Shown here in pieces: positions 1 through 64,000 of a stretch of 64,000 nucleotides of DNA. The translations under genes were made by a program, and so were the position numbers. The notes under the pieces are model-generated. The model was not told where the DNA came from, searched no databases, and worked only from the letters and a program-made list of their open reading frames with translations. Position 1 is the first letter of the stretch. Every line of letters begins with the position of its first letter. The stretch is from an uncultured Flavobacteriaceae bacterium (GTDB lineage: Bacteria; Bacteroidota; Bacteroidia; Flavobacteriales; Flavobacteriaceae): assembly GCA_943789465.1 (NCBI GenBank), contig CALSUF010000004.1, forward strand, positions 124,001-188,000, in the 5' to 3' direction.

Positions 1-1995
1 GGCCTACAAAAAATTGATGTAGAAGGCAAAAAACAAGAAGCTATAAAATTATTTTATGGCGAACGTGATATCCTGTATTTGAGTATTCATGCCCTTCACA
101 AAATCACAAAATTTAATGGTAAGGATGGCAAATCTCCTAAAGTCTATAAATTAGGCAGTAAGGCTTGGAAAGTATTGAAACAAAAAACCAAATCTAGGGT
201 TAAAGAAATTGCCTTCAATCTCATAAAACTCTATGCCAAACGGAAGTTAGAAACAGGCTTTAGATACAATCCAGACAGTTCAATGCAGCTTGAATTAGAA
301 GCGTCGTTTGTGTTTGAAGATACTCCCGATCAAATGACAGCTACTGCCGATATCAAAGCTGATATGGAAAGCGAACGCCCTATGGATCGTTTGATTTGTG
401 GTGATGTAGGATTTGGAAAAACAGAAGTTGCTTTAAGAGCCGCTTTTAAAGCCGTAGACAATGGTAAACAAGTGGCTGTTTTGGTACCTACCACCATTCT
501 GGCATTTCAGCATGCGAAGACTTTCAAATCTCGTTTAAAGGATTTCCCTGTTGCAGTCGATTATATCAATCGATTTAAAACTACCAAACAACGCAAAGAA
601 ACCTTAGAGCAGTTAGAATCGGGGAAATTAGATATCATTATTGGAACACATCAATTGGTTAATAAATCGGTTAAGTTTAAAGATTTAGGGCTGCTAATTG
701 TCGATGAAGAACAGAAATTTGGAGTCGCTGTCAAAGAAAAACTCAAAACCCTTAAAGACAATGTGGATGTGCTCACACTGACTGCCACACCCATCCCACG
801 AACACTTCAATTTAGTTTGATGGCTGCACGTGATTTATCGGTAATTACTACGCCACCACCCAATCGTTTCCCAATAGAAAGTATTGTAATTCGTTTAAGT
901 GAAGAAACGATTCGTGATGCCATTCAATATGAAATTCAACGTGCAGGGCAAGTTTATTTTATTCACAACAGAATTGAAAATATTAAAGAAGTTGCAGGGC
1001 TTTTACAACGCCTCGTTCCTGATGCTAAAATTCGTGTTGGTCATGGGCAAATGGAAGGGCGTAAATTGGAGCAGCTCATGCTTGATTTTATGGGTGGAGA
1101 ATTTGATGTATTGGTCAGTACCACTATTGTAGAAAGTGGTTTGGATGTTCCCAATGCCAACACCATTTTTATTAACAATGCCAATAATTTTGGATTGAGT
1201 GATTTACATCAAATGCGGGGTCGTGTTGGAAGAAGTAATAAGAAAGCCTTTTGTTATTTTATTACACCTGATTACCATGCCATGACCGATGAGGCTCGCA
1301 AACGTATTTCTGCATTGGAACAATACACAGCTCTTGGGAGTGGCTTTAATATTGCCATGAAAGATTTAGAAATTCGAGGGGCAGGCGATCTTTTAGGAGG
1401 AGAACAAAGTGGATTTATCAATGATATCGGATTTGAAACCTATCAAAAAATTCTGAACGAAGCCATTGAAGAACTCAAAGAAACAGAATTCAAGTCGCTT
1501 TATAACGAAGACATAAACACCAAAGAATTTGTAAGAGATGTGACTATTGACACCGATTTTTCTTTGCTATTTCCTGACGATTACATCAATAATATTACAG
1601 AGCGTTTAAGTCTTTATACCCAACTGAATACTTTGAAAAATGAAGATGAATTACACTTATTTGAACGGGATTTAACAGATCGATTTGGACCTCTTCCAAC
1701 ACAAGTTGTAGATTTATTGGACAGTGTTCGGATCAAGTGGATAGCAACAACTTTAGGGTTTGAAAAAGTAGTCATGAAAAACCATAAATTAGTGGGCTAT
1801 TTTATCAGTGATCAAGAGAGTCGTTTTTATCAGAGTATTCATTTTTCAAAAGTATTGCAATACGTACAAGCACACCCCCAGTCCTGTGTAGTGAAAGAAA
1901 AACAAATGCGTGTGGGACTTCGATTATTAATGACATTTTCAAATATAAATTCCGTTCGGCAAGCTCTGGAGGCTTTGAAACCTATTTTTGCATAA
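1..1995 (+). CDS. mfd: Transcription-repair coupling factor Mfd, 3' part
   Basis: Mfd is a DNA translocase that removes RNA polymerase stalled at lesions and recruits UvrA. The reading frame is open from base 1, so the gene starts outside the window; about 664 C-terminal residues of a normally ~1,100-residue protein are present. The first residues belong to the end of the CarD-like polymerase-interaction domain (GLQKI, then IHALHKITKF). The SF2 helicase core follows: Walker A GDVGFGKT at about 400-423, the DEEQ box at about 702-713, TATPIPRT after it, and the QMRGRVGR motif VI near 1210. The last ~150 residues match the Mfd C-terminal regulatory domain. No damage is seen in the visible part. 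The family assignment is secure. Confidence 0.97.
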   Translation, partial: GLQKIDVEGKKQEAIKLFYGERDILYLSIHALHKITKFNGKDGKSPKVYKLGSKAWKVLKQKTKSRVKEIAFNLIKLYAKRKLETGFRYNPDSSMQLELEASFVFEDTPDQMTATADIKADMESERPMDRLICGDVGFGKTEVALRAAFKAVDNGKQVAVLVPTTILAFQHAKTFKSRLKDFPVAVDYINRFKTTKQRKETLEQLESGKLDIIIGTHQLVNKSVKFKDLGLLIVDEEQKFGVAVKEKLKTLKDNVDVLTLTATPIPRTLQFSLMAARDLSVITTPPPNRFPIESIVIRLSEETIRDAIQYEIQRAGQVYFIHNRIENIKEVAGLLQRLVPDAKIRVGHGQMEGRKLEQLMLDFMGGEFDVLVSTTIVESGLDVPNANTIFINNANNFGLSDLHQMRGRVGRSNKKAFCYFITPDYHAMTDEARKRISALEQYTALGSGFNIAMKDLEIRGAGDLLGGEQSGFINDIGFETYQKILNEAIEELKETEFKSLYNEDINTKEFVRDVTIDTDFSLLFPDDYINNITERLSLYTQLNTLKNEDELHLFERDLTDRFGPLPTQVVDLLDSVRIKWIATTLGFEKVVMKNHKLVGYFISDQESRFYQSIHFSKVLQYVQAHPQSCVVKEKQMRVGLRLLMTFSNINSVRQALEALKPIFA

Positions 1996-2020
1996 CTCTT
2001 AGTTTTCAATTCAAGTTGAT

Positions 2021-2028
2021 TATATTTG
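2021..2028 (+). promoter_or_regulatory. Candidate -7 element (TATATTTG) of the thioredoxin-like gene
   Basis: A perfect TAnnTTTG lies 22 nt before the ATG at 2051. No well-placed TTG about 20 nt upstream is seen, so this is a candidate only. Confidence 0.4.
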
Positions 2029-2050
2029 AATCCAATAAACCTACAGTCTC

Positions 2051-3376
2051 ATGTTTAAATACCTTCTCTATCTTAGTTTAATTGTTCCGATTTTTGGGTT
2101 TTCTCAACATCAAATCAAAGGCACTTTTTCGCCTGCTACTGAATTTAAAGCAACCATGTTGTATCAGCTTTCATCAGGAAATGTGAACTATACTAGTTAT
2201 GGATCCGTGGACAAAAAAGGCGTTGTGCAAATCGATCTTGATGCCTCCATCCCTGCTGGAGTCTATAAATTGGTGTATGCCTTGCCTCAATCCGATCACA
2301 ATTTTGAATTTATTTATAATGGAACAGAAGATATTGTTTTTAATTTTGATAGGGCTACGGGTGTTGAATTTACAAACTCGAAGGAAAATCAATTATTTCA
2401 ATCCTATAAACAGTCCATCAGTACAGCACAAAATGAGTTGTTACAATTTTATACCCAAAAGACGTTGGACTCAATAAAATATAGAAAATACCTCTTACAA
2501 ATAGACAGCCTTCAAAATTCGTATGAAACATTGTCTAAAGGTCTGATTGCTTCCCATTTTATAGTCGCGAGTAAACCCTACGTACCAAGCAAAGTGGTAA
2601 CGGCTGAAACCTATATGGAGAATCCAAAATCTGATTATTTTAAACCCATGAACTTTCAAGATACGATCCTTCAAAGTTCAAACTTTTTAATAGACAAATC
2701 CATTGATTATATTCTAGGAATGCACACTTCTGAAACGCCTTCATTTCAGCAATATACAGCTAATATTGATGCGGTGTACCAAGCTTTTTCAAATACAAAC
2801 CTAGCTTATCAACTGATAAGTTTGAATACTTTAAAGGAACTTTTAATTAAATCACAACAAGAAGCGTTGGCAGTGTATCTCACAAAAACCTATGTACTGC
2901 CGTTGGCGATCGAACTAAGCGCGACAGAACTAATGTTGTCCCTGCAAACATTTTTACGAGCAGCTGTAGGTGCCAAAGCTCCAAATTTTGAGATACAAGA
3001 TCCTTTAACGGCATTACAAACATCTCTTTATGAGTTGAAGGATACCACCACTTACATCTTAATTTTTTGGAGTAGCGACTGTGGACATTGTATGAAGGAA
3101 CTTCCCCAAGTACATTCCTATATTTCAAGCCATCCTGAAAAAGACCTAAAAATCATTGCTATTGGATTGGAAAAAAAGCCTCAACCATGGGGTGAAGTTA
3201 TAAAGAAATGGCCCACATTCACACATACTATTGCAGAAGGTAAATGGGAGCACAGCATTCCAATAAATTATGACATCCAAGCAACGCCAAGCTACTTTGT
3301 GTTGGATGCTTCCAAAACAATAACATCGAAGCCGTATTTATTAAAAGATTTAAAAGCAGTTTTAGATCAAAAGTGA
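2051..3376 (+). CDS. TlpA-like thioredoxin-fold protein with N-terminal extension
   Basis: This is a 441-residue exported protein. It starts with a hydrophobic signal peptide (FKYLLYLSLIVPIFGFSQ) and ends with a thioredoxin-like domain of about 140 residues. That domain contains the redox motif WSSDCGHC at about 3071-3091 and the cis-proline-type segment ATPSYFV near the end. The middle ~280 residues resemble the DUF4369/DUF5106-type extensions common in Bacteroidota TlpA proteins; that part is inferred from the layout. It probably works in the periplasm as a thiol:disulfide reductase, with unknown substrate. It converges on yraN and overlaps it by 10 nt at the 3' end. Confidence 0.85.
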   Translation: MFKYLLYLSLIVPIFGFSQHQIKGTFSPATEFKATMLYQLSSGNVNYTSYGSVDKKGVVQIDLDASIPAGVYKLVYALPQSDHNFEFIYNGTEDIVFNFDRATGVEFTNSKENQLFQSYKQSISTAQNELLQFYTQKTLDSIKYRKYLLQIDSLQNSYETLSKGLIASHFIVASKPYVPSKVVTAETYMENPKSDYFKPMNFQDTILQSSNFLIDKSIDYILGMHTSETPSFQQYTANIDAVYQAFSNTNLAYQLISLNTLKELLIKSQQEALAVYLTKTYVLPLAIELSATELMLSLQTFLRAAVGAKAPNFEIQDPLTALQTSLYELKDTTTYILIFWSSDCGHCMKELPQVHSYISSHPEKDLKIIAIGLEKKPQPWGEVIKKWPTFTHTIAEGKWEHSIPINYDIQATPSYFVLDASKTITSKPYLLKDLKAVLDQK

Positions 3377-3726
3377 TAAAATGCATTTTCAATATGCTCA
3401 ATTTGAGGGGCTTGTTTTGTAAGTACAATCGCAATGATATCAAAACGAACTTCGACCTCTAAATTTTTGGAAGCCACAAAATAATCCACCGTTTTAACAA
3501 TGCGTTGTATTTGGGCCGGTTTTAGAAATTCCTCAGGCGCTCCAAAGTCAATACTACTTCGAGTTTTAACTTCTAATGCTACCAAACAATTGTTTTTTTG
3601 AGCAATGATATCAACCTCCCCTTTCAAATAGCGAAAGTTTTGTGCTAAAATCTGATAGCCTTTAGATATTAAATAATCCACTGCTAAGCGTTCTCCAGAA
3701 ATACCACGATTATAAGAGTCAGACAT
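3367..3726 (-). CDS. yraN: YraN family (UPF0102) nuclease-fold protein
   Basis: This 119-residue protein has the normal length for YraN/UPF0102. The N-terminal GISGERLAVDYL helix is followed by the restriction-endonuclease-like core GEVDII...ALEVKTR, whose acidic and lysine residues would form the metal site of this fold. The cellular role is not established for the family. The gene is the last of a leftward group (ldcA, ABM monooxygenase, yraN): it starts 6 nt after the stop of the ABM gene, so cotranscription is likely. Confidence 0.9.
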   Translation of the reverse strand: MSDSYNRGISGERLAVDYLISKGYQILAQNFRYLKGEVDIIAQKNNCLVALEVKTRSSIDFGAPEEFLKPAQIQRIVKTVDYFVASKNLEVEVRFDIIAIVLTKQAPQIEHIENAFYHF

Positions 3727-3732
3727 GAAATC

Positions 3733-4053
3733 TTATTTTTTAGAAAATTCATAATCGCGTTCTACCTTGGCAATGCGGACTTTATATTGGCTATACCATG
3801 TTTTTTGACCTTCAGATTGTGCTTTTTGATGGTCTAAATCTGCCTTCCATTTTTTGATAGATTCCAAGTCACTCCAATAAGACACAGTAATTCCAATATC
3901 TGAATGGGCATTTTCCATGCCCAAAAATCCCTTTTGTTGAAGCGCAAGTGCATTCATAAGTGCGTTTATTTCAGCATAGCCGTCAGTGTTAGTGGTGCGC
4001 ACAGTACTAAAAATAACAGCATAATAGGGTGGTGGTGGAGTGTTTGAAATCAT
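3733..4053 (-). CDS. Antibiotic biosynthesis monooxygenase (ABM) domain protein
   Basis: This 106-residue single-domain protein has the dimeric alpha/beta-barrel ABM pattern: a first strand YYAVIFSTVRT, the helix AEINALMNALALQQKGFLGMENA, a central strand ITVSYWSDLESIKKWKADLDHQKAQ, and a C-terminal strand YKVRIAKVERDYEF. Members oxidise quinone-like substrates or bind haem, but the substrate cannot be told from the sequence. It lies between ldcA and yraN in the same direction with short gaps (10 and 6 nt), consistent with one transcript. Confidence 0.8.
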   Translation of the reverse strand: MISNTPPPPYYAVIFSTVRTTNTDGYAEINALMNALALQQKGFLGMENAHSDIGITVSYWSDLESIKKWKADLDHQKAQSEGQKTWYSQYKVRIAKVERDYEFSKK

Positions 4054-4063
4054 CCTAAGAATA

Positions 4064-4978
4064 TTAATCTATAAATAAGACCCTTGTTTTTGATTTGGTC
4101 ACTTGCAGTTGAACACTCCTTCCAAAATAAAGGGCACGATTTTCGAGTTCGTGACCTGCTGGAAAATCAAATGCAACGGGCACGTCAGTATCTTTTAGTA
4201 CCTCTAAAATCAAGGCTTCAATAGAGTGTCCCCAAGCTGGGGTATTGGTTTTAAGTTGGCTTATATCTCCAATGATCACGCCGGCACACTGTTCAAAATA
4301 TCCGGCACGTTTCAAACTTTGTAGTTGTCTATCTATGTGGTATTTGTATTCGTCAATTTCTTCAATAAAAATAATTTTTCCTCTAGTATCAAGTTGTGTA
4401 TTACTTCCCAAGGTAGCAGTTAATAAGGATAAATTTCCACCTACAAGTAGTCCTGTTGCAGTTCCTAATCTATTGGCAGAACTCCCCTCAATTTCATAAG
4501 AATTGAGTTGTCCAAAAAGGGCTGTTCTTAGGGTTTCAATAGATTGTTTTATAGCACTAGCATCTTCGGTGAGGTTGATGCACATCATGGCATGCAAACT
4601 TTCGTAGCCTAAATTATTTAAGGCATTGTGAAGCACCGTTACATCCGAATATCCAACCACCCATTTGGGATGGGTTTTAAAACCCTCAAAGTCTAGATGA
4701 TCTATAATTCTAAGCGTGCCATAACCCCCGCGTGCACACCAAATTGCTTTGATGTTTGGATGGTCCAAAGCCCATTGTAAATCACTGCTGCGTTGGGCAT
4801 CTGTTCCTGCAAAATGAGCTGCTTTTGTTTCGAGGTGTTTTCCAAAAACAACTTCCAATCCCCAGCTTTTTAAAAGGGTTTTGGTATTTTGAATCACCTT
4901 GGCATCTTGTTTTAAAACACCTGCAGGTGCAACAACAGCAACCGTGTCACCCATTTTTAAATAGGAAGGACGTGTCAT
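4064..4978 (-). CDS. ldcA: LD-carboxypeptidase (peptidase family S66)
   Basis: This enzyme cleaves the terminal D-alanine from murein tetrapeptides during peptidoglycan recycling. The serine nucleophile lies in GYSDVTVLH; the glutamate of the triad is in FIEEIDEYKYHIDRQL and the histidine in DFPAGHELENRALYFG, in the usual order. The frame is open up to an ATG at 5095, but homologues start just before the GDTVAVVAPAG strand, so I chose the ATG at 4978 (305 residues). The longer version would add a 39-residue poorly conserved head beginning [17 protein letters not shown], which could be a weak signal anchor. First gene of the leftward group. Confidence 0.88.
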   Translation of the reverse strand: MTRPSYLKMGDTVAVVAPAGVLKQDAKVIQNTKTLLKSWGLEVVFGKHLETKAAHFAGTDAQRSSDLQWALDHPNIKAIWCARGGYGTLRIIDHLDFEGFKTHPKWVVGYSDVTVLHNALNNLGYESLHAMMCINLTEDASAIKQSIETLRTALFGQLNSYEIEGSSANRLGTATGLLVGGNLSLLTATLGSNTQLDTRGKIIFIEEIDEYKYHIDRQLQSLKRAGYFEQCAGVIIGDISQLKTNTPAWGHSIEALILEVLKDTDVPVAFDFPAGHELENRALYFGRSVQLQVTKSKTRVLFID

Positions 4979-5163
4979 TTCTAAGGATGTATTTGGAGAA
5001 AAAGAAGAAGTATTTGAGGCATTCATAAGCGTCTTGTTTTGTTCTAGATCATGGGCCAGTATTAAAAGGCACCACATTAAAGTATTAAGCATCATTATAA
5101 GGGCTTTTTTGTAAAGGTAGGAATTTCTCTAAAATTCTGTTTCAGATTGGATGTATTATTATG

Positions 5164-5171
5164 TATTTTTG
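5164..5171 (+). promoter_or_regulatory. Candidate -7 element (TATTTTTG) of metG
   Basis: TAnnTTTG match 20 nt before the chosen metG ATG at 5192. A TTG at 5147-5149 is closer (14 nt) than the usual ~20, so the -33 part is uncertain. Confidence 0.45.
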
Positions 5172-5191
5172 TGCTCATAATTCAGAATTCA

Positions 5192-7243
5192 ATGTCAAAA
5201 CGTTTTACGATTACTGCCGCTTTACCCTACACCAATGGACCCATTCATATTGGCCATCTGGCGGGCGTATATGTACCAGCGGATATCTATGCACGTTACT
5301 TGCGTTTGCAAGGCCATGATGTGGCTTTTATTTGTGGAAGTGACGAACATGGGGTGCCCATCACGATCAAAGCTAAAAAAGAAGGCGTCACTCCTCAGGA
5401 TATAGTAGATCGTTTCCATGCAAATATCAAAACGTCTTTTGAAGACTTTGATATCTCGTTTGATAATTATTCTAGAACTTCTGCAAAAATTCACCACCAA
5501 ACAGCTGCTGAATTTTTTAAAACCTTGTACGATAAAGGCGCTTTTATTGAAGAAACCACCGCTCAATTATACGATGCTGAAGCCAACCAGTTTTTGGCCG
5601 ATCGGTTTGTGGTAGGAACCTGTCCAAAATGTGGCAATGAAGAAAGTTATGGCGATCAATGTGAAGCCTGTGGAACCACGCATAATGCCACGGATTTAAT
5701 CAACCCAAAATCGGCTATAACAGGTGCTACTCCTTCCTTAAAAGAAACCAAACACTGGTTTTTACCACTTGACAAACACGAAGCATTTTTAAAAGAATGG
5801 ATTTTAGACGGGCACAAATCCGATTGGAAACCCAATGTCTATGGCCAGTGTAAATCTTGGATTGATGATGGTTTGCGTCCGCGTGCCGTCACCCGCGATT
5901 TAGATTGGGGCATTCCTGTTCCAGTGGAGGGTGGCGATGGCAAAGTGCTTTATGTCTGGTTTGATGCGCCTATTGGCTACATATCTTCTACCAAAGAATG
6001 GGCCCAGCGCGAAGGCAAGGATTGGGAGCCATATTGGAAAGATGAAAACACCACTTTGGTCCATTTTATAGGAAAAGATAATATTGTATTTCACTGTATT
6101 ATGTTTCCCGCAATGCTCAAAGCAGAAGGGAGTTATATCCTACCAAAAAATGTACCTGCCAACGAATTTTTAAATCTAGAAGGTCAAAAACTATCCACTT
6201 CTAAAAACTGGGCGGTTTGGTTGCCGGAGTATTTAAAAGACTTTCCAGAAAAACAAGATGTGTTGCGGTACGTACTAACGGCAACTGCTCCCGAAACAAA
6301 AGACAATGATTTTACGTGGAAAGATTTTCAAGCTCGAAATAATAATGAATTGGTCGCTATTTTTGGGAATTTTATCAACCGTGTGTTGGTACTGACCAAT
6401 AAATATTACGATGGTATTGTGCCACATCCAAACACCTTTTCAGAAATTGATACTCAAACCTTAGAAAAAGTAAAAGCCTTTCCTGCAAGTTTATCAAAAT
6501 CCATTGAACGCTACCGTTTTAGAGAAGCCAGTCAGGAATTGATGAACCTCGCCCGACTGGGGAATAAATATTTAGCAGATGAAGAGCCTTGGAAAGTGAT
6601 CAAAACGGATCCGGAACGTGTACAAACCATTATGTATGTAGCACTTCAAATTTCTGCAGCTTTGGCGGTGGTATCTGAACCTTTTTTACCAGCATCATCC
6701 CAAAAATTAAAAACAATGCTTCAGCTAGCTCCCCACTCTTGGGAAGCGGTACAAACTGGCAACCCACTTTTACAACCTGATCACAACATTGGAACTGCAG
6801 CACTGCTATTTGCTAAAATTGAAGATGCAGATATAGAAAAACAATTAGAAAAATTAGCGCAAAGTAAATTGGCAAATACGATAGCTAATAAAGTAGTAGA
6901 GCCCCAAAAAGAAACGGTTACTTTTGAAGATTTTTCAAAATTAGACCTTCGTGTGGGGACCATTATTGCAGCTGAAAAAATGCCGAAAGCCAAAAAATTA
7001 TTGGTGCTTCAAGTGGATACGGGTATCGATATTCGTACCATTGTTTCTGGGATAGCTGAGAGTTTTAAAGCAGAAGAGGTTCTAGGCAAACGCGTGACTG
7101 TGTTGGTCAATTTAGCACCGCGTGCGTTGCGGGGTGTCGAAAGTCAAGGCATGATATTAATGACTGAATCCTCAGACGGACAACTCATTTTTGTGAATCC
7201 AGATGCGGCTCAAGATGCTGCAAATGGGTTGAAAATAAGTTAA
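5192..7243 (+). CDS. metG: Methionyl-tRNA synthetase
   Basis: This class I synthetase charges tRNA-Met. The ATG at 5192 gives [16 protein letters not shown], the usual start; the frame is open 45 nt further up. HIGH is at residues 19-22. The zinc-binding knuckles CPKCG and CEACG are at about 145-165. The KMSKS loop reads KLSTSKNW near residue 340. The anticodon-binding helical domain follows. The C-terminal ~105 residues ([16 protein letters not shown] to the end) are an OB-fold tRNA-binding/dimerisation domain, as in the E. coli-type long form. Length 683 is normal. Housekeeping and intact. Confidence 0.97.
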
Positions 7244-7510
7244 GAAGTATTTGACTCTGAGTATTGAGTATTATTAAATATAATAAGGATAAATGTGTTT
7301 AATCATCTCTAACCTCCTTTGTCCGTATTAACCTGCAGAAGATATTTTAACTTTTTACTTCTACACTTCAACAGACCAGGTTCAAACAACGCAGTGTGTT
7401 CTGGGGGTTTTAAGATTTTTAGTACTTCCGTGTCATTTGTCACTCATTGATTTCCTTATTAAAATAGTCGTTAAACAACTTAAGGTCAATAGTTTGTAAA
7501 AAATAAAAAT
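7244..7510. other. Gene-free stretch after metG
   Basis: No plausible gene, tRNA or strong hairpin was recognised in these 267 bases. The stretch is AT-rich and ends where the 20-bp-period boxes begin (7511). Confidence 0.5.
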
Positions 7511-7542
7511 CCGTTATTTACGTTATTGGACCGTTTGTTACA
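7510..7542 (+). promoter_or_regulatory. LytTR-like direct-repeat pair, upstream member
   Basis: TCCGTTATT at 7510 and ACCGTTTGT at 7530 are spaced exactly 20 bp and each is followed by TAC. The second fits the LytTR consensus [TA][AC][CA]GTTN[AG][TG] at all nine positions. No TAnnTTTG lies 39 nt downstream, unlike the other units, so this pair may be an auxiliary site for the array at 7578. Confidence 0.5.
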
Positions 7543-7577
7543 TACTCAAATTTACTTCTGTTTGCCTCTTAAAAAGT

Positions 7578-7687
7578 AATGTTTATTACGTTATTTTGCC
7601 GTTTATTACAATATTTTGCCGTTTATTACATCATTTTGCCTTTTGTTACATGGTGTTTTTACATGAGTCTGTTTTTAATTTACTTTG
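7578..7687 (+). promoter_or_regulatory. Four-box 20-bp-period array plus -7 element upstream of a secreted-protein gene
   Basis: Boxes GTTTATTACG, GTTTATTACA, GTTTATTACA and TTTTGTTACA start at 7581, 7601, 7621 and 7641, with exactly 20 bp between starts. The spacers are also alike (ATTTTGCC). The element TTACTTTG (one mismatch to TAnnTTTG) starts at 7680, which is 39 nt after the last box start, the same distance as in five other units. The ATG of the next gene is at 7802, leaving a leader of about 110 nt. That it is a promoter with activator sites is inference. Confidence 0.65.
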
Positions 7688-7801
7688 TTTAACCTAAATA
7701 TATAGATGTTAAACAATTTTTTCTATTGGAAGAACAACGTTGATGTTGAAAAACAGTCTTACCGCAAATTATTATCCAACACCTAAAGTTTCAAAAACAT
7801 A

Positions 7802-10312
7802 ATGAATCAATTCAAACAACAATTTTTAGTATTATTATTTTTTACAGCACCTCTAATTACCTTTGCACAAGTAGGGATAGGAACTACCGATCCAAAAGCA
7901 GCCCTAGATGTCGTTAGTACAGATACTGGTTTCATTATGCCACGAGTCTCAGATCATACCACTTTATCTGTAGGAGTAGATCAAATAGGTATGCAAGTTT
8001 ATAATACGACTACCAACAGTATATGGTTTTATGATGGAACTGGCTGGGAAGCTATTTCAGGTGAAACTCAAGCTGCCGTGCCTCAATGGAAGTCCTCCAC
8101 AAATGATGGTGATTATGAGGAAAACGATGTTATAAATTATAATGGGGTTTTGTACAAAAATCTAACAGGCACAAATACAGATACAGAACCTGATACCGAT
8201 ACCGAAAATTGGATAACTGGGGGAGTTGGTGCAATTATAAATGATGGAATAATATCCACTAGTAGTGCTTGGTCGAGCAGTAAGATTGTTTCAGAAATAG
8301 TATCATCAGGAAATCTAATAGATCATGAAGGCCTCATCAAAAAAGAACTTATTTCTGTAGAGTTAGAAAGTGGGCAAGTCACACTGACATATCCTCAAAT
8401 TGACGCAGCATTGTATCATGTGTTTTATGATACAGTACCTATTCATGATTTAACTGGAGCTGGAGATGTGACCACTACCCAGCAAACAGCTATTATCACA
8501 GGATTAACAAACGGAACTACTTATTATTTCTATGTCAAGCCAGTTATTGCGCCACCAAGTGCAAGAGTTATCGTCCGTCCAGGAACTCCACTTGAATTTA
8601 GTTCTTTGTTAACAGCAGATGGAGTCGCTGGAAATACTGGAGAAATAGAAGTACAGGTCACTTTAGACCCCGCAGCAGGGGGGTATAAGTTTATTTTAAC
8701 AACAGATGGTGTGCCAACTGAGGTTGTGCAAACAGGCACAACTTGTACCTTTAGTGGTGTTGCAAGATACGAACAGGATGTAGCTATTACCAGCGCTACA
8801 AGAACTAGTGAAGTTACTGTGTATAATTCTATTGCCCATGGGATAATTGCTGGGCAAAGTATTTTAGTAGAAGGGTTTTCTAATACCACTTTTAACGGAG
8901 ATATGATTGTCGAATCCGTCTCTGCTAATTCATTTTCAGTTTACCAAAAAGGGCAAGTGGATACTTCAGAATCGACTGCGGCACTACTTAAAAAATACAA
9001 AACACACACATTGGTCGTAGAATCACTTGATGATACGACTGCTCAAAACAGCTTACTAGCGAGCTCGACACTGTCGTTCAATGTTTCTGAAAAATATTTT
9101 GTTCTAAACAATGGGGGGTATTGGGCATACAATAGATTCGTGTTTGCGGCTAATTATAACTTCTACGCACCACGTTCCCTGCATCATTACATAGACCCTA
9201 CTTCTCATAATGATTTGATAGAAGCCAATACAAAATTTGCTCCGATGGTAGGATTACGAAGGTTACCAAATGTTCTGGTTTCTCCAAAAACCAATCAAGA
9301 CCAAAATATCCCAGTATATGCTGTGTTTGACGATGTCTCTGGAGTTTATGGTTCTACATTTTATTTGGAGAATGGAGATACAACATCAAATCAAATGACG
9401 TTTTCAGGAGCAGGTTACAAAACACTCGTTATTGACGATAACGATACAACGTATGAAGACGGTATGGGTCGGGTAGGAACAGGATCTACAGATCAAGATC
9501 CACACCCAAGTGAATCAACAGGACTCTCTTATTTTACTAGAACCCTTAATCTTGGAGGCTATTCATCACTAGGCAGCTTTTTAGGCACCCAGCCCACCCT
9601 TTCAACTGTAGCAGAACGTGTGGGGCAAGCTGTTATGGAGGCAACCAATAATGGTACAAATCGTAATATCATTGTATGGGTAGATTTAGTAAATCAGCGT
9701 TTTGCTTGGAGAAACAATGGAAATCATCATTATGTGACTTTTGCTTCACTAGGGGTCACTATTAGTAATTCGTCGGTCAGGAACAGCTTAGGGGTAGTAT
9801 CTGATGGTATAGACACGATTCTCGTAGGTAAAACAAGTGATTCAAATTTTTATACGATCCAATTTAATTGGATTTCAAATACAGCACAACTTATGGCAAC
9901 GCATAGCAGTTCAGCTACTGATGATGATATCTTTAATGGAAATGCTACAGAAGAAGATGCAACAGGTGCGGTGCTTCACGCTGTTAACGGTAAAATATGT
10001 TATTTAGACTCCGCTGGGTCTAGTGGAATTTGGGCGTTGTCAGGAAGTATGTATGATCCAAATGATACAAATAAGATAACTCATTACTACGATACCTCAG
10101 GGTCAGCCACGCAAACAGGAACTGATACTCTCCATGGAACTAGTACTGTACTCAGGACAACAGCAAACGGAGTTAAAGGGTTTGAATCGATACACACTGA
10201 CAAGGGACATGATAGTTCTGGGTTGTTTTCTGGAAGCATTAGTGCCGATCAGGGTTGGACTCGTGCGAGGTCAAATATTTTAATGATTGCTATTGGAAAT
10301 GGGGTTTATTAA
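7802..10312 (+). CDS. Large secreted surface protein with CBM-like module
   Basis: This 836-residue protein has a clear signal peptide (residues 1-22, ending ITFAQ) and then the VGIGTTDPKAALDV segment found at the mature N-terminus of many Bacteroidota surface proteins. Residues about 95-138 (PQWKSSTNDGDYEENDVIN, then YNGVLYK... and a closing W) resemble a chitin/cellulose-binding CBM5/12-type module. Residues about 180-245 look like a fibronectin type III domain (ALYHVFYDT ... GTTYYFYVKP). The remaining ~590 residues are beta-rich and unassigned. I see no T9SS C-terminal sorting domain. A role in adhesion or glycan contact is inferred. The N-terminal ~125 codons are nearly repeated in the next gene, and the upstream region carries the four-box array. 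Confidence 0.7.
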   Translation: MNQFKQQFLVLLFFTAPLITFAQVGIGTTDPKAALDVVSTDTGFIMPRVSDHTTLSVGVDQIGMQVYNTTTNSIWFYDGTGWEAISGETQAAVPQWKSSTNDGDYEENDVINYNGVLYKNLTGTNTDTEPDTDTENWITGGVGAIINDGIISTSSAWSSSKIVSEIVSSGNLIDHEGLIKKELISVELESGQVTLTYPQIDAALYHVFYDTVPIHDLTGAGDVTTTQQTAIITGLTNGTTYYFYVKPVIAPPSARVIVRPGTPLEFSSLLTADGVAGNTGEIEVQVTLDPAAGGYKFILTTDGVPTEVVQTGTTCTFSGVARYEQDVAITSATRTSEVTVYNSIAHGIIAGQSILVEGFSNTTFNGDMIVESVSANSFSVYQKGQVDTSESTAALLKKYKTHTLVVESLDDTTAQNSLLASSTLSFNVSEKYFVLNNGGYWAYNRFVFAANYNFYAPRSLHHYIDPTSHNDLIEANTKFAPMVGLRRLPNVLVSPKTNQDQNIPVYAVFDDVSGVYGSTFYLENGDTTSNQMTFSGAGYKTLVIDDNDTTYEDGMGRVGTGSTDQDPHPSESTGLSYFTRTLNLGGYSSLGSFLGTQPTLSTVAERVGQAVMEATNNGTNRNIIVWVDLVNQRFAWRNNGNHHYVTFASLGVTISNSSVRNSLGVVSDGIDTILVGKTSDSNFYTIQFNWISNTAQLMATHSSSATDDDIFNGNATEEDATGAVLHAVNGKICYLDSAGSSGIWALSGSMYDPNDTNKITHYYDTSGSATQTGTDTLHGTSTVLRTTANGVKGFESIHTDKGHDSSGLFSGSISADQGWTRARSNILMIAIGNGVY

Positions 10313-10401
10313 TTTGAACAGGCTTTATACAATTATAATAGAATTTAAATTAATTAGTCAAAAAACAGTCATAAGAATTTTTTAATTAACACAAAAATAA
10401 A

Positions 10402-12193
10402 ATGAACCAATTCAAAACAATTTTTAGTATTATTATTTTTTACAGTACATCTAATTACATTCGCACAAGTAGGGATAGGAACTACTGATCCAAAAGCAGC
10501 CCTAGACGTCGTAAGTACAGATACTGGTTTCATTATGCCACGAGTCTCAGATCATACCACTTTATCTGTAGGAGTAGATCAAATAGGTATGCAAGTTTAT
10601 AATACGACTACCAACAGTATATGGTTTTATGATGGAACTGGCTGGGAATCTATTTCAGGAGAAACTCAAGCTGCCGTGCCTCAATGGAAGTCCTCCACAA
10701 ATGATGGTGATTATGAGGAAAACGATGTCATAAATTATAATGGGGTTTTGTACAAAAATATAACAGGCACAAATTCAGATGATGCTCCTGATTCTGATAT
10801 TATTAACTGGATGCCATTGTCAGAGGAGCAGTCAACACTTGTGTATGAAAATAAAGAGTACACGATTGACAATATTGTAGGATATTTGGGTACTATGTAT
10901 GTGTCTAAACAAAATATTACAATTCCTGAATTCCCTCAATTTAGTAAAACGACCACGTACTCTATAGGAGATAAGGTTTATCATGAGGGAGCCATCAGAG
11001 TGGCACAAGAAAACATAACTATTCCGACCAACTATCCCTATGATACAAATGCTATTTCTTTTCCAAATGCGGGGTGGAGTTCATTTACTTTTAGAATAGA
11101 TCCAAATTCAAACTATGGTTTTGCTTCAGTACAATCTTGGAACAGCTTTAAAATAAGATCTTCTGGAATGTCGACTTTAAAAGTAAAGATATTTGATAAT
11201 AGTGGAAACGAAATAGCAAACAGAATAGCAACCAATGTAGAATCTTTAGGCGATAATTGGGATCGTTTTACAATGACTCCTTATAACTTAACAGGGAATG
11301 AGAGCATTGGTTTTTATATTCCCCCTGGAAATCAAATTTATTTAGACAACGTTAATGGATTTGATTTATTTTATGCCTCCGGAGATGTTACTGCTACAAC
11401 AAATACACAAACTGACAGGAAACTTGCTTTTGAAATACTAGCCTCCACCAATGAAGAAGGAGCTGCTTTTGACGAGTCACAGTGGGGTACACAAACATTT
11501 TTACCAACGGAAAATTGGCGTGTTTTTAAAGAAGGACAAAATGCAGTACCACTATGGGATTCCTCCACAAATGGAGCAATTTACATTGCGAATGATATTG
11601 TAAATTATAACGGAATACTCTATAAAAATTTAACAGGAACTAATTCAGATACAGCCCCAGATTTAGATTCTACCAATTGGGCAATTTCAGGTGGTAGTGG
11701 TGGAGACCATCCAGACACATCGTCTCAAAACAGTGTAAACTACTCAGGAGGTACACTTATTCAAGACATTACACTCGATGGAAATGGGCATGTTACCGGT
11801 ATAGGAGCAAAAACAATTAAATCCCCTCAAGCTTGGAGTTTTTCTTTTTCAAATTTAGCAGGAGGTTACGGAACTCAAGTGGCAGTATTGCCTTACAATA
11901 TTAAGATCTATGTTAATTCCAGTCGCCAGATTTATCTTACAACAACAGATACTCGATTTAGTGGAAGTGAATCGTGGGGGTATGCCTCGTTTGAGTATCG
12001 TTATAGCACTAGTACTCGGGGGACAGGGTTGTTAAGGACAAACCAATATACTTATGCGGGATCACTCAGTAGATATCAACCCGTTACAATCACTATTATT
12101 CCACCTGGAAACCATGGGTTTTCTTTTCATAACCGAATTACAATTTCGTGTTCTCATGATTACGCTGCGGGATTTATACTGGCTACGAATTAG
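10402..12193 (+). pseudogene. Secreted CBM-like-module protein, frameshifted in the signal peptide
   Basis: From 10462 on this is a close copy of the start of the 7802 gene (VGIGTTDPKAALDV, then MPRVSDHTTL). The ATG at 10402 matches that gene's start, but the stretch after TTCAAA is 2 nt shorter than in the other copy, so the signal peptide is read out of frame and stops after about 28 codons. The in-frame part (Met at 10535, 552 residues) lacks an export signal and has no good start nearer the signal peptide. It holds at least two CBM5/12-like modules of the W...Y..ND.V.YNG.LYKN.TGTN type (first and about residues 340-385) and a jelly-roll-like middle. It may be a pseudogene, a phase-off allele or a sequence error. 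Confidence 0.6.
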
Positions 12194-12362
12194 TTAAAAC
12201 TTGTAGAGCGATATAAGTAGTTGTGGTTTGCAGAGAGATGTTGGTCAATGGTATTTTAGTTTTTTAATCCCCTTCCTTATTACTGAATTTGTAAAGTAAA
12301 GTCGTTCTTAGAAACTAAAACCTCTTATGATTTAGGGGCTTGTTTTTTAAATTTCCAAAATC
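12194..12362. other. Gene-free stretch with a weak terminator-like hairpin
   Basis: Around 12318-12352 AACCTC...GGGGCTT followed by a T-run could form a weak terminator for the preceding gene. Nothing else is recognised. Confidence 0.3.
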
Positions 12363-12453
12363 CCCGTTCCTTACATAATTCTCTTAAGAGATTACATCAT
12401 TTTGCCGTTTGTTACTTTGTTTTTTTTATTTACAAATATTAAAATCACATTTG
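12363..12453 (+). promoter_or_regulatory. LytTR-like boxes and -7 element (unit 12.4)
   Basis: A box GTTTGTTACT starts at 12407 (preceded by GCC, 8 of 9 positions of the LytTR consensus). Degenerate boxes end in TTACA at 12375 and 12396, about one and two 20-bp steps upstream. CACATTTG starts at 12446, exactly 39 nt after the last box start, and differs from TAnnTTTG at one position. A terminator-like hairpin follows about 55 nt later, so the unit seems to drive a short RNA. Confidence 0.55.
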
Positions 12454-12458
12454 TAACG

Positions 12459-12534
12459 GAATTTCATAAAAGCATGTAATGTTAATTCTAATATTCAAGT
12501 GAAAGCCTGTCCATTAATTTAGATGGGCTTTTGC
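12459..12534 (+). ncRNA. Candidate small RNA, unit 12.4
   Basis: The approximate start is placed about 6 nt after the -7 element and the end at the T-run after the hairpin AAGCC...CAT/ATGGGCTT (12504-12530, with a 4-nt bulge). No coding potential is seen. Before the hairpin it carries GTTAATTC and GTGAAAGCC, loosely like the GTTAAATT and GGAAAA elements of the other units. The ends are estimates. Confidence 0.4.
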
Positions 12535-12614
12535 TATGATTATTTTTTGGTATTGCTTTATTTAAATTAACGCTGGCAGCCTATTTTAGAGGTCTTAATA
12601 ACCCTCGTTGATGT

Positions 12615-12654
12615 TCAGCTTTACCTTACTAAAAGTAAGATAAAGCTGATTTTT
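12615..12654 (+). terminator. Strong stem-loop with T-run
   Basis: TCAGCTTTACCTTAC and GTAAGATAAAGCTGA pair around a short AAAA-type loop, followed by TTTTT. It could end read-through of the small-RNA unit at 12.4 kb; no gene directly precedes it. Confidence 0.65.
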
Positions 12655-12719
12655 ACTTAAAATTAGTGTAAAAAACACTTTTTGATCCACTCCAACTTCC
12701 CGTTCTTCCCATTAGATGA

Positions 12720-12789
12720 ATCGTTTATTACGTCAATGTCCCGTTTGTTACACGTTGCTTTAGATTTAAAAACCTTGTAACAATCTTTG
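12720..12789 (+). promoter_or_regulatory. LytTR-like box pair and -7 element (unit 12.7)
   Basis: GTTTATTACG at 12723 and GTTTGTTACA at 12743 are 20 bp apart; the context ATCGTTTAT/CCCGTTTGT fits 8 of 9 consensus positions each. AATCTTTG starts at 12782, 39 nt after the second box, with one mismatch to TAnnTTTG. Transcription would start about 15-20 nt before the ATG at 12811. Confidence 0.6.
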
Positions 12790-12810
12790 CATGGTAAACC
12801 ATTACCATAC

Positions 12811-13419
12811 ATGCGTCCAACCGCAATCATTATTTTGTTTTTATGCAGCCTTAGTGGGTTTGCTCAGTTCTATGTGACTGATGGCACCCTATTTAGTTTA
12901 CAAACTTCCGAAACCATTTTAAGTTCTCAAGAAACACTCCATCAAATAAATGCTTCCGTGCTGGGTAACGGTGCTGTAATTTTAAATAGTACTTCCAAAC
13001 AACAACTGACAAGTACACAAGCTATTTTGGAACTTCCAACACTCCATATTAAAAATGCTGATTTGGTACAACTCCAAACCGATCTCCACATTCAAAATCA
13101 ACTGCACATTGACCGCGGACTCCTTACACTTTCTAACCTCCTAAAACTCCCAGATCCTTCGGCTCTTCGTTTAGGCGCTCAAGCATTTCTTTATCTTATG
13201 CCACAGGGGCAACTGCTGTACGACACACAGCTTGTCAATGCCGCTCCTTTTGCCTATGCACTGGCACAAAACGTGTTGGTTTCTTTACTACCAATCAGTC
13301 CACAAACACCCGACTCTAGGGAGTTGAACGTTGTACAATGTTCCTGTTTTGTAAGGTACGCTCCAAAAGACTATGAAGCCTATTTTTACATTTTTAAGCC
13401 GCCACCAAAAGACGTTTAA
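12811..13419 (+). CDS. Secreted protein of unknown function, possibly truncated
   Basis: I chose the ATG at 12811 because it begins a good signal peptide (MRPTAIIILFLCSLSGFAQ); the frame also opens at a TTG at 12787, which lies inside the proposed -7 element. The 202-residue product has a beta-helix-like pattern (repeated ILNSTSKQQLTSTQAILELPTLHIKNADL, then LQTDLHIQNQLHIDRGLLTL) and then becomes irregular, ending in YFYIFKPPPKDV. I do not recognise the family. The low-complexity, proline-rich end suggests that a longer protein was cut short. It may be part of the box-controlled regulon. Confidence 0.5.
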   Translation: MRPTAIIILFLCSLSGFAQFYVTDGTLFSLQTSETILSSQETLHQINASVLGNGAVILNSTSKQQLTSTQAILELPTLHIKNADLVQLQTDLHIQNQLHIDRGLLTLSNLLKLPDPSALRLGAQAFLYLMPQGQLLYDTQLVNAAPFAYALAQNVLVSLLPISPQTPDSRELNVVQCSCFVRYAPKDYEAYFYIFKPPPKDV

Positions 13420-13531
13420 GATTAAGAATTAAGTACTTGGTTTTAAGTATTATAACAAAGACTAAACAGAACAAACCAAGATCACTGTAACCAAACAATT
13501 CACCATACAAATCAAATTTTAATTTAATAGT

Positions 13532-14467
13532 ATGAACAAAAAATATATTTATCTGTTAGGGTTACTTATAGCCAGTTTTGGTGCTACTGCCCAAACCATT
13601 AATTTGGAATTCCCTTATTTTGCAGGTAAAACCTATGAGTTTAAAATTGTACAAGGCAATAAACATATTGTGTTGCAAAATGATACTATACCAAAAGGTG
13701 GCAAAATACAGTTGCAAATACCCACAGCATACAAAGGCTATAAAGGTATGGCAATGTGGTATTTAACAAACAGCAAAACGGGTGGTGGTTTAGAGTTGGT
13801 TATTAATAATGAAGATTTTTCGGTGTCTTGTTTAGATGCTATACCTACAGACACCAACATTATTTACAAAAACACTAAAGAAAATATTTTTGAAAAAGGC
13901 ACTCACAAAAAGCAAGAAACCCTTTTTGCCAAGCACGATGCTATGCTATACGCTACCAGAGCGTATAACAAAACCCATAAGTTGTACTCTGTTTTTGCAA
14001 AAGAATATGATGTAATTTTAGAAGAATACAAGGTATTTGTAAATGAACTAAAAAACAGCCCTTTATATGCGGCACGTTTTAGAGAAATTGCAAATATTAC
14101 AAAAGGTATTGGTACTCTTATGACTCAAAATGAAAATTTAAAAGCACAAAACATTAATAATAGTATTGTAAATCAGCTAGATTTTGAGGCCGTTTATACC
14201 TCTAATTTTTGGTATGGTGTTATCAATAACTTTGTGCAATTGCAAACCAATGTGCTAAAAAACGATGCCCAATTTATTGCCAATGTCAAAACAATATTAA
14301 AACGAATCCCTACAGACAAAGTGTACACCGAATTTGTTGTTAGTTTATCCGAAGAATTAACAAAAGTAGAAAAAGACAACATCATTGAAGCTTTAATATC
14401 AGAAATAAAAAATTCTAATAAACTACAAAACTATGATGGTGTTTTAAGTATGTATCAATTAAAATAA
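13532..14467 (+). CDS. Secreted protein of unknown function
   Basis: This 311-residue protein has a signal peptide (NKKYIYLLGLLIASFGATAQ). The N-terminal ~100 residues (YEFKIVQGNKHIVLQNDTIPKGGKIQL ... MAMWYL) resemble the DUF4369-type beta domain that precedes thioredoxin domains in Bacteroidota TlpA proteins. The rest is helical and has no CxxC motif and no thioredoxin fold, so it is not a redox enzyme as it stands. It precedes the three tandem paralogues by 34 nt and may be cotranscribed with them. Function unknown. Confidence 0.55.
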   Translation: MNKKYIYLLGLLIASFGATAQTINLEFPYFAGKTYEFKIVQGNKHIVLQNDTIPKGGKIQLQIPTAYKGYKGMAMWYLTNSKTGGGLELVINNEDFSVSCLDAIPTDTNIIYKNTKENIFEKGTHKKQETLFAKHDAMLYATRAYNKTHKLYSVFAKEYDVILEEYKVFVNELKNSPLYAARFREIANITKGIGTLMTQNENLKAQNINNSIVNQLDFEAVYTSNFWYGVINNFVQLQTNVLKNDAQFIANVKTILKRIPTDKVYTEFVVSLSEELTKVEKDNIIEALISEIKNSNKLQNYDGVLSMYQLK

Positions 14468-14501
14468 AAACAAAAATAAAAACAAAAATAAAAACAAAAA
14501 A
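14465..14501 (+). repeat. Three 12-bp A-rich tandem units directly before an ATG
   Basis: The unit AAAAATAAAAAC is present three times: T at 14465, 14477 and 14489, and C at 14471, 14483 and 14495, an exact 12-bp period. The two paralogues at 16155 and 17807 have only one such unit. It replaces any Shine-Dalgarno sequence. A-rich leaders aid initiation in Bacteroidota, so copy number might tune translation; that is inference. Confidence 0.7.
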
Positions 14502-16022
14502 ATGAAAAAAATACTATTAAGTGCTGCACTCTTTGCAGTCAGTTTTACAACACTAGCACAAGTTGGTATTGGAACAGAAACTCCCGAAGGTGTCTTAGAT
14601 GTGGTATCTACAGACAGTGGATTGGTGGTACCTCGTGTGGCAAATAGCGCAACCGTCACCAGCCCTATTAATGCCATGATGGTTTACGATATGTCCTCTG
14701 CTTGCCTAAAAACCTATGCAAACAATACTTGGACCAACTGTTTGAGCGCAGGCAATTCTACGGCAAACGTTACCAACGATTGTGATGACAAAGGGTTTAA
14801 AGGAGGATTAGCCCTTAGACAAAATATCGATACGGATAACAAATCTGTTTTTTCAGTGACCCTTACCAACAACAGTTTTGTAGAGGCTAATTTTGAATTC
14901 TTTTCAGACGACTTGGTACTGAGCGGCGACAGCAGCTCAGAAATTATCGCAAGCATTCCTTCAGTACAAGGAGGATACAGATACAATTTGAAAGCTGGAG
15001 AAAGCCAAAGGGTATACTACCATCTCACAGGTATCCCCACTACTTTAGGCACCCTAACTGGGACATGGACCAAGTTCAACTTGAGCTGTACCAAAACAAT
15101 TCCCATTGTTAAAGGAGACGCTGCTTTTACACTACCACCCATAGATCCTATCCTTTCCATTGGCGATACAAACGCAGACATGCAAGGGGTGATTGACAAT
15201 GCCACCAACAAAATCACCATAGACATTCCGTATACCTCAGGAGCTGGAACTTATGATGCCTACACCAGTACTGCAGTTGTTGCCACTGGAGAATCAGCGG
15301 ATACCAATAACATCACCATCAGCTACCCAGCAGGAACGTTTAGTGGTACAGGGTCCATTACAGTAACCGTTGTTGTAGATGGCGATGGGACTTTTAACGT
15401 TAAAAAACAACTCTTTAACGTGTTAGAAACTATTGGTACTTTTGACTTCCAAGTAAATGGGATATCTAAGGGCAACATAGTATTGCAAGCTTCTGGAGGA
15501 GCCCCTACTGTTAAAGTAAATGCCTCCGGCGGTACTACTCTAACCTTTTTGGCACACAATTTAGGTGCAGACACAAGTTTAGATGCAAATACACCTCTAC
15601 AAGCCATACACGGTAATTATTACCAGTGGGGTAGAAGTAGGGTTGCAGCAAATGCTAATACCCCAAGTGCTGCTATATCTGACTGGACCATTTGGGGTAT
15701 TGCTCCAAATGGTGCTTGGTCAGATTCCAGTAAAACTGCTGAAGATCCTTGCCCAGATGGTTATAAAGTACCATCAGCGTCCCAATGGAATTTAGTTATT
15801 GCCAACAATACATACACCACAATAGGTACATTTACAAATAGCTCAACAAACTTTAGTTCTGCAGGAGTCTTTGGATCTGGTGCAACACAATTAACATTAC
15901 CGACTGCTGGCTCACGAGGTGGTACAAATGGAGCGTTGCTGTCCCGTGGATTAGCAGGCCTATATTGGACTAGTACTATGTATACTACGGGAAGCCGCCA
16001 GGTACACAAACATAAACAATAG
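14502..16022 (+). CDS. Fib_succ_major-type surface protein, paralogue 1 (C-terminal frameshift)
   Basis: Secreted protein with signal peptide MKKILLSAALFAVSFTTLAQ and the VGIGTETPEG start. A variable segment (residues about 60-190) is followed by a central beta-rich block shared with the two next genes, and then by a Fibrobacter succinogenes major paralogous-type domain: NLGAD, YQWGR, DPCPDGYKVPSASQW, GLYWTST. Relative to paralogue 2 there is one extra G at about 15994, so the product ends in SRQVHKHKQ at 16022 and lacks the family's closing GFSVRCVKEN, whose codons are still present and would end at 16092. Probably an adhesin or surface-exposed binding protein; the ligand is unknown. No T9SS domain is visible. 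Confidence 0.7.
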   Translation: MKKILLSAALFAVSFTTLAQVGIGTETPEGVLDVVSTDSGLVVPRVANSATVTSPINAMMVYDMSSACLKTYANNTWTNCLSAGNSTANVTNDCDDKGFKGGLALRQNIDTDNKSVFSVTLTNNSFVEANFEFFSDDLVLSGDSSSEIIASIPSVQGGYRYNLKAGESQRVYYHLTGIPTTLGTLTGTWTKFNLSCTKTIPIVKGDAAFTLPPIDPILSIGDTNADMQGVIDNATNKITIDIPYTSGAGTYDAYTSTAVVATGESADTNNITISYPAGTFSGTGSITVTVVVDGDGTFNVKKQLFNVLETIGTFDFQVNGISKGNIVLQASGGAPTVKVNASGGTTLTFLAHNLGADTSLDANTPLQAIHGNYYQWGRSRVAANANTPSAAISDWTIWGIAPNGAWSDSSKTAEDPCPDGYKVPSASQWNLVIANNTYTTIGTFTNSSTNFSSAGVFGSGATQLTLPTAGSRGGTNGALLSRGLAGLYWTSTMYTTGSRQVHKHKQ

Positions 16023-16154
16023 TAACTCCTTCTCGAACGACTACACCCCCCGTACACAGGGCTTCTCTGTGCGTTGCGTTAAGGAGAACTAAAGTAATCA
16101 AAAAATTGTGTGTAAATTCTGATCGGATTTAGATAAAAAATAAAAACAAAAAAA

Positions 16155-17744
16155 ATGAAAAAAATACTATTAAGTGCTGCACTCTTTGCAGTCAGTTTTA
16201 CAACACTAGCACAAGTTGGTATTGGAACAGAAACTCCCGAAGGTATCTTAGATGTGGTATCTACAGACAGTGGATTGGTGGTACCTCGTGTGGCAAATAT
16301 TGCTGCTGTGACCACCCCTGTAAACGGAACTATTGTCTATGACATTGCTTCCAATTGTATAAGAACCTATGAAAATGGTGTTTGGGCCAACTGTTTGGGC
16401 GCAGGCGTTACCACCATCACAGTTACCAACGATTGTGATGCCAGTGGTGTTGTAACAGGCGAAAACCCTAGAGTAGGAGCCGCTCTTTTGACGGCTTCTT
16501 TTTCGGTAACCCTTACCAACTCCTCCTTTGCCAAAGCAACCGCTGTTTTTTCAGCTGGTGATTTGGTGCTCAGTGGTGCGAGCAGCTCAAATATTACCGT
16601 AGGCACTCCTTACGTTGGAGATGGACCTTCAACGTTGATGACCTTGGATGGTGGAAAAAGCCAAAAAATAACCTACCCACTCACAGGTAGCCCCTCTGCT
16701 TTAGGTACCCTAACTGCCACTTGGACCAAGCTCAACTTGAGCTGTACCAAAACAATTCCCATTGTTAAAGGAGACGCTGCTTTTACACTACCACCCATAG
16801 ATCCTATCCTTTCCATTGGCGATACAAACGCAGACATGCAAGGGGTGATTGACAATGCCACCAACAAAATCACCATAGACATTCCGTATACCTCAGGAGC
16901 TGGAACTTATGATGCCTACACCAGTACTGCAGTTGTTGCCACTGGAGAATCAGCGGATACCAATAACATCACCATCAGCTACCCAGCAGGAACGTTTAGT
17001 GGTACAGGGTCCATTACAGTAACCGTTGTTGTAGATGGCGATGGGACTTTTAACGTTAAAAAACAACTCTTTAACGTGTTAGAAACTATTGGTACTTTTG
17101 ACTTCCAAGTAAATGAGATATCTAAGGGCAACATAGTATTGCAAGCTTCTGGAGGAGCCCCTACTGTTAAAGTAAATGCCTCCGGCGGTACTACTCTAAC
17201 CTTTTTGGCACACAATTTAGGTGCAGACACAAGTTTAGATGCAAATACACCTCTACAAGCCATACACGGTAATTATTACCAATGGGGTAGAAGTATAGTT
17301 GCAGCAAATGCTAATACCCCAAGTGCTGCTATATCTGGCTGGAACACTTCTACTGCTCCAAATGGTGCTTGGTCAGATTCCAGTAAAACTGCTGAAGATC
17401 CTTGCCCAGATGGTTATAAAGTACCATCAGCGTCCCAATGGAATTTAGTTATTGCCAACAATACATACACCACAATAGGTACATTTACAAATAGCTCAAC
17501 AAACTTTAGTTCTGCAGGAGTCTTTGGATCTGGTGCAACACAATTAACATTACCGACTGCTGGCTCACGAGGTGGTACAAATGGAGCGTTGCTGTCCCGT
17601 GGATTAGCAGGCCTATATTGGACTAGTACTATGTATACTACGGGAACCGCCAGGTACACAAACATAAACAATAGTAACTCCTTCTCGAACGACTACACCC
17701 CCCGTACACAGGGCTTCTCTGTGCGTTGCGTTAAGGAGAACTAA
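16155..17744 (+). CDS. Fib_succ_major-type surface protein, paralogue 2 (intact)
   Basis: This 529-residue copy is complete: signal peptide, VGIGTETPEG start, variable segment (about residues 55-195), central block (KGDAAFTLPPIDP through QLFNVLETIGTF), and a full Fib_succ_major-type domain ending GFSVRCVKEN. From about base 16734 to the end it is almost identical at DNA level to paralogue 1, apart from a short patch around 17290-17360 (SIVAANANTPSAAISGWNTSTAPNG against SRVAA...DWTIWGIAPNG) and scattered changes. The 62-nt gaps before and after are identical in sequence. It is the reference for reading the frameshifts in its neighbours. Confidence 0.75.
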   Translation: MKKILLSAALFAVSFTTLAQVGIGTETPEGILDVVSTDSGLVVPRVANIAAVTTPVNGTIVYDIASNCIRTYENGVWANCLGAGVTTITVTNDCDASGVVTGENPRVGAALLTASFSVTLTNSSFAKATAVFSAGDLVLSGASSSNITVGTPYVGDGPSTLMTLDGGKSQKITYPLTGSPSALGTLTATWTKLNLSCTKTIPIVKGDAAFTLPPIDPILSIGDTNADMQGVIDNATNKITIDIPYTSGAGTYDAYTSTAVVATGESADTNNITISYPAGTFSGTGSITVTVVVDGDGTFNVKKQLFNVLETIGTFDFQVNEISKGNIVLQASGGAPTVKVNASGGTTLTFLAHNLGADTSLDANTPLQAIHGNYYQWGRSIVAANANTPSAAISGWNTSTAPNGAWSDSSKTAEDPCPDGYKVPSASQWNLVIANNTYTTIGTFTNSSTNFSSAGVFGSGATQLTLPTAGSRGGTNGALLSRGLAGLYWTSTMYTTGTARYTNINNSNSFSNDYTPRTQGFSVRCVKEN

Positions 17745-17806
17745 AGTAATCAAAAAATTGTGTGTAAATTCTGATCGGATTTAGATAAAAAATAAAAACA
17801 AAAAAA

Positions 17807-19465
17807 ATGAAAAAAATACTATTAAGTGCTGCACTCTTTGCAGTCAGTTTTATAACTTTTGCACAAATAGGGATCAACACCCAAACTCCCGAAGGTATCT
17901 TAGATGTGGTATCTACAGACAGTGGATTGGTGGTACCTCGTGTGGCAAATATTGCTGCTGTGACCACCCCTGTAAACGGAACTATTGTCTATGACATTAC
18001 TTCCAATTGTATAAGAACCTATGAAAATGGTGCTTGGTCCATATGTTTGAGCGGAGGCGCGAACGGAGGCACGGTTTCCAACGATTGTGACACCAATGGT
18101 TTTAAAGAAGAATTAGCCCCTATACAAAATATCGATGCCTCAGGAAATTCTTCTTTTTCAGTGACCCTGACCAACAACAGTTTTGCAGAGGTTGGTGTTA
18201 TATTCTCTTCAGACGACTTGGTGCTGAGCGGCGATAACAGCTCAGACCTTACCGTAGGCACTCCTTCACCTTTAAGTATAAGTAATTGGCAATCTGGAGG
18301 AAGCCTAAAAGTAACCTACCCACTTATCGGCACGCCCACTACTTTAGGCACCCTAACTGGGACATGGACCAAGTTCAACTTGAGCTGCACCAAAACAACT
18401 CCCATTGTTAAAGGAGACGCTGCTTTTACACTACTACCCATAGATCCTATCCTTTCCATTGGCGATACAAATGTAGACATTCAAGGGGTGATTGACAATG
18501 CCACCAACAAAATCACCATAGACATTCCGTATACCGGAGGACATGAAACTTATGATGCCTACACCAGTGCTGCAGTTGTTGCCACTGGAGAATCAGCGGA
18601 TACCAATAACATCACCATCAGCTACCCAGCAGGAACGTTTAGTGATACAGGGTCCATTACAGTAACCGTTGTTGTAGATGGCGATGGGACTTTTAACGTT
18701 AAAAAACAACTCTTTAACGTGTTAGAAACTATTGGTACTTTTGACTTCCAAGTAAATGGGATATCTAAGGGCAACATAGTATTGCAAGCTTCTGGAGGAA
18801 TTACAGACCGTAATTTTGTCGATGCCGACCATAAGTTTATATATACAAGCGTTACCAACCCTACAACGGGAAAAACGTGGTTGAGTAACAACCTAGGGGC
18901 GCATTACACCAATGTGAACCATGCGGCTTTTGACCCAAAAGCACAGGCAACAGCCTCCTACGATTTTAAGGCTTATGGAAGTCTCTTCCAATGGGGTCGT
19001 TATTCTGATGGACACGCCCTAATCAATTGGACATCTGCTACAGGATCTGATGGTGCTGAGCAGATAAGAGAAACTACTACCACCTCTGCATCTACTACAG
19101 TAGGGCACGATGATTTTATTTTAAGGCCTTACGAGGCAACGGGTTATTGGTACACAGGTCCCCCCCTTGATTTATGGAAAGGAGAAGGAAGTTTAAATAA
19201 CCCTTGTCCAGTAGGTTACAGAGTACCAAGCGCAGGAGAGTTGAATGTAGAGCGTGTGTCTTGGAGTCCAAATAATGGTGAAGTAGGTGCAATTAATAGC
19301 CCATTAAAACTATCAAGTGGAGGCGACCGCAATGAAATTGGAGGCAATCTGGAGGATGGTTATGGAAATTACCAGACGCATTCGGAAAATTTCGTTTTAA
19401 CTATTAGTAGATTCAAGTTATTTCCAAAGCGAGTTTTACTCCGGTATCGCGTTACGTTGCATTAA
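17807..19465 (+). CDS. Fib_succ_major-type surface protein, paralogue 3 (C-terminal frameshift)
   Basis: The signal peptide and first ~45 residues match paralogues 1 and 2. Then comes its own variable segment, then the shared central block (about 18400-18800), and then a different version of the C-terminal domain (TGKTWLSNNLGA, FQWGRYSDG, NNPCPVGYRVPSAGEL). Near 19400-19418 the frame is lost: the product ends in LLRYRVTLH, whereas another frame encodes SGIALRCIKD and a stop at 19472, the expected family ending. Two of the three tandem copies are therefore broken in the last ~20 codons. The secreted surface role is as for its neighbours. Confidence 0.65.
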   Translation: MKKILLSAALFAVSFITFAQIGINTQTPEGILDVVSTDSGLVVPRVANIAAVTTPVNGTIVYDITSNCIRTYENGAWSICLSGGANGGTVSNDCDTNGFKEELAPIQNIDASGNSSFSVTLTNNSFAEVGVIFSSDDLVLSGDNSSDLTVGTPSPLSISNWQSGGSLKVTYPLIGTPTTLGTLTGTWTKFNLSCTKTTPIVKGDAAFTLLPIDPILSIGDTNVDIQGVIDNATNKITIDIPYTGGHETYDAYTSAAVVATGESADTNNITISYPAGTFSDTGSITVTVVVDGDGTFNVKKQLFNVLETIGTFDFQVNGISKGNIVLQASGGITDRNFVDADHKFIYTSVTNPTTGKTWLSNNLGAHYTNVNHAAFDPKAQATASYDFKAYGSLFQWGRYSDGHALINWTSATGSDGAEQIRETTTTSASTTVGHDDFILRPYEATGYWYTGPPLDLWKGEGSLNNPCPVGYRVPSAGELNVERVSWSPNNGEVGAINSPLKLSSGGDRNEIGGNLEDGYGNYQTHSENFVLTISRFKLFPKRVLLRYRVTLH

Positions 19466-19524
19466 GGACTAAGCAACAGCGCTGGCGTTACCCTATTGCG
19501 TTAAATAATCAACCTTAAAATTAA

Positions 19525-19556
19525 AACCACTGCACTCAGTTGCGGTGGTTTTTTTT
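19525..19556 (+). terminator. Rho-independent terminator after the paralogue cluster
   Basis: ACCACTGCA and TTGCGGTGGT pair around CTCAG, followed by eight T. It lies about 60 nt after the last paralogue and would end the cluster's transcript. Confidence 0.85.
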
Positions 19557-19682
19557 GTTTAGAAAAAAGAGTGTAGAAAAAAGTGATGAGTCATGAGTTA
19601 GGGGTTAGGAGTTGTGAGCATTTAGCATCTAGCGTCTAGCATCTACATAAAAGACATAGTTTTCGTTCTTTACAAAATAAGC

Positions 19683-19752
19683 TACGTTTATTACGTCAAT
19701 TAGACGTTTGCTACATAGCGTTTTTGGTTTTGGATATTAATTATGATATTTA
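19683..19752 (+). promoter_or_regulatory. LytTR-like box pair and weak -7 element (unit 19.7)
   Basis: TACGTTTAT at 19683 (all nine consensus positions) and GACGTTTGC at 19703 (seven) are 20 bp apart, each followed by TAC. At the standard distance of 39 nt after the second box start lies GATATTTA (19745), which keeps A and TTT of TAnnTTTG but not the ends. TTG is at 19724-19726. This is the weakest promoter of the family. Confidence 0.5.
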
Positions 19753-19757
19753 AATAA

Positions 19758-19829
19758 CAATTTATGATTATAGTAAGTTAAATTTTAGTAGGAAAAGCCC
19801 CCGTTTGACATAACAAGGGGGTTTTTTTA
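19758..19829 (+). ncRNA. Candidate small RNA, unit 19.7
   Basis: A short segment between the box unit and a hairpin (CCCCC at 19798-19802, GGGGG at 19817-19821, then seven T). Before the hairpin it has AAGTTAAATTTTAG and GGAAAA, resembling AAGTTAAATTGG and GAAAA in the twin units at 23 kb. No open reading frame of note. The ends are estimated. Confidence 0.45.
19797..19829 (+). terminator. Hairpin with T-run
   Basis: CCCCCGTT and AAC/GGGGG pair with a small bulge, followed by TTTTTTT. It ends the candidate RNA of unit 19.7. Confidence 0.7.
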
Positions 19830-19832
19830 TTG

Positions 19833-20296
19833 TTATATGGTTTTTTGATTCGTTGTATTAGAGCATAAACGATGCAGTAGGATGTGTTATGAGCTCTATT
19901 ATTATAGCATAAGAACCCGCAAATAATGAACTCTACAAAGTGGCTAAAAATAGAGGTTTTTCTGAAATGATTCCCATAGCTTTAAGCGGATCATTGTACC
20001 ATGAAATAGACTTTGTTCTAGTAATTTTTAGAAATACCCAATAGAACTAAGACATTTTTGATAGGGGTAAATAATGTTGGAACTACTTGGGTTACCAATA
20101 AAGCCCCCTATATTTTACAGGATTTTTTGATCGAAACGCGGTTTGTAATATACCTGGACTGACCAATGCCACAGTACCATTTTTGATGGGAGTAATAATA
20201 GTGAGCTGCTTTTTGCTGTTCTACAGACTTTTCGTTTTAAATTTTGTTGCTACTTAAGGTTATAGTACCTTAGCCTTCGTTATTCAAAATGCTTTT
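19833..20296. other. Gene-free stretch with possible decayed coding sequence
   Basis: Short open stretches occur in different frames, for example about 39 codons from 19928 to the TAG at 20041 (ELYKVAKNRGFSEMIPIALS) and about 30 codons near 20071-20160. None has a start and a recognisable family. This could be the remains of a gene; I cannot name it. Confidence 0.25.
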
Positions 20297-21295
20297 ATGC
20301 CGGGGTCCAATATTACTTTAAAACAATTGTCATCCATTTTAGGGGTGTCTATTTCAACTATTTCAAAAGCGTTGAATGATAGTCATGAAATTAGTGATGT
20401 GACCAAAAAACGCATTGTGGAGATGGCAAAACTTCATGACTATCAACCCAATAAAATTGCGGTGGGTTTGAAGTCTGGAAAAACCAATACCATTGCAGTA
20501 GTGATTCCAAGTGTTCAAAATAGTTTTTTTGCACGCGCTTTGTATGGCATTGAAAGCCTAATTTCGGAAACCAATTTTAATATTATAGTGTGTTTGACCA
20601 AAGAATCTCACACCAAAGAAGTGGAGACTTTCAATATGTTGTCCAATGGGGTGGTAGATGGTTTTATAGTAGCTGTTTCTGAAGAAACACAGAATTTACA
20701 AAATTACGATCATTTTACAAATGCATTGGAAAATGGCAAATCGGTTGTGATGTTTGATCGTGTCATTGATTCTGTGAATTGTGGAAAAGTGACTACAAAC
20801 GACTTTACAGCTTTGTCAGAGGCCACTCAAACACTTATAAGTTCAGAGCGAAAAAATATTGTATTATTGACTACCATACATAAGTTGAATGTTGGAAAAC
20901 AACGGGCACAAGGCTATATAAAAGCCATGAATGCGGCAGGATTTCAGCCTGTTATTCTAGAATCCGATGACCAACAAGCAGGTACTGTGATGGTTGATTA
21001 TTTAAAGTCTAATCCAGTTGATGCGATCATTGCGTTGGACACAGATGCCTCTTTGTCTGCTTTAAAAGCAGTGAAGGTTTCTGGAATGCAAATTCCAAAA
21101 GATATAGCCGTGATTGGGTATGTGAGTGAACGTATGGCACACAACCTAACACCAGAATTAACAACAATCAATCAACACAGTTATACAATAGGAAATGCGG
21201 CAGCACAAATGATTACTGAAGCCATTCGAACTAAATCTAAAGAGATCAAACATATTGTAGTCAGTTCTACTTTATCAGTTCGAGATTCCTCCTAA
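20297..21295 (+). CDS. LacI family transcriptional regulator
   Basis: This 332-residue protein has the two-part LacI layout. The N-terminal helix-turn-helix (ITLKQLSSILGVSISTISKALN) and hinge helix (YQPNKIAVGLKSGKT) are followed by a periplasmic-binding-protein-like effector domain starting IAVVIPSVQNSFF. LacI regulators in Bacteroidota usually control sugar-use loci, but no transporter or glycosidase gene adjoins this one, so the target and inducer are unknown. A terminator follows directly. It may be an orphan left by loss of the neighbouring locus; the gene-free stretch before it looks decayed. Confidence 0.92.
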   Translation: MPGSNITLKQLSSILGVSISTISKALNDSHEISDVTKKRIVEMAKLHDYQPNKIAVGLKSGKTNTIAVVIPSVQNSFFARALYGIESLISETNFNIIVCLTKESHTKEVETFNMLSNGVVDGFIVAVSEETQNLQNYDHFTNALENGKSVVMFDRVIDSVNCGKVTTNDFTALSEATQTLISSERKNIVLLTTIHKLNVGKQRAQGYIKAMNAAGFQPVILESDDQQAGTVMVDYLKSNPVDAIIALDTDASLSALKAVKVSGMQIPKDIAVIGYVSERMAHNLTPELTTINQHSYTIGNAAAQMITEAIRTKSKEIKHIVVSSTLSVRDSS

Positions 21296-21298
21296 AAA

Positions 21299-21335
21299 GA
21301 ATACAAGCCCACCAAGTGAGCTTGTATATAATTTT
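21299..21335 (+). terminator. Terminator of the LacI-type gene
   Basis: ATACAAGC and GCTTGTAT pair with an inner CAC/GTG, then ATAATTTTATTTT. It starts a few bases after the LacI stop. Confidence 0.75.
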
Positions 21336-21428
21336 ATTTTCCAAATAACACGATTTCATTGATTACCACTTCTGTGGTATACCGTTTGTTGCCCTCTTTA
21401 TCGATCCAAGAACAGTTGGTTAACTTGC
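21334..21428 (-). pseudogene. Remnant of an ssb 3' end
   Basis: Read leftward, this encodes NCSWIDKEGNKRYTTEVVIN then EIVLFGK and a stop, clearly the C-terminus of a single-strand-binding protein like the intact gene at 22093 (RSWDDKEGNKRYTTEVVVNE). Similarity stops at about 21428. The changes are mostly compatible with the protein, so it was once a coding paralogue. The remnant and the intact gene flank the toxin-antitoxin pair. Confidence 0.75.
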
Positions 21429-21493
21429 GTTAGTTGTAAATTCACTATTCTTTTTTGTGTGGAAAACCGTTAAATAGACATTAAAGCAAGTAT

Positions 21494-21790
21494 TTAAATC
21501 TTGTCTGTCCAGTTTTTTGGATTTTTACTTGTATGAAAAACTGCTATTATTTTAATCGTTTTTTTATCCATAATATAATGAATGCCAAATGGAAATGTTT
21601 TGGTAAAATAGATGTGTACGTTTTTATATTTTTTTTGAATGGTCTGAGGTTCTTTGGACAGATATTCAATACTTTGTTTAATTTCTTCTTGAAATTTTTT
21701 AGCTAATTCTTTTTTCTTTTTACCATACCAGAACGATGCTTCAGCGATGTCAAATATAGCTTCATCAGAAACTAAGACATCATAAATCAT
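21494..21790 (-). CDS. ParE/RelE-family toxin
   Basis: This 98-residue basic protein has the ParE/RelE plan: VSDEAIFDIAEASFWYGKKKKELAKKFQEEI (two helices), then a sheet ending IHYIMDKKTIKIIAVFHTSKNPKNW. The Arg/Lys-rich ending and FHTSKNP motif are typical of the plasmid-stabilisation group. Such toxins act on gyrase or the ribosome; which one cannot be told here. It starts with a 4-nt overlap (ATGA) with the preceding antitoxin frame, as in a normal operon. The toxin looks intact although the antitoxin is frameshifted. Confidence 0.85.
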   Translation of the reverse strand: MIYDVLVSDEAIFDIAEASFWYGKKKKELAKKFQEEIKQSIEYLSKEPQTIQKKYKNVHIYFTKTFPFGIHYIMDKKTIKIIAVFHTSKNPKNWTDKI

Positions 21791-22016
21791 AGTGTCTGTT
21801 TTAGTTTTTGCTCAACTTGTTCCCACGTGTAAAGTTTGGTGTCTCCATTATTAATTCTTGATAAACGCCTGTCTAACTCTTCTTTATGAGATTGAGGCAA
21901 TTCAAAAGAAGTTTCAGTATCGTCATTTAAAAGCACTTTTATTTTTTAATTAATGACTCTTTTTGCGTTTCAAGTAATAACTTAACAAGTTCTATTTTCT
22001 CTGTTTGTAAATCCAT
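21787..22016 (-). pseudogene. Antitoxin of the ParE-type toxin, frameshifted
   Basis: From ATG 22016 the frame runs 25 codons (MDLQTEKIELVKLLLETQKE, then SLIKK) to a TAA at 21939-21941. The -1 frame continues IKVLLNDDTETSFELPQSHK and on through ELDRRLSRINNG and LYTWEQVEQKLKQTL, ending at 21787 with a 4-nt overlap with the toxin. The whole would be a ~76-residue addiction-module antitoxin of the usual type. One extra A in the A6 run at 21942-21947 restores it. It could be a real mutation, a sequencing error in a homopolymer, or ribosomal slippage, for which the site TAAAAAA is not ideal. Confidence 0.65.
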
Positions 22017-22092
22017 AACACTATAATTATACAGCTAAGTTAATCAAATTAATGCTTTTATAAAACGTAAAAAGAGTCATTGTTATAATATG

Positions 22093-22428
22093 CTATTTAC
22101 TAAACATCAACAATTCATTGACCACCACTTCTGTGGTATACCGTTTGTTGCCTTCTTTGTCGTCCCAAGAACGGTTGGTTAATTTGCCTTCAATCGCAAT
22201 TTCTTTGCCTTTGGTAACGTAGTTCTCGATGAGTTCTGCAGTTTTGTTCCATGCGACAAGGTTGTGCCATTCTGTTTTGGTTTGTTTTTGACCATCAGCA
22301 TCTTTGTAGTACTCGTTTGTTGCCAATGAAAATTTCGCTAATTTTTGTCCACTGTCTAAAGTAATGATTTCTGGATCATTTCCTAGGTTTCCAATTAACT
22401 GTACTTTGTTTCTAAGTGTGTTCATCAT
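22093..22428 (-). CDS. ssb: Single-stranded DNA-binding protein (short form)
   Basis: This 111-residue OB-fold protein starts MMNTLRNKVQLIGNLGNDPE and has the core ATNEYYKDADGQKQTKTEWHN followed by GKEIAIEGKLTNRSW. It ends in VVNELLMFSK directly after the OB fold, so it lacks the flexible linker and acidic DDDIPF-type tail that recruits partner proteins. Short tail-less SSBs are common as second copies in Bacteroidota, often with mobile DNA or competence. A double Met at the start makes 22425 an equal choice. A truncated paralogue lies at 21334. Confidence 0.92.
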   Translation of the reverse strand: MMNTLRNKVQLIGNLGNDPEIITLDSGQKLAKFSLATNEYYKDADGQKQTKTEWHNLVAWNKTAELIENYVTKGKEIAIEGKLTNRSWDDKEGNKRYTTEVVVNELLMFSK

Positions 22429-22505
22429 AAATAATTTTAAGGTTATTACAGTTTTACTATCGAACGATTCGACACTGCAAAGATGTGATACTGTCCAAAT
22501 GTTAG

Positions 22506-22557
22506 TCGGTTATTAGTTGTTTAATTTCGTTTGTAATTACTTGTAGTCGTTTGTAAT
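22506..22557 (+). promoter_or_regulatory. Weaker 20-bp-period boxes between ssb and the zinc-ribbon gene
   Basis: GGTTATTAGTT, CGTTTGTAATT and CGTTTGTAATT have their GTT cores at 20-bp intervals (GTT starts at 22509, 22529, 22549). They resemble the island boxes but lack the TTAC end, and the nearby TACATTTG at 22566 is not 39 nt away. They may be a diverged member or unrelated. Confidence 0.3.
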
Positions 22558-22565
22558 TGGTTAAT

Positions 22566-22573
22566 TACATTTG
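22566..22573 (+). promoter_or_regulatory. Candidate -7 element (TACATTTG)
   Basis: Perfect TAnnTTTG 36 nt before the ATG at 22609, with TTG at 22541-22543 about 22 nt upstream. Confidence 0.6.
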
Positions 22574-22608
22574 TATATTCGCTCTTTATAATCACAATTT
22601 AATATAAA

Positions 22609-22956
22609 ATGAAAAAGCAATGCCCCGAATGTAGTGATCCAATTATTGGTCGAACAGACAAAAAGTTTTGTAGTGATGGTTGTAGGAATAGCTATAATAA
22701 TCGCGTTAATAAGGATCAGAAAAATCTCATTAGAAATATTAATAATCGTTTGAGAAAAAACTGGCGTATTTTGGAATCTCTTAATCCGCATCAAAAAACA
22801 AAATCAACTCGTGATAAGCTCATAGCTAAAGGTTTTGATTTTAATTATTTTACAAGCATTTATACGACGAAGTCTGGCACAGTTTATTATTTTGTGTACG
22901 ACCAAGGGTATTTGCCCTTAGAAAATCAGTTTTATGCATTGGTTAAGCGTGAGTAA
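22609..22956 (+). CDS. Small zinc-ribbon protein of unknown function
   Basis: This 115-residue protein begins with a treble-cysteine pattern CPECSDPII...KKFCSDGC, spaced like a zinc ribbon of the DUF2116 type. A basic helical part follows (NRVNKDQKNLIRNINNRLRK), then a short C-terminal beta part (YTTKSGTVYYFVYDQGYLPL). Nucleic-acid binding is plausible from the Zn motif and basic helix but not shown. It is divergent from ssb, with a shared 180-nt intergenic region. Small proteins of this look are frequent in Flavobacteriaceae, but I know no defined function. Confidence 0.7.
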   Translation: MKKQCPECSDPIIGRTDKKFCSDGCRNSYNNRVNKDQKNLIRNINNRLRKNWRILESLNPHQKTKSTRDKLIAKGFDFNYFTSIYTTKSGTVYYFVYDQGYLPLENQFYALVKRE

Positions 22957-23000
22957 CACTTTTTAGATTAGAATGTATCTCCGATTATGTGCTTATGATT

Positions 23001-23070
23001 ACCGTTTATTACGTCAAATACCCGTTAGTTACATAGCTGTTGTAGAGGCTGTATAAGGACTCTATATTTG
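23001..23070 (+). promoter_or_regulatory. LytTR-like box pair and perfect promoter (unit 23.0)
   Basis: ACCGTTTAT at 23001 (9 of 9 positions) and CCCGTTAGT at 23021 (8 of 9) are 20 bp apart, each followed by TAC. TTG is at 23040-23042, and TATATTTG at 23063-23070 follows after 20 nt. The second box start to -7 distance is 39 nt. The boxes would sit at about -70 and -50 from the transcription start, as expected for an activator. Confidence 0.75.
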
Positions 23071-23075
23071 GGGTA

Positions 23076-23147
23076 TGTAATTTAATATCTTACTTAAAAG
23101 TTAAATTGGTTAATTTTGGAAAACACCACTCTTGTGGTGTTTTTTTT
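23076..23147 (+). ncRNA. Candidate small RNA, twin copy A
   Basis: A ~72-nt transcript is predicted from the promoter at 23063 to the terminator. From 23090 on it is nearly identical to copy B: TTACTTAAAAGTTAAATTGG, then TTAATTTT and the hairpin AACACCAC/GTGGTGTT. The first ~15 nt differ between copies. No start codon with a sensible frame is present. The ends are estimated from the promoter and terminator. Confidence 0.65.
23119..23147 (+). terminator. Terminator of small RNA copy A
   Basis: AACACCAC and GTGGTGTT pair around a TCTT loop, followed by eight T. Confidence 0.88.
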
Positions 23148-23188
23148 GTTTTACGCTCACCTATTAAATCGTTTAAATATATTATATC

Positions 23189-23258
23189 CCCGTTGGTTAC
23201 GCAGACTATCCGTTTGTTACATGGTAGTTGTGAGACTGCTTAATAGGGCATACATTTG
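23189..23258 (+). promoter_or_regulatory. LytTR-like box pair and perfect promoter (unit 23.2)
   Basis: CCCGTTGGT at 23189 (8 of 9) and TCCGTTTGT at 23209 (9 of 9) are 20 bp apart. TTG at 23228-23230 and TACATTTG at 23251-23258 are separated by 20 nt. The box start to -7 distance is 39 nt, as in unit 23.0. Confidence 0.75.
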
Positions 23259-23263
23259 TCTAA

Positions 23264-23347
23264 TGTAGGGTCGGGTTTTCTTGACGTTACTTAAAAGTTA
23301 AATTGGTTAATTTTTGAAAAACACCACTCTCGTGGTGTTTTTTTTTT
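23264..23347 (+). ncRNA. Candidate small RNA, twin copy B
   Basis: A ~84-nt transcript is predicted. Its 5' part (TAATGTAGGGTCGGGTTTTC region) is unlike copy A, while the part from 23287 matches copy A apart from one inserted T and a C/T change in the terminator loop. Conserved 3' half with variable 5' half, in tandem 188 bp apart, suggests duplication followed by divergence of the 5' region, which might be the target-reading part. Confidence 0.65.
23316..23347 (+). terminator. Terminator of small RNA copy B
   Basis: AACACCAC and GTGGTGTT pair around TCTC, followed by about ten T. Confidence 0.88.
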
Positions 23348-23392
23348 GTTCAAAAAGGAAGTTGAAAATCAATTTGATTTCAAAAAATCTCT

Positions 23393-23400
23393 TACTTTTG
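23393..23400 (+). promoter_or_regulatory. Candidate -7 element (TACTTTTG) of the TPR gene
   Basis: Perfect TAnnTTTG 17 nt before the ATG at 23418; TTG at 23374-23376 is about 16 nt upstream. Confidence 0.5.
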
Positions 23401-23417
23401 AATCAAATTATACAACA

Positions 23418-24119
23418 ATGAAATATCTTAAATACACAATTTTATTAGCTTTTTGTTTTTCAATGCAAATTCAGGCTCAAAACCAATCAACATTAGTGTC
23501 TCATTTCAAGGCCTATTATGCTCAGATGCAACAACAGGGCGACATACAAGGGGTTATAAATGCGATGACACACCTAGTTTTACTAGAACCCAATGTGAAA
23601 CGTAAAGATACTTTAGCAGCCCTTTATATGAATGAAGGAAAGTATGCGCAAGCTTTGAATTTAATTGGTATTGAACTTTCAGATACAGACACCAATTTAG
23701 CGACGGAAGTAAAAGCAGTTAGTTTAAAATCATTGAACGAGCCTAAACGTGCCATTGCACATTACGAAGTATTATACAAGCAAAAACGAACCGTTTCTCT
23801 TGCTTATGAGTTAGCAGATTTAAAAATCCAAACAGAGGATCTTGAAGGAGCTACTCTAAACATTACATACGGAATAGCAAATGCTACATCCGATATGATG
23901 AAGCCTTACTACGAAACACAAACGCCTTATCAGGTACCCGCACTTGCAGGTTTTATGTATTTAAAGGCAATTGCTAAATTTAGAGAGAATCCAGAGACAA
24001 ATCATGATGCTTCAATTTCAATCTTGAATGAAGCTCTCCAATTAGCACCTAACTTTAATATGGCAAATTTGGCAGTTGATGCGATACGTGCTCAAAAAGA
24101 AGCTAAAAATAAAGAGTAA
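23418..24119 (+). CDS. Secreted TPR-like protein
   Basis: I chose the ATG at 23418 because it begins a signal peptide (MKYLKYTILLAFCFSMQIQAQ); the frame is open 72 nt further up into the terminator of small RNA B. The 233-residue product is helical, with TPR-like pairs (DTLAALYMNEGKYAQALNLI; ILNEALQLAPNFNMANLAV). It is probably periplasmic and may act as a scaffold, but no partner is visible. It lies alone between the small RNAs and a bidirectional terminator. Confidence 0.75.
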   Translation: MKYLKYTILLAFCFSMQIQAQNQSTLVSHFKAYYAQMQQQGDIQGVINAMTHLVLLEPNVKRKDTLAALYMNEGKYAQALNLIGIELSDTDTNLATEVKAVSLKSLNEPKRAIAHYEVLYKQKRTVSLAYELADLKIQTEDLEGATLNITYGIANATSDMMKPYYETQTPYQVPALAGFMYLKAIAKFRENPETNHDASISILNEALQLAPNFNMANLAVDAIRAQKEAKNKE

Positions 24120-24140
24120 ATCCTCTTAAAAATTAAGAAA

Positions 24141-24172
24141 AAAAAAGCAGCGCCATAGCGCTGCTTTTTTTT
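24141..24172. terminator. Bidirectional terminator between convergent genes
   Basis: AGCAGCGC and GCGCTGCT pair around CATA, with A-run before and T-run after, so it works for both the TPR gene (+) and the M13 peptidase gene (-). Confidence 0.92.
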
Positions 24173-24182
24173 GTAATGATCC

Positions 24183-26240
24183 TTACCAAATCCGAACACG
24201 CTGTTCTTCTGGGAGGTACATTTTATCGCCTTCTTTGATATCAAAAGCTTCATAAAAGGCATCAATATTTTTAAGTGGTTGTGTAGCACGCTGAATTCCA
24301 GGAGAATGAGGATCGGTTTTTATTTGTCTTCTTAAAGCGTCCTCACGAGTCAAGGTTCTCCAAACAGTAGCCCAAGACATAAAGAAACGTTGTTCTGCTG
24401 TGAATCCATCAATATCTTCTGGTCGTCCATTGGTTTCAAAAAACAGTTGAAGTCCATCATAAGCGCCAAGTACACCTCCAAGATCTCCTATGTTTTCACC
24501 CAAAGTAAATTTTCCATTAATATATACACTGTCCATCACTTGAATGGCACTGTACTGTTCCGCTAAAGCATTTCCTCGTTTTTCGAACTCGGTAAGATCT
24601 TTGTCTGTCCACCAATTATTAACGTTTCCATCGCCATCAAATCGCGCCCCAGAATCGTCAAAAGCATGTGAAATTTCGTGTCCAATAACCGCACCAATAC
24701 CACCATAATTGACTGCTTCATCGGCAGTATAATTATAGAACGGGGGTTGTAAAATAGCCGCTGGAAATACAATTTCATTGTTTAAAGGATTGAAATAAGC
24801 ATTTACTGTTTGAGGTGGCATACCCCATTCCGATTTGTCAACAGGTTGTCCAATTTCAGAAATATTTTTACTCAGACTCCATTGGGATACCGCCATCATA
24901 TTTTCTGCATAGCTATTGCCTTCCTTTACTTGCAATTCAGAGTAATCTTCCCATTCGTCTGGGTAGGCAATTTTGACTGTAAATTTATCAAGTTTTTCAA
25001 TGGCTTTGGTCTTAGTTTCATCACTCATCCAATCCAATACTTGTATTCTATTTTGAAAAGCTATGATGACATTTGCAATCATTTTTTCAGCTTTTGCTTT
25101 GGCTTCTGGTGGAAATTTAGCTTCCACATACAGTTTTCCAATGGCTTCACCTACAGAACCATTGACAGTTCCTAAAGCTCGTTCTTCGGCGGCACGCTGT
25201 GCTTTAGATCCACTAAGTGTTTTGCTGTAAAACTCCCAGTTTGCAGTTTCAATTTCAGGGGACAAATAGCCTGCGGCATTGTCTAGTGTACTCCAAGTCA
25301 CAAGGGTTTTTATGTCTTCAATAGGCGTTGTATTAAAAAAGGAGTTCAAGGCTTTCATATAGGTTGGTTGCATGACTAAAACTGTGTCTAAAGTTTGAGT
25401 AACCCCCATGTCTTTAATAAATTTATTCCAATCAATTTTTGGAGTGATAGCGCTCAATTCTTTGAGAGAACGAGGATTGTTAAAGTTTCGAATGTCACGA
25501 CTTTGTACTTTGTCCAATCGAGGTTCTGCCAGTTGTGTTTCTAATGCAAGTACACGTTCTGCTGCTGCTTGCGCAGAGGCTTCATCGTAATTAATAAATT
25601 GAAACATACGTGCAACATGATCGACATATTGTCCTCGAATTTCTTTTGTTTTTGAATCCTGGTCCAAATAATAATCGCGTTGTAGTCCTAAGCCACCAGG
25701 AAAAACCCAAGCGGTATTCATACTGCTGTTGTTCAAGTCTGCTTCGGCACCAATGCCTGCAAAAGGAGCAGAAACTCCTACTGTTTTTGCATACACAGTT
25801 TGCATGTCGGAGATGTTTTGAATGCTATTGATGGCATCTAAAAGCGGAAGAATAGGAGTGATGCCCGCTTTTGTTCTGGCAACAGAATCCAGTTCTGATT
25901 CAAAAACCAATAAGGCTTTTTTCTGATCGGATCCTTCTTCATAAGTTCCTAGTTCTTTAGATGTTTTTATAATATCAAGCACATCTTTTCGAGTTGATTT
26001 TCTAAGCACTCCAAAGCCACCCCACCTCGATTCGTCATCAGGAATGGTATTTGTTATCATCCAATTACCATTGACATAGTCATAAAAATTATCTTTTGGA
26101 TTCACTGAGGTATCCATGTTTTCTAGAATAATTCCAGGAATTTTTTCAGCTTCAGAAAACTGATTTTTCGATTCGGTTTTGCAAGCATGGAAGCTCAAGA
26201 GCCCAAATGCACACAGTATGGTTAAATGTTTTAAGTTCAT
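24183..26240 (-). CDS. M13 family zinc endopeptidase (neprilysin/PepO-like) lipoprotein
   Basis: This 685-residue protein starts with a lipoprotein signal (MNLKHLTILCAFGLLSFHAC, Cys at 20). The zinc motif HEISHAFDDSGARFDGDG lies at about 24640-24690, and the third zinc ligand motif ENIGDLGG is further on. NAYFNPLNNEIVFPA, the substrate-facing strand of M13 enzymes, is also present. Length and domain order are those of full M13 peptidases. It is likely to degrade peptides outside the inner membrane. A terminator shared with the convergent TPR gene follows. Confidence 0.95.
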   Translation of the reverse strand: MNLKHLTILCAFGLLSFHACKTESKNQFSEAEKIPGIILENMDTSVNPKDNFYDYVNGNWMITNTIPDDESRWGGFGVLRKSTRKDVLDIIKTSKELGTYEEGSDQKKALLVFESELDSVARTKAGITPILPLLDAINSIQNISDMQTVYAKTVGVSAPFAGIGAEADLNNSSMNTAWVFPGGLGLQRDYYLDQDSKTKEIRGQYVDHVARMFQFINYDEASAQAAAERVLALETQLAEPRLDKVQSRDIRNFNNPRSLKELSAITPKIDWNKFIKDMGVTQTLDTVLVMQPTYMKALNSFFNTTPIEDIKTLVTWSTLDNAAGYLSPEIETANWEFYSKTLSGSKAQRAAEERALGTVNGSVGEAIGKLYVEAKFPPEAKAKAEKMIANVIIAFQNRIQVLDWMSDETKTKAIEKLDKFTVKIAYPDEWEDYSELQVKEGNSYAENMMAVSQWSLSKNISEIGQPVDKSEWGMPPQTVNAYFNPLNNEIVFPAAILQPPFYNYTADEAVNYGGIGAVIGHEISHAFDDSGARFDGDGNVNNWWTDKDLTEFEKRGNALAEQYSAIQVMDSVYINGKFTLGENIGDLGGVLGAYDGLQLFFETNGRPEDIDGFTAEQRFFMSWATVWRTLTREDALRRQIKTDPHSPGIQRATQPLKNIDAFYEAFDIKEGDKMYLPEEQRVRIW

Positions 26241-26364
26241 GTGTTTATTTTTTAAGTGATCGTTATATATGTAAGTTTCACAAATAACTAAAAATGTTAC
26301 AGTTACACATAGGAATTAACATAATTTTAATTTAATAAAAACCTAGTAATTACAATTTATAAAG

Positions 26365-29300
26365 CTAATTTAAGACGAGTTTTCGAGTGGTGAGTTGATT
26401 ATTAGCTCGGATTTGTAAAAAATAAATGCCACTTGAATATGTTTCCATTTGTAAAGGAAACGGCGTGGTTGCATTCATTTGTTTTTTGGTATATACGACT
26501 TTTCCAGTGATGTCTGTGACGCGAATATCAAAAGGAGTGTTGTTATTTAATTTAACATAAAACACATCTTTGGAAGGGTTTGGATATACTGAAATTTGAT
26601 TAATTTGAAAATTATCAGCATCCAATACGGTGCCATCTACCAACAAATCATCGATAACCACTCCCTCTAGGTTAATGTAACTATCTGAATGAAACACCAT
26701 TCTAAAAATCATATTAGATTGCGAGCTAAAAGCTGCTAGGTCGTACGAATATTCTGTGAGATTGGTATCTGTTCCAGTCCACTGCCCACCAACACAGTTG
26801 TTGCAGCCATTTGAGCTAGAGTTATACCAGTTAGGGTCTGCACCGCTTCCAAGTACCTCCCAATCAACTCCTTGATTTGTTGAATACTGAACATAGGCGA
26901 CATCGTAGTTTGTTTCTAAATCAAAAGCCATTTGAAATTTTAAAACGGGATTGGCAATGGTTGTTAGATCGTAACATTTAGATGTCAAATACCCTTTTAA
27001 GTTGTTTTCATAATTGCCACTCAAGTTTGTACCATATACGTTTGTTCCGGATACAGCAGTGTTAAGTAACGTTCCTGTAGGAACTCCACGTTGCCAGACA
27101 TCTGCTCCTTCATTAACGACGATAAGTTCGTCACTAGAATTTTCAAATGTATTTACCACCCCAGTTTCGCCAGTTTCATTCACATAAAACGTAATTTCAG
27201 CACTGTTGTTGTGAGTAAAATAATCATTGTTAATTGTGGTGGTTACATTAAGGGAGTGGCTTCCAGAAGCTAACGTTATGTCAACTAAGTCCAAGACAGC
27301 GCTCGCTTGAGAGCCAATGGTTCCAGTCCATGTGAGTGGTGTCTCATTAATTCCGTCAAAGCTGTATGTAATGTCAACGGAGTTGATACTATTTTGCCCA
27401 TTATTAAGCACTCTTAATTTTGGTGTGATTGCTCCGCAATTGATTTGCATACTTGTTAGATTTTCAACAGCGATCAATTGAATGTCGTTCGGTGCTAAAG
27501 CTTCTGCCTGCAAATCACTTCGCCAAATACCACGACCGTGGGTTCCTGCGGTAATATTATAGTCCACTGTATTGATGCTTAAATCTCTGACATCAGTATT
27601 TGGAAGGTTTGTTTCATAAAGCCCCCAATCGTTTGTAAGATCGTCGTATCTAAAAACCCCTAAACTTGTTCCAAGATACAGCGCATTAGTAGGGGAGAAA
27701 GGTTGATGTTTGATAATGTTTTTTGTAACATTGGGGAGTGTTCCTGTAATCTCTGTAAAATTAGTCCCTTGATCGGTAGATCTATAAACTTTTCCAGAAC
27801 CTCCACTTGTGGTGAAGTATACGATGGAATTATCATTGTTATTAACCTCTATAGATGTAATATTACTTGTGAAATCTTGTATCAGTGAAAATGTAACTCC
27901 ATGATCTATGCTTTTATGAAGTTTAGACCCGAAACTTACATACATTATATCAGTGTTGATAGGGTCGAGTTCTAAAACCTCAATATTCGCTTCAAAAGTA
28001 TCTGAGACCTTAGTCCAATTTCCAGAACTAAAGTTGTAAACACTGCTAAAACCAGCATACAATTCACTGTCTTTGTTTATTGAAAGTGGAGTAATCCAGT
28101 TTCCTGTTTCATCAGTAGGTGGTCCATAACCAGCAGTACCGCCATTTTGTCCTGATGTAGTGTTTATATTTAGACTACCACCGCGCTGCGAAAAACCATA
28201 ATAGATATTATCGTTGTTAGGGTCAATGACGCCCTCCATACCATCTCCTCCATGGTAATTGCTCCATTGTTCATCACGTGCAAAACCTCCATTATCTTGA
28301 AGCCCTCCTGCAATTTTATTAGAGTCTTGTTTGGATACAGAAATTCTGTAAAATTGACTGATACCCAATCCTGGAGACAAGTCTGTAAATGTGTTACCGG
28401 CATCTAAGGATTCAAAAATACCTCCATCGGATCCCACAAATATGCCATTGTTAAAAGCGCGGATAAAATGAATATCAGCGTGCGTATAGGAGTCTGTACG
28501 GCTATACCATTGGTTAAGCTGTGAAAATGAATCCCCTCCATCGTTCGATTTCCAGACGTTTAAACAGCCTACATAAATTTCATTTTCATTGGTGTTAGAA
28601 ACACCAATGGCTAAGTCATACCAAGATTGATCCCCTTCAAAAATATCAGTAGTGTTTTCCATTTGTGTGAAAGTTGTTCCACTATCCAACGATTTGTAGA
28701 TGCCTTGGTAAGTGTCATTGGGATTGGATGCCACCATATAAACTAGGTTATTATTCGCAGGTGTGATGTCAATAAAAAGACGTCCAGATAAAATTGGAAG
28801 CCCAGCTGTAATATGTGTAAAGGTTTCTCCTGCATCAGTGGATTTATAAAATTTATCATCAGTAGTTCCATAAATGATATTAGGATCACTAGGTTTTACT
28901 TTTAGGTCTCTAAAACTACCAGATTGTTTGTTCTCCCAAGTATCACCACCATTTGTAGATTTAAAAATCCCGTCACTAGTAGCGACCCAAAGCATGTTGC
29001 TATTTGTTGGGTTGATATAAATTTCTGAGGTTCTGTATGGAGTGTTAGACGGGTTCAGTCCTGTTTGTTGCCAAGAGATTCCTGCATCTGTTGATTTCCA
29101 TACCCCTACACTTGTAGAGCTATAATAGTCATCATCGCCAGTAGCAATGTAAAGAATGTTGGTGTTGTTTGTATCGATTGCGATTCCAGAAACACCAATT
29201 TGAGGTAAGTGGTCTGTTAAAGGAATGTACGTCGCTCCGGCATCTGTAGATTTCCAAATTCCACCTGCGGGAGATCCAACATATATAACATCTGAATTGC

Positions 29301-29730
29301 TCGGATTTACAATTATTGTATTGACACGACCAAGGTTTGCACTGTTTGTATTACGATTTAAAAAATCAGTGGGACCCATAGATTCCCAATTACTTTCATC
29401 AATTCTCACAGCTGTTGAACGGCGTTGTAATTTCTTAGAATTTTTAGCATCCCAGACCTCCCATAATTCTTGAGAAGTTGGTAAAAACCCGTCGGCATTC
29501 ACATAGTTTTGCCAAAAGGATTCCCAACGTTTGAAGGGTTTGTATCCACTTCCTTTAGCGTCTGTATCACGGGTTTTCCAATAGGTATTTCCGGCATCAA
29601 CAATTTCTTTAAATGTTAAAGGATTGTTTTTAGACTGTTTTAGGTTTTTCATCCACGGAGTTCCAGAGCCAACTTGAGCATTGGAAAAAAGACAGCAAAA
29701 AGTGAAAAGTATGATAAGAATAGTTCTCAT
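26365..29730 (-). CDS. Large T9SS-secreted BNR/VPS10-type beta-propeller protein
   Basis: This 1,121-residue protein has a signal peptide (RTILIILFTFCCLFSNAQ). Residues about 130-720 are a series of Asp-box repeats of the form KSTDAGATY, KSTDAGISW, KSTNGGDTW, KSTDAGETF, KSLDSGTTF, typical of sortilin/VPS10 and exo-alpha-sialidase-like propellers. Then come beta-sandwich regions and a T9SS type A sorting domain (ISVYPNPSKDVFYVKL to the end, KLVLN). It is predicted to be exported through T9SS and released or surface-anchored. Related proteins carry glycoside- or peptide-related functions, but no catalytic residues can be named. The leader contains ATTAACCAAT, complementary to the twin small RNAs. 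Confidence 0.9.
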   Translation of the reverse strand: MRTILIILFTFCCLFSNAQVGSGTPWMKNLKQSKNNPLTFKEIVDAGNTYWKTRDTDAKGSGYKPFKRWESFWQNYVNADGFLPTSQELWEVWDAKNSKKLQRRSTAVRIDESNWESMGPTDFLNRNTNSANLGRVNTIIVNPSNSDVIYVGSPAGGIWKSTDAGATYIPLTDHLPQIGVSGIAIDTNNTNILYIATGDDDYYSSTSVGVWKSTDAGISWQQTGLNPSNTPYRTSEIYINPTNSNMLWVATSDGIFKSTNGGDTWENKQSGSFRDLKVKPSDPNIIYGTTDDKFYKSTDAGETFTHITAGLPILSGRLFIDITPANNNLVYMVASNPNDTYQGIYKSLDSGTTFTQMENTTDIFEGDQSWYDLAIGVSNTNENEIYVGCLNVWKSNDGGDSFSQLNQWYSRTDSYTHADIHFIRAFNNGIFVGSDGGIFESLDAGNTFTDLSPGLGISQFYRISVSKQDSNKIAGGLQDNGGFARDEQWSNYHGGDGMEGVIDPNNDNIYYGFSQRGGSLNINTTSGQNGGTAGYGPPTDETGNWITPLSINKDSELYAGFSSVYNFSSGNWTKVSDTFEANIEVLELDPINTDIMYVSFGSKLHKSIDHGVTFSLIQDFTSNITSIEVNNNDNSIVYFTTSGGSGKVYRSTDQGTNFTEITGTLPNVTKNIIKHQPFSPTNALYLGTSLGVFRYDDLTNDWGLYETNLPNTDVRDLSINTVDYNITAGTHGRGIWRSDLQAEALAPNDIQLIAVENLTSMQINCGAITPKLRVLNNGQNSINSVDITYSFDGINETPLTWTGTIGSQASAVLDLVDITLASGSHSLNVTTTINNDYFTHNNSAEITFYVNETGETGVVNTFENSSDELIVVNEGADVWQRGVPTGTLLNTAVSGTNVYGTNLSGNYENNLKGYLTSKCYDLTTIANPVLKFQMAFDLETNYDVAYVQYSTNQGVDWEVLGSGADPNWYNSSSNGCNNCVGGQWTGTDTNLTEYSYDLAAFSSQSNMIFRMVFHSDSYINLEGVVIDDLLVDGTVLDADNFQINQISVYPNPSKDVFYVKLNNNTPFDIRVTDITGKVVYTKKQMNATTPFPLQMETYSSGIYFLQIRANNQLTTRKLVLN

Positions 29731-29792
29731 AATGTTAGATTGGTTAATATAATTTTGTCTTATTTTTAAGAAGACGGTTTATTCCAAAAAAA

Positions 29793-30329
29793 TTAAATTG
29801 GTTTTACAATGCGTTGCGCTTCTTTTTCTCGTATTTTATTTATTTGAAATATTAAATTGGAGTGTGATTCAATCAGATCGGCTTTTGTTTGATTCAATTC
29901 TTTTAAGTCTTTAACCTCAACGCTATAAAGTTCATTCAACTTATGAGTTAAGGTTTCGGTAACTTTGACACGTACCAAAATGCTATTTGTTTTTAAGGAA
30001 TTAGGAACACTTTTTTTAATATCTAAAAACAATCGATTGATATCTTCAATTGGTTGTTTGAAAAAAGTAGGGTCTCCATTTTCAAGATTTTTTATAGCAA
30101 TATCTAAAATTGGATAGCTTGGCCATTCTGAAAATTCTTGTTGCTGTGAGACGTTTGGAGTAGTAGGATCTTGTTTTTTAACTACTTCTTGTGTGTCAAG
30201 TACTCTATTGACCTGAGGTTGAGAAGCAGGTTTAGCTGGTATTTTTTTACAACTTTGAACCCACAGAATGGTACAAAAGACTGTAATTGAATAAAGAATT
30301 ATGTTTTTTTTGATTTTTAAAATACCCAC
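29793..30329 (-). CDS. Hypothetical lipoprotein
   Basis: This 178-residue protein starts with a basic head and hydrophobic stretch ending ILWVQSCKK, a lipobox-like site with Cys at about 27. A Pro/Gln-rich linker (KKIPAKPASQPQ) and a helical C-terminal part with coiled-coil character (LKELNQTKADLIESHSNLIF) follow. I do not recognise the family. It is upstream of the large T9SS gene in the same direction, with a 62-nt gap, so they may be cotranscribed. Confidence 0.6.
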   Translation of the reverse strand: MGILKIKKNIILYSITVFCTILWVQSCKKIPAKPASQPQVNRVLDTQEVVKKQDPTTPNVSQQQEFSEWPSYPILDIAIKNLENGDPTFFKQPIEDINRLFLDIKKSVPNSLKTNSILVRVKVTETLTHKLNELYSVEVKDLKELNQTKADLIESHSNLIFQINKIREKEAQRIVKPI

Positions 30330-30398
30330 GCCCCATCAATATTTATTTACAAATATCTAATAAAATAATTGTAATTCATAATGAAGATAATAGAAATA

Positions 30399-30426
30399 AA
30401 AAAGCCCACTCCAATGAGTGGGCTTT
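30399..30426 (-). terminator. Terminator, probably the original one of tRNA-Phe
   Basis: AAAGCCCACTC and GAGTGGGCTTT pair around ATTG, with six T on the minus strand. It follows a tRNA 3'-end fragment on that strand, as the terminator of a tRNA gene would. Confidence 0.7.
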
Positions 30427-30429
30427 TGA

Positions 30430-30443
30430 AGTGGTGCCTCCAG
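30430..30443 (-). repeat. Copy of the tRNA-Phe 3' end (att-like)
   Basis: AGTGGTGCCTCCAG is identical to 31419-31432, the 3' end of the tRNA-Phe gene with flank. Further upstream the match to the tRNA breaks down. A free-standing tRNA 3' end is the usual mark left by integration into a tRNA gene. Confidence 0.6.
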
Positions 30444-30495
30444 TACTATACCCATTTAGTTAATAGATTGATAATCATTTACTCGAATAGAATTA

Positions 30496-30597
30496 CTTTA
30501 CACATTGTGTAAAGTTTTTATCAATTAACCTTACATTGTGTGTAAAATTCATTTTTTTGTGTAAAGTTCATATTTGTGGTACCTGAGTGGTACCTGA
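30496..30597. repeat. Cluster of GTGTAAAG repeats and a tandem 11-bp repeat
   Basis: CTTTACACATTGTGTAAAG at 30496-30514 is a perfect inverted repeat. TTACATTGTGTGTAA (30531-30545) and GTGTAAAG (30559-30566) follow. Then GTGGTACCTGA is present twice head-to-tail at 30576-30586 and 30587-30597. CTTTACAC reappears at 31355-31362 at the other end of the same segment. These could be arm-type recombinase or regulator sites; that is inference. Confidence 0.5.
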
Positions 30598-30693
30598 AAT
30601 GAACCACTAATTTAGAAAATTGGATATCAGTAAGTTCAATTCTCATAGAATACTTACCAAAACTTGTGTAATTTTTCTTTACATTTGAATATT

Positions 30694-31116
30694 ATGAGAA
30701 AATTCACAAATTTTTTACTTGTTTTAAGTCTTTCAATTTTTACATTCTGTTCTTCTGAAAATCAAGAAGAAATTGATGATTCAATTGAAATTGAGGGAAA
30801 TTGGTTAGTTTACAATGGAACAACATTTAACCAAATGATTGAGTTATCCAATGGTATTATGAAACGTTATGGATGTCCTAATCTCCCAGATGGTGAATGT
30901 GATGTTGTTTTTTGGAGGTCATTTGATGGTGACCCATATTCAGATTGCGAAACTTATACGATTGAAGATAATACATTTACAAGGACGAATTGTGTAGGAA
31001 ATGTATCTCAAGAATATCCAACTTATGAGTGTGAAGGAAACAAAATAACCTGGAGAGACGATAGTCAATTCAATTGGTTTAGATTAAATGGAGATATCGA
31101 TAATTGTAATCTCTAA
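30694..31116 (+). CDS. Hypothetical lipoprotein in a tRNA-bounded segment
   Basis: I chose the ATG at 30694, which gives MRKFTNFLLVLSLSIFTFC, a lipoprotein signal with Cys at 19; the frame opens 30 nt earlier. The 140-residue product is acidic after the lipobox (SSENQEEIDDSIEIEGNWLV). Several cysteines (CPNLPDGEC, SDCETYT, RTNC, YECEG) could pair as disulfides in a lipocalin-like small beta fold (EIEGNWLVYNG resembles lipocalin-type openings). No family is recognised. It is the only clear gene between the duplicated tRNA-Phe ends. Confidence 0.6.
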   Translation: MRKFTNFLLVLSLSIFTFCSSENQEEIDDSIEIEGNWLVYNGTTFNQMIELSNGIMKRYGCPNLPDGECDVVFWRSFDGDPYSDCETYTIEDNTFTRTNCVGNVSQEYPTYECEGNKITWRDDSQFNWFRLNGDIDNCNL

Positions 31117-31380
31117 TTTTTCTTAATTTCCTTTTCTTTAGTTTTTAGAAGTAAGTTCTTTTCAATGTGATTAGGTTCTTTATTCTTTGTTGGAATCCTT
31201 TTCCTTGTGTTCTCCCAATTGGGATTCCAATTTCCATATCTAACCTTGATTCCTGATGATAAATTAAGTATTTTATTATCTACAAATAATCTTATAAGAT
31301 TTATAATCACACTTTATATATTGAGTACTGGATATACAAAAAAGAACCAGACAACTTTACACAAGTAAGGTGTATAAAAT
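31117..31380. other. Gene-poor end of the tRNA-bounded segment
   Basis: A 65-codon leftward frame (31113-31310) encodes YGNWNPNWENTRKRIPTKNK followed by a lysine-rich tail. It might be the end of a lost gene, but it has no family and a poor start. Otherwise only the CTTTACAC repeat at 31355 is noted. Confidence 0.3.
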
Positions 31381-31414
31381 AGAAAACCCTTCAAATCATA
31401 TGATTTGAAGGGTT
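31381..31414 (-). terminator. Terminator of tRNA-Phe
   Basis: AACCCTTCAAATCA/TGATTTGAAGGGTT is a perfect 30-nt palindrome just after the tRNA 3' end, followed by TTTCT on the minus strand. Confidence 0.8.
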
Positions 31415-31418
31415 AAAA

Positions 31419-31432
31419 AGTGGTGCCTCCAG
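31419..31432 (-). repeat. att-like repeat overlapping the tRNA-Phe 3' end
   Basis: AGTGGTGCCTCCAG, identical to 30430-30443, 989 bp away. Confidence 0.6.
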
Positions 31433-31493
31433 GAATCGAACCAGGGACACATGGATTTTCAGTCCATTGCTCTACCAACTGAGCTAAGGCACC
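31421..31493 (-). tRNA. tRNA-Phe (GAA)
   Basis: On the minus strand the acceptor arms GGTGCCT/AGGCACC, the D arm with GCTCAGTTGGTAGAGC, the anticodon arm ATGGA-CTGAAAA-TCCAT with anticodon GAA, and the T arm CCTGG-TTCGATT-CCTGG all form. Length is 73 with discriminator A; CCA is not encoded. A terminator follows. A partial copy of its 3' end lies at 30430. Confidence 0.95.
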
Positions 31494-31593
31494 TCCTCGC
31501 GTAATGCGGTTGCAAATATAGTGGAATTTTAATATTCGCAAAGTAAAATTTTATAAAAAATGGTTTTGTAGATTTACAATCTAAATGAGAAAG

Positions 31594-32322
31594 ATGAATT
31601 TGATAATTGATATTGGAAATACAGCGACTAAACTAGCTGTTTTTCAATTAGATAATATAAGAGAAGTTCAAACGATTTCCACTCTAGATCTGGTTTTGGA
31701 GGTTGGAAAATTACTTAAAAAGTTTCCGGATATCCAACAAGGACTACTGTCTTCTGTAAAAAAAATGGATAATTTACAGGCGGAGAGACTCCAAAAGTTG
31801 TTGCCACTCAAAATTTTAGAGGCTTCCTTCAAATTACCTTTTTATAATAGTTATGATACCCCCCTTACTTTGGGTGTAGACCGATTGGCACTTGTGGCTG
31901 CAGCGGTCAATCAGTATCCTAATCGTAATGTTTTGGTCATCGATGCAGGGAGTTGTGTGACCTATGATTTTGTGGATGCCGACCAAAATTATTTAGGAGG
32001 TGCTATTTCGCCTGGAGTTGAAATGCGTTATAAGTCGCTTGAAGCATTTACATCCAACTTGCCTCTTCTAAAAAAAACAACCCCTAATCAATATATTGGT
32101 AGTTCAACTAAAGCATCGATACATTCAGGCGTTGTACATGGCGTGTTGCATGAAATTGAAAGTGCTATTAAGGAGTATCAAAATAAATATTCAGATTTAA
32201 CAGTTATTTTAACAGGAGGAGACTCAGATTTCTTGTGTAAGCAATTTAAAATTAGCATATTTGCGCATTCAAATTTTCTTTTAGAAGGACTTAATTTTTT
32301 ACTAGAATTTAATACAAACTAA
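31594..32322 (+). CDS. coaX: Type III pantothenate kinase
   Basis: This enzyme phosphorylates pantothenate in the first step of CoA synthesis. The ATG at 31594 gives MNLIIDIGNTATKLAVF, the P-loop-like phosphate motif of the ASKHA fold; an alternative start is at 31585. PLTLGVDRLALVAAA and VLVIDAGSCVTYD carry the catalytic aspartates, and GGAISPGVEMR the pantothenate loop. Length 242 is normal. The stop overlaps the next ATG by one base (TAATG), so it is translationally linked to the outer-membrane protein gene. Confidence 0.95.
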   Translation: MNLIIDIGNTATKLAVFQLDNIREVQTISTLDLVLEVGKLLKKFPDIQQGLLSSVKKMDNLQAERLQKLLPLKILEASFKLPFYNSYDTPLTLGVDRLALVAAAVNQYPNRNVLVIDAGSCVTYDFVDADQNYLGGAISPGVEMRYKSLEAFTSNLPLLKKTTPNQYIGSSTKASIHSGVVHGVLHEIESAIKEYQNKYSDLTVILTGGDSDFLCKQFKISIFAHSNFLLEGLNFLLEFNTN

Positions 32323-33629
32323 TGATAAAAAAGTTTTTAATACTCATTGCAGTCGTGTTTACAAGCTTCTCTTTTGCGCAGCAAGGGTCTAGTTCTCCGT
32401 ATTCATTTTATGGTATAGGAAGTTTAAAGTTTAAAGGTACAGTAGAAAATCAATCGATGGGAGGGTTAAGTGTGTACTCGGACAGTATTCATATCAACCT
32501 TCGAAATCCAGCTTCTTTCGCTGGTAAAAACTTAAAGTCGTTCAGTAATGAAGCCAGGCCTGTAAAATATACAATAGGGGCGAGCCACTCAGATGTAGAA
32601 ATCTCTAGTGGTCAACAAACAGGAAAATCGAGCACAACAACGGTAGATTATTTAGCGATAGCTATTCCGCTTGGTAAATTTGGAGCTGGGTTTGGTGTTT
32701 TGCCATATTCTTCAGTAGGTTATAAATTGCAGTCAACGGATACTGACGGAGTTCTTCAATACAAATACAGAGGAGAAGGGGGTTTAAATAAAGTATTTTT
32801 AGGATTTGGATACCAATTGACAGATAACTTTAAATTAGGAATGGATGCCAGTTATAATTTTGGGAGTATCAAAAACACCAATATTGCTTTTGGGTACAAT
32901 CCTGAAGGAGAAGTGTTACAATTTCAGTCAAGAGAATCTAATAGATCAAACTTAGGAGGTTTGATGTATAATTTTGGATTAATTTTTTCTAAGCTTATAA
33001 CATCTAATTTAGAACTGACTGCTTCAGCAACTTACTCTCCAAGTTCCGAACTTACATCCGACAACAGCCGCACCTATTCAACAATCGTAATTGATCCTTT
33101 AACAGAACAAGAGTTTACAGTTAATTCATCAGAAATTGACTTGTCTGTATCTAATTTAGCGACTACTAAATTGACACTTCCTTCCAAAACATCATTTGGT
33201 TTTGGGGTTGGTGCTCCGAGAAAATGGTTTGCTGGAGTCGAATACACCTACCTAAAAGCAAGTCAGTTTTCAAATAGACTTTTAACAATCGACAATGCAA
33301 CGTATCAAGATGCTTCAACACTCTCCATTGGTGGATTTTATATTCCAAAATACGATTCTTTTAACCGCTATTGGAAACGCATCGTTTACAGAACAGGAAT
33401 ACGTTTTGAGGACACAGGTTTGAGAATAAACAATGAAGATATCAAAGAGTTTGGCATATCTTTTGGAGTAGGACTTCCAGTGGGGCGTATATTTTCAAAC
33501 GCAAACCTCGGATTTGAATTTGGATCGCGGGGTGTAAATACAGCCAACTTAGTAAAAGAAAATTTTATAAAATTTCAACTTAGTTTATCATTAAACGATC
33601 GCTGGTTTGAGAAAAGAAAATTTAATTAA
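32322..33629 (+). CDS. Outer-membrane beta-barrel protein
   Basis: This 435-residue protein has a signal peptide (IKKFLILIAVVFTSFSFAQ) and then SSPYSFYGIGSL and alternating hydrophobic strands rich in Gly and aromatic residues (GAGFGVLPYSSVGYKLQS; FGFGVGAPRKWFAGVEYTYL). This is typical of FadL/PorV-like barrels in Flavobacteriia. Its end FQLSLSLNDRWFEKRKFN is consistent with a closing strand. The cargo is unknown. The neighbours (coaX, TPR protein, LptC-like) suggest a conserved envelope-assembly cluster. Confidence 0.8.
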   Translation: MIKKFLILIAVVFTSFSFAQQGSSSPYSFYGIGSLKFKGTVENQSMGGLSVYSDSIHINLRNPASFAGKNLKSFSNEARPVKYTIGASHSDVEISSGQQTGKSSTTTVDYLAIAIPLGKFGAGFGVLPYSSVGYKLQSTDTDGVLQYKYRGEGGLNKVFLGFGYQLTDNFKLGMDASYNFGSIKNTNIAFGYNPEGEVLQFQSRESNRSNLGGLMYNFGLIFSKLITSNLELTASATYSPSSELTSDNSRTYSTIVIDPLTEQEFTVNSSEIDLSVSNLATTKLTLPSKTSFGFGVGAPRKWFAGVEYTYLKASQFSNRLLTIDNATYQDASTLSIGGFYIPKYDSFNRYWKRIVYRTGIRFEDTGLRINNEDIKEFGISFGVGLPVGRIFSNANLGFEFGSRGVNTANLVKENFIKFQLSLSLNDRWFEKRKFN

Positions 33630-33698
33630 TTAACAATACAATCAATTGGGGCTTCAAAAACAGCCTACATTATCTGATATAAACAACAAAAGAGACAG

Positions 33699-35079
33699 AT
33701 GAAAACAAAAATCACCCTTTTAATTGCTTTCCTTTCAATCAGCATCACAACGATGTTCGCACAAAATGAACAGGATTTAGAAACGCTTTCTATTTTTAGT
33801 GAGTTAGCGAAGTCAAAAAATTACAATGCAGCTTATACTCCATGGATGGAATTACGAAATCGCAACCCTAAATTTAACAAAGCGATTTTTGTTTATGGAG
33901 AACGTATTCTTAAGTATAAAATAGACAATACTGAAGGCGATGAAAAAGTTGGTTTTATAAATGACATGTTGAAGTTGTGGGAAGAGCGTAAAGCCATCTT
34001 TCCAAATGTCACTCCTACTGGTGCCTACTCAGCAAAAGCTTGTCAATTGGAATATGACCATAGAAAAATTTTAAACAAAACTAAAGAGACACTATACACC
34101 TCTTATGATTTAGCCTATACCTCCGATGCCAAAACATTTACAAACCCAAAGAGTTTGTATACCTATTTTTCATTGATGGTGGATCTTTATGATGAGAATG
34201 TAAAAACAGCACAACAATTATTTTCTAAGTACGATGACATTAGCGAAAAAATTGAGTTTGAAGTTAAAAACTATACCAACAAACGAAACGCCTATTTAGA
34301 TGAAGAAGGTCAGGTTAAAGAAATAAGTCAAAAAGAAGCTCGTAAACTCAAATCATACGATAGTTATCTAAAAGCTTATGACAAAATTGCTGGGAGTATT
34401 GACACCAAGTTAGGTGCTAGGGCCAATTGCGAAAACCTGATTCCACTGTATGGTAGAGATTTTGAGGAATTTAAAAATGATGGTGTTTGGTTACAACGTG
34501 CCATGAACAGAATGTATGCAAAAGAATGTAACGATGATCCTTTATTTGTGAAGATTGTAGAGCAAAAAAATGCATTAGAACCTAACGCTGATACTGCATT
34601 TTATTTAGGAATCTTAAAAGATAAAGCAGGTAAGAGTTCAGAAGCTTTGAATTATTATAACCAAGCAGTTGAATTAGAATCTGATAGTTTTGAGAAATCA
34701 AAAATTTTATATAAAATCGCAACGAATTTCAAAAAGAAAGGGCGTTACGGACAGGCAAGAACTTACTACATGAAAGTCTCTAAGAGCCAATCCAAGTATG
34801 GGGAGAGCACATTTAGCTATTGCAGCTATGTATGCCAAAAGCGCCAATAACTGTGGAACGGACAACTTCTCTAAAAGAGCAGTCTACTGGTTAGCAGCCA
34901 AAGAAGCCAATAAAGCAGGAAGGATAGACCCAACAATGAAGAAAAATGCAGCAAAATCAATTGCAAATTATGAGGCTAAGGCACCTGCAAAAAGTGAAAT
35001 ATTTTCTTCTGGACGTGCAGGTCAAGTGATCAAAGTTGAATGTTGGATTCAACGTTCAGTAACGGTTCCTTCGCTTTAA
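33699..35079 (+). pseudogene. Secreted TPR protein, frameshifted in a G run
   Basis: From ATG 33699 a signal peptide (KTKITLLIAFLSISITTMFAQ) and helical TPR-like repeats (ADTAFYLGILKDKAGKSSEALNYY; KILYKIATNFKKKGRYGQARTYY) run to SKYGESTFS and stop at 34850. Removing one G from the G4 run at 34800-34803 gives YGRAHLAIAAMYAKSANNCG and continues to a stop at 35079 (VECWIQRSVTVPSL). The full protein would be about 460 residues. The frame past the shift is well preserved and the final TAATG overlaps the next start. A sequencing error is therefore as likely as a true mutation. Confidence 0.75.
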
Positions 35080-35636
35080 TGAGATTTGATTGTAACATAT
35101 TCATAAAAAACACCGTTCCGTTCGTCATTTTGGTAGCGGTGTTTTTTTCTTGTAACAATACTTTAAAAGAAGTACAGGGGCTTGATGAGACCTCTTACAC
35201 GTCACAGTCTGTCGCTAAAAACATCAATACAAAATATACAGACTCAGGACGATTGACCGTTGTTTTGGTGAGTCCAAAAATGGTAAACTTTACAAATCGT
35301 GACTTTCCATTTTATAAATTCCCAGAAGGGATCGATTTGACCCTTTTTGACGATGACAACAATAAGAACACAGTAATCTCTGATCATGCCATTATGTACG
35401 ATCAAACAGGGCTAATCGATTTGCAAGGCAATGTGGTTTTAACGACTTCAACCAGCGACACTCTATTTACAGAACAACTTTTTTACGATCAAAAAAAAGA
35501 GTGGCTTTTTACAAATTTTCCTGTAAAATTTAGAACCAAAGACTATATTACCAACGGAAAAGGATTTGATTCCAATACAAACTTCACCAATGCACAAGTC
35601 CTAGAAGTCAATGGACGTATATTTATTGATGAATAA
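35079..35636 (+). CDS. lptC: LptC-like LPS export periplasmic protein
   Basis: This protein hands lipopolysaccharide from the LptBFG transporter to the periplasmic bridge. The ATG at 35079 overlaps the preceding stop (TAATG) and begins MRFDCNIFIKNTVPFVIL, then VAVFFSCNN, a membrane or lipoprotein signal. The beta-jellyroll part includes FPEGIDLTLFDDDNNKNTVI then SDHAIMYDQTGLIDLQGNVV and TSTSDTLFTEQLFYDQKKEW, the pattern of the LptC/YrbK family. Length 185 is normal. Confidence 0.85.
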   Translation: MRFDCNIFIKNTVPFVILVAVFFSCNNTLKEVQGLDETSYTSQSVAKNINTKYTDSGRLTVVLVSPKMVNFTNRDFPFYKFPEGIDLTLFDDDNNKNTVISDHAIMYDQTGLIDLQGNVVLTTSTSDTLFTEQLFYDQKKEWLFTNFPVKFRTKDYITNGKGFDSNTNFTNAQVLEVNGRIFIDE

Positions 35637-35685
35637 TTCATATATTTACTTTACAAATTTAAGTTGTTAATTCAAATCTACAAAA

Positions 35686-35877
35686 ATGAAAATTATTTCA
35701 ATTTTACAGTATTTATATTTAGGATTTGCGGGCTTATTTCTTTTCGATGCCATTGACAAGTGGAACAGTGAGGGATATGATGCCTATATTTCTTTGTTTT
35801 TTTCAGTATTAGCTGTTGCGATGTTTTTCTTTCGTAAAAAATTCAAGAAGCGATTTAAAGATCGCGGTAAATTGTAG
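35686..35877 (+). CDS. Small membrane protein
   Basis: This 63-residue protein has two hydrophobic segments (ISILQYLYLGFAGLFLFDAI; ISLFFSVLAVAMFFF) joined by a polar loop, and a very basic tail (RKKFKKRFKDRGKL). The stop lies 2 nt before the next ATG, so it is coupled to the CorC/HlyC gene. No known function; homologues at this locus are expected in relatives. Confidence 0.65.
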   Translation: MKIISILQYLYLGFAGLFLFDAIDKWNSEGYDAYISLFFSVLAVAMFFFRKKFKKRFKDRGKL

Positions 35878-35879
35878 TC

Positions 35880-37169
35880 ATGACCATAGATTTCTTGATC
35901 ATTATTTTTAGCTTGATTTTATCTGCATTTTTTTCAGGAATGGAAATTGCATACGTATCCTCAAACAAAATTCACATTGAAATTGAGAAAAAACAAAGCG
36001 GTTTATTATCAAAATTACTAACCAAAATTACAGCAAAACCTTCCAAGTTTATAGCAACCATGCTTATTGGAAATAACATTGCTCTTGTGATTTATGGATT
36101 TTTTATGGGGGATCTTCTTGTAGATTGGTTTACAGTACATCTACCATCTTCTAGTATGCTTATTAATTATCTGTTTACTGAGTTGAGCTTGCTTACACAA
36201 ACCGTAATTTCAACGCTTATTATATTAGTTACTGCGGAGTTTCTTCCGAAAGTGTTTTTTCAAATTTATGCCAATTCATTACTAAAGTTATTTGCAGTCC
36301 CTGCTTATATATTTTACATATTATTTTCTTTTGTTTCTGATTTTGTTATTTGGATTTCTGATGTTGTCCTAAAATATGTATTCAAAACAGAAGGAGATGA
36401 GGTTCAATTAGCGTTTTCTAAAATTGAACTAGGGAATTATATAAGTGAACAAATGGAGTCTGTAGAAGCACACGATACTGTAGACAGTGAAATTCAGATT
36501 TTTAAAAATGCACTCGAATTTTCTGAAGTAAAATCTAGAGAAGTGATGGTTCCACGTACCGAACTGTCTGCTATCGAAATTCATGACACCATTAATAACC
36601 TTAACGAATCTTTTACTCAAACAGGACATTCAAAAATATTAGTTTACAAAACAACAATTGATGATATCTTGGGGTATGTCCACTCTTTTGATTTGTTTAA
36701 AAATCCAAAAAATATAAAATCAATGCTAAGGCCCATAGAATATGTGCCGGAAACCATGTTTGCAAAAGATGTTTTGAACGTTTTAATTAAAAAACGTAAA
36801 AGCTTAGCAGTTGTTTTAGATGAATACGGGGGGACTTCAGGAATTATGACTGTGGAGGATGTTATTGAAGAATTAGTAGGTGAAATTGAAGATGAACACG
36901 ATACCGTTGCACTTATTGAAGAAAAAACAAATGATAACAATTATATTTTTTCGGCACGTATAGAAGTAGATCACATCAATGAAACCTACAAACTTCAACT
37001 TCCTGAAAGTGAAAATTATGAAACACTTGGTGGGTTTATTGTCAATCACACCGAAGAAATACCAGAACAAAATCAAGAAATTAGTATCGAACAATTTCAT
37101 TTTACCATCATGGAAGTTTCCAATACTAAAATCGAATTAGTACAGCTTAAAATCTTAGAAGATTTTTAA
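35880..37169 (+). CDS. CNNM/CorC-HlyC family membrane protein with CBS domains
   Basis: This 429-residue protein has an N-terminal DUF21/CNNM part with about four membrane segments (FLIIIFSLILSAFFSGMEIA; STLIILVTAEFLPKVFF). Two CBS domains follow (REVMVPRTELSAIEIHDTIN; KSLAVVLDEYGGTSGIMTVE then DVIEELVGEIEDEHD), and then a C-terminal CorC_HlyC domain. Family members are linked to Mg or Co efflux; the older name hemolysin is misleading. GldE is a relative in gliding Flavobacteria, but I cannot claim this is GldE. Confidence 0.9.
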   Translation: MTIDFLIIIFSLILSAFFSGMEIAYVSSNKIHIEIEKKQSGLLSKLLTKITAKPSKFIATMLIGNNIALVIYGFFMGDLLVDWFTVHLPSSSMLINYLFTELSLLTQTVISTLIILVTAEFLPKVFFQIYANSLLKLFAVPAYIFYILFSFVSDFVIWISDVVLKYVFKTEGDEVQLAFSKIELGNYISEQMESVEAHDTVDSEIQIFKNALEFSEVKSREVMVPRTELSAIEIHDTINNLNESFTQTGHSKILVYKTTIDDILGYVHSFDLFKNPKNIKSMLRPIEYVPETMFAKDVLNVLIKKRKSLAVVLDEYGGTSGIMTVEDVIEELVGEIEDEHDTVALIEEKTNDNNYIFSARIEVDHINETYKLQLPESENYETLGGFIVNHTEEIPEQNQEISIEQFHFTIMEVSNTKIELVQLKILEDF

Positions 37170-37267
37170 TTTATACGCCTTCTTTGAATTATATTCTTTT
37201 CTCCTTTTATTATTTCAAAGAAATTGGTATTTTCGTCCACTGTATAAAAAAATAACACACACTACAA

Positions 37268-39415
37268 ATGGCAGTTTTAAATAAAATTAGACAACGCTCT
37301 ATATTCTTAATCATTATCATCGCTCTTGCATTATTTTCATTCATTATTGGTGATATATTTCAAAACTTAGATTCTTCAAGTAAATCACAAACCGTTGTTG
37401 CAACGGTTAATGGCGAAGACATTGAACGCGATGCATTCATGAATCAAGTTGAAAATATGCAACGCCAGTCTGGAGGTTCTGTATCAAACACACAAGCAAT
37501 GAACCGTGTATGGGATCAGGAAGTAAGAAATAAAGTGATGCAAACGCAATACGATGCTGTTGGGATTTCTATAGAAAGAGATTATATGCGTCAATTGTTA
37601 AAACAAAACTTAGGATCTTTTGAAGAATTTAAAAATGAAGCAGGGCTTTTTGATGAAGATAAACTCAACGAATTTATTGCAAACTTAAAAGCAATTGCAC
37701 CAGAAACAACCACGCTGAACGGTAGTGCTGTCAACTACAAAGCATGGACAGATTTCGAACAAAATATTTCTCAAACTGGTGTTCAACAAACGTATTTTAA
37801 CCTTGTAAAAGCAGGTGTTATTGGTACTCTTACCGAAGGAGAACTCGATTATGTGTTAGAAAATGACAAAGCAGATATTAAATACGTTCAAATTCCATTT
37901 GCATCTATTGCAGACAGTTTAGTTTCTGTTAAGAAATCTGAGATTGCGAGTTATGTGAAAGCAAATCCTAGTAAATATGAAGTTCAAGCTTCCAGAGATT
38001 TAGTCTATGTTCAATTCAAAGAAGAAGCTTCTTTAGAAGATGACCAACAAATTCAAAACGATTTATCAGCGCTTATTGCCGACAAAGTAGAATTCAATGA
38101 AGCAGCTAAAGCCAACGAAACAGTAGTAGGCTTTCAAAATACAAAAAATGTAGAAGCATTTGTAAATGCCAATTCAACTGTAAAGTACAACGATGCATAC
38201 GTATTTGCATCTAGCTTTCCAGCTGCTGTAGCAGATCAACTGACAAACTTAGAATCAAATGCTATTTTTGGACCTTACAAAGACGGTACAACTTATAAAT
38301 TGTCCAAAAAAGTTGCTAGAAAAATGATCGCAGATTCTGCGAAAGTTCGTCATATTCTGATCCCATTTGTTGGGGCGGTTCGTGCCGATGCTACTGTAAC
38401 TAAAACAGATGAACAAGCAAAAGCAACTGCTGACAGTATCTATAAAGTGATTCGTTCTAAACGTTCAAAATTTAAAAGTTTACTTTCTTTATCTTCTGAT
38501 AAAGTGAGCAATGAAAAAGAGGGTGTTATTGAATTTGCTTACTCAGATGGGTTTGCAGAAGAATTCAAAGCGTATTCATTTGAGAACGCTAAAGGAAGTT
38601 TAGGAGTTGTAAAAACGAACTTCGGATACCATATTATTGAAATCTTAGATCAAGGTAAAAAACAAGAAGCATTTAAAATTGCTACGATCGTTCAAGATAT
38701 TGAGCCATCTGTAAAAACAATCGATGCCGTTTTTACTGATAAATCTAAATTTGAAATCGCCGTTGCTAATGCTGATTTTAAGGAGGTTGCTAAAGAAAAT
38801 AATTATTCAACATATCCTGTAAGTAGTATCAAAGAGCTGGATGAAACAATCCCTGGTATTGGAGTTCAAAGAGCTATTGTAAGATGGTCTTTTGAAGAAG
38901 GTGTTGAAGTTGGAGATTTTAAAAGTTTTAACATTTCAGGAGGAGGTTTTGTAGTTGCTAAAATTACAGCCGTCAATGAAGCCGGATTAATGAGTGTTGA
39001 TAAAGCATCCATTACTGCACTTCCAGAAATTAGAAAAGAAAAGAAAGCAGAAATGATTAAAGACCGTATTTCTGCAACCACTTTAGATGCTATTTCTTCT
39101 GATGAAGGACAAACTGTTAAAACTGCCATGGCAGTAAACATGAAAAACCCAACACTTTCAGGAGCAGGAAGAGAGCCTAAAGTGATTGGATCTGCTTTTG
39201 GATTAGAAGAAGGCGCTACCTCAAAATTAATTGTTGGTGCTAGCGGTGTATATGCAGTACAATTAACAAAGTTAACTCCTGCAGAGCCGTTGCCAAATTA
39301 TCAGGCCGCTGCAAACCGTGTTGGACAAGCAAAATCTAATGCTGTGAATGCACAACTGTACAACGCGCTAAAAGAAGCTTCTGATATCGAAGATAACAGA
39401 GCGACGTTTTACTAA
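37268..39415 (+). CDS. PpiD/SurA-like peptidyl-prolyl isomerase
   Basis: This 715-residue protein is anchored by one N-terminal membrane helix (SIFLIIIIALALFSFIIGDI) after RQR, as in PpiD. A SurA-N/PpiD helical chaperone region follows (EDIERDAFMNQVENMQRQ). The parvulin domain begins KVRHILIPFVG and ends LGVVKTNFGYHIIEIL. A second, degenerate parvulin-like half follows. It is predicted to fold outer-membrane and secreted proteins in the periplasm. Length exceeds E. coli PpiD (about 620) but fits Bacteroidota forms. A terminator follows. Confidence 0.92.
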   Translation: MAVLNKIRQRSIFLIIIIALALFSFIIGDIFQNLDSSSKSQTVVATVNGEDIERDAFMNQVENMQRQSGGSVSNTQAMNRVWDQEVRNKVMQTQYDAVGISIERDYMRQLLKQNLGSFEEFKNEAGLFDEDKLNEFIANLKAIAPETTTLNGSAVNYKAWTDFEQNISQTGVQQTYFNLVKAGVIGTLTEGELDYVLENDKADIKYVQIPFASIADSLVSVKKSEIASYVKANPSKYEVQASRDLVYVQFKEEASLEDDQQIQNDLSALIADKVEFNEAAKANETVVGFQNTKNVEAFVNANSTVKYNDAYVFASSFPAAVADQLTNLESNAIFGPYKDGTTYKLSKKVARKMIADSAKVRHILIPFVGAVRADATVTKTDEQAKATADSIYKVIRSKRSKFKSLLSLSSDKVSNEKEGVIEFAYSDGFAEEFKAYSFENAKGSLGVVKTNFGYHIIEILDQGKKQEAFKIATIVQDIEPSVKTIDAVFTDKSKFEIAVANADFKEVAKENNYSTYPVSSIKELDETIPGIGVQRAIVRWSFEEGVEVGDFKSFNISGGGFVVAKITAVNEAGLMSVDKASITALPEIRKEKKAEMIKDRISATTLDAISSDEGQTVKTAMAVNMKNPTLSGAGREPKVIGSAFGLEEGATSKLIVGASGVYAVQLTKLTPAEPLPNYQAAANRVGQAKSNAVNAQLYNALKEASDIEDNRATFY

Positions 39416-39438
39416 GAAGTCAATACATACTAGATATA

Positions 39439-39466
39439 AAGGACTCAGAAATGGGTCCTTTTTTTA
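39439..39466 (+). terminator. Terminator of the ppiD-like gene
   Basis: AAGGACTC and GGGTCCTT pair around AGAAAT, followed by a T-run. The T-run overlaps the end of the convergent GHMP kinase gene. Confidence 0.7.
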
Positions 39467-40372
39467 TAAAATCATTTCTGAAAACGGTACAACAGTTGAA
39501 AACCCTTTCAGCTTAAAATAAGCCATTGCTTCTGTGTTTCCGGTTGCTAAGAAGAAGTCGCCACCCCATGCGCCTAAACTTTTAATGGCACCTTTGTAAT
39601 CTGAAAATAAGATCTCTTTTAAAGGGGCTTGTTGGATGAGACTAGAAATGTAACGTTCATGCTGTTCAATCAGCGATTCAAATGTTTTTAAGTCTGTACA
39701 ATTTAAGAGATCTAAAGTCAAACGGTTCAGAGATGTAAAATCAAGTGTTTGATTTGCAGTCAAAGTTTTATAGGACGCAATCCCATCTCTACTGTTTTGT
39801 TTTTGATTGCGATGTACAAAAAATAAACTCTCTAAAAATGGTGGAGAAAAAGATACTGGTTTGACTGTTGCTTTTCCTTCTTTTAATTGGTACAAAATTC
39901 CAGAATCCTCTTGTGCACAAGCAATATCAAATCCACTACCGCCAAAAGTTAATTCCAGTAATTTAAAAGCATCTACCTGTGCCCATTGGGCTAAATTATT
40001 GATTAAGGTAGAAGAGGAACCAAGCCCCCAGTTTTCTGGAAATTCAAGAGTAGACGTTAATACATAACCATTGTGTGCTTTAAAAAGTGTTGGGTTCAAC
40101 TGTTGCAAAGCGTCCAAAACTTGTACCAAGCGAACCGCAATATCTGAAGTATTTGTTGTAGAAATTTTTAAAGCGTCGCCTAATGTAAATTCTGCTTCAA
40201 ACCAAACAACCCCTTTACTAGAAATACTTTTCCAAAAAATTGTGTTCTCAGTAGTAGGTTCTATATGTAAAGATTGTCCAAATTTTGTAGGCAATGCTAA
40301 AGCCAAGGCACCATCTAAAACTGCATATTCTGCGCTGATCAATAATTTACCGTGGCTATAAAATGGTTGCAT
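39464..40372 (-). CDS. GHMP kinase (GYDIA family), probable mevalonate-pathway kinase
   Basis: This 302-residue GHMP-superfamily kinase starts FYSHGKLLISAEYAVLDGAL (the N-terminal substrate motif). The glycine/serine-rich ATP loop is PENWGLGSSSTLINNL, and the signature GGSGFDIACAQ has Phe where the family's name motif has Tyr. It overlaps the HMG-CoA reductase stop/start by one base, so both are on one leftward transcript. The pairing suggests a kinase of the mevalonate pathway (mevalonate or phosphomevalonate kinase), but the exact step is not decided by sequence. Confidence 0.85.
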   Translation of the reverse strand: MQPFYSHGKLLISAEYAVLDGALALALPTKFGQSLHIEPTTENTIFWKSISSKGVVWFEAEFTLGDALKISTTNTSDIAVRLVQVLDALQQLNPTLFKAHNGYVLTSTLEFPENWGLGSSSTLINNLAQWAQVDAFKLLELTFGGSGFDIACAQEDSGILYQLKEGKATVKPVSFSPPFLESLFFVHRNQKQNSRDGIASYKTLTANQTLDFTSLNRLTLDLLNCTDLKTFESLIEQHERYISSLIQQAPLKEILFSDYKGAIKSLGAWGGDFFLATGNTEAMAYFKLKGFSTVVPFSEMIL

Positions 40373-41655
40373 TAGGCTCTTAAATTTTTAAGAGCTTCCA
40401 CAACTGCACTGTGAGTAACGATATGGGTTTTAAAGTGCTCAATTAATTGTGCTTTTTCAACGTCATTTGCTTCAAACTGATTTAAAATATTAAGCAAGTG
40501 CATTTTCATATGTCCTTGCTGAATGCCAGTTGTTGTGAGAGATTTTAAGGCCGCAAAATTTTGAGCCAATCCGGCTACCGCAACAATTTCCATTAATTGT
40601 TTAGCAGATGGATTTCCTAACAACTCCAAAGCTGTTTTTACCATAGGGTGTAAGCCTGTCAGACCGCCCACAGTTCCAAGGGCAAGAGGCAATTCAATCC
40701 AAAATTTAAACACTCCATTTTCTACAGAAGCATGCGTTAAACTTGAATAACTTCCCGAGCGTGCTGCATAGGCATGTACCCCTGCTTCAACGGCTCTAAA
40801 ATCATTCCCAGTTGCCAACACCACCGAATCAACGCCATTCATTATTCCTTTATTGTGCGTCACCGCACGGTAAGGTTCGACTTCCGCTATGCGTACGGCT
40901 TGTATAAAAGTATCTGCAAATTCTTGACCCGAATACGCCTTTGTAGCGAGTGCGTCCACCTTACAACTTACTTGTGCCCGTACAAGACAATCCGGCACAT
41001 AGTTAGATAAAATACTCATCACTACCTGAGTGTCTTTTGAACAGCTTTTGAAGGTCGTTGCAATTTGCTCCAAACAAGAATTGATGAAATTTGCTCCCAT
41101 GGCATCCTTTGTTTCAAATGTGACATGTAATTGGTAATACCCCGGAAGTTTGGCTGTTTTATTTACCAATTCAATATCTAAAATTCCACCACCACGCGTT
41201 TCCATATTTTTGGTAATCGCTTTGGTTTGTTTAAAAAGGTGTGGTTTTATAGATTTGAAAAGAGATTCCAGTTCAACAAATTTTTCATGAAACATAAAGT
41301 GAACTTGACCTACCTTGGTGGTTGATACTACTTCTGCTTTGAAGCCGCCACGTTCCATCCAAAATTTTGCAGCATTACTAGCTGCAGCAACTACCGAACT
41401 TTCTTCGATAGTCATGGGGATGACATGCATTTTATCGTTGATTAAAAAATTAGGAGCCACTCCAAAAGGGAGGTAAAAATTAGAAATTGTATTTTCAGTA
41501 AATTCATCATGAAGCTTTTGAAGGACTTCATCTGTATTCCAATAACGTTCTAGGTTAGCTTTCGCTTCAGGATTGTTTTGAAAATGATTTGTGATCAACC
41601 AATCAATTTTTTCGGCTTTTGTAAACTTTGAAAATCCAGAAACGGAATTCTGCAT
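40372..41655 (-). CDS. Hydroxymethylglutaryl-CoA reductase, class II
   Basis: This 427-residue enzyme makes mevalonate from HMG-CoA. It starts near GFSKFTKAEKIDWLITNHF. The catalytic Glu motif lies in MTIEESSVVAAASNAAKFW. The domain containing NKGIMNGVDSVVLATGNDFR follows. The GLAQNFAAL segment near the end is typical of the bacterial class II form. The gene is the first of the operon with the GHMP kinase. Flavobacteriaceae of this kind make isoprenoids by the mevalonate route. Confidence 0.95.
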   Translation of the reverse strand: MQNSVSGFSKFTKAEKIDWLITNHFQNNPEAKANLERYWNTDEVLQKLHDEFTENTISNFYLPFGVAPNFLINDKMHVIPMTIEESSVVAAASNAAKFWMERGGFKAEVVSTTKVGQVHFMFHEKFVELESLFKSIKPHLFKQTKAITKNMETRGGGILDIELVNKTAKLPGYYQLHVTFETKDAMGANFINSCLEQIATTFKSCSKDTQVVMSILSNYVPDCLVRAQVSCKVDALATKAYSGQEFADTFIQAVRIAEVEPYRAVTHNKGIMNGVDSVVLATGNDFRAVEAGVHAYAARSGSYSSLTHASVENGVFKFWIELPLALGTVGGLTGLHPMVKTALELLGNPSAKQLMEIVAVAGLAQNFAALKSLTTTGIQQGHMKMHLLNILNQFEANDVEKAQLIEHFKTHIVTHSAVVEALKNLRA

Positions 41656-41807
41656 GTGTGTCTATTTTTGAAATACAAAGATACTATATCTTCATATTAT
41701 TTTGGAGCTGCAATTATTCTAATTGCATATTTATGTGTTAATAGTTGAGGTTTTCTCCCAATTTTTTAGTAAACTTGACCTAATATTATCAAAAATTCTC
41801 TACAAGA

Positions 41808-43997
41808 ATGAAATCTCCTTTTATCTACCTAATTGCGTGTCTGTTTATTTTAACAGCAACTGCTCAAAAAAAATCCATTTCACTTGATCAAATTTGGGAT
41901 GGTTCGTTTAGAACACAGGGGATGACAGCCTTGCATTCTATGAACAATGGACAACAATATTCGGTTTTGAATTTTGACAGGTCCAGCCGATCCACTTCCG
42001 TTGATTTATACGATTATAAAACCCTATCCAAAGTAAAAACCCTTGCAACCTCTCAAACGATGGATGCAATTCCATATTTCACAAATTATATATTTAGTGA
42101 CGATGAAAGTCAAGTGATTTTGGAAACAGACACAGAACCCATATATAGATATTCTGCTCTTGGACTTTATTATGTTTATAACACCAAATCCAAAAGTCTG
42201 GAGAAAATTTCAGATGATAAAATTCAAGAACCTGCTTTTTCACCTGATGGCACAAAAGTTGCCTATGGACGGAATAACAACATATTTATAAAAGACTTGA
42301 GTTCTGGTACTACTAAACAAATCACATTTGATGGTGAGAAAAATAAAATTATTAATGGAATCACAGATTGGGTTTACGAAGAAGAGTTTGCTTTTGTAAG
42401 GGCTTTTGAGTGGAATGCTTCCAGTAATAAAATTGCATTTATCCGATTTGACGAAACCGATGTTCCTGAATTTTCAATGGATATTTATGGAACCGAACTC
42501 TATCAGACTCAAGAAGTGTTTAAGTACCCCAAAGCAGGTGAAACAAACGCAGAAGTTTCACTTCATTTTTATGATCTAAACACAGACACTATTTCAAAGG
42601 TCCCATTACCTAAGGATTATAATGATTTTTATATCCCTAGAATTAAGTGGACAAAAGATCCAGATGTTCTGTCTGCACAGTACATGAACAGACATCAGAA
42701 TTCCTTAGATCTTTGGTTGATCAATCCAACTACAAATCAATCAGATTTAGTGCTGACCGACAAAGATGATGCCTATGTAGATGTAACAGATAATCTAACA
42801 TTTTTAAAAGATAATAGTTTTATATGGACTAGTGAAAAAGACGGTTTCAATCATATTTACCACTATGCAAAAGATGGAAAGTTGAAAAATCAAATTACAA
42901 AAGGCAACTGGGAAGTCACGGCCTATTATGGATACAACGAATCGGCTAAAACAATCTATTATCAATCAGTAGAAAATGGTTCTATCAATCGCGACGTCTA
43001 TTCAATTCGGTTGAATGGTAAAAAGAAAAAGCGTTTATCATTACAAGAGGGTACAAATGATGCCGAATTTAGTGCAGATTTCACCTATTTTATTAAAACC
43101 TATTCCAGCGCAACAACACCGCCTAAATTCACATTAAACGATTCTAAATCAGGGAGGTTAATCAAAAACATAAAAGACAATTCAGCACTCTTAGAGACAC
43201 TAGGAGCGTTCAATTATTCAAACAAAGAATTTAGCACCATCAATGTCAATGGAAATGATTTGAACATGTGGATGCTCAAACCTGCCAATTTTGATCCATC
43301 TAAAACCTATCCGCTTTTGATGTTTCAATACTCAGGACCAGGGTCGCAACAAGTGGCTAATACTTGGAGCAGCTCACGTGATTTTTGGCATCAATTTTTA
43401 GCACAGCAAGGCTATATTGTGGCTTGTGTTGATGGACGTGGAACGGGTTTTAAAGGAGCAAATTTTAAAAAAATCACTTATTTAAATCTTGTCAAATACG
43501 AAACCGAAGATCAAATTCAAGCTGCAAAACAACTTTCAAACTTGAGTTATATAGATAAAAGTCGCATTGGAATTTGGGGTTGGAGCTATGGCGGTCATAT
43601 GAGTACCAATTGTTTGCTAAAAGGAAATGATGTTTTTAAAATGGCCATTGCAGTTGCTCCTGTGACAAGCTGGCGTTTTTACGACACTATTTACACCGAA
43701 CGTTTTATGAGAACTCCTCAAGAAAATCCAAGTGGCTACGATGACAATTCCCCATTTAATTATCCAGAATTGCTAAAAGGCGATTACCTTTTGGTACATG
43801 GATCGGGAGATGATAATGTACATGTACAACACACGATGCGCATGTTAGAGGCTTTAATACAAGCGGATAAACAATTTGATTGGGCTATATATCCCGATAA
43901 AAATCACGGTATCTATGGCGGAAATACCACCATGCATTTATATACTAAAATGACTAATTTTTTACATGAAAAATTGGGCGATAAACGAATGAATTAA
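41808..43997 (+). CDS. Dipeptidyl-peptidase IV-like S9 family peptidase
   Basis: This 729-residue protein has a signal peptide (KSPFIYLIACLFILTATAQ), an N-terminal eight-bladed propeller (DPPIV_N) and a C-terminal alpha/beta hydrolase. The propeller carries the substrate-binding double Glu (DWVYEEEFAFVRAF). The triad is Ser in GIWGWSYGGHMS (about 43571-43600), Asp in GSGDDNVHVQHT, and His in YPDKNHGIYGG. It removes dipeptides, typically X-Pro, from peptide N-termini in the periplasm. The two POT transporters that follow would import its products. Confidence 0.94.
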   Translation: MKSPFIYLIACLFILTATAQKKSISLDQIWDGSFRTQGMTALHSMNNGQQYSVLNFDRSSRSTSVDLYDYKTLSKVKTLATSQTMDAIPYFTNYIFSDDESQVILETDTEPIYRYSALGLYYVYNTKSKSLEKISDDKIQEPAFSPDGTKVAYGRNNNIFIKDLSSGTTKQITFDGEKNKIINGITDWVYEEEFAFVRAFEWNASSNKIAFIRFDETDVPEFSMDIYGTELYQTQEVFKYPKAGETNAEVSLHFYDLNTDTISKVPLPKDYNDFYIPRIKWTKDPDVLSAQYMNRHQNSLDLWLINPTTNQSDLVLTDKDDAYVDVTDNLTFLKDNSFIWTSEKDGFNHIYHYAKDGKLKNQITKGNWEVTAYYGYNESAKTIYYQSVENGSINRDVYSIRLNGKKKKRLSLQEGTNDAEFSADFTYFIKTYSSATTPPKFTLNDSKSGRLIKNIKDNSALLETLGAFNYSNKEFSTINVNGNDLNMWMLKPANFDPSKTYPLLMFQYSGPGSQQVANTWSSSRDFWHQFLAQQGYIVACVDGRGTGFKGANFKKITYLNLVKYETEDQIQAAKQLSNLSYIDKSRIGIWGWSYGGHMSTNCLLKGNDVFKMAIAVAPVTSWRFYDTIYTERFMRTPQENPSGYDDNSPFNYPELLKGDYLLVHGSGDDNVHVQHTMRMLEALIQADKQFDWAIYPDKNHGIYGGNTTMHLYTKMTNFLHEKLGDKRMN

Positions 43998-44008
43998 AAT
44001 TAACCAAT
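43996..44008 (+). promoter_or_regulatory. Leader segment complementary to the twin small RNAs
   Basis: AAAATTAACCAAT is the exact reverse complement of ATTGGTTAATTTT, present in both candidate small RNAs (23105-23117 and 23302-23314). It lies 28 nt upstream of the POT transporter ATG. Base pairing is a hypothesis. Confidence 0.3.
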
Positions 44009-44036
44009 ACACAAATTATTAACTAACACTAAATTT

Positions 44037-45551
44037 ATGTCAACGACAAATACAGTAAATCAAAAAGAACTTTTTGGACAACCAATTGGGCTATACATAT
44101 TGTTTCTAACTGAAATGTGGGAGCGTTTTTCTTACTATGGAATGCGTGCCTTACTAGTACTTTACATGACAACTTCAACACTTGGTGAAGACGCGAGAGG
44201 CGCAGGATTAGGGTGGACAAGTAAAGAAGCGTTAGCTCTTTATGGATGGTACACCATGTTAGTATATGTGATGTCGATCCCAGGTGGCATGATTGCAGAT
44301 AAACTCATTGGACAAAAAAAGGCTGTTTTATATGGCGCTATTGTATTGTGTCTTGGACATGGTGTATTAGTTTTAACAGATACATGGGCATTCTATACTG
44401 GTCTTGGACTTGTGATTTTAGGAGTTGGTCTATTAAAACCAAATATTTCAACTATGGTAGGCGGTTTGTATAAAGAAGGCGATATTCGACGAGACAAAGG
44501 GTTTAGTATATTTTATATCGGCATAAATTTAGGGTCACTTCTGGCAACTTTAATTATAGGGTTAGTTGTGAAGGAATGGGGATGGCATTCTGGTTTTGGC
44601 TTAGCTGGAATAGTAATGCTGATAGGTTTAGTTAATTATATTTATGGACAAAAGTTTCTTACACATGTTGGTAATTTTGTTTCTATTGAAAATGATCCCA
44701 ATGAGATTTCCTATGGAAAATTATACGCTAAATTATTTCAATCTCCTCTTCAGTTAGGATTTACCATTGTTCTCTTAGCAGCTTCTGCTTTTGGATGGTA
44801 TACTTTGGAATGGGGCTATGGGTTGCTTTTTATATTTTTAACGGCTATTACGTCTTTATTAATGATGATATACAAAGAACTAGATTCTCAGATTTTTAAA
44901 GATCGGTTTTTAGTGCTTTTACTCTCCTTTATAATGGTAATTGTATTTTGGGGTGCTTTTGAGCAAGCCGGAGGACTGATGAACTTATACACAGAATCAA
45001 ATACAGATCGTGTATTGTTTGGTTGGGAAATTCCAACTATAATGTTTCAAAGTTTAAATGCAGGTTTTATTATCATTTTTGCAACCGTTGTAGCAAGTAT
45101 TTGGGCTAAGCGAAAATTAAAAGGAAAAGAAGCGAGTTCTTTATTCAAAATGGCTTTAGGGATTATCATTATGGGATTTGGTTTTCTTTTCATGGTGTTT
45201 GCAGCTATGGAATTTGAAAAATCAGGAACTTCTAGTATGATTTGGCTTGTTTTAGCTTATCTGTTTCATACCATTGGAGAGTTGTGTTTGTCACCCGTAG
45301 CATTATCATTTATAACCAAACTAACCCCCGTAAAATATGCCTCCCTTATGATGGGTGTGTATTTTGCTGCTACAGGTCTTGGTAGTAAAGTTGCAGGTAT
45401 CATAGGTGAAGCTGCTAGTGACTTTGGAGAATATGCTATATTTTCTGGAATTTTGATTCTTACACTTATCATAGGTACATTATTTATTTTAATATTAAAA
45501 CCATTAAAGCGATTGACTCATGGTGCTGAAGAGAGTGAAAAAAACCTTTAG
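44037..45551 (+). CDS. POT family proton-coupled peptide transporter (first of two)
   Basis: This 504-residue MFS protein has about 12 to 14 membrane segments. The PTR2 signatures are present: TEMWERFSYYGMRALLVLYM in helix 1, the GxGLLKPNIS motif (GVGLLKPNISTMVGGLY), FYIGINLGSL, and the late FHTIGELCLSPVALSFI. It imports di- and tripeptides with protons across the inner membrane. It follows the dipeptidyl peptidase gene by 39 nt and is followed by a second POT gene, giving a coherent peptide-uptake set. Confidence 0.95.
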   Translation: MSTTNTVNQKELFGQPIGLYILFLTEMWERFSYYGMRALLVLYMTTSTLGEDARGAGLGWTSKEALALYGWYTMLVYVMSIPGGMIADKLIGQKKAVLYGAIVLCLGHGVLVLTDTWAFYTGLGLVILGVGLLKPNISTMVGGLYKEGDIRRDKGFSIFYIGINLGSLLATLIIGLVVKEWGWHSGFGLAGIVMLIGLVNYIYGQKFLTHVGNFVSIENDPNEISYGKLYAKLFQSPLQLGFTIVLLAASAFGWYTLEWGYGLLFIFLTAITSLLMMIYKELDSQIFKDRFLVLLLSFIMVIVFWGAFEQAGGLMNLYTESNTDRVLFGWEIPTIMFQSLNAGFIIIFATVVASIWAKRKLKGKEASSLFKMALGIIIMGFGFLFMVFAAMEFEKSGTSSMIWLVLAYLFHTIGELCLSPVALSFITKLTPVKYASLMMGVYFAATGLGSKVAGIIGEAASDFGEYAIFSGILILTLIIGTLFILILKPLKRLTHGAEESEKNL

Positions 45552-45611
45552 AGTATTGAATTAATTACCGAATTTAGTAAACTAACCAACAATAGATAGA
45601 AAACAAGTATT

Positions 45612-47360
45612 ATGACAACAGATATTAATGACATGTTCAAAGACAAAGTCTTGGGGCATCCCGCTGGACTTTTTGTATTATTTTTCACTGAGATGTGGGA
45701 ACGTTTTTCTTACTACGGCATGCGCGCCTTACTGGTGATGTTTTTTACCGCATCACTCCTTGACGGGGGCTGGGGCTGGCCACGAGAACATGCCTATGCA
45801 ATTTTTGGTACGTATACCTCATTGGTCTATTTATCGACCCTCTTAGGAGGCTATTTCGCTGATAAAAAAATAGGCTATCGCTATGCGGTAGTTGTTGGTG
45901 CATTGCTCATGACATTGGGCCATGGCGCTATGGCTGTAGAAACCCCATTTTTCATTTACCTTGGATTAACTCTATTGGTATTTGGAAGCGGTTTTTTTAA
46001 GCCAAACATGACTTCAATCATCTCTGAAATGTACAAAGGAAAAGACGAGAAAAAAGATGGTGCTTATACTATTTTTTATATGGGTGTCAATGCAGGAGCC
46101 TTTTTAGGAATTTTGTTGTGTGGATATCTAGGTGAACAAGTAGGATGGCGTTGGGGCTTTGGATTGGCAGGAATTTTTATGTTGTTTGGATTACTTCAAT
46201 TTTGGTTTGCTCAAAATATTTTTGGAAATATCGGAACAAAGCCAGTAAAAGTAGATAAAGAACTGGTTGAGCTCAGTGCAGACGAGCCCAAATTAAATCC
46301 GTTTACATCATTTCAATTGGGATTGATAGCCGTCGCAGCACTTTTGGGGATCTCATGGATTTTTAATGACCCTATTTCTAAAATATCAGAAGGCTCTTAT
46401 AATTTATTTGATTTCAGTATGTTTGGAATGGAAGGTTCTAACATCGCAATTCTATCTGCTTTAGGACTGTTTGTGATACTCTTAGTCATCAGAATCCCTA
46501 AGTATGACAAAATCACTCGAGACCGAATGTTAGCTGTAATGTTTTTTGCGTTTATTACTATTTTCTTTTGGGCTATTTTTGAACAAGCGCCAAGCTCCTT
46601 AACCATTTTTGCACGAGACTATACCCAACGAGTTCTTGAGGGAAATTCAGCTTTTATGTTTAAAATAGTCAATACTTTAATGACCATTATTCCGTTAGGA
46701 ATTATCACTTGGGTGTTATGGCTATTATTCAAAAAAACATTTTCAAAGTATGCACTTTCAAATATCTTTCTAGCTATTAGTTTTATAATCATTTGGGCTA
46801 TCGCCATCTGGATGTTAACGATTGAATTTGGAAAAGAAATTGCAGAAGTACCAGCGTCTTGGTTTGGTGTTTTAAATAGTTTGTTTATTATAGCGTTCGC
46901 ACCCTTGTTTTCAAAATGGTGGGAAAGTAAATACAATCCAAATGCCAATATGAAATATGCTATTGGAATGATTCTGTTAGGAATCGGAATGGCTTGTGTG
47001 GCAATTGGCGCGTCGTCTATTCCACCAGGAGCAAAAACAGCTTCTGTGAGTATGATTTGGTTGGTATTGGTATACTTTTTTCATACCATGGGCGAATTGT
47101 GTATCTCGCCAGTCGCTTTATCTTACGTTAGTAAATTGGTGCCAGGTCGCATGATTGCCATGATGTTTGGAATCTGGTATTTAGCCGTAGCTATTGGTAT
47201 GAAGTTAGCCGGTGTATTTGGAGAAGCTTCTGAAGGGATTGCACAAGCAGAAGGATTAAGTTATTTCTTTTGGTTATTAACCGCTATTGCGGTAGGACTC
47301 GGTGTATTATCTGCATTACTCTATCCAGTGATTAAGAAATTAATGCATGGTGTTCGCTAA
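45612..47360 (+). CDS. POT family proton-coupled peptide transporter (second of two)
   Basis: This 582-residue paralogue of the preceding gene has the same signatures (TEMWERFSYYGMRALLVMFF, GSGFFKPNMTSIISEMY, FYMGVNAGAF, FHTMGELCISPVALSYV). It is about 78 residues longer, with extra membrane segments and a longer central loop (DKELVELSADEPKLNPFTSF). Tandem POT pairs are common in Bacteroidota and probably differ in peptide preference. The start is 60 nt after the first copy's stop. Confidence 0.95.
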   Translation: MTTDINDMFKDKVLGHPAGLFVLFFTEMWERFSYYGMRALLVMFFTASLLDGGWGWPREHAYAIFGTYTSLVYLSTLLGGYFADKKIGYRYAVVVGALLMTLGHGAMAVETPFFIYLGLTLLVFGSGFFKPNMTSIISEMYKGKDEKKDGAYTIFYMGVNAGAFLGILLCGYLGEQVGWRWGFGLAGIFMLFGLLQFWFAQNIFGNIGTKPVKVDKELVELSADEPKLNPFTSFQLGLIAVAALLGISWIFNDPISKISEGSYNLFDFSMFGMEGSNIAILSALGLFVILLVIRIPKYDKITRDRMLAVMFFAFITIFFWAIFEQAPSSLTIFARDYTQRVLEGNSAFMFKIVNTLMTIIPLGIITWVLWLLFKKTFSKYALSNIFLAISFIIIWAIAIWMLTIEFGKEIAEVPASWFGVLNSLFIIAFAPLFSKWWESKYNPNANMKYAIGMILLGIGMACVAIGASSIPPGAKTASVSMIWLVLVYFFHTMGELCISPVALSYVSKLVPGRMIAMMFGIWYLAVAIGMKLAGVFGEASEGIAQAEGLSYFFWLLTAIAVGLGVLSALLYPVIKKLMHGVR

Positions 47361-47401
47361 TTTTGGTATTATATTTGTTGCTTATTATAAAAAACATAAA
47401 A

Positions 47402-47947
47402 ATGAAAATATATATATTAACAATCCTACTCGTAGCAGGTACACTATCAGTTGATGCACAAAGTATCAATTGGGTAAGCATGGATGAAGCCCTCGAATTA
47501 CAACAAAAAGCACCCAGAAAAATACTTATTGATATGTATACCTCTTGGTGTGGGCCTTGCAAAATGCTAGATAGAAATACGTTTACCAACAAAGATTTGA
47601 TTGCTTTTGTCAATGAACATTATTATGCAGTCAAATTCAATGCAGAAGGCAATGAAACTGTAAATCTTAAAGATCAAAAATTTTCAAATCCAAATTACAA
47701 GCCCGAGATGGCAAAACGCCGAAACAGTCAACACGAATTGACGCAGTATTTGGGAGTTAATGCCTATCCAACGATGGTGTTTTTAGGTCTAGATGCAGAA
47801 TTAATTGCTCCAATTCCTGGCTATCAAACAGCTCAGCAACTTGAGCTGTACTTGAAATTGTTTAAAGATGACACCTACAAGGAAATGAACAACCAGGAAG
47901 CATTTAATAACTACTACAAAACGTTTGTGCCTTCTTTTACTCCGTAG
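47402..47947 (+). CDS. Exported thioredoxin-like protein
   Basis: The ATG at 47402 begins a signal peptide (MKIYILTILLVAGTLSVDAQ); the frame is also open from 47363. The 181-residue product has a thioredoxin fold with YTSWCGPCKMLD and a cis-Pro segment NAYPTMVFLG. A 25-residue insertion between these (KFSNPNYKPEMAKRRNSQHE) is typical of the DUF255/thioredoxin_7 group. A periplasmic oxidoreductase, substrate unknown. Confidence 0.85.
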   Translation: MKIYILTILLVAGTLSVDAQSINWVSMDEALELQQKAPRKILIDMYTSWCGPCKMLDRNTFTNKDLIAFVNEHYYAVKFNAEGNETVNLKDQKFSNPNYKPEMAKRRNSQHELTQYLGVNAYPTMVFLGLDAELIAPIPGYQTAQQLELYLKLFKDDTYKEMNNQEAFNNYYKTFVPSFTP

Positions 47948-47970
47948 TTAGTCAACCTAAAATTCAACAA

Positions 47971-48525
47971 ATGAAAGTTCATATTGAGACGGAACGTCTA
48001 CTCATAAGAGATTTAGAGAAATATGACGCAAAGGGGATTTTTGAACTTGATTCAGACCCCGATGTTCACGAATTTCTAGGAAAAAACCCAATAAAAACTA
48101 TTGATGAAGCCAAACAAGTGATTGATTTTATAACAAATCAATATGTTGATAATGGAATTGGACGTTGGGCTATTATTGATAAAAAAACAAATGATTTTAT
48201 TGGCTGGACTGGATTAAAATTTGAACAAGGATTAAGAGAGAACTTCAGTTATTATGACTTAGGTTACAGACTTAGAAAAAAATACTGGGGAAAAGGCATA
48301 GCGACCGAATCAGCAATCCAGTCTCTTAAATATGGATTTGAAAAACTCGACTTAAAAGAAATTGGCGCAGCTGCTGATGTTGATCATTTAGTTTCAAATA
48401 AAATACTTAAGAAGATTGGGCTAAAGTTTATTGAAACATTTGAATTTGAAGGATCTACATGCAATTGGTATAATCTCAAAAAATCTGAATGGCTGAAATC
48501 TAAACCAACCAACCTACAAAAGTAG
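47971..48525 (+). CDS. GNAT N-acetyltransferase, RimJ/RimL type
   Basis: This 184-residue protein starts with the RimJ/RimL opening HIETERLLIRDLEKYD. The acetyl-CoA loop is YRLRKKYWGKGIATESAIQS (Q/R-x-x-G-x-A form), followed by LDLKEIGAAADVDHLVSNKI. The substrate is not inferable; members modify ribosomal proteins or small molecules. Likely intact and independent. Confidence 0.88.
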   Translation: MKVHIETERLLIRDLEKYDAKGIFELDSDPDVHEFLGKNPIKTIDEAKQVIDFITNQYVDNGIGRWAIIDKKTNDFIGWTGLKFEQGLRENFSYYDLGYRLRKKYWGKGIATESAIQSLKYGFEKLDLKEIGAAADVDHLVSNKILKKIGLKFIETFEFEGSTCNWYNLKKSEWLKSKPTNLQK

Positions 48526-48562
48526 TTTTTAAATCTAAATGTTACTTTATAATGTCACATTT

Positions 48563-50596
48563 TTAATAATTGATAAAAAAAGCCCCCTTTTCGCTAGTTT
48601 GGTGGAATTGGGTTTTTTTTGCTTCACAGGTTAATTTCCAGCGTTCTTGATAGGTTTTGTAATTACTTCCATCCCAAATAATGAGTTCAGGACGAATGCT
48701 GTCAATCAAACGGTTTAAGTTAATTTTTGGAGATTGCCTCAACAATACCCACTGTGGCTTGACACTTTTAATATTATAAACCCCAAGGCTATCCACGATC
48801 AAAAGAAGCTTGTTGTTAATCTTATAAAGGCGTTGGATGGTGTCAGTAGATTGGGTTTTGATAGCAGCACCTATTACATAATCATTTAGCATGCGTTGTT
48901 TCGTTAGGGAATCTAAATCATGATGAATTTCTAAATGATGTTTGGATTGTAGTCCCAGAACACTGTGTTTAGATTTATGAAATACAATAAACGAATTTTT
49001 AGTAGTCAGTGCAGGAATTAGTTGCACAATAACTTGAAAACCTAAGATACAGACCCCCAATACTATTAAATTTTTAAACGTTTTCTTATGATAAAAAATA
49101 CCGAGTAAAAAGAGGATGAGGTAACTGAAAATAAGAGCGGTTAAATCAAACGAAATCTGATTAAATAGAAACGCTTCTTTTGAAGCAACCCATTCCACAA
49201 ACCAATTCATTAACTGGATAATCCAGCTTAAAATTTGGATTAATAAATCTGGAGGTTGGTGTATTCCAATCAAAACCAACATTAATATTCCCAATCCAAG
49301 TATCACAATAAGACAAGGAATCACAACCATATTCGTCACAAAAAACAAGCCTGGAAATTGATGGAAATAATACAAACTCAAAGGCAAAACTCCAATTTGA
49401 GCAGCAATGGATACCTTGAGCAAATCCAAAAACCAATTCCCAATCCAATGTTTAATACCCCACCACTTATCTAAAACAGGTTTAACGATGATGATGGAAG
49501 CGACCGCAGCATAACTGAGTTGAAACCCTACGTCAAAACAAAACCCTGGACGAACAAGCAAGAGTATAAACGCTGAAACTGCTAAGGTGTTTAATGAATT
49601 TGAAGTCCGTTTTAACCCCCTGACAATTGCAAATAAACTAAACATCGTTACCGCTCTGACCACAGAAGGGGATAAGCCTGCAATGATTGCAAAGCTCCAC
49701 AAAACACATAAAATTAGGACTAAGCGCACAAATTTACCATGTCTAAAATACAGCAATGGCTTCATGATAAATTGTAGAATTAATAATAGAATCCCTATAT
49801 GAAGTCCAGAAATCGCTAGAATATGAACAGCTCCTGCTTTTGCATAATCTTCGTACACATCCGCTCTAATATCTTGGCGTTGTCCCAAAAGTAGAGCCTT
49901 GATAAAGGCCAATTCAATTGGTTTGAAAGGGAGCTTTTGGAGACGCTTGTTCAACGCTTCACGAATTGTCTCCGCATAGTCTGTAATAGAATTTGGAGAT
50001 TGAGGAATGACTAAAATAATTTCGTCTCTCAAAAAAACTTGATGGTAAATCCCCAAGCGTTTTAGATATTTTTTATAATTAAATTGATAAGGATTTAAAG
50101 GTTCATTGACTTCTTGAAGGAATGTAGAAGCTAAGATTTTTTCATTTACGTTAAAGTTTGTTTGCTGTGATTTCTTACTCAAATTGATCAGAAGTGTCCC
50201 CGAAACCCTAATAGAATCAATTTTTATGAGTTCCGCATAATAACGTTGGTTATAAGTAGTTGGTTTTAATCGTTTTTTGATTGCAAACTCAAGTTGATGT
50301 GCTTGAGTATCTACGAGAGCCTCTAAATGAGTATAATGTGGTTTATAAAAAGTTGGAGTATGTAATTTAGATACAAAAACGCCCAGTAAAATCATGACTA
50401 GTACTACTATTAACGAAGGCCAATACAGGGTTTTTTTGTATTTCTTGCAATGGTAATGTACTATGACTAGTACAATTAGCATAAAACCAATAGCGCCAAG
50501 GAGTATAGCTACTGCTATAGCGGTGTACTCGCTTAAAATAACACCAATTATAAGAAATAGGGTAAGCTTTAATACGGGGTACTTAAAGGCTTGCAT
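48563..50596 (-). CDS. comEC: ComEC/Rec2-type competence membrane protein
   Basis: The ATG at 50596 gives MQAFKYPVLKLTLFLIIGVI, the usual start; the open frame goes to 50617. The N-terminal membrane helices and DUF4131 region are followed by the Competence domain (AGAVHILAISGLHIGILLLI; GLSPSVVRAVTMFSLFAIV). The C-terminal ~190 residues are a shortened metallo-beta-lactamase-like region without a clear HxHxDH motif, as often in Bacteroidota. It forms the inner-membrane channel for DNA uptake. Length about 677. Confidence 0.92.
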   Translation of the reverse strand: MQAFKYPVLKLTLFLIIGVILSEYTAIAVAILLGAIGFMLIVLVIVHYHCKKYKKTLYWPSLIVVLVMILLGVFVSKLHTPTFYKPHYTHLEALVDTQAHQLEFAIKKRLKPTTYNQRYYAELIKIDSIRVSGTLLINLSKKSQQTNFNVNEKILASTFLQEVNEPLNPYQFNYKKYLKRLGIYHQVFLRDEIILVIPQSPNSITDYAETIREALNKRLQKLPFKPIELAFIKALLLGQRQDIRADVYEDYAKAGAVHILAISGLHIGILLLILQFIMKPLLYFRHGKFVRLVLILCVLWSFAIIAGLSPSVVRAVTMFSLFAIVRGLKRTSNSLNTLAVSAFILLLVRPGFCFDVGFQLSYAAVASIIIVKPVLDKWWGIKHWIGNWFLDLLKVSIAAQIGVLPLSLYYFHQFPGLFFVTNMVVIPCLIVILGLGILMLVLIGIHQPPDLLIQILSWIIQLMNWFVEWVASKEAFLFNQISFDLTALIFSYLILFLLGIFYHKKTFKNLIVLGVCILGFQVIVQLIPALTTKNSFIVFHKSKHSVLGLQSKHHLEIHHDLDSLTKQRMLNDYVIGAAIKTQSTDTIQRLYKINNKLLLIVDSLGVYNIKSVKPQWVLLRQSPKINLNRLIDSIRPELIIWDGSNYKTYQERWKLTCEAKKTQFHQTSEKGAFFINY

Positions 50597-50659
50597 CGTA
50601 TAAAGAAACGGAACCACTTGTGGGGCCGAAGCAGGTTGAGATTAGAGATTTAAAGTCCT

Positions 50660-51772
50660 CTAAAGTAATGAATTATAAACTAATTCTGCAACATTTTGAC
50701 TGGCGCCTGCGCCTCCGAGTTTTGTTTCAAGTTCATGATAGGCCTCAAATTGTGCCTCACGAACTGGTCCCTCCAAAATAGAAGTCAGCTCTTTTGTCAA
50801 ACGTTTGGTGTTGAACGTTTCTTGTATTAATTCGGTAACCACTTCTTTGTCTAAGATCAAATTGACCAAGGAGATATATTTTAGTTTTACCAATCGTTTT
50901 CCTATTTGATATGAAATCCAACTGGTTTTATAACACACGACTTCAGGTACTTTAAATAAAGCCGTTTCTAAGGTGGCAGTTCCTGAAGTAACCATTGCAG
51001 CATGGGAAACACTCAATAAATCATAGGTGCAGTTTTCAACAAAATACACGTTTTTATTCGTAATAAACGAACTGTAGAATTCAGGATCCTGACTAGGAGC
51101 TCCCGCAATTACAAACTGATAATTTGGAAACGATTTTACAACACTTAGCATTACAGAAAGCATTTTATTAATTTCCTGCTTTCGACTTCCAGGAAGCAGT
51201 GCAATAATAGGTTTGTTGTTGAGTTGATGGGTTTGACGAAACGCGGTTTCATCAACAGGAACTCTATCGGCAATGGCATCAATAAGTGGGTGACCTACAA
51301 ATGATACTGGCATACCGTGTTTATCTTCGTAAAACTCTTTTTCAAAAGGGAGTATGACATACATTTTATCGACGTCACGCTTGAGGGCACTAATGCGATT
51401 TTCTTTCCAAGCCCAAATTTGTGGAGAAATATAATAATGGGTTTTATAGCCTTCGATTTTCGCCCATTTTGCTATCCGCATATTGAATCCTGGGTAATCA
51501 ATAAAAATCAAACAATCAGGTTGATAAACTTCAATATCTTTTTTACAAAAGGATAAATTTTTGGTAATAGTTCTTAGGTTCATTATTACTTCAAAGAAGC
51601 CCATAAAGGCCAATTCTTTGTAATGTTTTACTAAAGTACCTCCTACATTTTGCATCAAGTCACCACCCCAAAATCTAAATTCTGCGTTCGCATCTGTTTT
51701 TTTTAGGACCTTCATTAGGTTTGCTGCATGCAAATCTCCTGAGGCTTCTCCAGCAATAATGTAATACTTCAT
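50660..51772 (-). CDS. lpxB: Lipid-A-disaccharide synthase
   Basis: This GT19 glycosyltransferase joins UDP-diacylglucosamine and lipid X to make the lipid A disaccharide. It has the opening YYIIAGEASGDLHAANLMK, then ISPQIWAWKENRI and PFEKEFYEDKHGMPVSFVGHP, and LLPGSRKQEINKML. The donor-site VTSGTATLETALFKVPEVVC follows. Length 370 is typical. Read leftward as the last gene after surE and a small membrane protein gene; the latter's stop is adjacent to this ATG. Confidence 0.97.
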   Translation of the reverse strand: MKYYIIAGEASGDLHAANLMKVLKKTDANAEFRFWGGDLMQNVGGTLVKHYKELAFMGFFEVIMNLRTITKNLSFCKKDIEVYQPDCLIFIDYPGFNMRIAKWAKIEGYKTHYYISPQIWAWKENRISALKRDVDKMYVILPFEKEFYEDKHGMPVSFVGHPLIDAIADRVPVDETAFRQTHQLNNKPIIALLPGSRKQEINKMLSVMLSVVKSFPNYQFVIAGAPSQDPEFYSSFITNKNVYFVENCTYDLLSVSHAAMVTSGTATLETALFKVPEVVCYKTSWISYQIGKRLVKLKYISLVNLILDKEVVTELIQETFNTKRLTKELTSILEGPVREAQFEAYHELETKLGGAGASQNVAELVYNSLL

Positions 51773-52066
51773 TTATAATCTAATTAAAAAGGTTAGGAGT
51801 GCAATTAAAATAGTGGCTGCCAAAACACCTCCCGCACGTGCATCTTGTCTTTTTCTAATAAAATAAAAGAAACTGAGCAAGTTTAAAATGGCGCCTAAAC
51901 TTATTAGTTTTCCTAAGAAATTTTCAGATTGAGCGCTTTCTAAAACAGTAAGAATATCATCTGATCGCCCCGATAATTTACCCAATACAATAGCTGCAGT
52001 TATCAATCCTATTATATTTGCCAATAGACCAACTACAAGGCCTTGAAAAAGTTTTTTCTTATTCAT
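51773..52066 (-). CDS. Small membrane protein between surE and lpxB
   Basis: This 97-residue protein has an N-terminal hydrophobic helix (LFQGLVVGLLANIIGLITAA), a second (FLGKLISLGAILNLLSFFYF), and a C-terminal one (GGVLAATILIALLTFLI). It overlaps surE by 8 nt at its start and abuts lpxB, so the three are one operon. No function is known; it may serve lipid A synthesis by context only. Confidence 0.75.
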   Translation of the reverse strand: MNKKKLFQGLVVGLLANIIGLITAAIVLGKLSGRSDDILTVLESAQSENFLGKLISLGAILNLLSFFYFIRKRQDARAGGVLAATILIALLTFLIRL

Positions 52067-52835
52067 TGAAATCCCATTTATTTAATTCTTGAATGTAGTG
52101 GTGTGCAGTCAAGTCATATTGGACAGGCACCACTGAAACAAAACCATTTTCTAGCGCCCATTCATCGGTATCTTCTCCCTTATCTAAATTGTTAAACTCG
52201 CCAGTCAGCCAATAATAATCGCGTCCTAATGGAGTTTGACGCTTGTCAAATTTTTCAATCCAATTCGCATTGGCTTGTCGGCACACGCGGATGCCTTTTA
52301 TCTCTTTTTCTAAAAGTTTTGGAAAATTTACATTTAGAATAATTCCTTTTTGTAACCCTTGATTTAAAACCTGTAAAGTGATGGTTTTTATAAACGATTC
52401 AATTTGACTAAAATCAGCTTCCCACTTATAATCCAAAAGCGAAAATCCAATCGCAGGAATACCTTCCATGCCCGCTTCAATTGCGGCACTCATAGTGCCT
52501 GAGTAAATGACATTTACAGAGGAGTTTGATCCGTGATTTACCCCTGAAACACATAAATCAGGTTTGCGATCTAAAAGCTCATGCACTGCTAGTTTTACAC
52601 AATCTGCAGGAGTTCCTGATGTACTGTACTCCGTTTGTGGGCCTTTATCGATGCGCTCTCTTTTACAATACAAGGTATCGTTAATAGTGATGGCATGTCC
52701 CATAGCACTTTGTGGACTGTCAGGCGCTACAACAATGACTTCTCCAATAGTATTCATTACCTTTATCAAAGTACGAATTCCTGGTGCAGTGATGCCATCA
52801 TCATTAGTGACCAAAATTAAAGGTCTTTTTGTCAT
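52059..52835 (-). CDS. surE: 5'/3'-nucleotidase SurE
   Basis: The ATG at 52835 gives MTKRPLILVTNDDGITAPGI, with the metal-binding Asp-Asp of SurE at the normal distance; the frame extends to 52937 without similarity. Further motifs are VAPDSPQSAMGHAIT, VSGVNHGSNSSVNVIYSGTM and GIILNVNFP. The enzyme removes phosphate from nucleoside monophosphates. Length 258 is normal. A TACTTTTG -7 element lies just upstream. First gene of the surE-lpxB operon. Confidence 0.96.
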   Translation of the reverse strand: MTKRPLILVTNDDGITAPGIRTLIKVMNTIGEVIVVAPDSPQSAMGHAITINDTLYCKRERIDKGPQTEYSTSGTPADCVKLAVHELLDRKPDLCVSGVNHGSNSSVNVIYSGTMSAAIEAGMEGIPAIGFSLLDYKWEADFSQIESFIKTITLQVLNQGLQKGIILNVNFPKLLEKEIKGIRVCRQANANWIEKFDKRQTPLGRDYYWLTGEFNNLDKGEDTDEWALENGFVSVVPVQYDLTAHHYIQELNKWDFNE

Positions 52836-52857
52836 TGATATTCCGTTTAAGTTGCTA

Positions 52858-52865
52858 CAAAAGTA
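52858..52865 (-). promoter_or_regulatory. Candidate -7 element (TACTTTTG) of surE
   Basis: Perfect TAnnTTTG on the minus strand, 23 nt before the surE ATG. It supports the chosen start at 52835. Confidence 0.55.
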
Positions 52866-52993
52866 AGTAATTTGTTGCTTATTTGATGATTTCAGACGCT
52901 TTAACAAAAAATTATTACCGTTCATTAAGGTTGGCATAATTATTTCCCATACTTTAGAATATTATTTATCAGTCCCTATAACAGTTTATTCAG

Positions 52994-55099
52994 ATGAAAC
53001 GTAATATCAACATTTTTTTAGTCTCTATACTCATAGCATTTGCATCTTGTAGTTTTACTTCAAAGTCCTTTGACGATCCAGATAAGGATAAACTTTTAAT
53101 GCAATTAATCACCTATTTATTAGAAGAAGGTCATTTTGAACCTAAGGATATAAATGACACATTTTCAGAAGGTGTTTATACAAGTTTTTTAAACCAAGTA
53201 GATCCGTTTAAGAATTATTTTTACCAATCAGATATTGATGAATTTGAGCAATTTAAAACAGAAATAGATGATCAAATTTTAGACCATGACGTGCATTTTT
53301 TTAATGTTGTTTATGAACGATTGTTGATACGAATCGAAAATTCTAGAGAAATTTATAAACAAGTTTTAGGAACGCCGTTTGATTACGATTTAGAGGAAAC
53401 TTTCAATACGGAATATGAAAGCAAACCTTATGCCACCTCAAAATCTGAAATGAAAGACAATTGGCGAAAACAACTTAAATTTTCGACACTATCAAATTAC
53501 CACGATTTAGTCAATAGTAATAAAGAATCTAAAAAATCAAATTCAGTACTAGAAGTCGAAGCAAGAGCATCTACTTTAAAATCCTTAAACGAAAGTGCCA
53601 GTTATATGGATGATTTAAGAAGAGATGACTGGTTATCGATGTATATCAATGCGATTGCTGAAGAATTTGATCCGCATACTTTTTATTTTGCACCCCAAGA
53701 TAAAGACCGTTTTGATGCTCAAATGTCTGGTAAATACGAAGGAATTGGAGCACGCCTTCAAAAAAAGATGGATGTAATTACAATTACCGAAGTTATTTCT
53801 GGAGGATCTGCGTGGCGACAAAATAAGCTTGAAGTCGGAGATGCCATTTTGGAAGTCCGTCAAGAGGAAGAAATTGAAGCTGTGAACGTTGTAGGAATGC
53901 GTTTGGATGATGCCGTCAAATTAATCAAAGGACCAAAAGGAACAAATGTAATTTTAACCCTAAAAAAAGTAGATGGTACTATAGAAGATTTAAGTATTCC
54001 AAGAGATGAAATTGAACTTGAAGAAACCTATGCAAAATCTACTATTGTAGAAAAAGAGGGTACCACATTTGGTGTTATAAATCTTCCTAAATTCTACATA
54101 GATTTTGAAGATTATAACAGTCGGAATGCAGCAACAGATGTTAAAAAAGAAATTGAACGCTTGAAAGCAGAAGGTATGCAAGGGTTGGTTTTGGATTTAA
54201 GGAATAATGGAGGTGGATCATTAAAGACCGTTGTTGATATGGGGGGCTTGTTTATCAAAGAAGGACCCATTGTTCAAGTGCGTTCCACAGGTGAAGAAAA
54301 AGAAGTACTAAAAGATACAGATCGATCTATCGAATGGGAGGGACCTCTTGTTATTTTAGTAAATGAATTATCTGCTTCTGCTTCGGAAATTTTAGCAGCT
54401 GCAATGCAAGATTACAAACGTGCTATTGTGATTGGGAGTAAACAAACCTACGGCAAGGGAACGGTTCAGAATATTATTGATTTGAATCGGATGATTAGAA
54501 GTAATACCAATGGCGATATGGGGGCTTTTAAATTCACAACCCAAAAATATTATCGTATTAATGGAGGGTCTACCCAGTTAGAGGGTGTTAAAAGTGATGT
54601 GGTTGTACCAGATCGTTATAGTTATATTGAAATTGGAGAAAAAGATCAAGACAACCCACTTGAATGGGACGAAATTGCGCCCGCAAATTATAATCTTTGG
54701 GAGCGTACTTTTGATTACGAGACGACCATCAAAAAAAGTAAAGACCGTATGAACTCAAGTGCTGAAATTAAGCTTATAGATGACAATGCGCGTTGGATCA
54801 AAACCATTAGAGATAAATCTGTGTATACACTTAATTTTTCAAAATATTCTCAAGACCTTGAGCTTAGCGAATCTGAAGCAAAGCGTTTTGATGCTTTATC
54901 TGATTACCAAACAAATCTAACATTTGAATCATTGCCATACGAACGCCCTTTGATGGAGCAAGATTCTGTTTTAAAAATTAATAGAACTCGTTGGCATGAG
55001 AATTTAAGTAAAGACATCTACATGGAAGAAGCTATTAATGTATTAAGCGATTTAGAAGGTTCTTATAACTCCAGCAAATTAGCACAGATTGAAGATTAA
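52994..55099 (+). CDS. Carboxy-terminal processing protease (Tsp/Prc, S41)
   Basis: This 701-residue protein has a lipoprotein-like signal (NIFLVSILIAFASCSF, Cys at 19). An N-terminal helical domain is followed by a PDZ domain (YEGIGARLQKKMDVITITEV; AILEVRQEEEIEAVNVVGMR). The S41 protease domain has the Ser in NELSASASEILAAAMQDY and the Lys in GSKQTYGKGTVQN. A C-terminal DUF3340-type extension completes it. The layout is that of Prc/Tsp, which degrades envelope proteins from their C-termini. The next gene overlaps or closely abuts. Confidence 0.95.
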   Translation: MKRNINIFLVSILIAFASCSFTSKSFDDPDKDKLLMQLITYLLEEGHFEPKDINDTFSEGVYTSFLNQVDPFKNYFYQSDIDEFEQFKTEIDDQILDHDVHFFNVVYERLLIRIENSREIYKQVLGTPFDYDLEETFNTEYESKPYATSKSEMKDNWRKQLKFSTLSNYHDLVNSNKESKKSNSVLEVEARASTLKSLNESASYMDDLRRDDWLSMYINAIAEEFDPHTFYFAPQDKDRFDAQMSGKYEGIGARLQKKMDVITITEVISGGSAWRQNKLEVGDAILEVRQEEEIEAVNVVGMRLDDAVKLIKGPKGTNVILTLKKVDGTIEDLSIPRDEIELEETYAKSTIVEKEGTTFGVINLPKFYIDFEDYNSRNAATDVKKEIERLKAEGMQGLVLDLRNNGGGSLKTVVDMGGLFIKEGPIVQVRSTGEEKEVLKDTDRSIEWEGPLVILVNELSASASEILAAAMQDYKRAIVIGSKQTYGKGTVQNIIDLNRMIRSNTNGDMGAFKFTTQKYYRINGGSTQLEGVKSDVVVPDRYSYIEIGEKDQDNPLEWDEIAPANYNLWERTFDYETTIKKSKDRMNSSAEIKLIDDNARWIKTIRDKSVYTLNFSKYSQDLELSESEAKRFDALSDYQTNLTFESLPYERPLMEQDSVLKINRTRWHENLSKDIYMEEAINVLSDLEGSYNSSKLAQIED

Positions 55100-55105
55100 T
55101 TGAGC

Positions 55106-56194
55106 ATGCAAAAACAAGGATTAACAACTTTAGCACTTCAGAAATTTAAAAAAAGTTTTTGGGGCGTTTTTAGTTTTTGGTTTATTGTTTTTTTGGCTTT
55201 CATTTCTATTTTCGCCTATGTATTAGCACCAGATAATTCTCAGTTTGCAAATCAAATGCATTTGTCAATCCATTCTAAGCAACCAGGTTTTACAGTTGAA
55301 ATGCTTGTAATTCCAAATACGCTGGAAAGCGATCAAAGTTTTTTGAATCGTATATTTTTCGGAAAAACACACTCGCCTTCCGAAATCCCTATTACAAGTT
55401 ATGAGTCAGAACCGTATCAAATTAAGTATACAGAATTCGCTTCGGAAGGCCTTGACGGTTTAGAAAAGACAATAACCATACCTACAGATATTGAAACGTC
55501 ATTACGCCCTTTTGTGACTCCAAAAACATTTTATTTTGGAACTGATAAGTATGGACGTGATCTTCTAAGTCGAATTTTAGTCGGAGCACGAATTTCATTT
55601 TCAATTGGTTTTGTGGCCGTTTTTATTTCTCTTATTATTGGAGTTTTAATGGGGAGTATTGCAGGTTATTTTGGAGGAAAATGGGATAAGTTGATCATGT
55701 GGATTATCAACGTAACATGGTCCATTCCTACGCTCCTTTTGGTCATAGCAATTACTTTGGCTTTAGGAAAGGGTTTTTGGCAAGTATTTATTGCAGTTGG
55801 TCTCACTATGTGGGTAGAAGTCGCTAGAATTGTAAGAGGTCAGGTAATGAGTGTCAAAGAAATGCAGTATGTAACAGCAGCTCGTGCTTTAGGGTTTACA
55901 GATTTCAGAATTATATTGAAACATATTTTGCCAAATATTCTGGCGCCTGTCATTGTAATTTCGGCTGCTAATTTTGCAGCGGCTATTCTTATCGAAAGTG
56001 GACTTAGTTTTTTGGGTATTGGTGCACAACCCCCTATGTCCAGTTGGGGTGCGATGATCAAAGATCATTACAATTATATCATTCTAGGAAAACCCTATTT
56101 GGCTCTCATTCCTGGATTGTGTATCATGAGTTTGGTCATGGCTTTTATGCTCATAGGAAACTCCTTAAGAGACGCTTTAGATGTGAAAGCTTAA
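55106..56194 (+). CDS. ABC transporter permease, OppC/DppC type
   Basis: The ATG at 55106 (a TTG at 55100 abuts the previous stop) gives a 362-residue permease. The first membrane helix (FWGVFSFWFIVFLAFISIFA) is followed by a periplasmic part of about 110 residues carrying YFGTDKYGRDLLSRILVGAR, the OppC hallmark. Five more helices and the EAA loop AARALGFTDFRIILKHILPN, with LSFLGIGAQPPMSSWG after it, complete the protein. No partner permease, ATPase or binding protein is in the window, so the rest of the transporter must be elsewhere. Probably imports peptides. Confidence 0.9.
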   Translation: MQKQGLTTLALQKFKKSFWGVFSFWFIVFLAFISIFAYVLAPDNSQFANQMHLSIHSKQPGFTVEMLVIPNTLESDQSFLNRIFFGKTHSPSEIPITSYESEPYQIKYTEFASEGLDGLEKTITIPTDIETSLRPFVTPKTFYFGTDKYGRDLLSRILVGARISFSIGFVAVFISLIIGVLMGSIAGYFGGKWDKLIMWIINVTWSIPTLLLVIAITLALGKGFWQVFIAVGLTMWVEVARIVRGQVMSVKEMQYVTAARALGFTDFRIILKHILPNILAPVIVISAANFAAAILIESGLSFLGIGAQPPMSSWGAMIKDHYNYIILGKPYLALIPGLCIMSLVMAFMLIGNSLRDALDVKA

Positions 56195-56727
56195 AGTGGT
56201 ATCTCAGGGGGATATTTTTCTAAAATAGAACCTACAAATGTATTGATGAGTTTTTCTTTATACCTCACGTCTGTTGTTAAACTTCCACGTCCAATCCCTT
56301 GCCAAATAAGCTCTTTTCGCTTTGTGTCAATCAAGTCAATATACAAAGTACCTTGAGTTGAATTTGAAACATTATATTGTGCCCCAAAATAAGGACCCCA
56401 ACCCCAACCATATCCATAACCAAAAGAATTGAAATTATTATTATAGAAGTTAATTTGTTGTTTTTCTTTAGTAAAAAAGTTAACCATCAAATCAGGAGTA
56501 TCAGATTTTGTAAAGCCCTTTTTAAGAAGTGCAGATTCAATAGCGTTTAAAATACGACGTTTATCTAGATCGTTAATTTCTGCGCGGTCTACTCCTTCTT
56601 TATGAAACCCAAAGGTTTTATAAGTTTTGAAAGGAGCTACCTTATCATAGTCAGTAACTACGCGTACTGATTGACAGGAGGTTAAAAATAGCAGGGCAAT
56701 CAGAAAAGAAAGTATTTTAGTTTTCAT
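56191..56727 (-). CDS. DUF4136 lipoprotein
   Basis: The ATG at 56727 begins a lipoprotein signal (MKTKILSFLIALLFLTSCQS, Cys at 18). The 178-residue product has the DUF4136 pattern: TDYDKVAPFKTYKTFGFHKE at the start, DKRRILNAIESALLKKGFTK in the middle, and TLYIDLIDTKRKELIWQGIG near the end. A Tyr/Gly/Trp-rich loop (GYGYGWGWGPYFG) is characteristic. The function is unknown; it is lipid-anchored in the envelope. Convergent with the ABC permease, with a 4-nt overlap. Confidence 0.88.
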   Translation of the reverse strand: MKTKILSFLIALLFLTSCQSVRVVTDYDKVAPFKTYKTFGFHKEGVDRAEINDLDKRRILNAIESALLKKGFTKSDTPDLMVNFFTKEKQQINFYNNNFNSFGYGYGWGWGPYFGAQYNVSNSTQGTLYIDLIDTKRKELIWQGIGRGSLTTDVRYKEKLINTFVGSILEKYPPEIPL

Positions 56728-56746
56728 GTGTTTATATTTAATATTT

Positions 56747-58747
56747 TTATAAATTTTCAAAAAGTGAACCATCAACTCTGTTTGGGATGGTTACTTTGAG
56801 CAGAGGTTCGGATTCCATCGCACGTTTAATGGCACATATAGCTCCTTCATTTCGAGCCCAATTACGTCGAGCGATGCCATTATTAACATCCCAAAACAAC
56901 ATAGATTTTAAGCGTCTTTCTGCATCAAAACTACCATCAAGAACCATACCAAAGCCACCATTGATAACTTCTCCCCAACCAACGCCCCCTCCATTGTGGA
57001 TACTTACCCAAGTGGCACCTCTAAAACTATCCCCAATCACATTTTGGATGGCCATATCAGCTGTAAATTGAGAGCCATCATAGATGTTACTCGTTTCTCT
57101 ATATGGCGAATCCGTACCAGAAACATCATGATGATCACGACCTAATATGATGGTGCCAATTTGTTTATTGGCAATGGCAGTATTAAAGGCTTCTGCAATT
57201 TTCATACGTCCTTCAGCATCAGCATATAATATCCGTGCTTGTGATCCCACGACCAGTTTATGATCCTGTGCACCTTTAATCCACTGAATATTATCCGTCA
57301 TTTGTTGTTGAATTTCTTCAGGAGCTTTTTTCTTTAGTTCTTCCAAAACCTGACACGCTATAGCATCAGTCGTTGTAAGATCTTCTGGAGTTCCTGAAGC
57401 ACAAACCCATCGGAAAGGACCAAAACCATAATCAAAACACATCGGTCCCATAATATCTTGAACATAACTAGGGTACTTAAAATCAATCCCATTTTTGGCC
57501 ATAATATCTGCTCCTGCTCGTGAAGCTTCTAATAAAAATGCATTTCCATAATCAAAAAAATAAGTACCCTTGTCGGTGTGTTTTTGTACAATCGCGGCAT
57601 GGCGTCTTAAGGATATTTTTACCTTTTCTTTAAACAGTTCAGGATTTGTTCCCATAAGTGAATTGGCTTCTTCATAACTAATTCCAGCAGGATAATATCC
57701 TCCAGCCCATGGGTTATGTAAGGATGTTTGATCGCTTCCTAAATCTACATGAATATCAGAGGCATAAAACCCTTCCCATACATCAATCACATTTCCTAAA
57801 TATGCAATGGATACAATTTCTTTATCTTTTTTAGCTGTACGAACGCGTTTTACAAGTGCGTCTAAATCCGTAAAAACTTCATCGACCCAGCCTTGTGAGT
57901 GGCGTGTATAAATTGCTTTTTCATTCACTTCAGCACAGACAGTAATACAGCCTGCAATATTTCCTGCTTTTGGTTGCGCTCCACTCATACCTCCTAAACC
58001 TGCGGTCAAAAATATATTTCCAAGAGGAGATTTTTTTATTTTTCTAAAAGCATTGAGTACCGTTATTGTGGTGCCATGAACAATTCCTTGAGGCCCAATA
58101 TACATATAACTACCAGCAGTCATCTGACCATATTGCGAAACGCCTAGGGCATTAAATTTTTCCCAATCATCGGGTTTTGAGTAATTAGGAATCATCATGC
58201 CATTGGTGACCACTACTCTTGGTGCTTCTGAGTGTGATGGGAACAATCCCATGGGGTGTCCAGAATACATGACCAATGTTTGGGTATCGTTCATTTGTGA
58301 CAAGTACTGCATCGTCAGGCGGTATTGTGCCCAATTTGAAAACACACTGCCATTACCTCCATAAGTTATGAGTTCATGAGGGTGTTGTGCGATGGCATCA
58401 TCCAAATTATTTTGAATCATTAACATGATGGCAGCGGCTTGTTTGCTCTTGGCAGGATAGTCGTCAATGGAACGCGCTACAATTTTGTGAGTAGGGCGGA
58501 AGCGGTACATGTAGATACGTCCATAAGTATCCAATTCGTTTTTAAATTCTTCAATAAGAATTGTATGGTGTTTTTTATCAAAATAACGCAACGCATTTTT
58601 TAAAGCTAATTTAGTTTCTTCTACACTTAAAATCGATTTTCGTTTTGGAGCATGATTATAACTACTGTCATACGCCCTTTTTGGAGGCAATACATCTGGA
58701 ATTCCTTCTAAAATCTCCTCTTTAAATGTCAATTCTATCGCGTTCAT
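56747..58747 (-). CDS. hutU: Urocanate hydratase
   Basis: This enzyme converts urocanate to imidazolonepropionate in histidine degradation. The NAD-binding region includes GLGGMSGAQPKAGNIAGCIT, with YGGNGSVFSNWAQYRL and VMYSGHPMGLFPSH before it. MCFDYGFGPFRWVCASGTPE contains the active-site Cys region. At 666 residues it belongs to the longer Bacteroidota form (the E. coli/Pseudomonas type is about 555). No other hut gene is in the window. It overlaps the stop of the small upstream gene by 4 nt. Confidence 0.96.
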   Translation of the reverse strand: MNAIELTFKEEILEGIPDVLPPKRAYDSSYNHAPKRKSILSVEETKLALKNALRYFDKKHHTILIEEFKNELDTYGRIYMYRFRPTHKIVARSIDDYPAKSKQAAAIMLMIQNNLDDAIAQHPHELITYGGNGSVFSNWAQYRLTMQYLSQMNDTQTLVMYSGHPMGLFPSHSEAPRVVVTNGMMIPNYSKPDDWEKFNALGVSQYGQMTAGSYMYIGPQGIVHGTTITVLNAFRKIKKSPLGNIFLTAGLGGMSGAQPKAGNIAGCITVCAEVNEKAIYTRHSQGWVDEVFTDLDALVKRVRTAKKDKEIVSIAYLGNVIDVWEGFYASDIHVDLGSDQTSLHNPWAGGYYPAGISYEEANSLMGTNPELFKEKVKISLRRHAAIVQKHTDKGTYFFDYGNAFLLEASRAGADIMAKNGIDFKYPSYVQDIMGPMCFDYGFGPFRWVCASGTPEDLTTTDAIACQVLEELKKKAPEEIQQQMTDNIQWIKGAQDHKLVVGSQARILYADAEGRMKIAEAFNTAIANKQIGTIILGRDHHDVSGTDSPYRETSNIYDGSQFTADMAIQNVIGDSFRGATWVSIHNGGGVGWGEVINGGFGMVLDGSFDAERRLKSMLFWDVNNGIARRNWARNEGAICAIKRAMESEPLLKVTIPNRVDGSLFENL

Positions 58748-58914
58748 TTTGTTAGATTTTGTGTATTAGTTCGGGTATTATAGCCATACGGACAATGCTT
58801 GCAGCCACTCTCGCAACAATAACCGCGTTTGAGGTGGTATTGGGTCGTAAAACAACGGTATCCTTCTGGAGTGAGGTAGTAATCGCCATCTTCTATGGGG
58901 ATGTGTTTTTTCAT
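58744..58914 (-). CDS. DUF5522-like small Cys-rich protein
   Basis: A 56-codon gene from ATG 58914 to TGA 58744: MKKHIPIEDGDYYLTPEGYR, then CFTTQYHLKRGYCCESGCKH, then CPYGYNTRTN and a short tail. The four clustered cysteines (CC...C..C) suggest a metal site. The pattern matches the DUF5522 family of Bacteroidota. The stop overlaps the hutU ATG (ATGA), so translation is coupled. The function is unknown. It is below the usual ORF length cut and easily missed. Confidence 0.8.
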   Translation of the reverse strand: MKKHIPIEDGDYYLTPEGYRCFTTQYHLKRGYCCESGCKHCPYGYNTRTNTQNLTK

Positions 58915-59035
58915 ATGTAACAAATATAATCTAAATTTTAGACACAGAAATCGTTACTTATTTTTGCTTTATTGGTCTCCTATTAAATGTTATCACTAAA
59001 GTATTTAGTATTTTTACATTTCAGTCTTTACAGCA

Positions 59036-59926
59036 ATGCTCTCTATCAAAACGTTAGAAAATATCCGTTTAAATGCTCAGGTTTCATTGAAGCCAGACTA
59101 TTTGATTCACCCAACTGTATCGGGAAACAAGTATAGAAAGTTAAAGTATAATTTACAAAAAGCAAAATCTGAAAATTATAGAGGTATTCTCACTTTTGGT
59201 GGAGCATTTTCAAATCATATTGCAGCAACGGCGGCAGCGGGTCAGTCTTTAAATATTCCTACGGTGGGAATTATTAGAGGCGAAGAATTAGCTTCTAAAA
59301 TTGAATTAAATTCAACCCTAAAATATGCACAATCTTGTGGGATGCATTTAGAATTTGTATCGCGATCTGTTTATAAACAAAAAACAGATTCAACGTATTT
59401 AAAAACGATTTTAGAAACCTTTAAAAATTTTTATATCCTTCCCGAAGGAGGTACCAATGCACTCGCTATCAAAGGATGTCAAGAGATTCTTACAGATAAA
59501 GATCATGCTTTTGATATCATATGTTGTGCCGTAGGAACAGGTGGTACCATTGCAGGGCTTATAAACTCGAGTTTGCCTACCCAAAAAATTATTGGATTTC
59601 CAGCTCTTAAAGGCGGTTTTTTAAACGAAGATATTTGTAAATTTGCCACACAGTCTAATTGGGAATTGTGGGAAGCCTACCATTTTGGGGGCTATGCCAA
59701 AGTAGATTCTAAATTAATAACATTTATGAACCACTTTAAAACCACTTATAAAATTCCTTTAGACCCTGTTTATACCGCTAAAATGATGTACGGTATTTTT
59801 GATGCGATTCAGACTGGTGAAATTTCAAAAGACGCCAAAGTTTTGGCGATTCATACAGGCGGATTACAAGGGATTGAAGGCATGAATTTAAGGTTGAAAC
59901 AAAAACAATTAGAAGTAATAATTTAG
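59036..59926 (+). CDS. PLP-dependent ACC deaminase / D-cysteine desulfhydrase family
   Basis: This 296-residue fold-type II PLP enzyme has the Schiff-base Lys in HPTVSGNKYRKLKYNL. The phosphate/substrate loop is TFGGAFSNHIAATAAAG. VGTGGTIAGLI is the PLP phosphate site, and ILPEGGTNALAIKG lies between. The family covers 1-aminocyclopropane-1-carboxylate deaminase and D-cysteine desulfhydrase; the substrate is not decided. Shorter than the Pseudomonas enzyme (338). The next gene starts 2 nt after its stop. Confidence 0.88.
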   Translation: MLSIKTLENIRLNAQVSLKPDYLIHPTVSGNKYRKLKYNLQKAKSENYRGILTFGGAFSNHIAATAAAGQSLNIPTVGIIRGEELASKIELNSTLKYAQSCGMHLEFVSRSVYKQKTDSTYLKTILETFKNFYILPEGGTNALAIKGCQEILTDKDHAFDIICCAVGTGGTIAGLINSSLPTQKIIGFPALKGGFLNEDICKFATQSNWELWEAYHFGGYAKVDSKLITFMNHFKTTYKIPLDPVYTAKMMYGIFDAIQTGEISKDAKVLAIHTGGLQGIEGMNLRLKQKQLEVII

Positions 59927-59928
59927 AT

Positions 59929-60687
59929 ATGAAACGAATTATAATTTTTATTTTTTTAGGATTTTTAATCACTAGTTGTGGGTCGCGGCGAAAGGTAAAA
60001 GATCGTCCAAAACCTCCAAAAAAGGTGGTGGTTAAGGCTTCAAAAAACACTCCTAACATTAATAATACTCTAGAATATATTACATATTTTAAACAAACTG
60101 CTATCAAAGAAATGCAGTTGTATGATATTCCAGCGAGTATAACTTTAGCGCAAGGAATTTTAGAGTCTGGCTCTGGCAAAGGCCGTTTGGCACGTGCAGC
60201 AAACAACCATTTTGGGATCAAATGTCATGATTGGAAGGGTGCCCGTATTTATCACGATGATGATAAAGATCAAGAATGTTTTAGAAAATATAAGAACCCG
60301 AATCAATCGTTTAGAGATCATTCAGAATTTTTAACCTACCGCAAACGCTATGCTTCATTGTTTAAATTACAAAAAGATGATTACAAAGGATGGGCCAAAG
60401 GTCTTCGTAAAGCAGGCTATGCAACCGATCCAAAGTACCCTCAAAAATTAATCACTTTAATTGAACGTTATGAACTTTATAAATTTGACACGAAGTCTAA
60501 AAAGTCACGTTCTCAAAAAGTTACGAATTCAAAGACTATTAAAAATCGTCATACCGTAAGAAAAGGGGATACTTTATACTCCCTTTCAAAATTATATAAT
60601 ACGACTGTTGATGCGATCAAACGACAGAATAAACTCAAATCAACAGACTTAACAATTGGACAAAAACTCATTATTTCTTCAAACTAA
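59929..60687 (+). CDS. Glucosaminidase-domain lipoprotein with C-terminal LysM
   Basis: This 252-residue protein has a lipoprotein signal ([16 protein letters not shown]), a basic Pro/Lys linker, a glucosaminidase (GH73-like) domain and a LysM domain. The GH73 part has [20 protein letters not shown] (catalytic Glu) then [13 protein letters not shown]. The LysM ([20 protein letters not shown] to IGQKLII) binds peptidoglycan. It probably cuts glycan strands of the cell wall. It precedes hemL by 4 nt, the only reason to link them. Confidence 0.92.
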
Positions 60688-60691
60688 TTTC

Positions 60692-61978
60692 ATGAAATAC
60701 CAACGCAGTAGTCAATTATTCAAAGCCGCTTCGGACGTGATTCCAGGGGGTGTTAACTCTCCAGTACGTGCTTTTAAAGCCGTTGGCGGAACTCCCATTT
60801 TTGTTGATAGAGCTAAGGGTGCCTATTTGTATGATGCCGATGGCAACCGCCTTATCGATTACATCAATTCGTGGGGTCCTATGGTTTTAGGACATGCATA
60901 TCCTCCAGTAATTAATGCTGTAGTTGATAAAGCAAAATTAGGAACTTCATTTGGAATGCCTACAGAAATTGAAACTAAAATAGCTGAATTGGCAGTTTCT
61001 ATGGTTCCAAATATCGATCAAATTCGCTTTGTAAATTCAGGAACAGAAGCGTGTATGAGTGCTGTACGTTTGGCGCGTGGGTTTTCAGGAAAAGAAAAAA
61101 TGATCAAATTTGCGGGGTGTTATCACGGCCATTCAGATTCTTTTTTGATTCAAGCAGGAAGTGGTGCAGTTACTTTTGGAAGCCCTAACAGTCCAGGGGT
61201 TACAGAAGGTACTGCCAAGGATACTCTTTTGGCGGTGTACAATAATTTAGAATCAGTTACTAAACTATTTGAAGCCAATCCTTCTGAAATTGCTTGTATT
61301 ATTGTGGAACCTGTGGCAGGAAATATGGGTTGTATTCCTCCTCAATCTGGATTTTTAGAAGGTCTTCGTGCCTTGTGTGATGTACATGGTGCTGTTTTAA
61401 TTTTTGATGAGGTTATGACAGGTTTTCGTTTGGCTCGCGGTGGTGTACAAGAGCTGTATGGTGTGCATGCAGATATTGTGTGTTTTGGAAAAGTTATTGG
61501 GGGCGGTTTGCCTGTTGGTGCTTTTGCAGCGCGTCATGAAATCATGAGTCATTTGGCACCTTTAGGCCCGGTTTATCAAGCAGGAACGTTGAGTGGAAAT
61601 CCATTAGCAATGGCGGCAGGCTATGCCATGCTGCAGGCTTTAGAAGCCGATGCCGAAGTTTTTCAGCGTTTGGCTCAGAAAACAGAATACTTACATAAAG
61701 GCATTGCAGCGACCTTAACAGCACATAATGTTATACACACTATTAACAGAGTAGGATCTATGATTTCGATTCATTTTTCTGAAACTTTAGTGGTTGATTT
61801 TGAAACGGCTGCAGAAGGAAATAATGAGCGTTTTAAAACCTTTTTTCATGGGCTTCTAAATGAAGGTATTTATATAGCACCTAGCGCCTTTGAAACTTGG
61901 TTTATCACGGATGCTTTGACTTATGAGGATTTGGATGAAACAATCGCGGCAGTCGCTAAAATTGCTCCAACCTTATAA
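60692..61978 (+). CDS. hemL: Glutamate-1-semialdehyde 2,1-aminomutase
   Basis: This enzyme converts glutamate-1-semialdehyde to 5-aminolevulinate in haem synthesis. The ATG at 60692 gives [20 protein letters not shown]; the frame opens 36 nt earlier. The PLP Lys is in [40 protein letters not shown], then [17 protein letters not shown], are family signatures. Length 428 is normal. It converges with the CDP-alcohol transferase gene and overlaps it by 6 nt. Confidence 0.97.
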
Positions 61979-62746
61979 AGGTTTTAGTGCTAATTTTCTA
62001 ATACCTACAAACACGGCTATTAATGCAGAATAGCCAATAAAAAATGGAATTACATAAGTTTCAAGTTTAAGGGCCAACATAGCTGCCATAAATAAAAGCT
62101 GAAATCCGAGGCCGTACATAGATACTAGTGTCATAAACCACTTTGGAAAAGGTGGGCTATCACTAGCGTTTTTGTCCATAACATACATGATTTTGTCAAA
62201 GGTGATGTATAAAATATCATAGATCTTATAAAAAATATTAACTGTGCGTTGACTTTCTCCTTTGAGGGCTTTTGGTGCGGCATCTTCAAAAATACGACTG
62301 GTAGAATCGCCTTCTACTGCGTTTCTTAAAATGACATAATAATAGTTGTAAACAGTACCTTGTAATTGAATTCCAAAAAAGGCAATTAACATATATGTTA
62401 TAGAGCCTTCTGTAATGTGCCAAAAGGCCAGTAAAAAACAAAAGTTAAGAACAAAATCGGCAATCGAGTCGTAATAGCGTCCTGTGTATGAAGGGGTGTT
62501 TTTTAGACGCGATAATTCTCCGTCTGCGGCATCTAAAATAGATTTTAAGATGATGAAAAGGGCAGCTGTTTTATGATGCCCGTTCAGCATGCACCCTATT
62601 GCTATAAGTCCAGCAACAATAAATAGTGTTGTAACATGAATTGGTGTTACTGATGTATTTTTAAATTGGCATGCAATCCAATGGCCTGGGGTACGACCGT
62701 AGTCGGATAAGTCTAAAAACTTATATTGTTTTGGGAGTTTTGCCAT
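61973..62746 (-). CDS. CDP-alcohol phosphatidyltransferase family membrane protein
   Basis: This 257-residue membrane protein has the family motif D-A-A-D-G-x-x-x-R-x(8)-G-x(3)-D-x(3)-D, read here as [20 protein letters not shown] then YDSIADF, in the N-terminal half. The four Asp bind metal and CDP. About six membrane segments follow (FLLAFWHI..., [20 protein letters not shown]). It transfers a phosphoalcohol group to a lipid or the reverse, but the acceptor alcohol cannot be told. It is not clearly PgsA or PssA. Confidence 0.85.
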
Positions 62747-62874
62747 GGCTAGCCGATTGAAATTTGGTTATTTATATAAGCTACCAAAGGTACAATCATT
62801 TTTTGGACTTGTATTTTATAACACAACCTAAAAATCTATGCACTTTGTTAGTATAGGTTGTTTTTAAAAAAACA

Positions 62875-62882
62875 TATATTTG
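62875..62882 (+). promoter_or_regulatory. Candidate -7 element (TATATTTG)
   Basis: Perfect TAnnTTTG 26 nt before the ATG at 62909; a TTG at 62858-62860 is nearer than usual. Confidence 0.45.
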
Positions 62883-62908
62883 TGAACTGGCAATTTTTGT
62901 ATTTATTG

Positions 62909-63595
62909 ATGACTTCTTTAGAAAACAAATTAAAAAACCCTGTTTGGTACTCTTTAAATGAAACTCATAAAAAGTTTATCATTACATATGATGGCGTTCA
63001 GTTTTATCATCCAGACATCTGTACATTTGGTTCTTTTACAAATGTAGAAAAAACAGCTAAGGCACTAAATGAATATTCGAAATTATCAAAAAATTTCTTT
63101 TTAGTTTCAGAACATGAAACTCCGCTAATAGATAGTAATACGGTATTTATAGAAAAAAAAATAGAGGGCTGCCAGATGGTTTTAGATAATTTAGTAGATA
63201 TTAAAATAACAGAAAACATCGTTCCTTTAACAGAAAAGCATGCCAACGAAATTTATGAGTTGATATGGCTAGTTATGCCTGGATATTATCAAAAACGATC
63301 TTTTGAAATGGGCCATTTTTTTGGAATATTTAAAGATCATAAATTGGTTTCAATTTCTGGTCAGCGAATGCAATCTGATGACTTTATTGAGGTCAGTGCA
63401 GTCGTTACTCATCCAGATTATACACGAAGAGGCTATGCAAAACAGCTCGTTGCCCATACCACAAAAGAAGTTTTAAAACAGAAAAAATTACCTATTTTAC
63501 ATACAGATAAAGGAAATACAGCGATACCACTCTATGAAAAATTAGGTTATAGGGTCACTCGCGATATGAATTGGTGGCTTTATGGCCGGAAATAA
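62909..63595 (+). CDS. GNAT family N-acetyltransferase (FR47-like)
   Basis: I chose the ATG at 62909 (MTSLENKLKNPVWYSLNETH) because the promoter element lies just upstream; the frame opens 51 nt earlier. The N-terminal half is a non-catalytic GNAT-like domain. The C-terminal half has VSAVVTHPDYTRRGYAKQLV, the acetyl-CoA loop R-R-G-Y-A, and ILHTDKGNTAIPLYEKLGYR. Length 228 fits the FR47/two-domain group. The substrate is unknown. It converges on the response regulator gene. Confidence 0.88.
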   Translation: MTSLENKLKNPVWYSLNETHKKFIITYDGVQFYHPDICTFGSFTNVEKTAKALNEYSKLSKNFFLVSEHETPLIDSNTVFIEKKIEGCQMVLDNLVDIKITENIVPLTEKHANEIYELIWLVMPGYYQKRSFEMGHFFGIFKDHKLVSISGQRMQSDDFIEVSAVVTHPDYTRRGYAKQLVAHTTKEVLKQKKLPILHTDKGNTAIPLYEKLGYRVTRDMNWWLYGRK

Positions 63596-63604
63596 TTTCT
63601 CAAG

Positions 63605-64000
63605 CTATATAAAGCCTTTTTCTTTAGCCGTTATCAGCAGTTGTCTATCGTCTAGTTTTTTTACATTAAACATGCGTTTGAGATTTCTTTTTCTCTTTTC
63701 GATTCCTGCACTTGAAAGTGGTAAGACACTTGGAAGGTCTTTCATTCGTGTGCCAATTGATAACTCATGTAAAATTTTTCTATCATATTGATCCAATATA
63801 AAATCATTCACAACTTGATCGCGAAGTAATTTTATAACAGTTTTGCTATAATATGGAGGGTCTTTTAATATGGTTTGAATGGTGTGGAGGAGTTCTAGAG
63901 GGGTAATGTCATTTTTTATTAAAAAACCTTCTGGATTGATGCTTTTAAGAATGCCATGCACGCGATAATTATTATTTAAGGTTGTGGATACGACGATTCT
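63605..64000 (-). CDS. Response regulator with LuxR/NarL-type C-terminus, 5' part missing
   Basis: The frame stays open to base 64000, so the start lies outside. The visible ~131 residues begin RIVVSTTLNNNYRVHGILKS, the strand-4/helix-4 part of a receiver domain, followed by GFLIKNDITPLELLHTIQTI with the conserved Lys. The C-terminal ~60 residues (LDQYDRKILHELSIGTRMKD, LPLSSAGIEKRKRNLKRMFN) are a helix-turn-helix of the LuxR/NarL type. The phosphorylated Asp is not visible. It is not a LytTR protein, so it is not the expected regulator of the 20-bp boxes. Confidence 0.85.
   Translation of the reverse strand, partial: RIVVSTTLNNNYRVHGILKSINPEGFLIKNDITPLELLHTIQTILKDPPYYSKTVIKLLRDQVVNDFILDQYDRKILHELSIGTRMKDLPSVLPLSSAGIEKRKRNLKRMFNVKKLDDRQLLITAKEKGFI

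Follow-up and report, generated by a model that had tools for sequence, protein, structure and literature searches.

Tandem 20-bp box repeats at a fixed distance from the -7 element are found upstream of predicted small RNAs and genes for surface proteins in Flavobacteriaceae and suggest a LytTR-type activator

RNAIII of Staphylococcus aureus acts on surface-protein mRNAs, and VR-RNA belongs to the VirR/VirS regulon of Clostridium perfringens. VirR/VirS differs from the system described here in phylum, promoter type, box sequence and box spacing; several RNA copies are present here, and the regulator is putative. In the agr system of S. aureus, AgrA is a LytTR activator that acts on direct repeats before the promoter (PMC4227749). 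The AgrA repeats lie nearer to the promoter, with their centre at approximately -47 compared with approximately -60 here, and the RNAs here are short. The HdrRM and BrsRM systems of Streptococcus mutans, like the present one, have 9-bp direct repeats with an 11–13-bp spacer, located mostly 10 bp before the -35 element, as with the -33 element here (PMC6193735); the targets here, in contrast, are predicted RNAs and surface proteins. The site of AlgR from Pseudomonas aeruginosa, CCGTTYGTC, has a core (CCGTTCGTC / CCGTTTGTC) resembling CCGTTYGTT of the present boxes, although the published AlgR sites compared are single and at varied distances, whereas the repeats here are tandem, with a 20-bp period and at one distance (PMC4064291). 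Within the flavobacteria, the small RNA Rfp18 of Flavobacterium psychrophilum, which is predicted to pair with mRNAs of proteases and of a putative secreted adhesin, shares with this system promoters containing the flavobacterial element TAnnTTTG, but the available text of that study names no shared regulator box for the small RNAs of this species (PMC9723704). The accessible portions of the literature on Bacteroidetes/Flavobacterium, and on LytTR sites generally, describe no box regulon of Flavobacteriaceae in which small RNAs are joined with surface proteins.

The window analyzed here, a stretch of 64,000 nucleotides from an uncultured Flavobacteriaceae bacterium, contains six promoters carrying CGTTTRTTAC boxes with a 20-bp period (Table 1), as the first-pass annotation had proposed. 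Two exact copies of the pair CGTTTRTTAC-N10-CGTTTRTTAC are present in the window and none in 100 shuffles, single boxes with ≤1 mismatch number 23 compared with 9.9 ± 2.8 in shuffles, and among such boxes 10–200 bp apart the commonest spacing is 20 bp (seven pairs), with no other spacing represented by more than two pairs. The pairing holds at all of these promoters other than that of the 12406 box, where the unit 20 bp upstream is degenerate, matching at just 5 of 10 positions, and the recognizable partner lies 41 bp upstream. At offset 40 from an additional box pair, at 7512/7532, there is no -7 element.

Table 1. Box promoters, associated units and candidate regulator. The predicted +1 is set by the -12..-5 rule of PMC9723704.
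Feature	Position	Strand	Remark
Array of four boxes	7580..7649	+	20-bp steps (7580, 7600, 7620, 7640)
-7 element TTACTTTG	7680..7687	+	predicted +1 ~7692
836-aa ORF	7802-10312		signal-peptide-like start; downstream of -7 TTACTTTG
Boxes 12365 (CGTTCCTTAC) and 12406 (CGTTTGTTAC)	12365..12415	+	degenerate middle unit
-7 element CACATTTG	12446-12453	+	
Predicted short RNA	12458..12533	+	3' hairpin and T-run; from sequence and fold
Box pair 12722/12742	12722..12751	+	
-7 element AATCTTTG	12782-12789	+	
ORF, ATG 12811	12811-13419		signal-peptide-like start; downstream of -7 AATCTTTG
Box pair 19685/19705	19685..19714	+	
-7 element GATATTTA	19745-19752	+	
Predicted short RNA with terminator	19757..19828	+	retains AAGTTAAATT of family-1 core
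Box pair 23003/23023	23003..23032	+	
-7 element TATATTTG	23063-23070	+	
Predicted small RNA family 1, copy 1	23075..23147	+	core AAGTTAAATTGGTTAAT, then terminator
Box pair 23191/23211	23191..23220	+	
-7 element TACATTTG	23251-23258	+	
Predicted small RNA family 1, copy 2	23263..23347	+	
Site complementary to family-1 core, 15/17	29731..29747	-	directly 5' of ATG
1121-aa ORF	26365-29730		signal-peptide-like start; starts beside 29731..29747 site; possible target
LytTR-B, orphan response regulator	C2:165038		

The distance between box and -7 element is fixed, as first annotated, with a start-to-start value of 40 rather than 39 nt, because the proximal boxes start one position lower (7640, 12406, 12742, 19705, 23023, and 23211) than originally given (7641, 12407, 12743, 19706, 23024, and 23212), with the -7 positions unchanged. 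The six elements at offset 40 (TTACTTTG, CACATTTG, AATCTTTG, GATATTTA, TATATTTG, and TACATTTG) match 5, 5, 5, 4, 6, and 6 of the six fixed bases of TAnnTTTG, respectively, in keeping with the claimed relationship to the Bacteroidota element; on the plus strand of the island's intergenic DNA, 9.7% of positions score ≥4/6 and 2.1% score ≥5/6. The suggested scan of the whole genome and its relatives for the combined architecture recovered one fixed offset: among 101 distinct sites of two genera, 75 have a -7 element with ≥5/6 fixed bases at offset 40, compared with 0–10 sites at each of 59 other offsets tested. The logo of these sites comprises a proximal unit, CCGTTTGTTACAT (conserved over 14 bp), a middle unit, CCGTTTATTACGTCAA, at -20 (16 bp), and a weak distal CCG at approximately -41, with TTG/TTT at +17 to +19 downstream of the proximal box (76/101 sites) and TAnnTTTG at +40. 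The repeat is made up of a 9-bp core and an 11-bp spacer, which together give the 20-bp period, and the 9-mer ends at +6, 10 bp before the -33 element. A TTG at -33 is part of the Bacteroidota sigma-A promoter, and the box promoters contain both this element and TAnnTTTG at -7.

The boxes had been described as confined to the island, which is not the case, as three of the 11 matches in the source genome (≤2 mismatches; none for the reversed pattern) are on other contigs, where the offset-40 elements TTTCTTTG, TTATTTTG, and TACTTTTA each have 5/6 -7 bases. Across the family, box pairs with ≤1 mismatch were found in 4 of 299 genomes, all from two genera, and the reversed control gave a single match in each of nine other genomes. 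Within these genera, box pairs with ≤2 mismatches are present in 14 of the 18 source-genus genomes (three reversed matches) and 7 of 11 of the second (no reversed matches). The box promoters stand before two predicted small-RNA families and secreted, OmpA-like or T9SS-sorted proteins. Exact pairs outside the two genera occur in three Tenacibaculum records and one of Lewinellaceae, accompanied at offset 39–40 by -7-like elements (5/6 or 6/6 bases); one of these four sites precedes a large secreted protein. Those in Lentisphaerae and Flavobacterium cerinum proved to be 10-bp tandem repeats and were discarded, and exact pairs also occur in Lachnobacterium and Domibacillus. As the spacing is fixed and conserved in two genera, the proposal of a single regulator acting through a single promoter architecture is strongly supported at the sequence level.

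Published LytTR sites are without a common consensus (PMC4847170) and comprise two 9–11-bp repeats, 11–13 bp apart (PMC4847170, PMC6193735), with a spacer mostly of 12 bp and in a minority of 11 or 13 bp, and with the repeats mostly 10 bp upstream of -35 (PMC6193735). The spacer and the gap to -33 observed here agree with these sites and consequently make a LytTR activator the favored interpretation; this architecture and the likeness to the AlgR site support the LytTR type first suggested, short of proof. Of the 101 proximal boxes, 90 do match the consensus originally invoked, [TA][AC][CA]GTTN[AG][TG], at 8–9 of 9 positions; however, so do 34% of random 20-mers (8/9, any register), and the match was dropped as evidence in its own right. 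LytTR-domain matches were found in 28/29 genomes and were absent only from G303, which has boxes and is 73% complete.

The LytTR protein whose distribution fits best is LytTR-B, an orphan response regulator, which is taken as the likeliest regulator. Its neighbors, named by eye, are presumably priA-like and rpsF-like genes. LytTR-B was aligned from 26 of the 29 genomes, including 18 of the 21 with boxes, and in G299 and G046 the sole LytTR match is of this type. It was not established in three box-bearing genomes (G303, with no LytTR match, G310, and G313), and is also encoded, apparently intact over the portion read, in six genomes without a box pair at ≤2 mismatches (G300, G301, G302, G308, G315, and G319), where it would therefore need to have other work. 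Three of the six share one clade of the LytTR-B tree, along with G317, so that residue differences there are inseparable from descent. The boxes of G305 are CACTTATTAC units, and its LytTR-B, compared by eye, has no obvious change in DNA contacts. No boxes were found at the LytTR-B locus, unlike that of a second response regulator, LytTR-A. The LytTR-B receiver is degenerate in most relatives, and a third LytTR protein of the source genome is encoded at C4:190822, just outside the window.

AraC sites are direct repeats of ~17-bp half-sites with a period of ~21, and the 16-bp conservation of the middle unit, which exceeds the LytTR 9-mer, would suit such a half-site. An activator from another known family, such as an AraC protein of ~306 aa placing two HTH motifs per protomer on the 20-bp repeats, is nonetheless unlikely. 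HTH_18 matches are present in 29 of 29 genomes, with a single one in the source genome, and a similar AraC protein was retrieved from all eight genomes tried, next to what we take, by eye, to be a ferrochelatase-like gene (displayed for six of the eight). However, the protein is also found in box-less genomes (G300 and G308), no boxes were found near its gene in the eight stretches inspected, and LytTR is a better fit than AraC to the 10-bp gap to -33 and to the AlgR-like core. That LytTR-B and AraC, both common to box-bearing genomes, persist where boxes were not found could point instead to an activator of some other kind, for example one lost along with the boxes, but the promoter geometry is that of a known family and this too appears improbable.

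LytTR-A, which with a LytS-like kinase adjoins two sites of the source genome, was excluded as the sole activator since no copy was found in 11 of the 21 genomes with boxes; of these 11, seven are <90% complete and G299 (one contig) and G046 are both 99% complete. It is doubtful that LytTR-A is the activator and has been replaced in other genomes. Boxes lie 4–7 kb from LytTR-A in the source genome, coordinates also place boxes close to it in G123, G268, G307, G314, and G318, and the protein is present, whole or partial, in 10 of the 29 genomes (three partial), all among the 21 with boxes and none among the eight without. In G322, LytTR-A is at a contig end. Against this, G299 and G046 have exact box pairs yet are without LytTR-A, the regulator-kinase-OmpA block of G268 is absent from both although a box remains in each, and boxes are present in G309 and G320, where LytTR-A is just partial, and in G321, where it is interrupted. 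Finally, it is very improbable that the boxes are a by-product of a spreading promoter cassette and no protein sites at all. The tandem family-1 copies, in ~183–211-bp steps, do resemble local duplications, but unrelated genes and RNAs share this architecture upstream, in similar places in two genera, with diverged flanks.

The RNA-like units are without matches to Rfam covariance models up to E 0.1 in window positions 7300–23500, and without matches at gathering score at five loci including both small-RNA families. A lead to possible targets comes from complementarity between the family-1 core and the start regions of mRNAs for secreted proteins. Near-complementarity at the 29731..29747 site is kept in three orthologs of the adjoining ORF. 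In five genomes, 49 core-complementary matches were found compared with 31 for the reversed pattern (real:reversed, 9:10 in the source genome, 18:11 in G123, 5:3 in G299, 10:5 in G046, and 7:2 in G268). The 49 include the 11 RNA genes themselves plus five or more apparent RNA paralogs, leaving at most 33 against 31, and the claim of an excess was dropped; position alone is remarkable. The 30 loci with matches comprise the 11 RNA genes, five paralogs (cores GTTGAATTGG or ATTGAATTGG) and 14 others, eight of which have the match 0–5 nt before an ATG, as does the window site, the count covering these loci and the window match out of the 49 matches. In a control with 300 shuffled cores on 683 candidate starts (made unique, as some loci overlap) from 554 kb selected without regard to the core, 3/683 starts matched at ≥14/17 (shuffle mean 0.29; 3/300 shuffles as high) and 1/683 at 15/17 (5/300), with no clear excess at 12/17 (19 compared with 14.1; 64/300). 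Two other near-start matches, one at a T9SS gene (L015:18220) and one in the LytTR-A leader, were compared with one and six relatives, respectively; neither is conserved, and both were consequently taken as chance. Duplex energies concern sites preselected for complementarity and hence are by themselves no proof.

Collectively, these features suggest a model in which one activator, most likely a LytTR-domain protein, binds the boxes as operator sites, with two and sometimes three or more protomers arranged head-to-tail on the 20-bp-spaced repeats. The activator would be seated just upstream of -33 on an otherwise ordinary Bacteroidota sigma-A promoter and, in the source genome, would activate no fewer than nine promoters, six in the window and three elsewhere. 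The products would be envelope/secreted proteins and short RNAs, the latter including two conserved families among others, and the 17-nt core of family-1 RNAs would probably pair with the start regions of mRNAs for some secreted proteins. The reading as a whole, from boxes through a LytTR-B-type activator to small RNAs, envelope/secreted proteins, and RNA-mRNA pairing, is put forward as an evenly balanced proposition, judged from sequence comparison. A fuller counterpart of agr-RNAIII or VirR-VR-RNA, in which an orphan LytTR protein and pairing by a multi-copy small RNA would turn one surface set on and another off, is conceivable but rather unlikely.

The exact spacing provides a ready search pattern for the regulon in related genomes, indicates which RNAs to seek, and leaves a small number of testable proteins as candidate regulators. 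Bacteroidota mRNAs are without Shine-Dalgarno sequences (PMC6847099); if the core does pair with start regions, a rule for target choice by regulatory RNAs in this phylum would follow.

Analysis of the box promoters revealed a real, conserved regulon with an exact promoter geometry, in which pairs of the box CGTTTRTTAC, with starts 20 bp apart, precede a -7 element resembling TAnnTTTG. In the source assembly (2.1 Mb, five contigs, about 85% complete, with the window being bases 124001–188000 of contig 4), all six combinations of box and -7 element proposed in the first-pass annotation were borne out by the sequence. Each box start lies one base lower than first written, and the distance to the -7 element, start to start, is therefore 40 bases, not 39. 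The 20-bp pairing held except at 12406, where a degenerate unit stands 20 bp upstream and a recognizable partner is found 41 bp upstream. The boxes had been described as confined to the island, the surface-protein/small-RNA region, yet of 11 genome matches to the pair pattern (≤2 mismatches) eight lie in the window and three elsewhere; the reversed pattern gave none in the same scan. The three outside sites carry, on their own strands, the -7 elements TACTTTTA, TTTCTTTG, and TTATTTTG, each with five of six bases at offset 40, and lie upstream of a T9SS-sorted protein, an OmpA-like protein carrying TSP3 repeats, and a predicted RNA. Surface-protein ORFs lie in tandem at 13532–19465 of the window, two of them matching Fib_succ_major (one above and one below the Pfam cut-off), a domain also found near the C1 box sites.

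Coordinates of promoter boxes and associated genes (C1 and C2, other contigs of the same genome; unprefixed positions, window)
Feature	Position	Basis
Proximal box	7640	
Proximal box	12406	
Proximal box	12742	
Proximal box	19705	
Proximal box	23023	
Proximal box	23211	
Box pair outside window	C1:117290	pattern scan, ≤2 mismatches
Box pair outside window	C1:120115	pattern scan, ≤2 mismatches
Box pair outside window	C2:315203	pattern scan, ≤2 mismatches
LytTR-A	C1:112591	
LytTR-B	C2:165038	
1121-aa ORF	26365–29730 (-)	

A set of 101 distinct proximal sites was taken from loci of two genera, excluding contig-listing loci, AraC loci, one dummy stretch, and sites with N or too close to a locus end; the 12406 box is absent because its pair is degenerate. 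At offset 40, at least five of the six fixed -7 bases were present in 75 sites and all six in 29, as against 0–10 and 0–3 sites, respectively, at the remaining 59 offsets in the range 15–74. The sequence logo, with similar sites weighted down to about 49 effective sites, comprises CCGTTTATTACGTCAA at -20, CCGTTTGTTACAT at 0, TTG or TTT at +17 to +19, and TAnnTTTG at +40 to +47, with a weak CCG.TT signal about 41 bases upstream. As PMC9723704 places the Flavobacterium psychrophilum -7 box at -12 to -5, the predicted start falls at +52, the proximal box centers near -47, and TTG would be the -33 element.

Exact box pairs in sequence records came mostly from Flavobacteriaceae MAGs, one being titled Formosa sp. 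Hel1_33_131. A family scan of 299 genomes (≤1 mismatch) found pairs in four, from two genera, with the reversed control matching once in each of nine other genomes. At ≤2 mismatches, pairs were found in 14/18 genomes of this genus (three reversed matches in total) and 7/11 of the second (none). Two of the remaining eight have variant boxes upstream of RNA cores: the second unit in G317 is off by three mismatches, and G305 has CACTTATTAC or CATTTATTAC instead (two RNA loci; L311, L308, and L296), reflecting either drift or changed specificity. In Tenacibaculum (L187 and L190), three boxes in 20-bp steps, followed by TAATTTAG at the distance seen in the window, are intergenic, near an ORF resembling, by eye, a phage tail sheath.

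The promoter geometry favors a LytTR protein as activator, as had been proposed, and the genome encodes three. LytTR-B lies between priA-like and rpsF-like genes (named by eye) here and in G299. Its alignment draws on 26 genomes, of which 18 carry boxes; additional LytTR matches in G310 and G313 lie outside this alignment, and G303 has no LytTR match. At the expected phosphate-accepting Asp of the LytTR-B receiver (L017:5021–5725 and orthologs; position inferred, read by eye), 21 of 25 receiver rows have Glu; the genome under study has Asp. The distribution allows LytTR-B and an AraC-type protein, with HTH_18 matches in 29/29 genomes. LytTR-A, a receiver-LytTR protein that adjoins a LytS-like kinase and lies 4–7 kb from two box sites, is excluded as sole activator by its distribution: it is present in 10/29 genomes (three partial), all box-bearing, and absent from all eight without a box pair, and was not found in 11/21 box-bearing genomes, seven of these <90% complete and two, G299 (one contig) and G046, 99% complete, lacking the regulator/kinase/OmpA block of G268 and retaining a box. 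At L165 (G320, ∼6800–7400), an apparent deletion leaves 5′ sequence of the OmpA-like gene adjacent to 3′ sequence of the LytTR-A gene. Taken together, control by a LytTR protein is the likely reading.

At 35/101 sites, GTTAAATT lies within the first ∼90 bases of the predicted transcript (predicted small-RNA family 1). Of these, 32 were aligned, chosen for AGTTAAATTGGTTAAT, so that the core is identical by selection; L007 (without AGTTAAATTGGTTAAT) and L086 and L113 (different layout) were left out. Four of the nine predicted terminator pairs show changes on both sides. Up to three tandem copies are flanked by treble-clef-like and TPR-like ORFs, and five second-genus genomes have a further copy upstream of a Y_Y_Y-type regulator gene, adjoined by SusCD-like genes wherever the flank was read. 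The second family, represented by 17 loci selected for their location, has CTTTTTTGCCC, ACCTAC, and a terminator in common. Neither family matched Rfam in the regions searched. Other box sites precede proteins with signal-peptide-like starts, including OmpA-like and T9SS-type proteins. The exact 17-nt core occurs in 22/29 genomes; copies at L284 and L309 have no promoter boxes, G300 keeps two cores with boxes gone or decayed, and G318 has boxes without the exact core. Further paralogs resembling these RNAs carry GTTGAATTGG or ATTGAATTGG as core and then a shared stretch like ATGAAGAATCAGATTTGAGGTCTAAG; they occur at L261, L266, L271, and L275 (G123) and at L267 of the genome under study (C2:32649), with no boxes seen within 170 bases upstream.

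Genome matches complementary to the core (≤2 mismatches) showed no excess after removal of RNA genes and paralogs. Eight of 14 other matches with a locus sit 0–5 nt before an ATG, seven of which open a signal-peptide-like sequence. The window match (15/17) lies immediately before the 1121-aa ORF; in the close relatives G123, G320, and G311, orthologs of this ORF have 14/17, 14/17, and 13/17 at the same place, and the fetched stretches of G312, G321, G322, and G323 contain no ortholog. Against shuffled cores, the count at 14/17 was 3 versus 0.29, with no clear excess at 12/17. Repression at start regions by core pairing would fit these matches, as a lead only. Within the regulon, the predicted RNAs hold the greatest interest.
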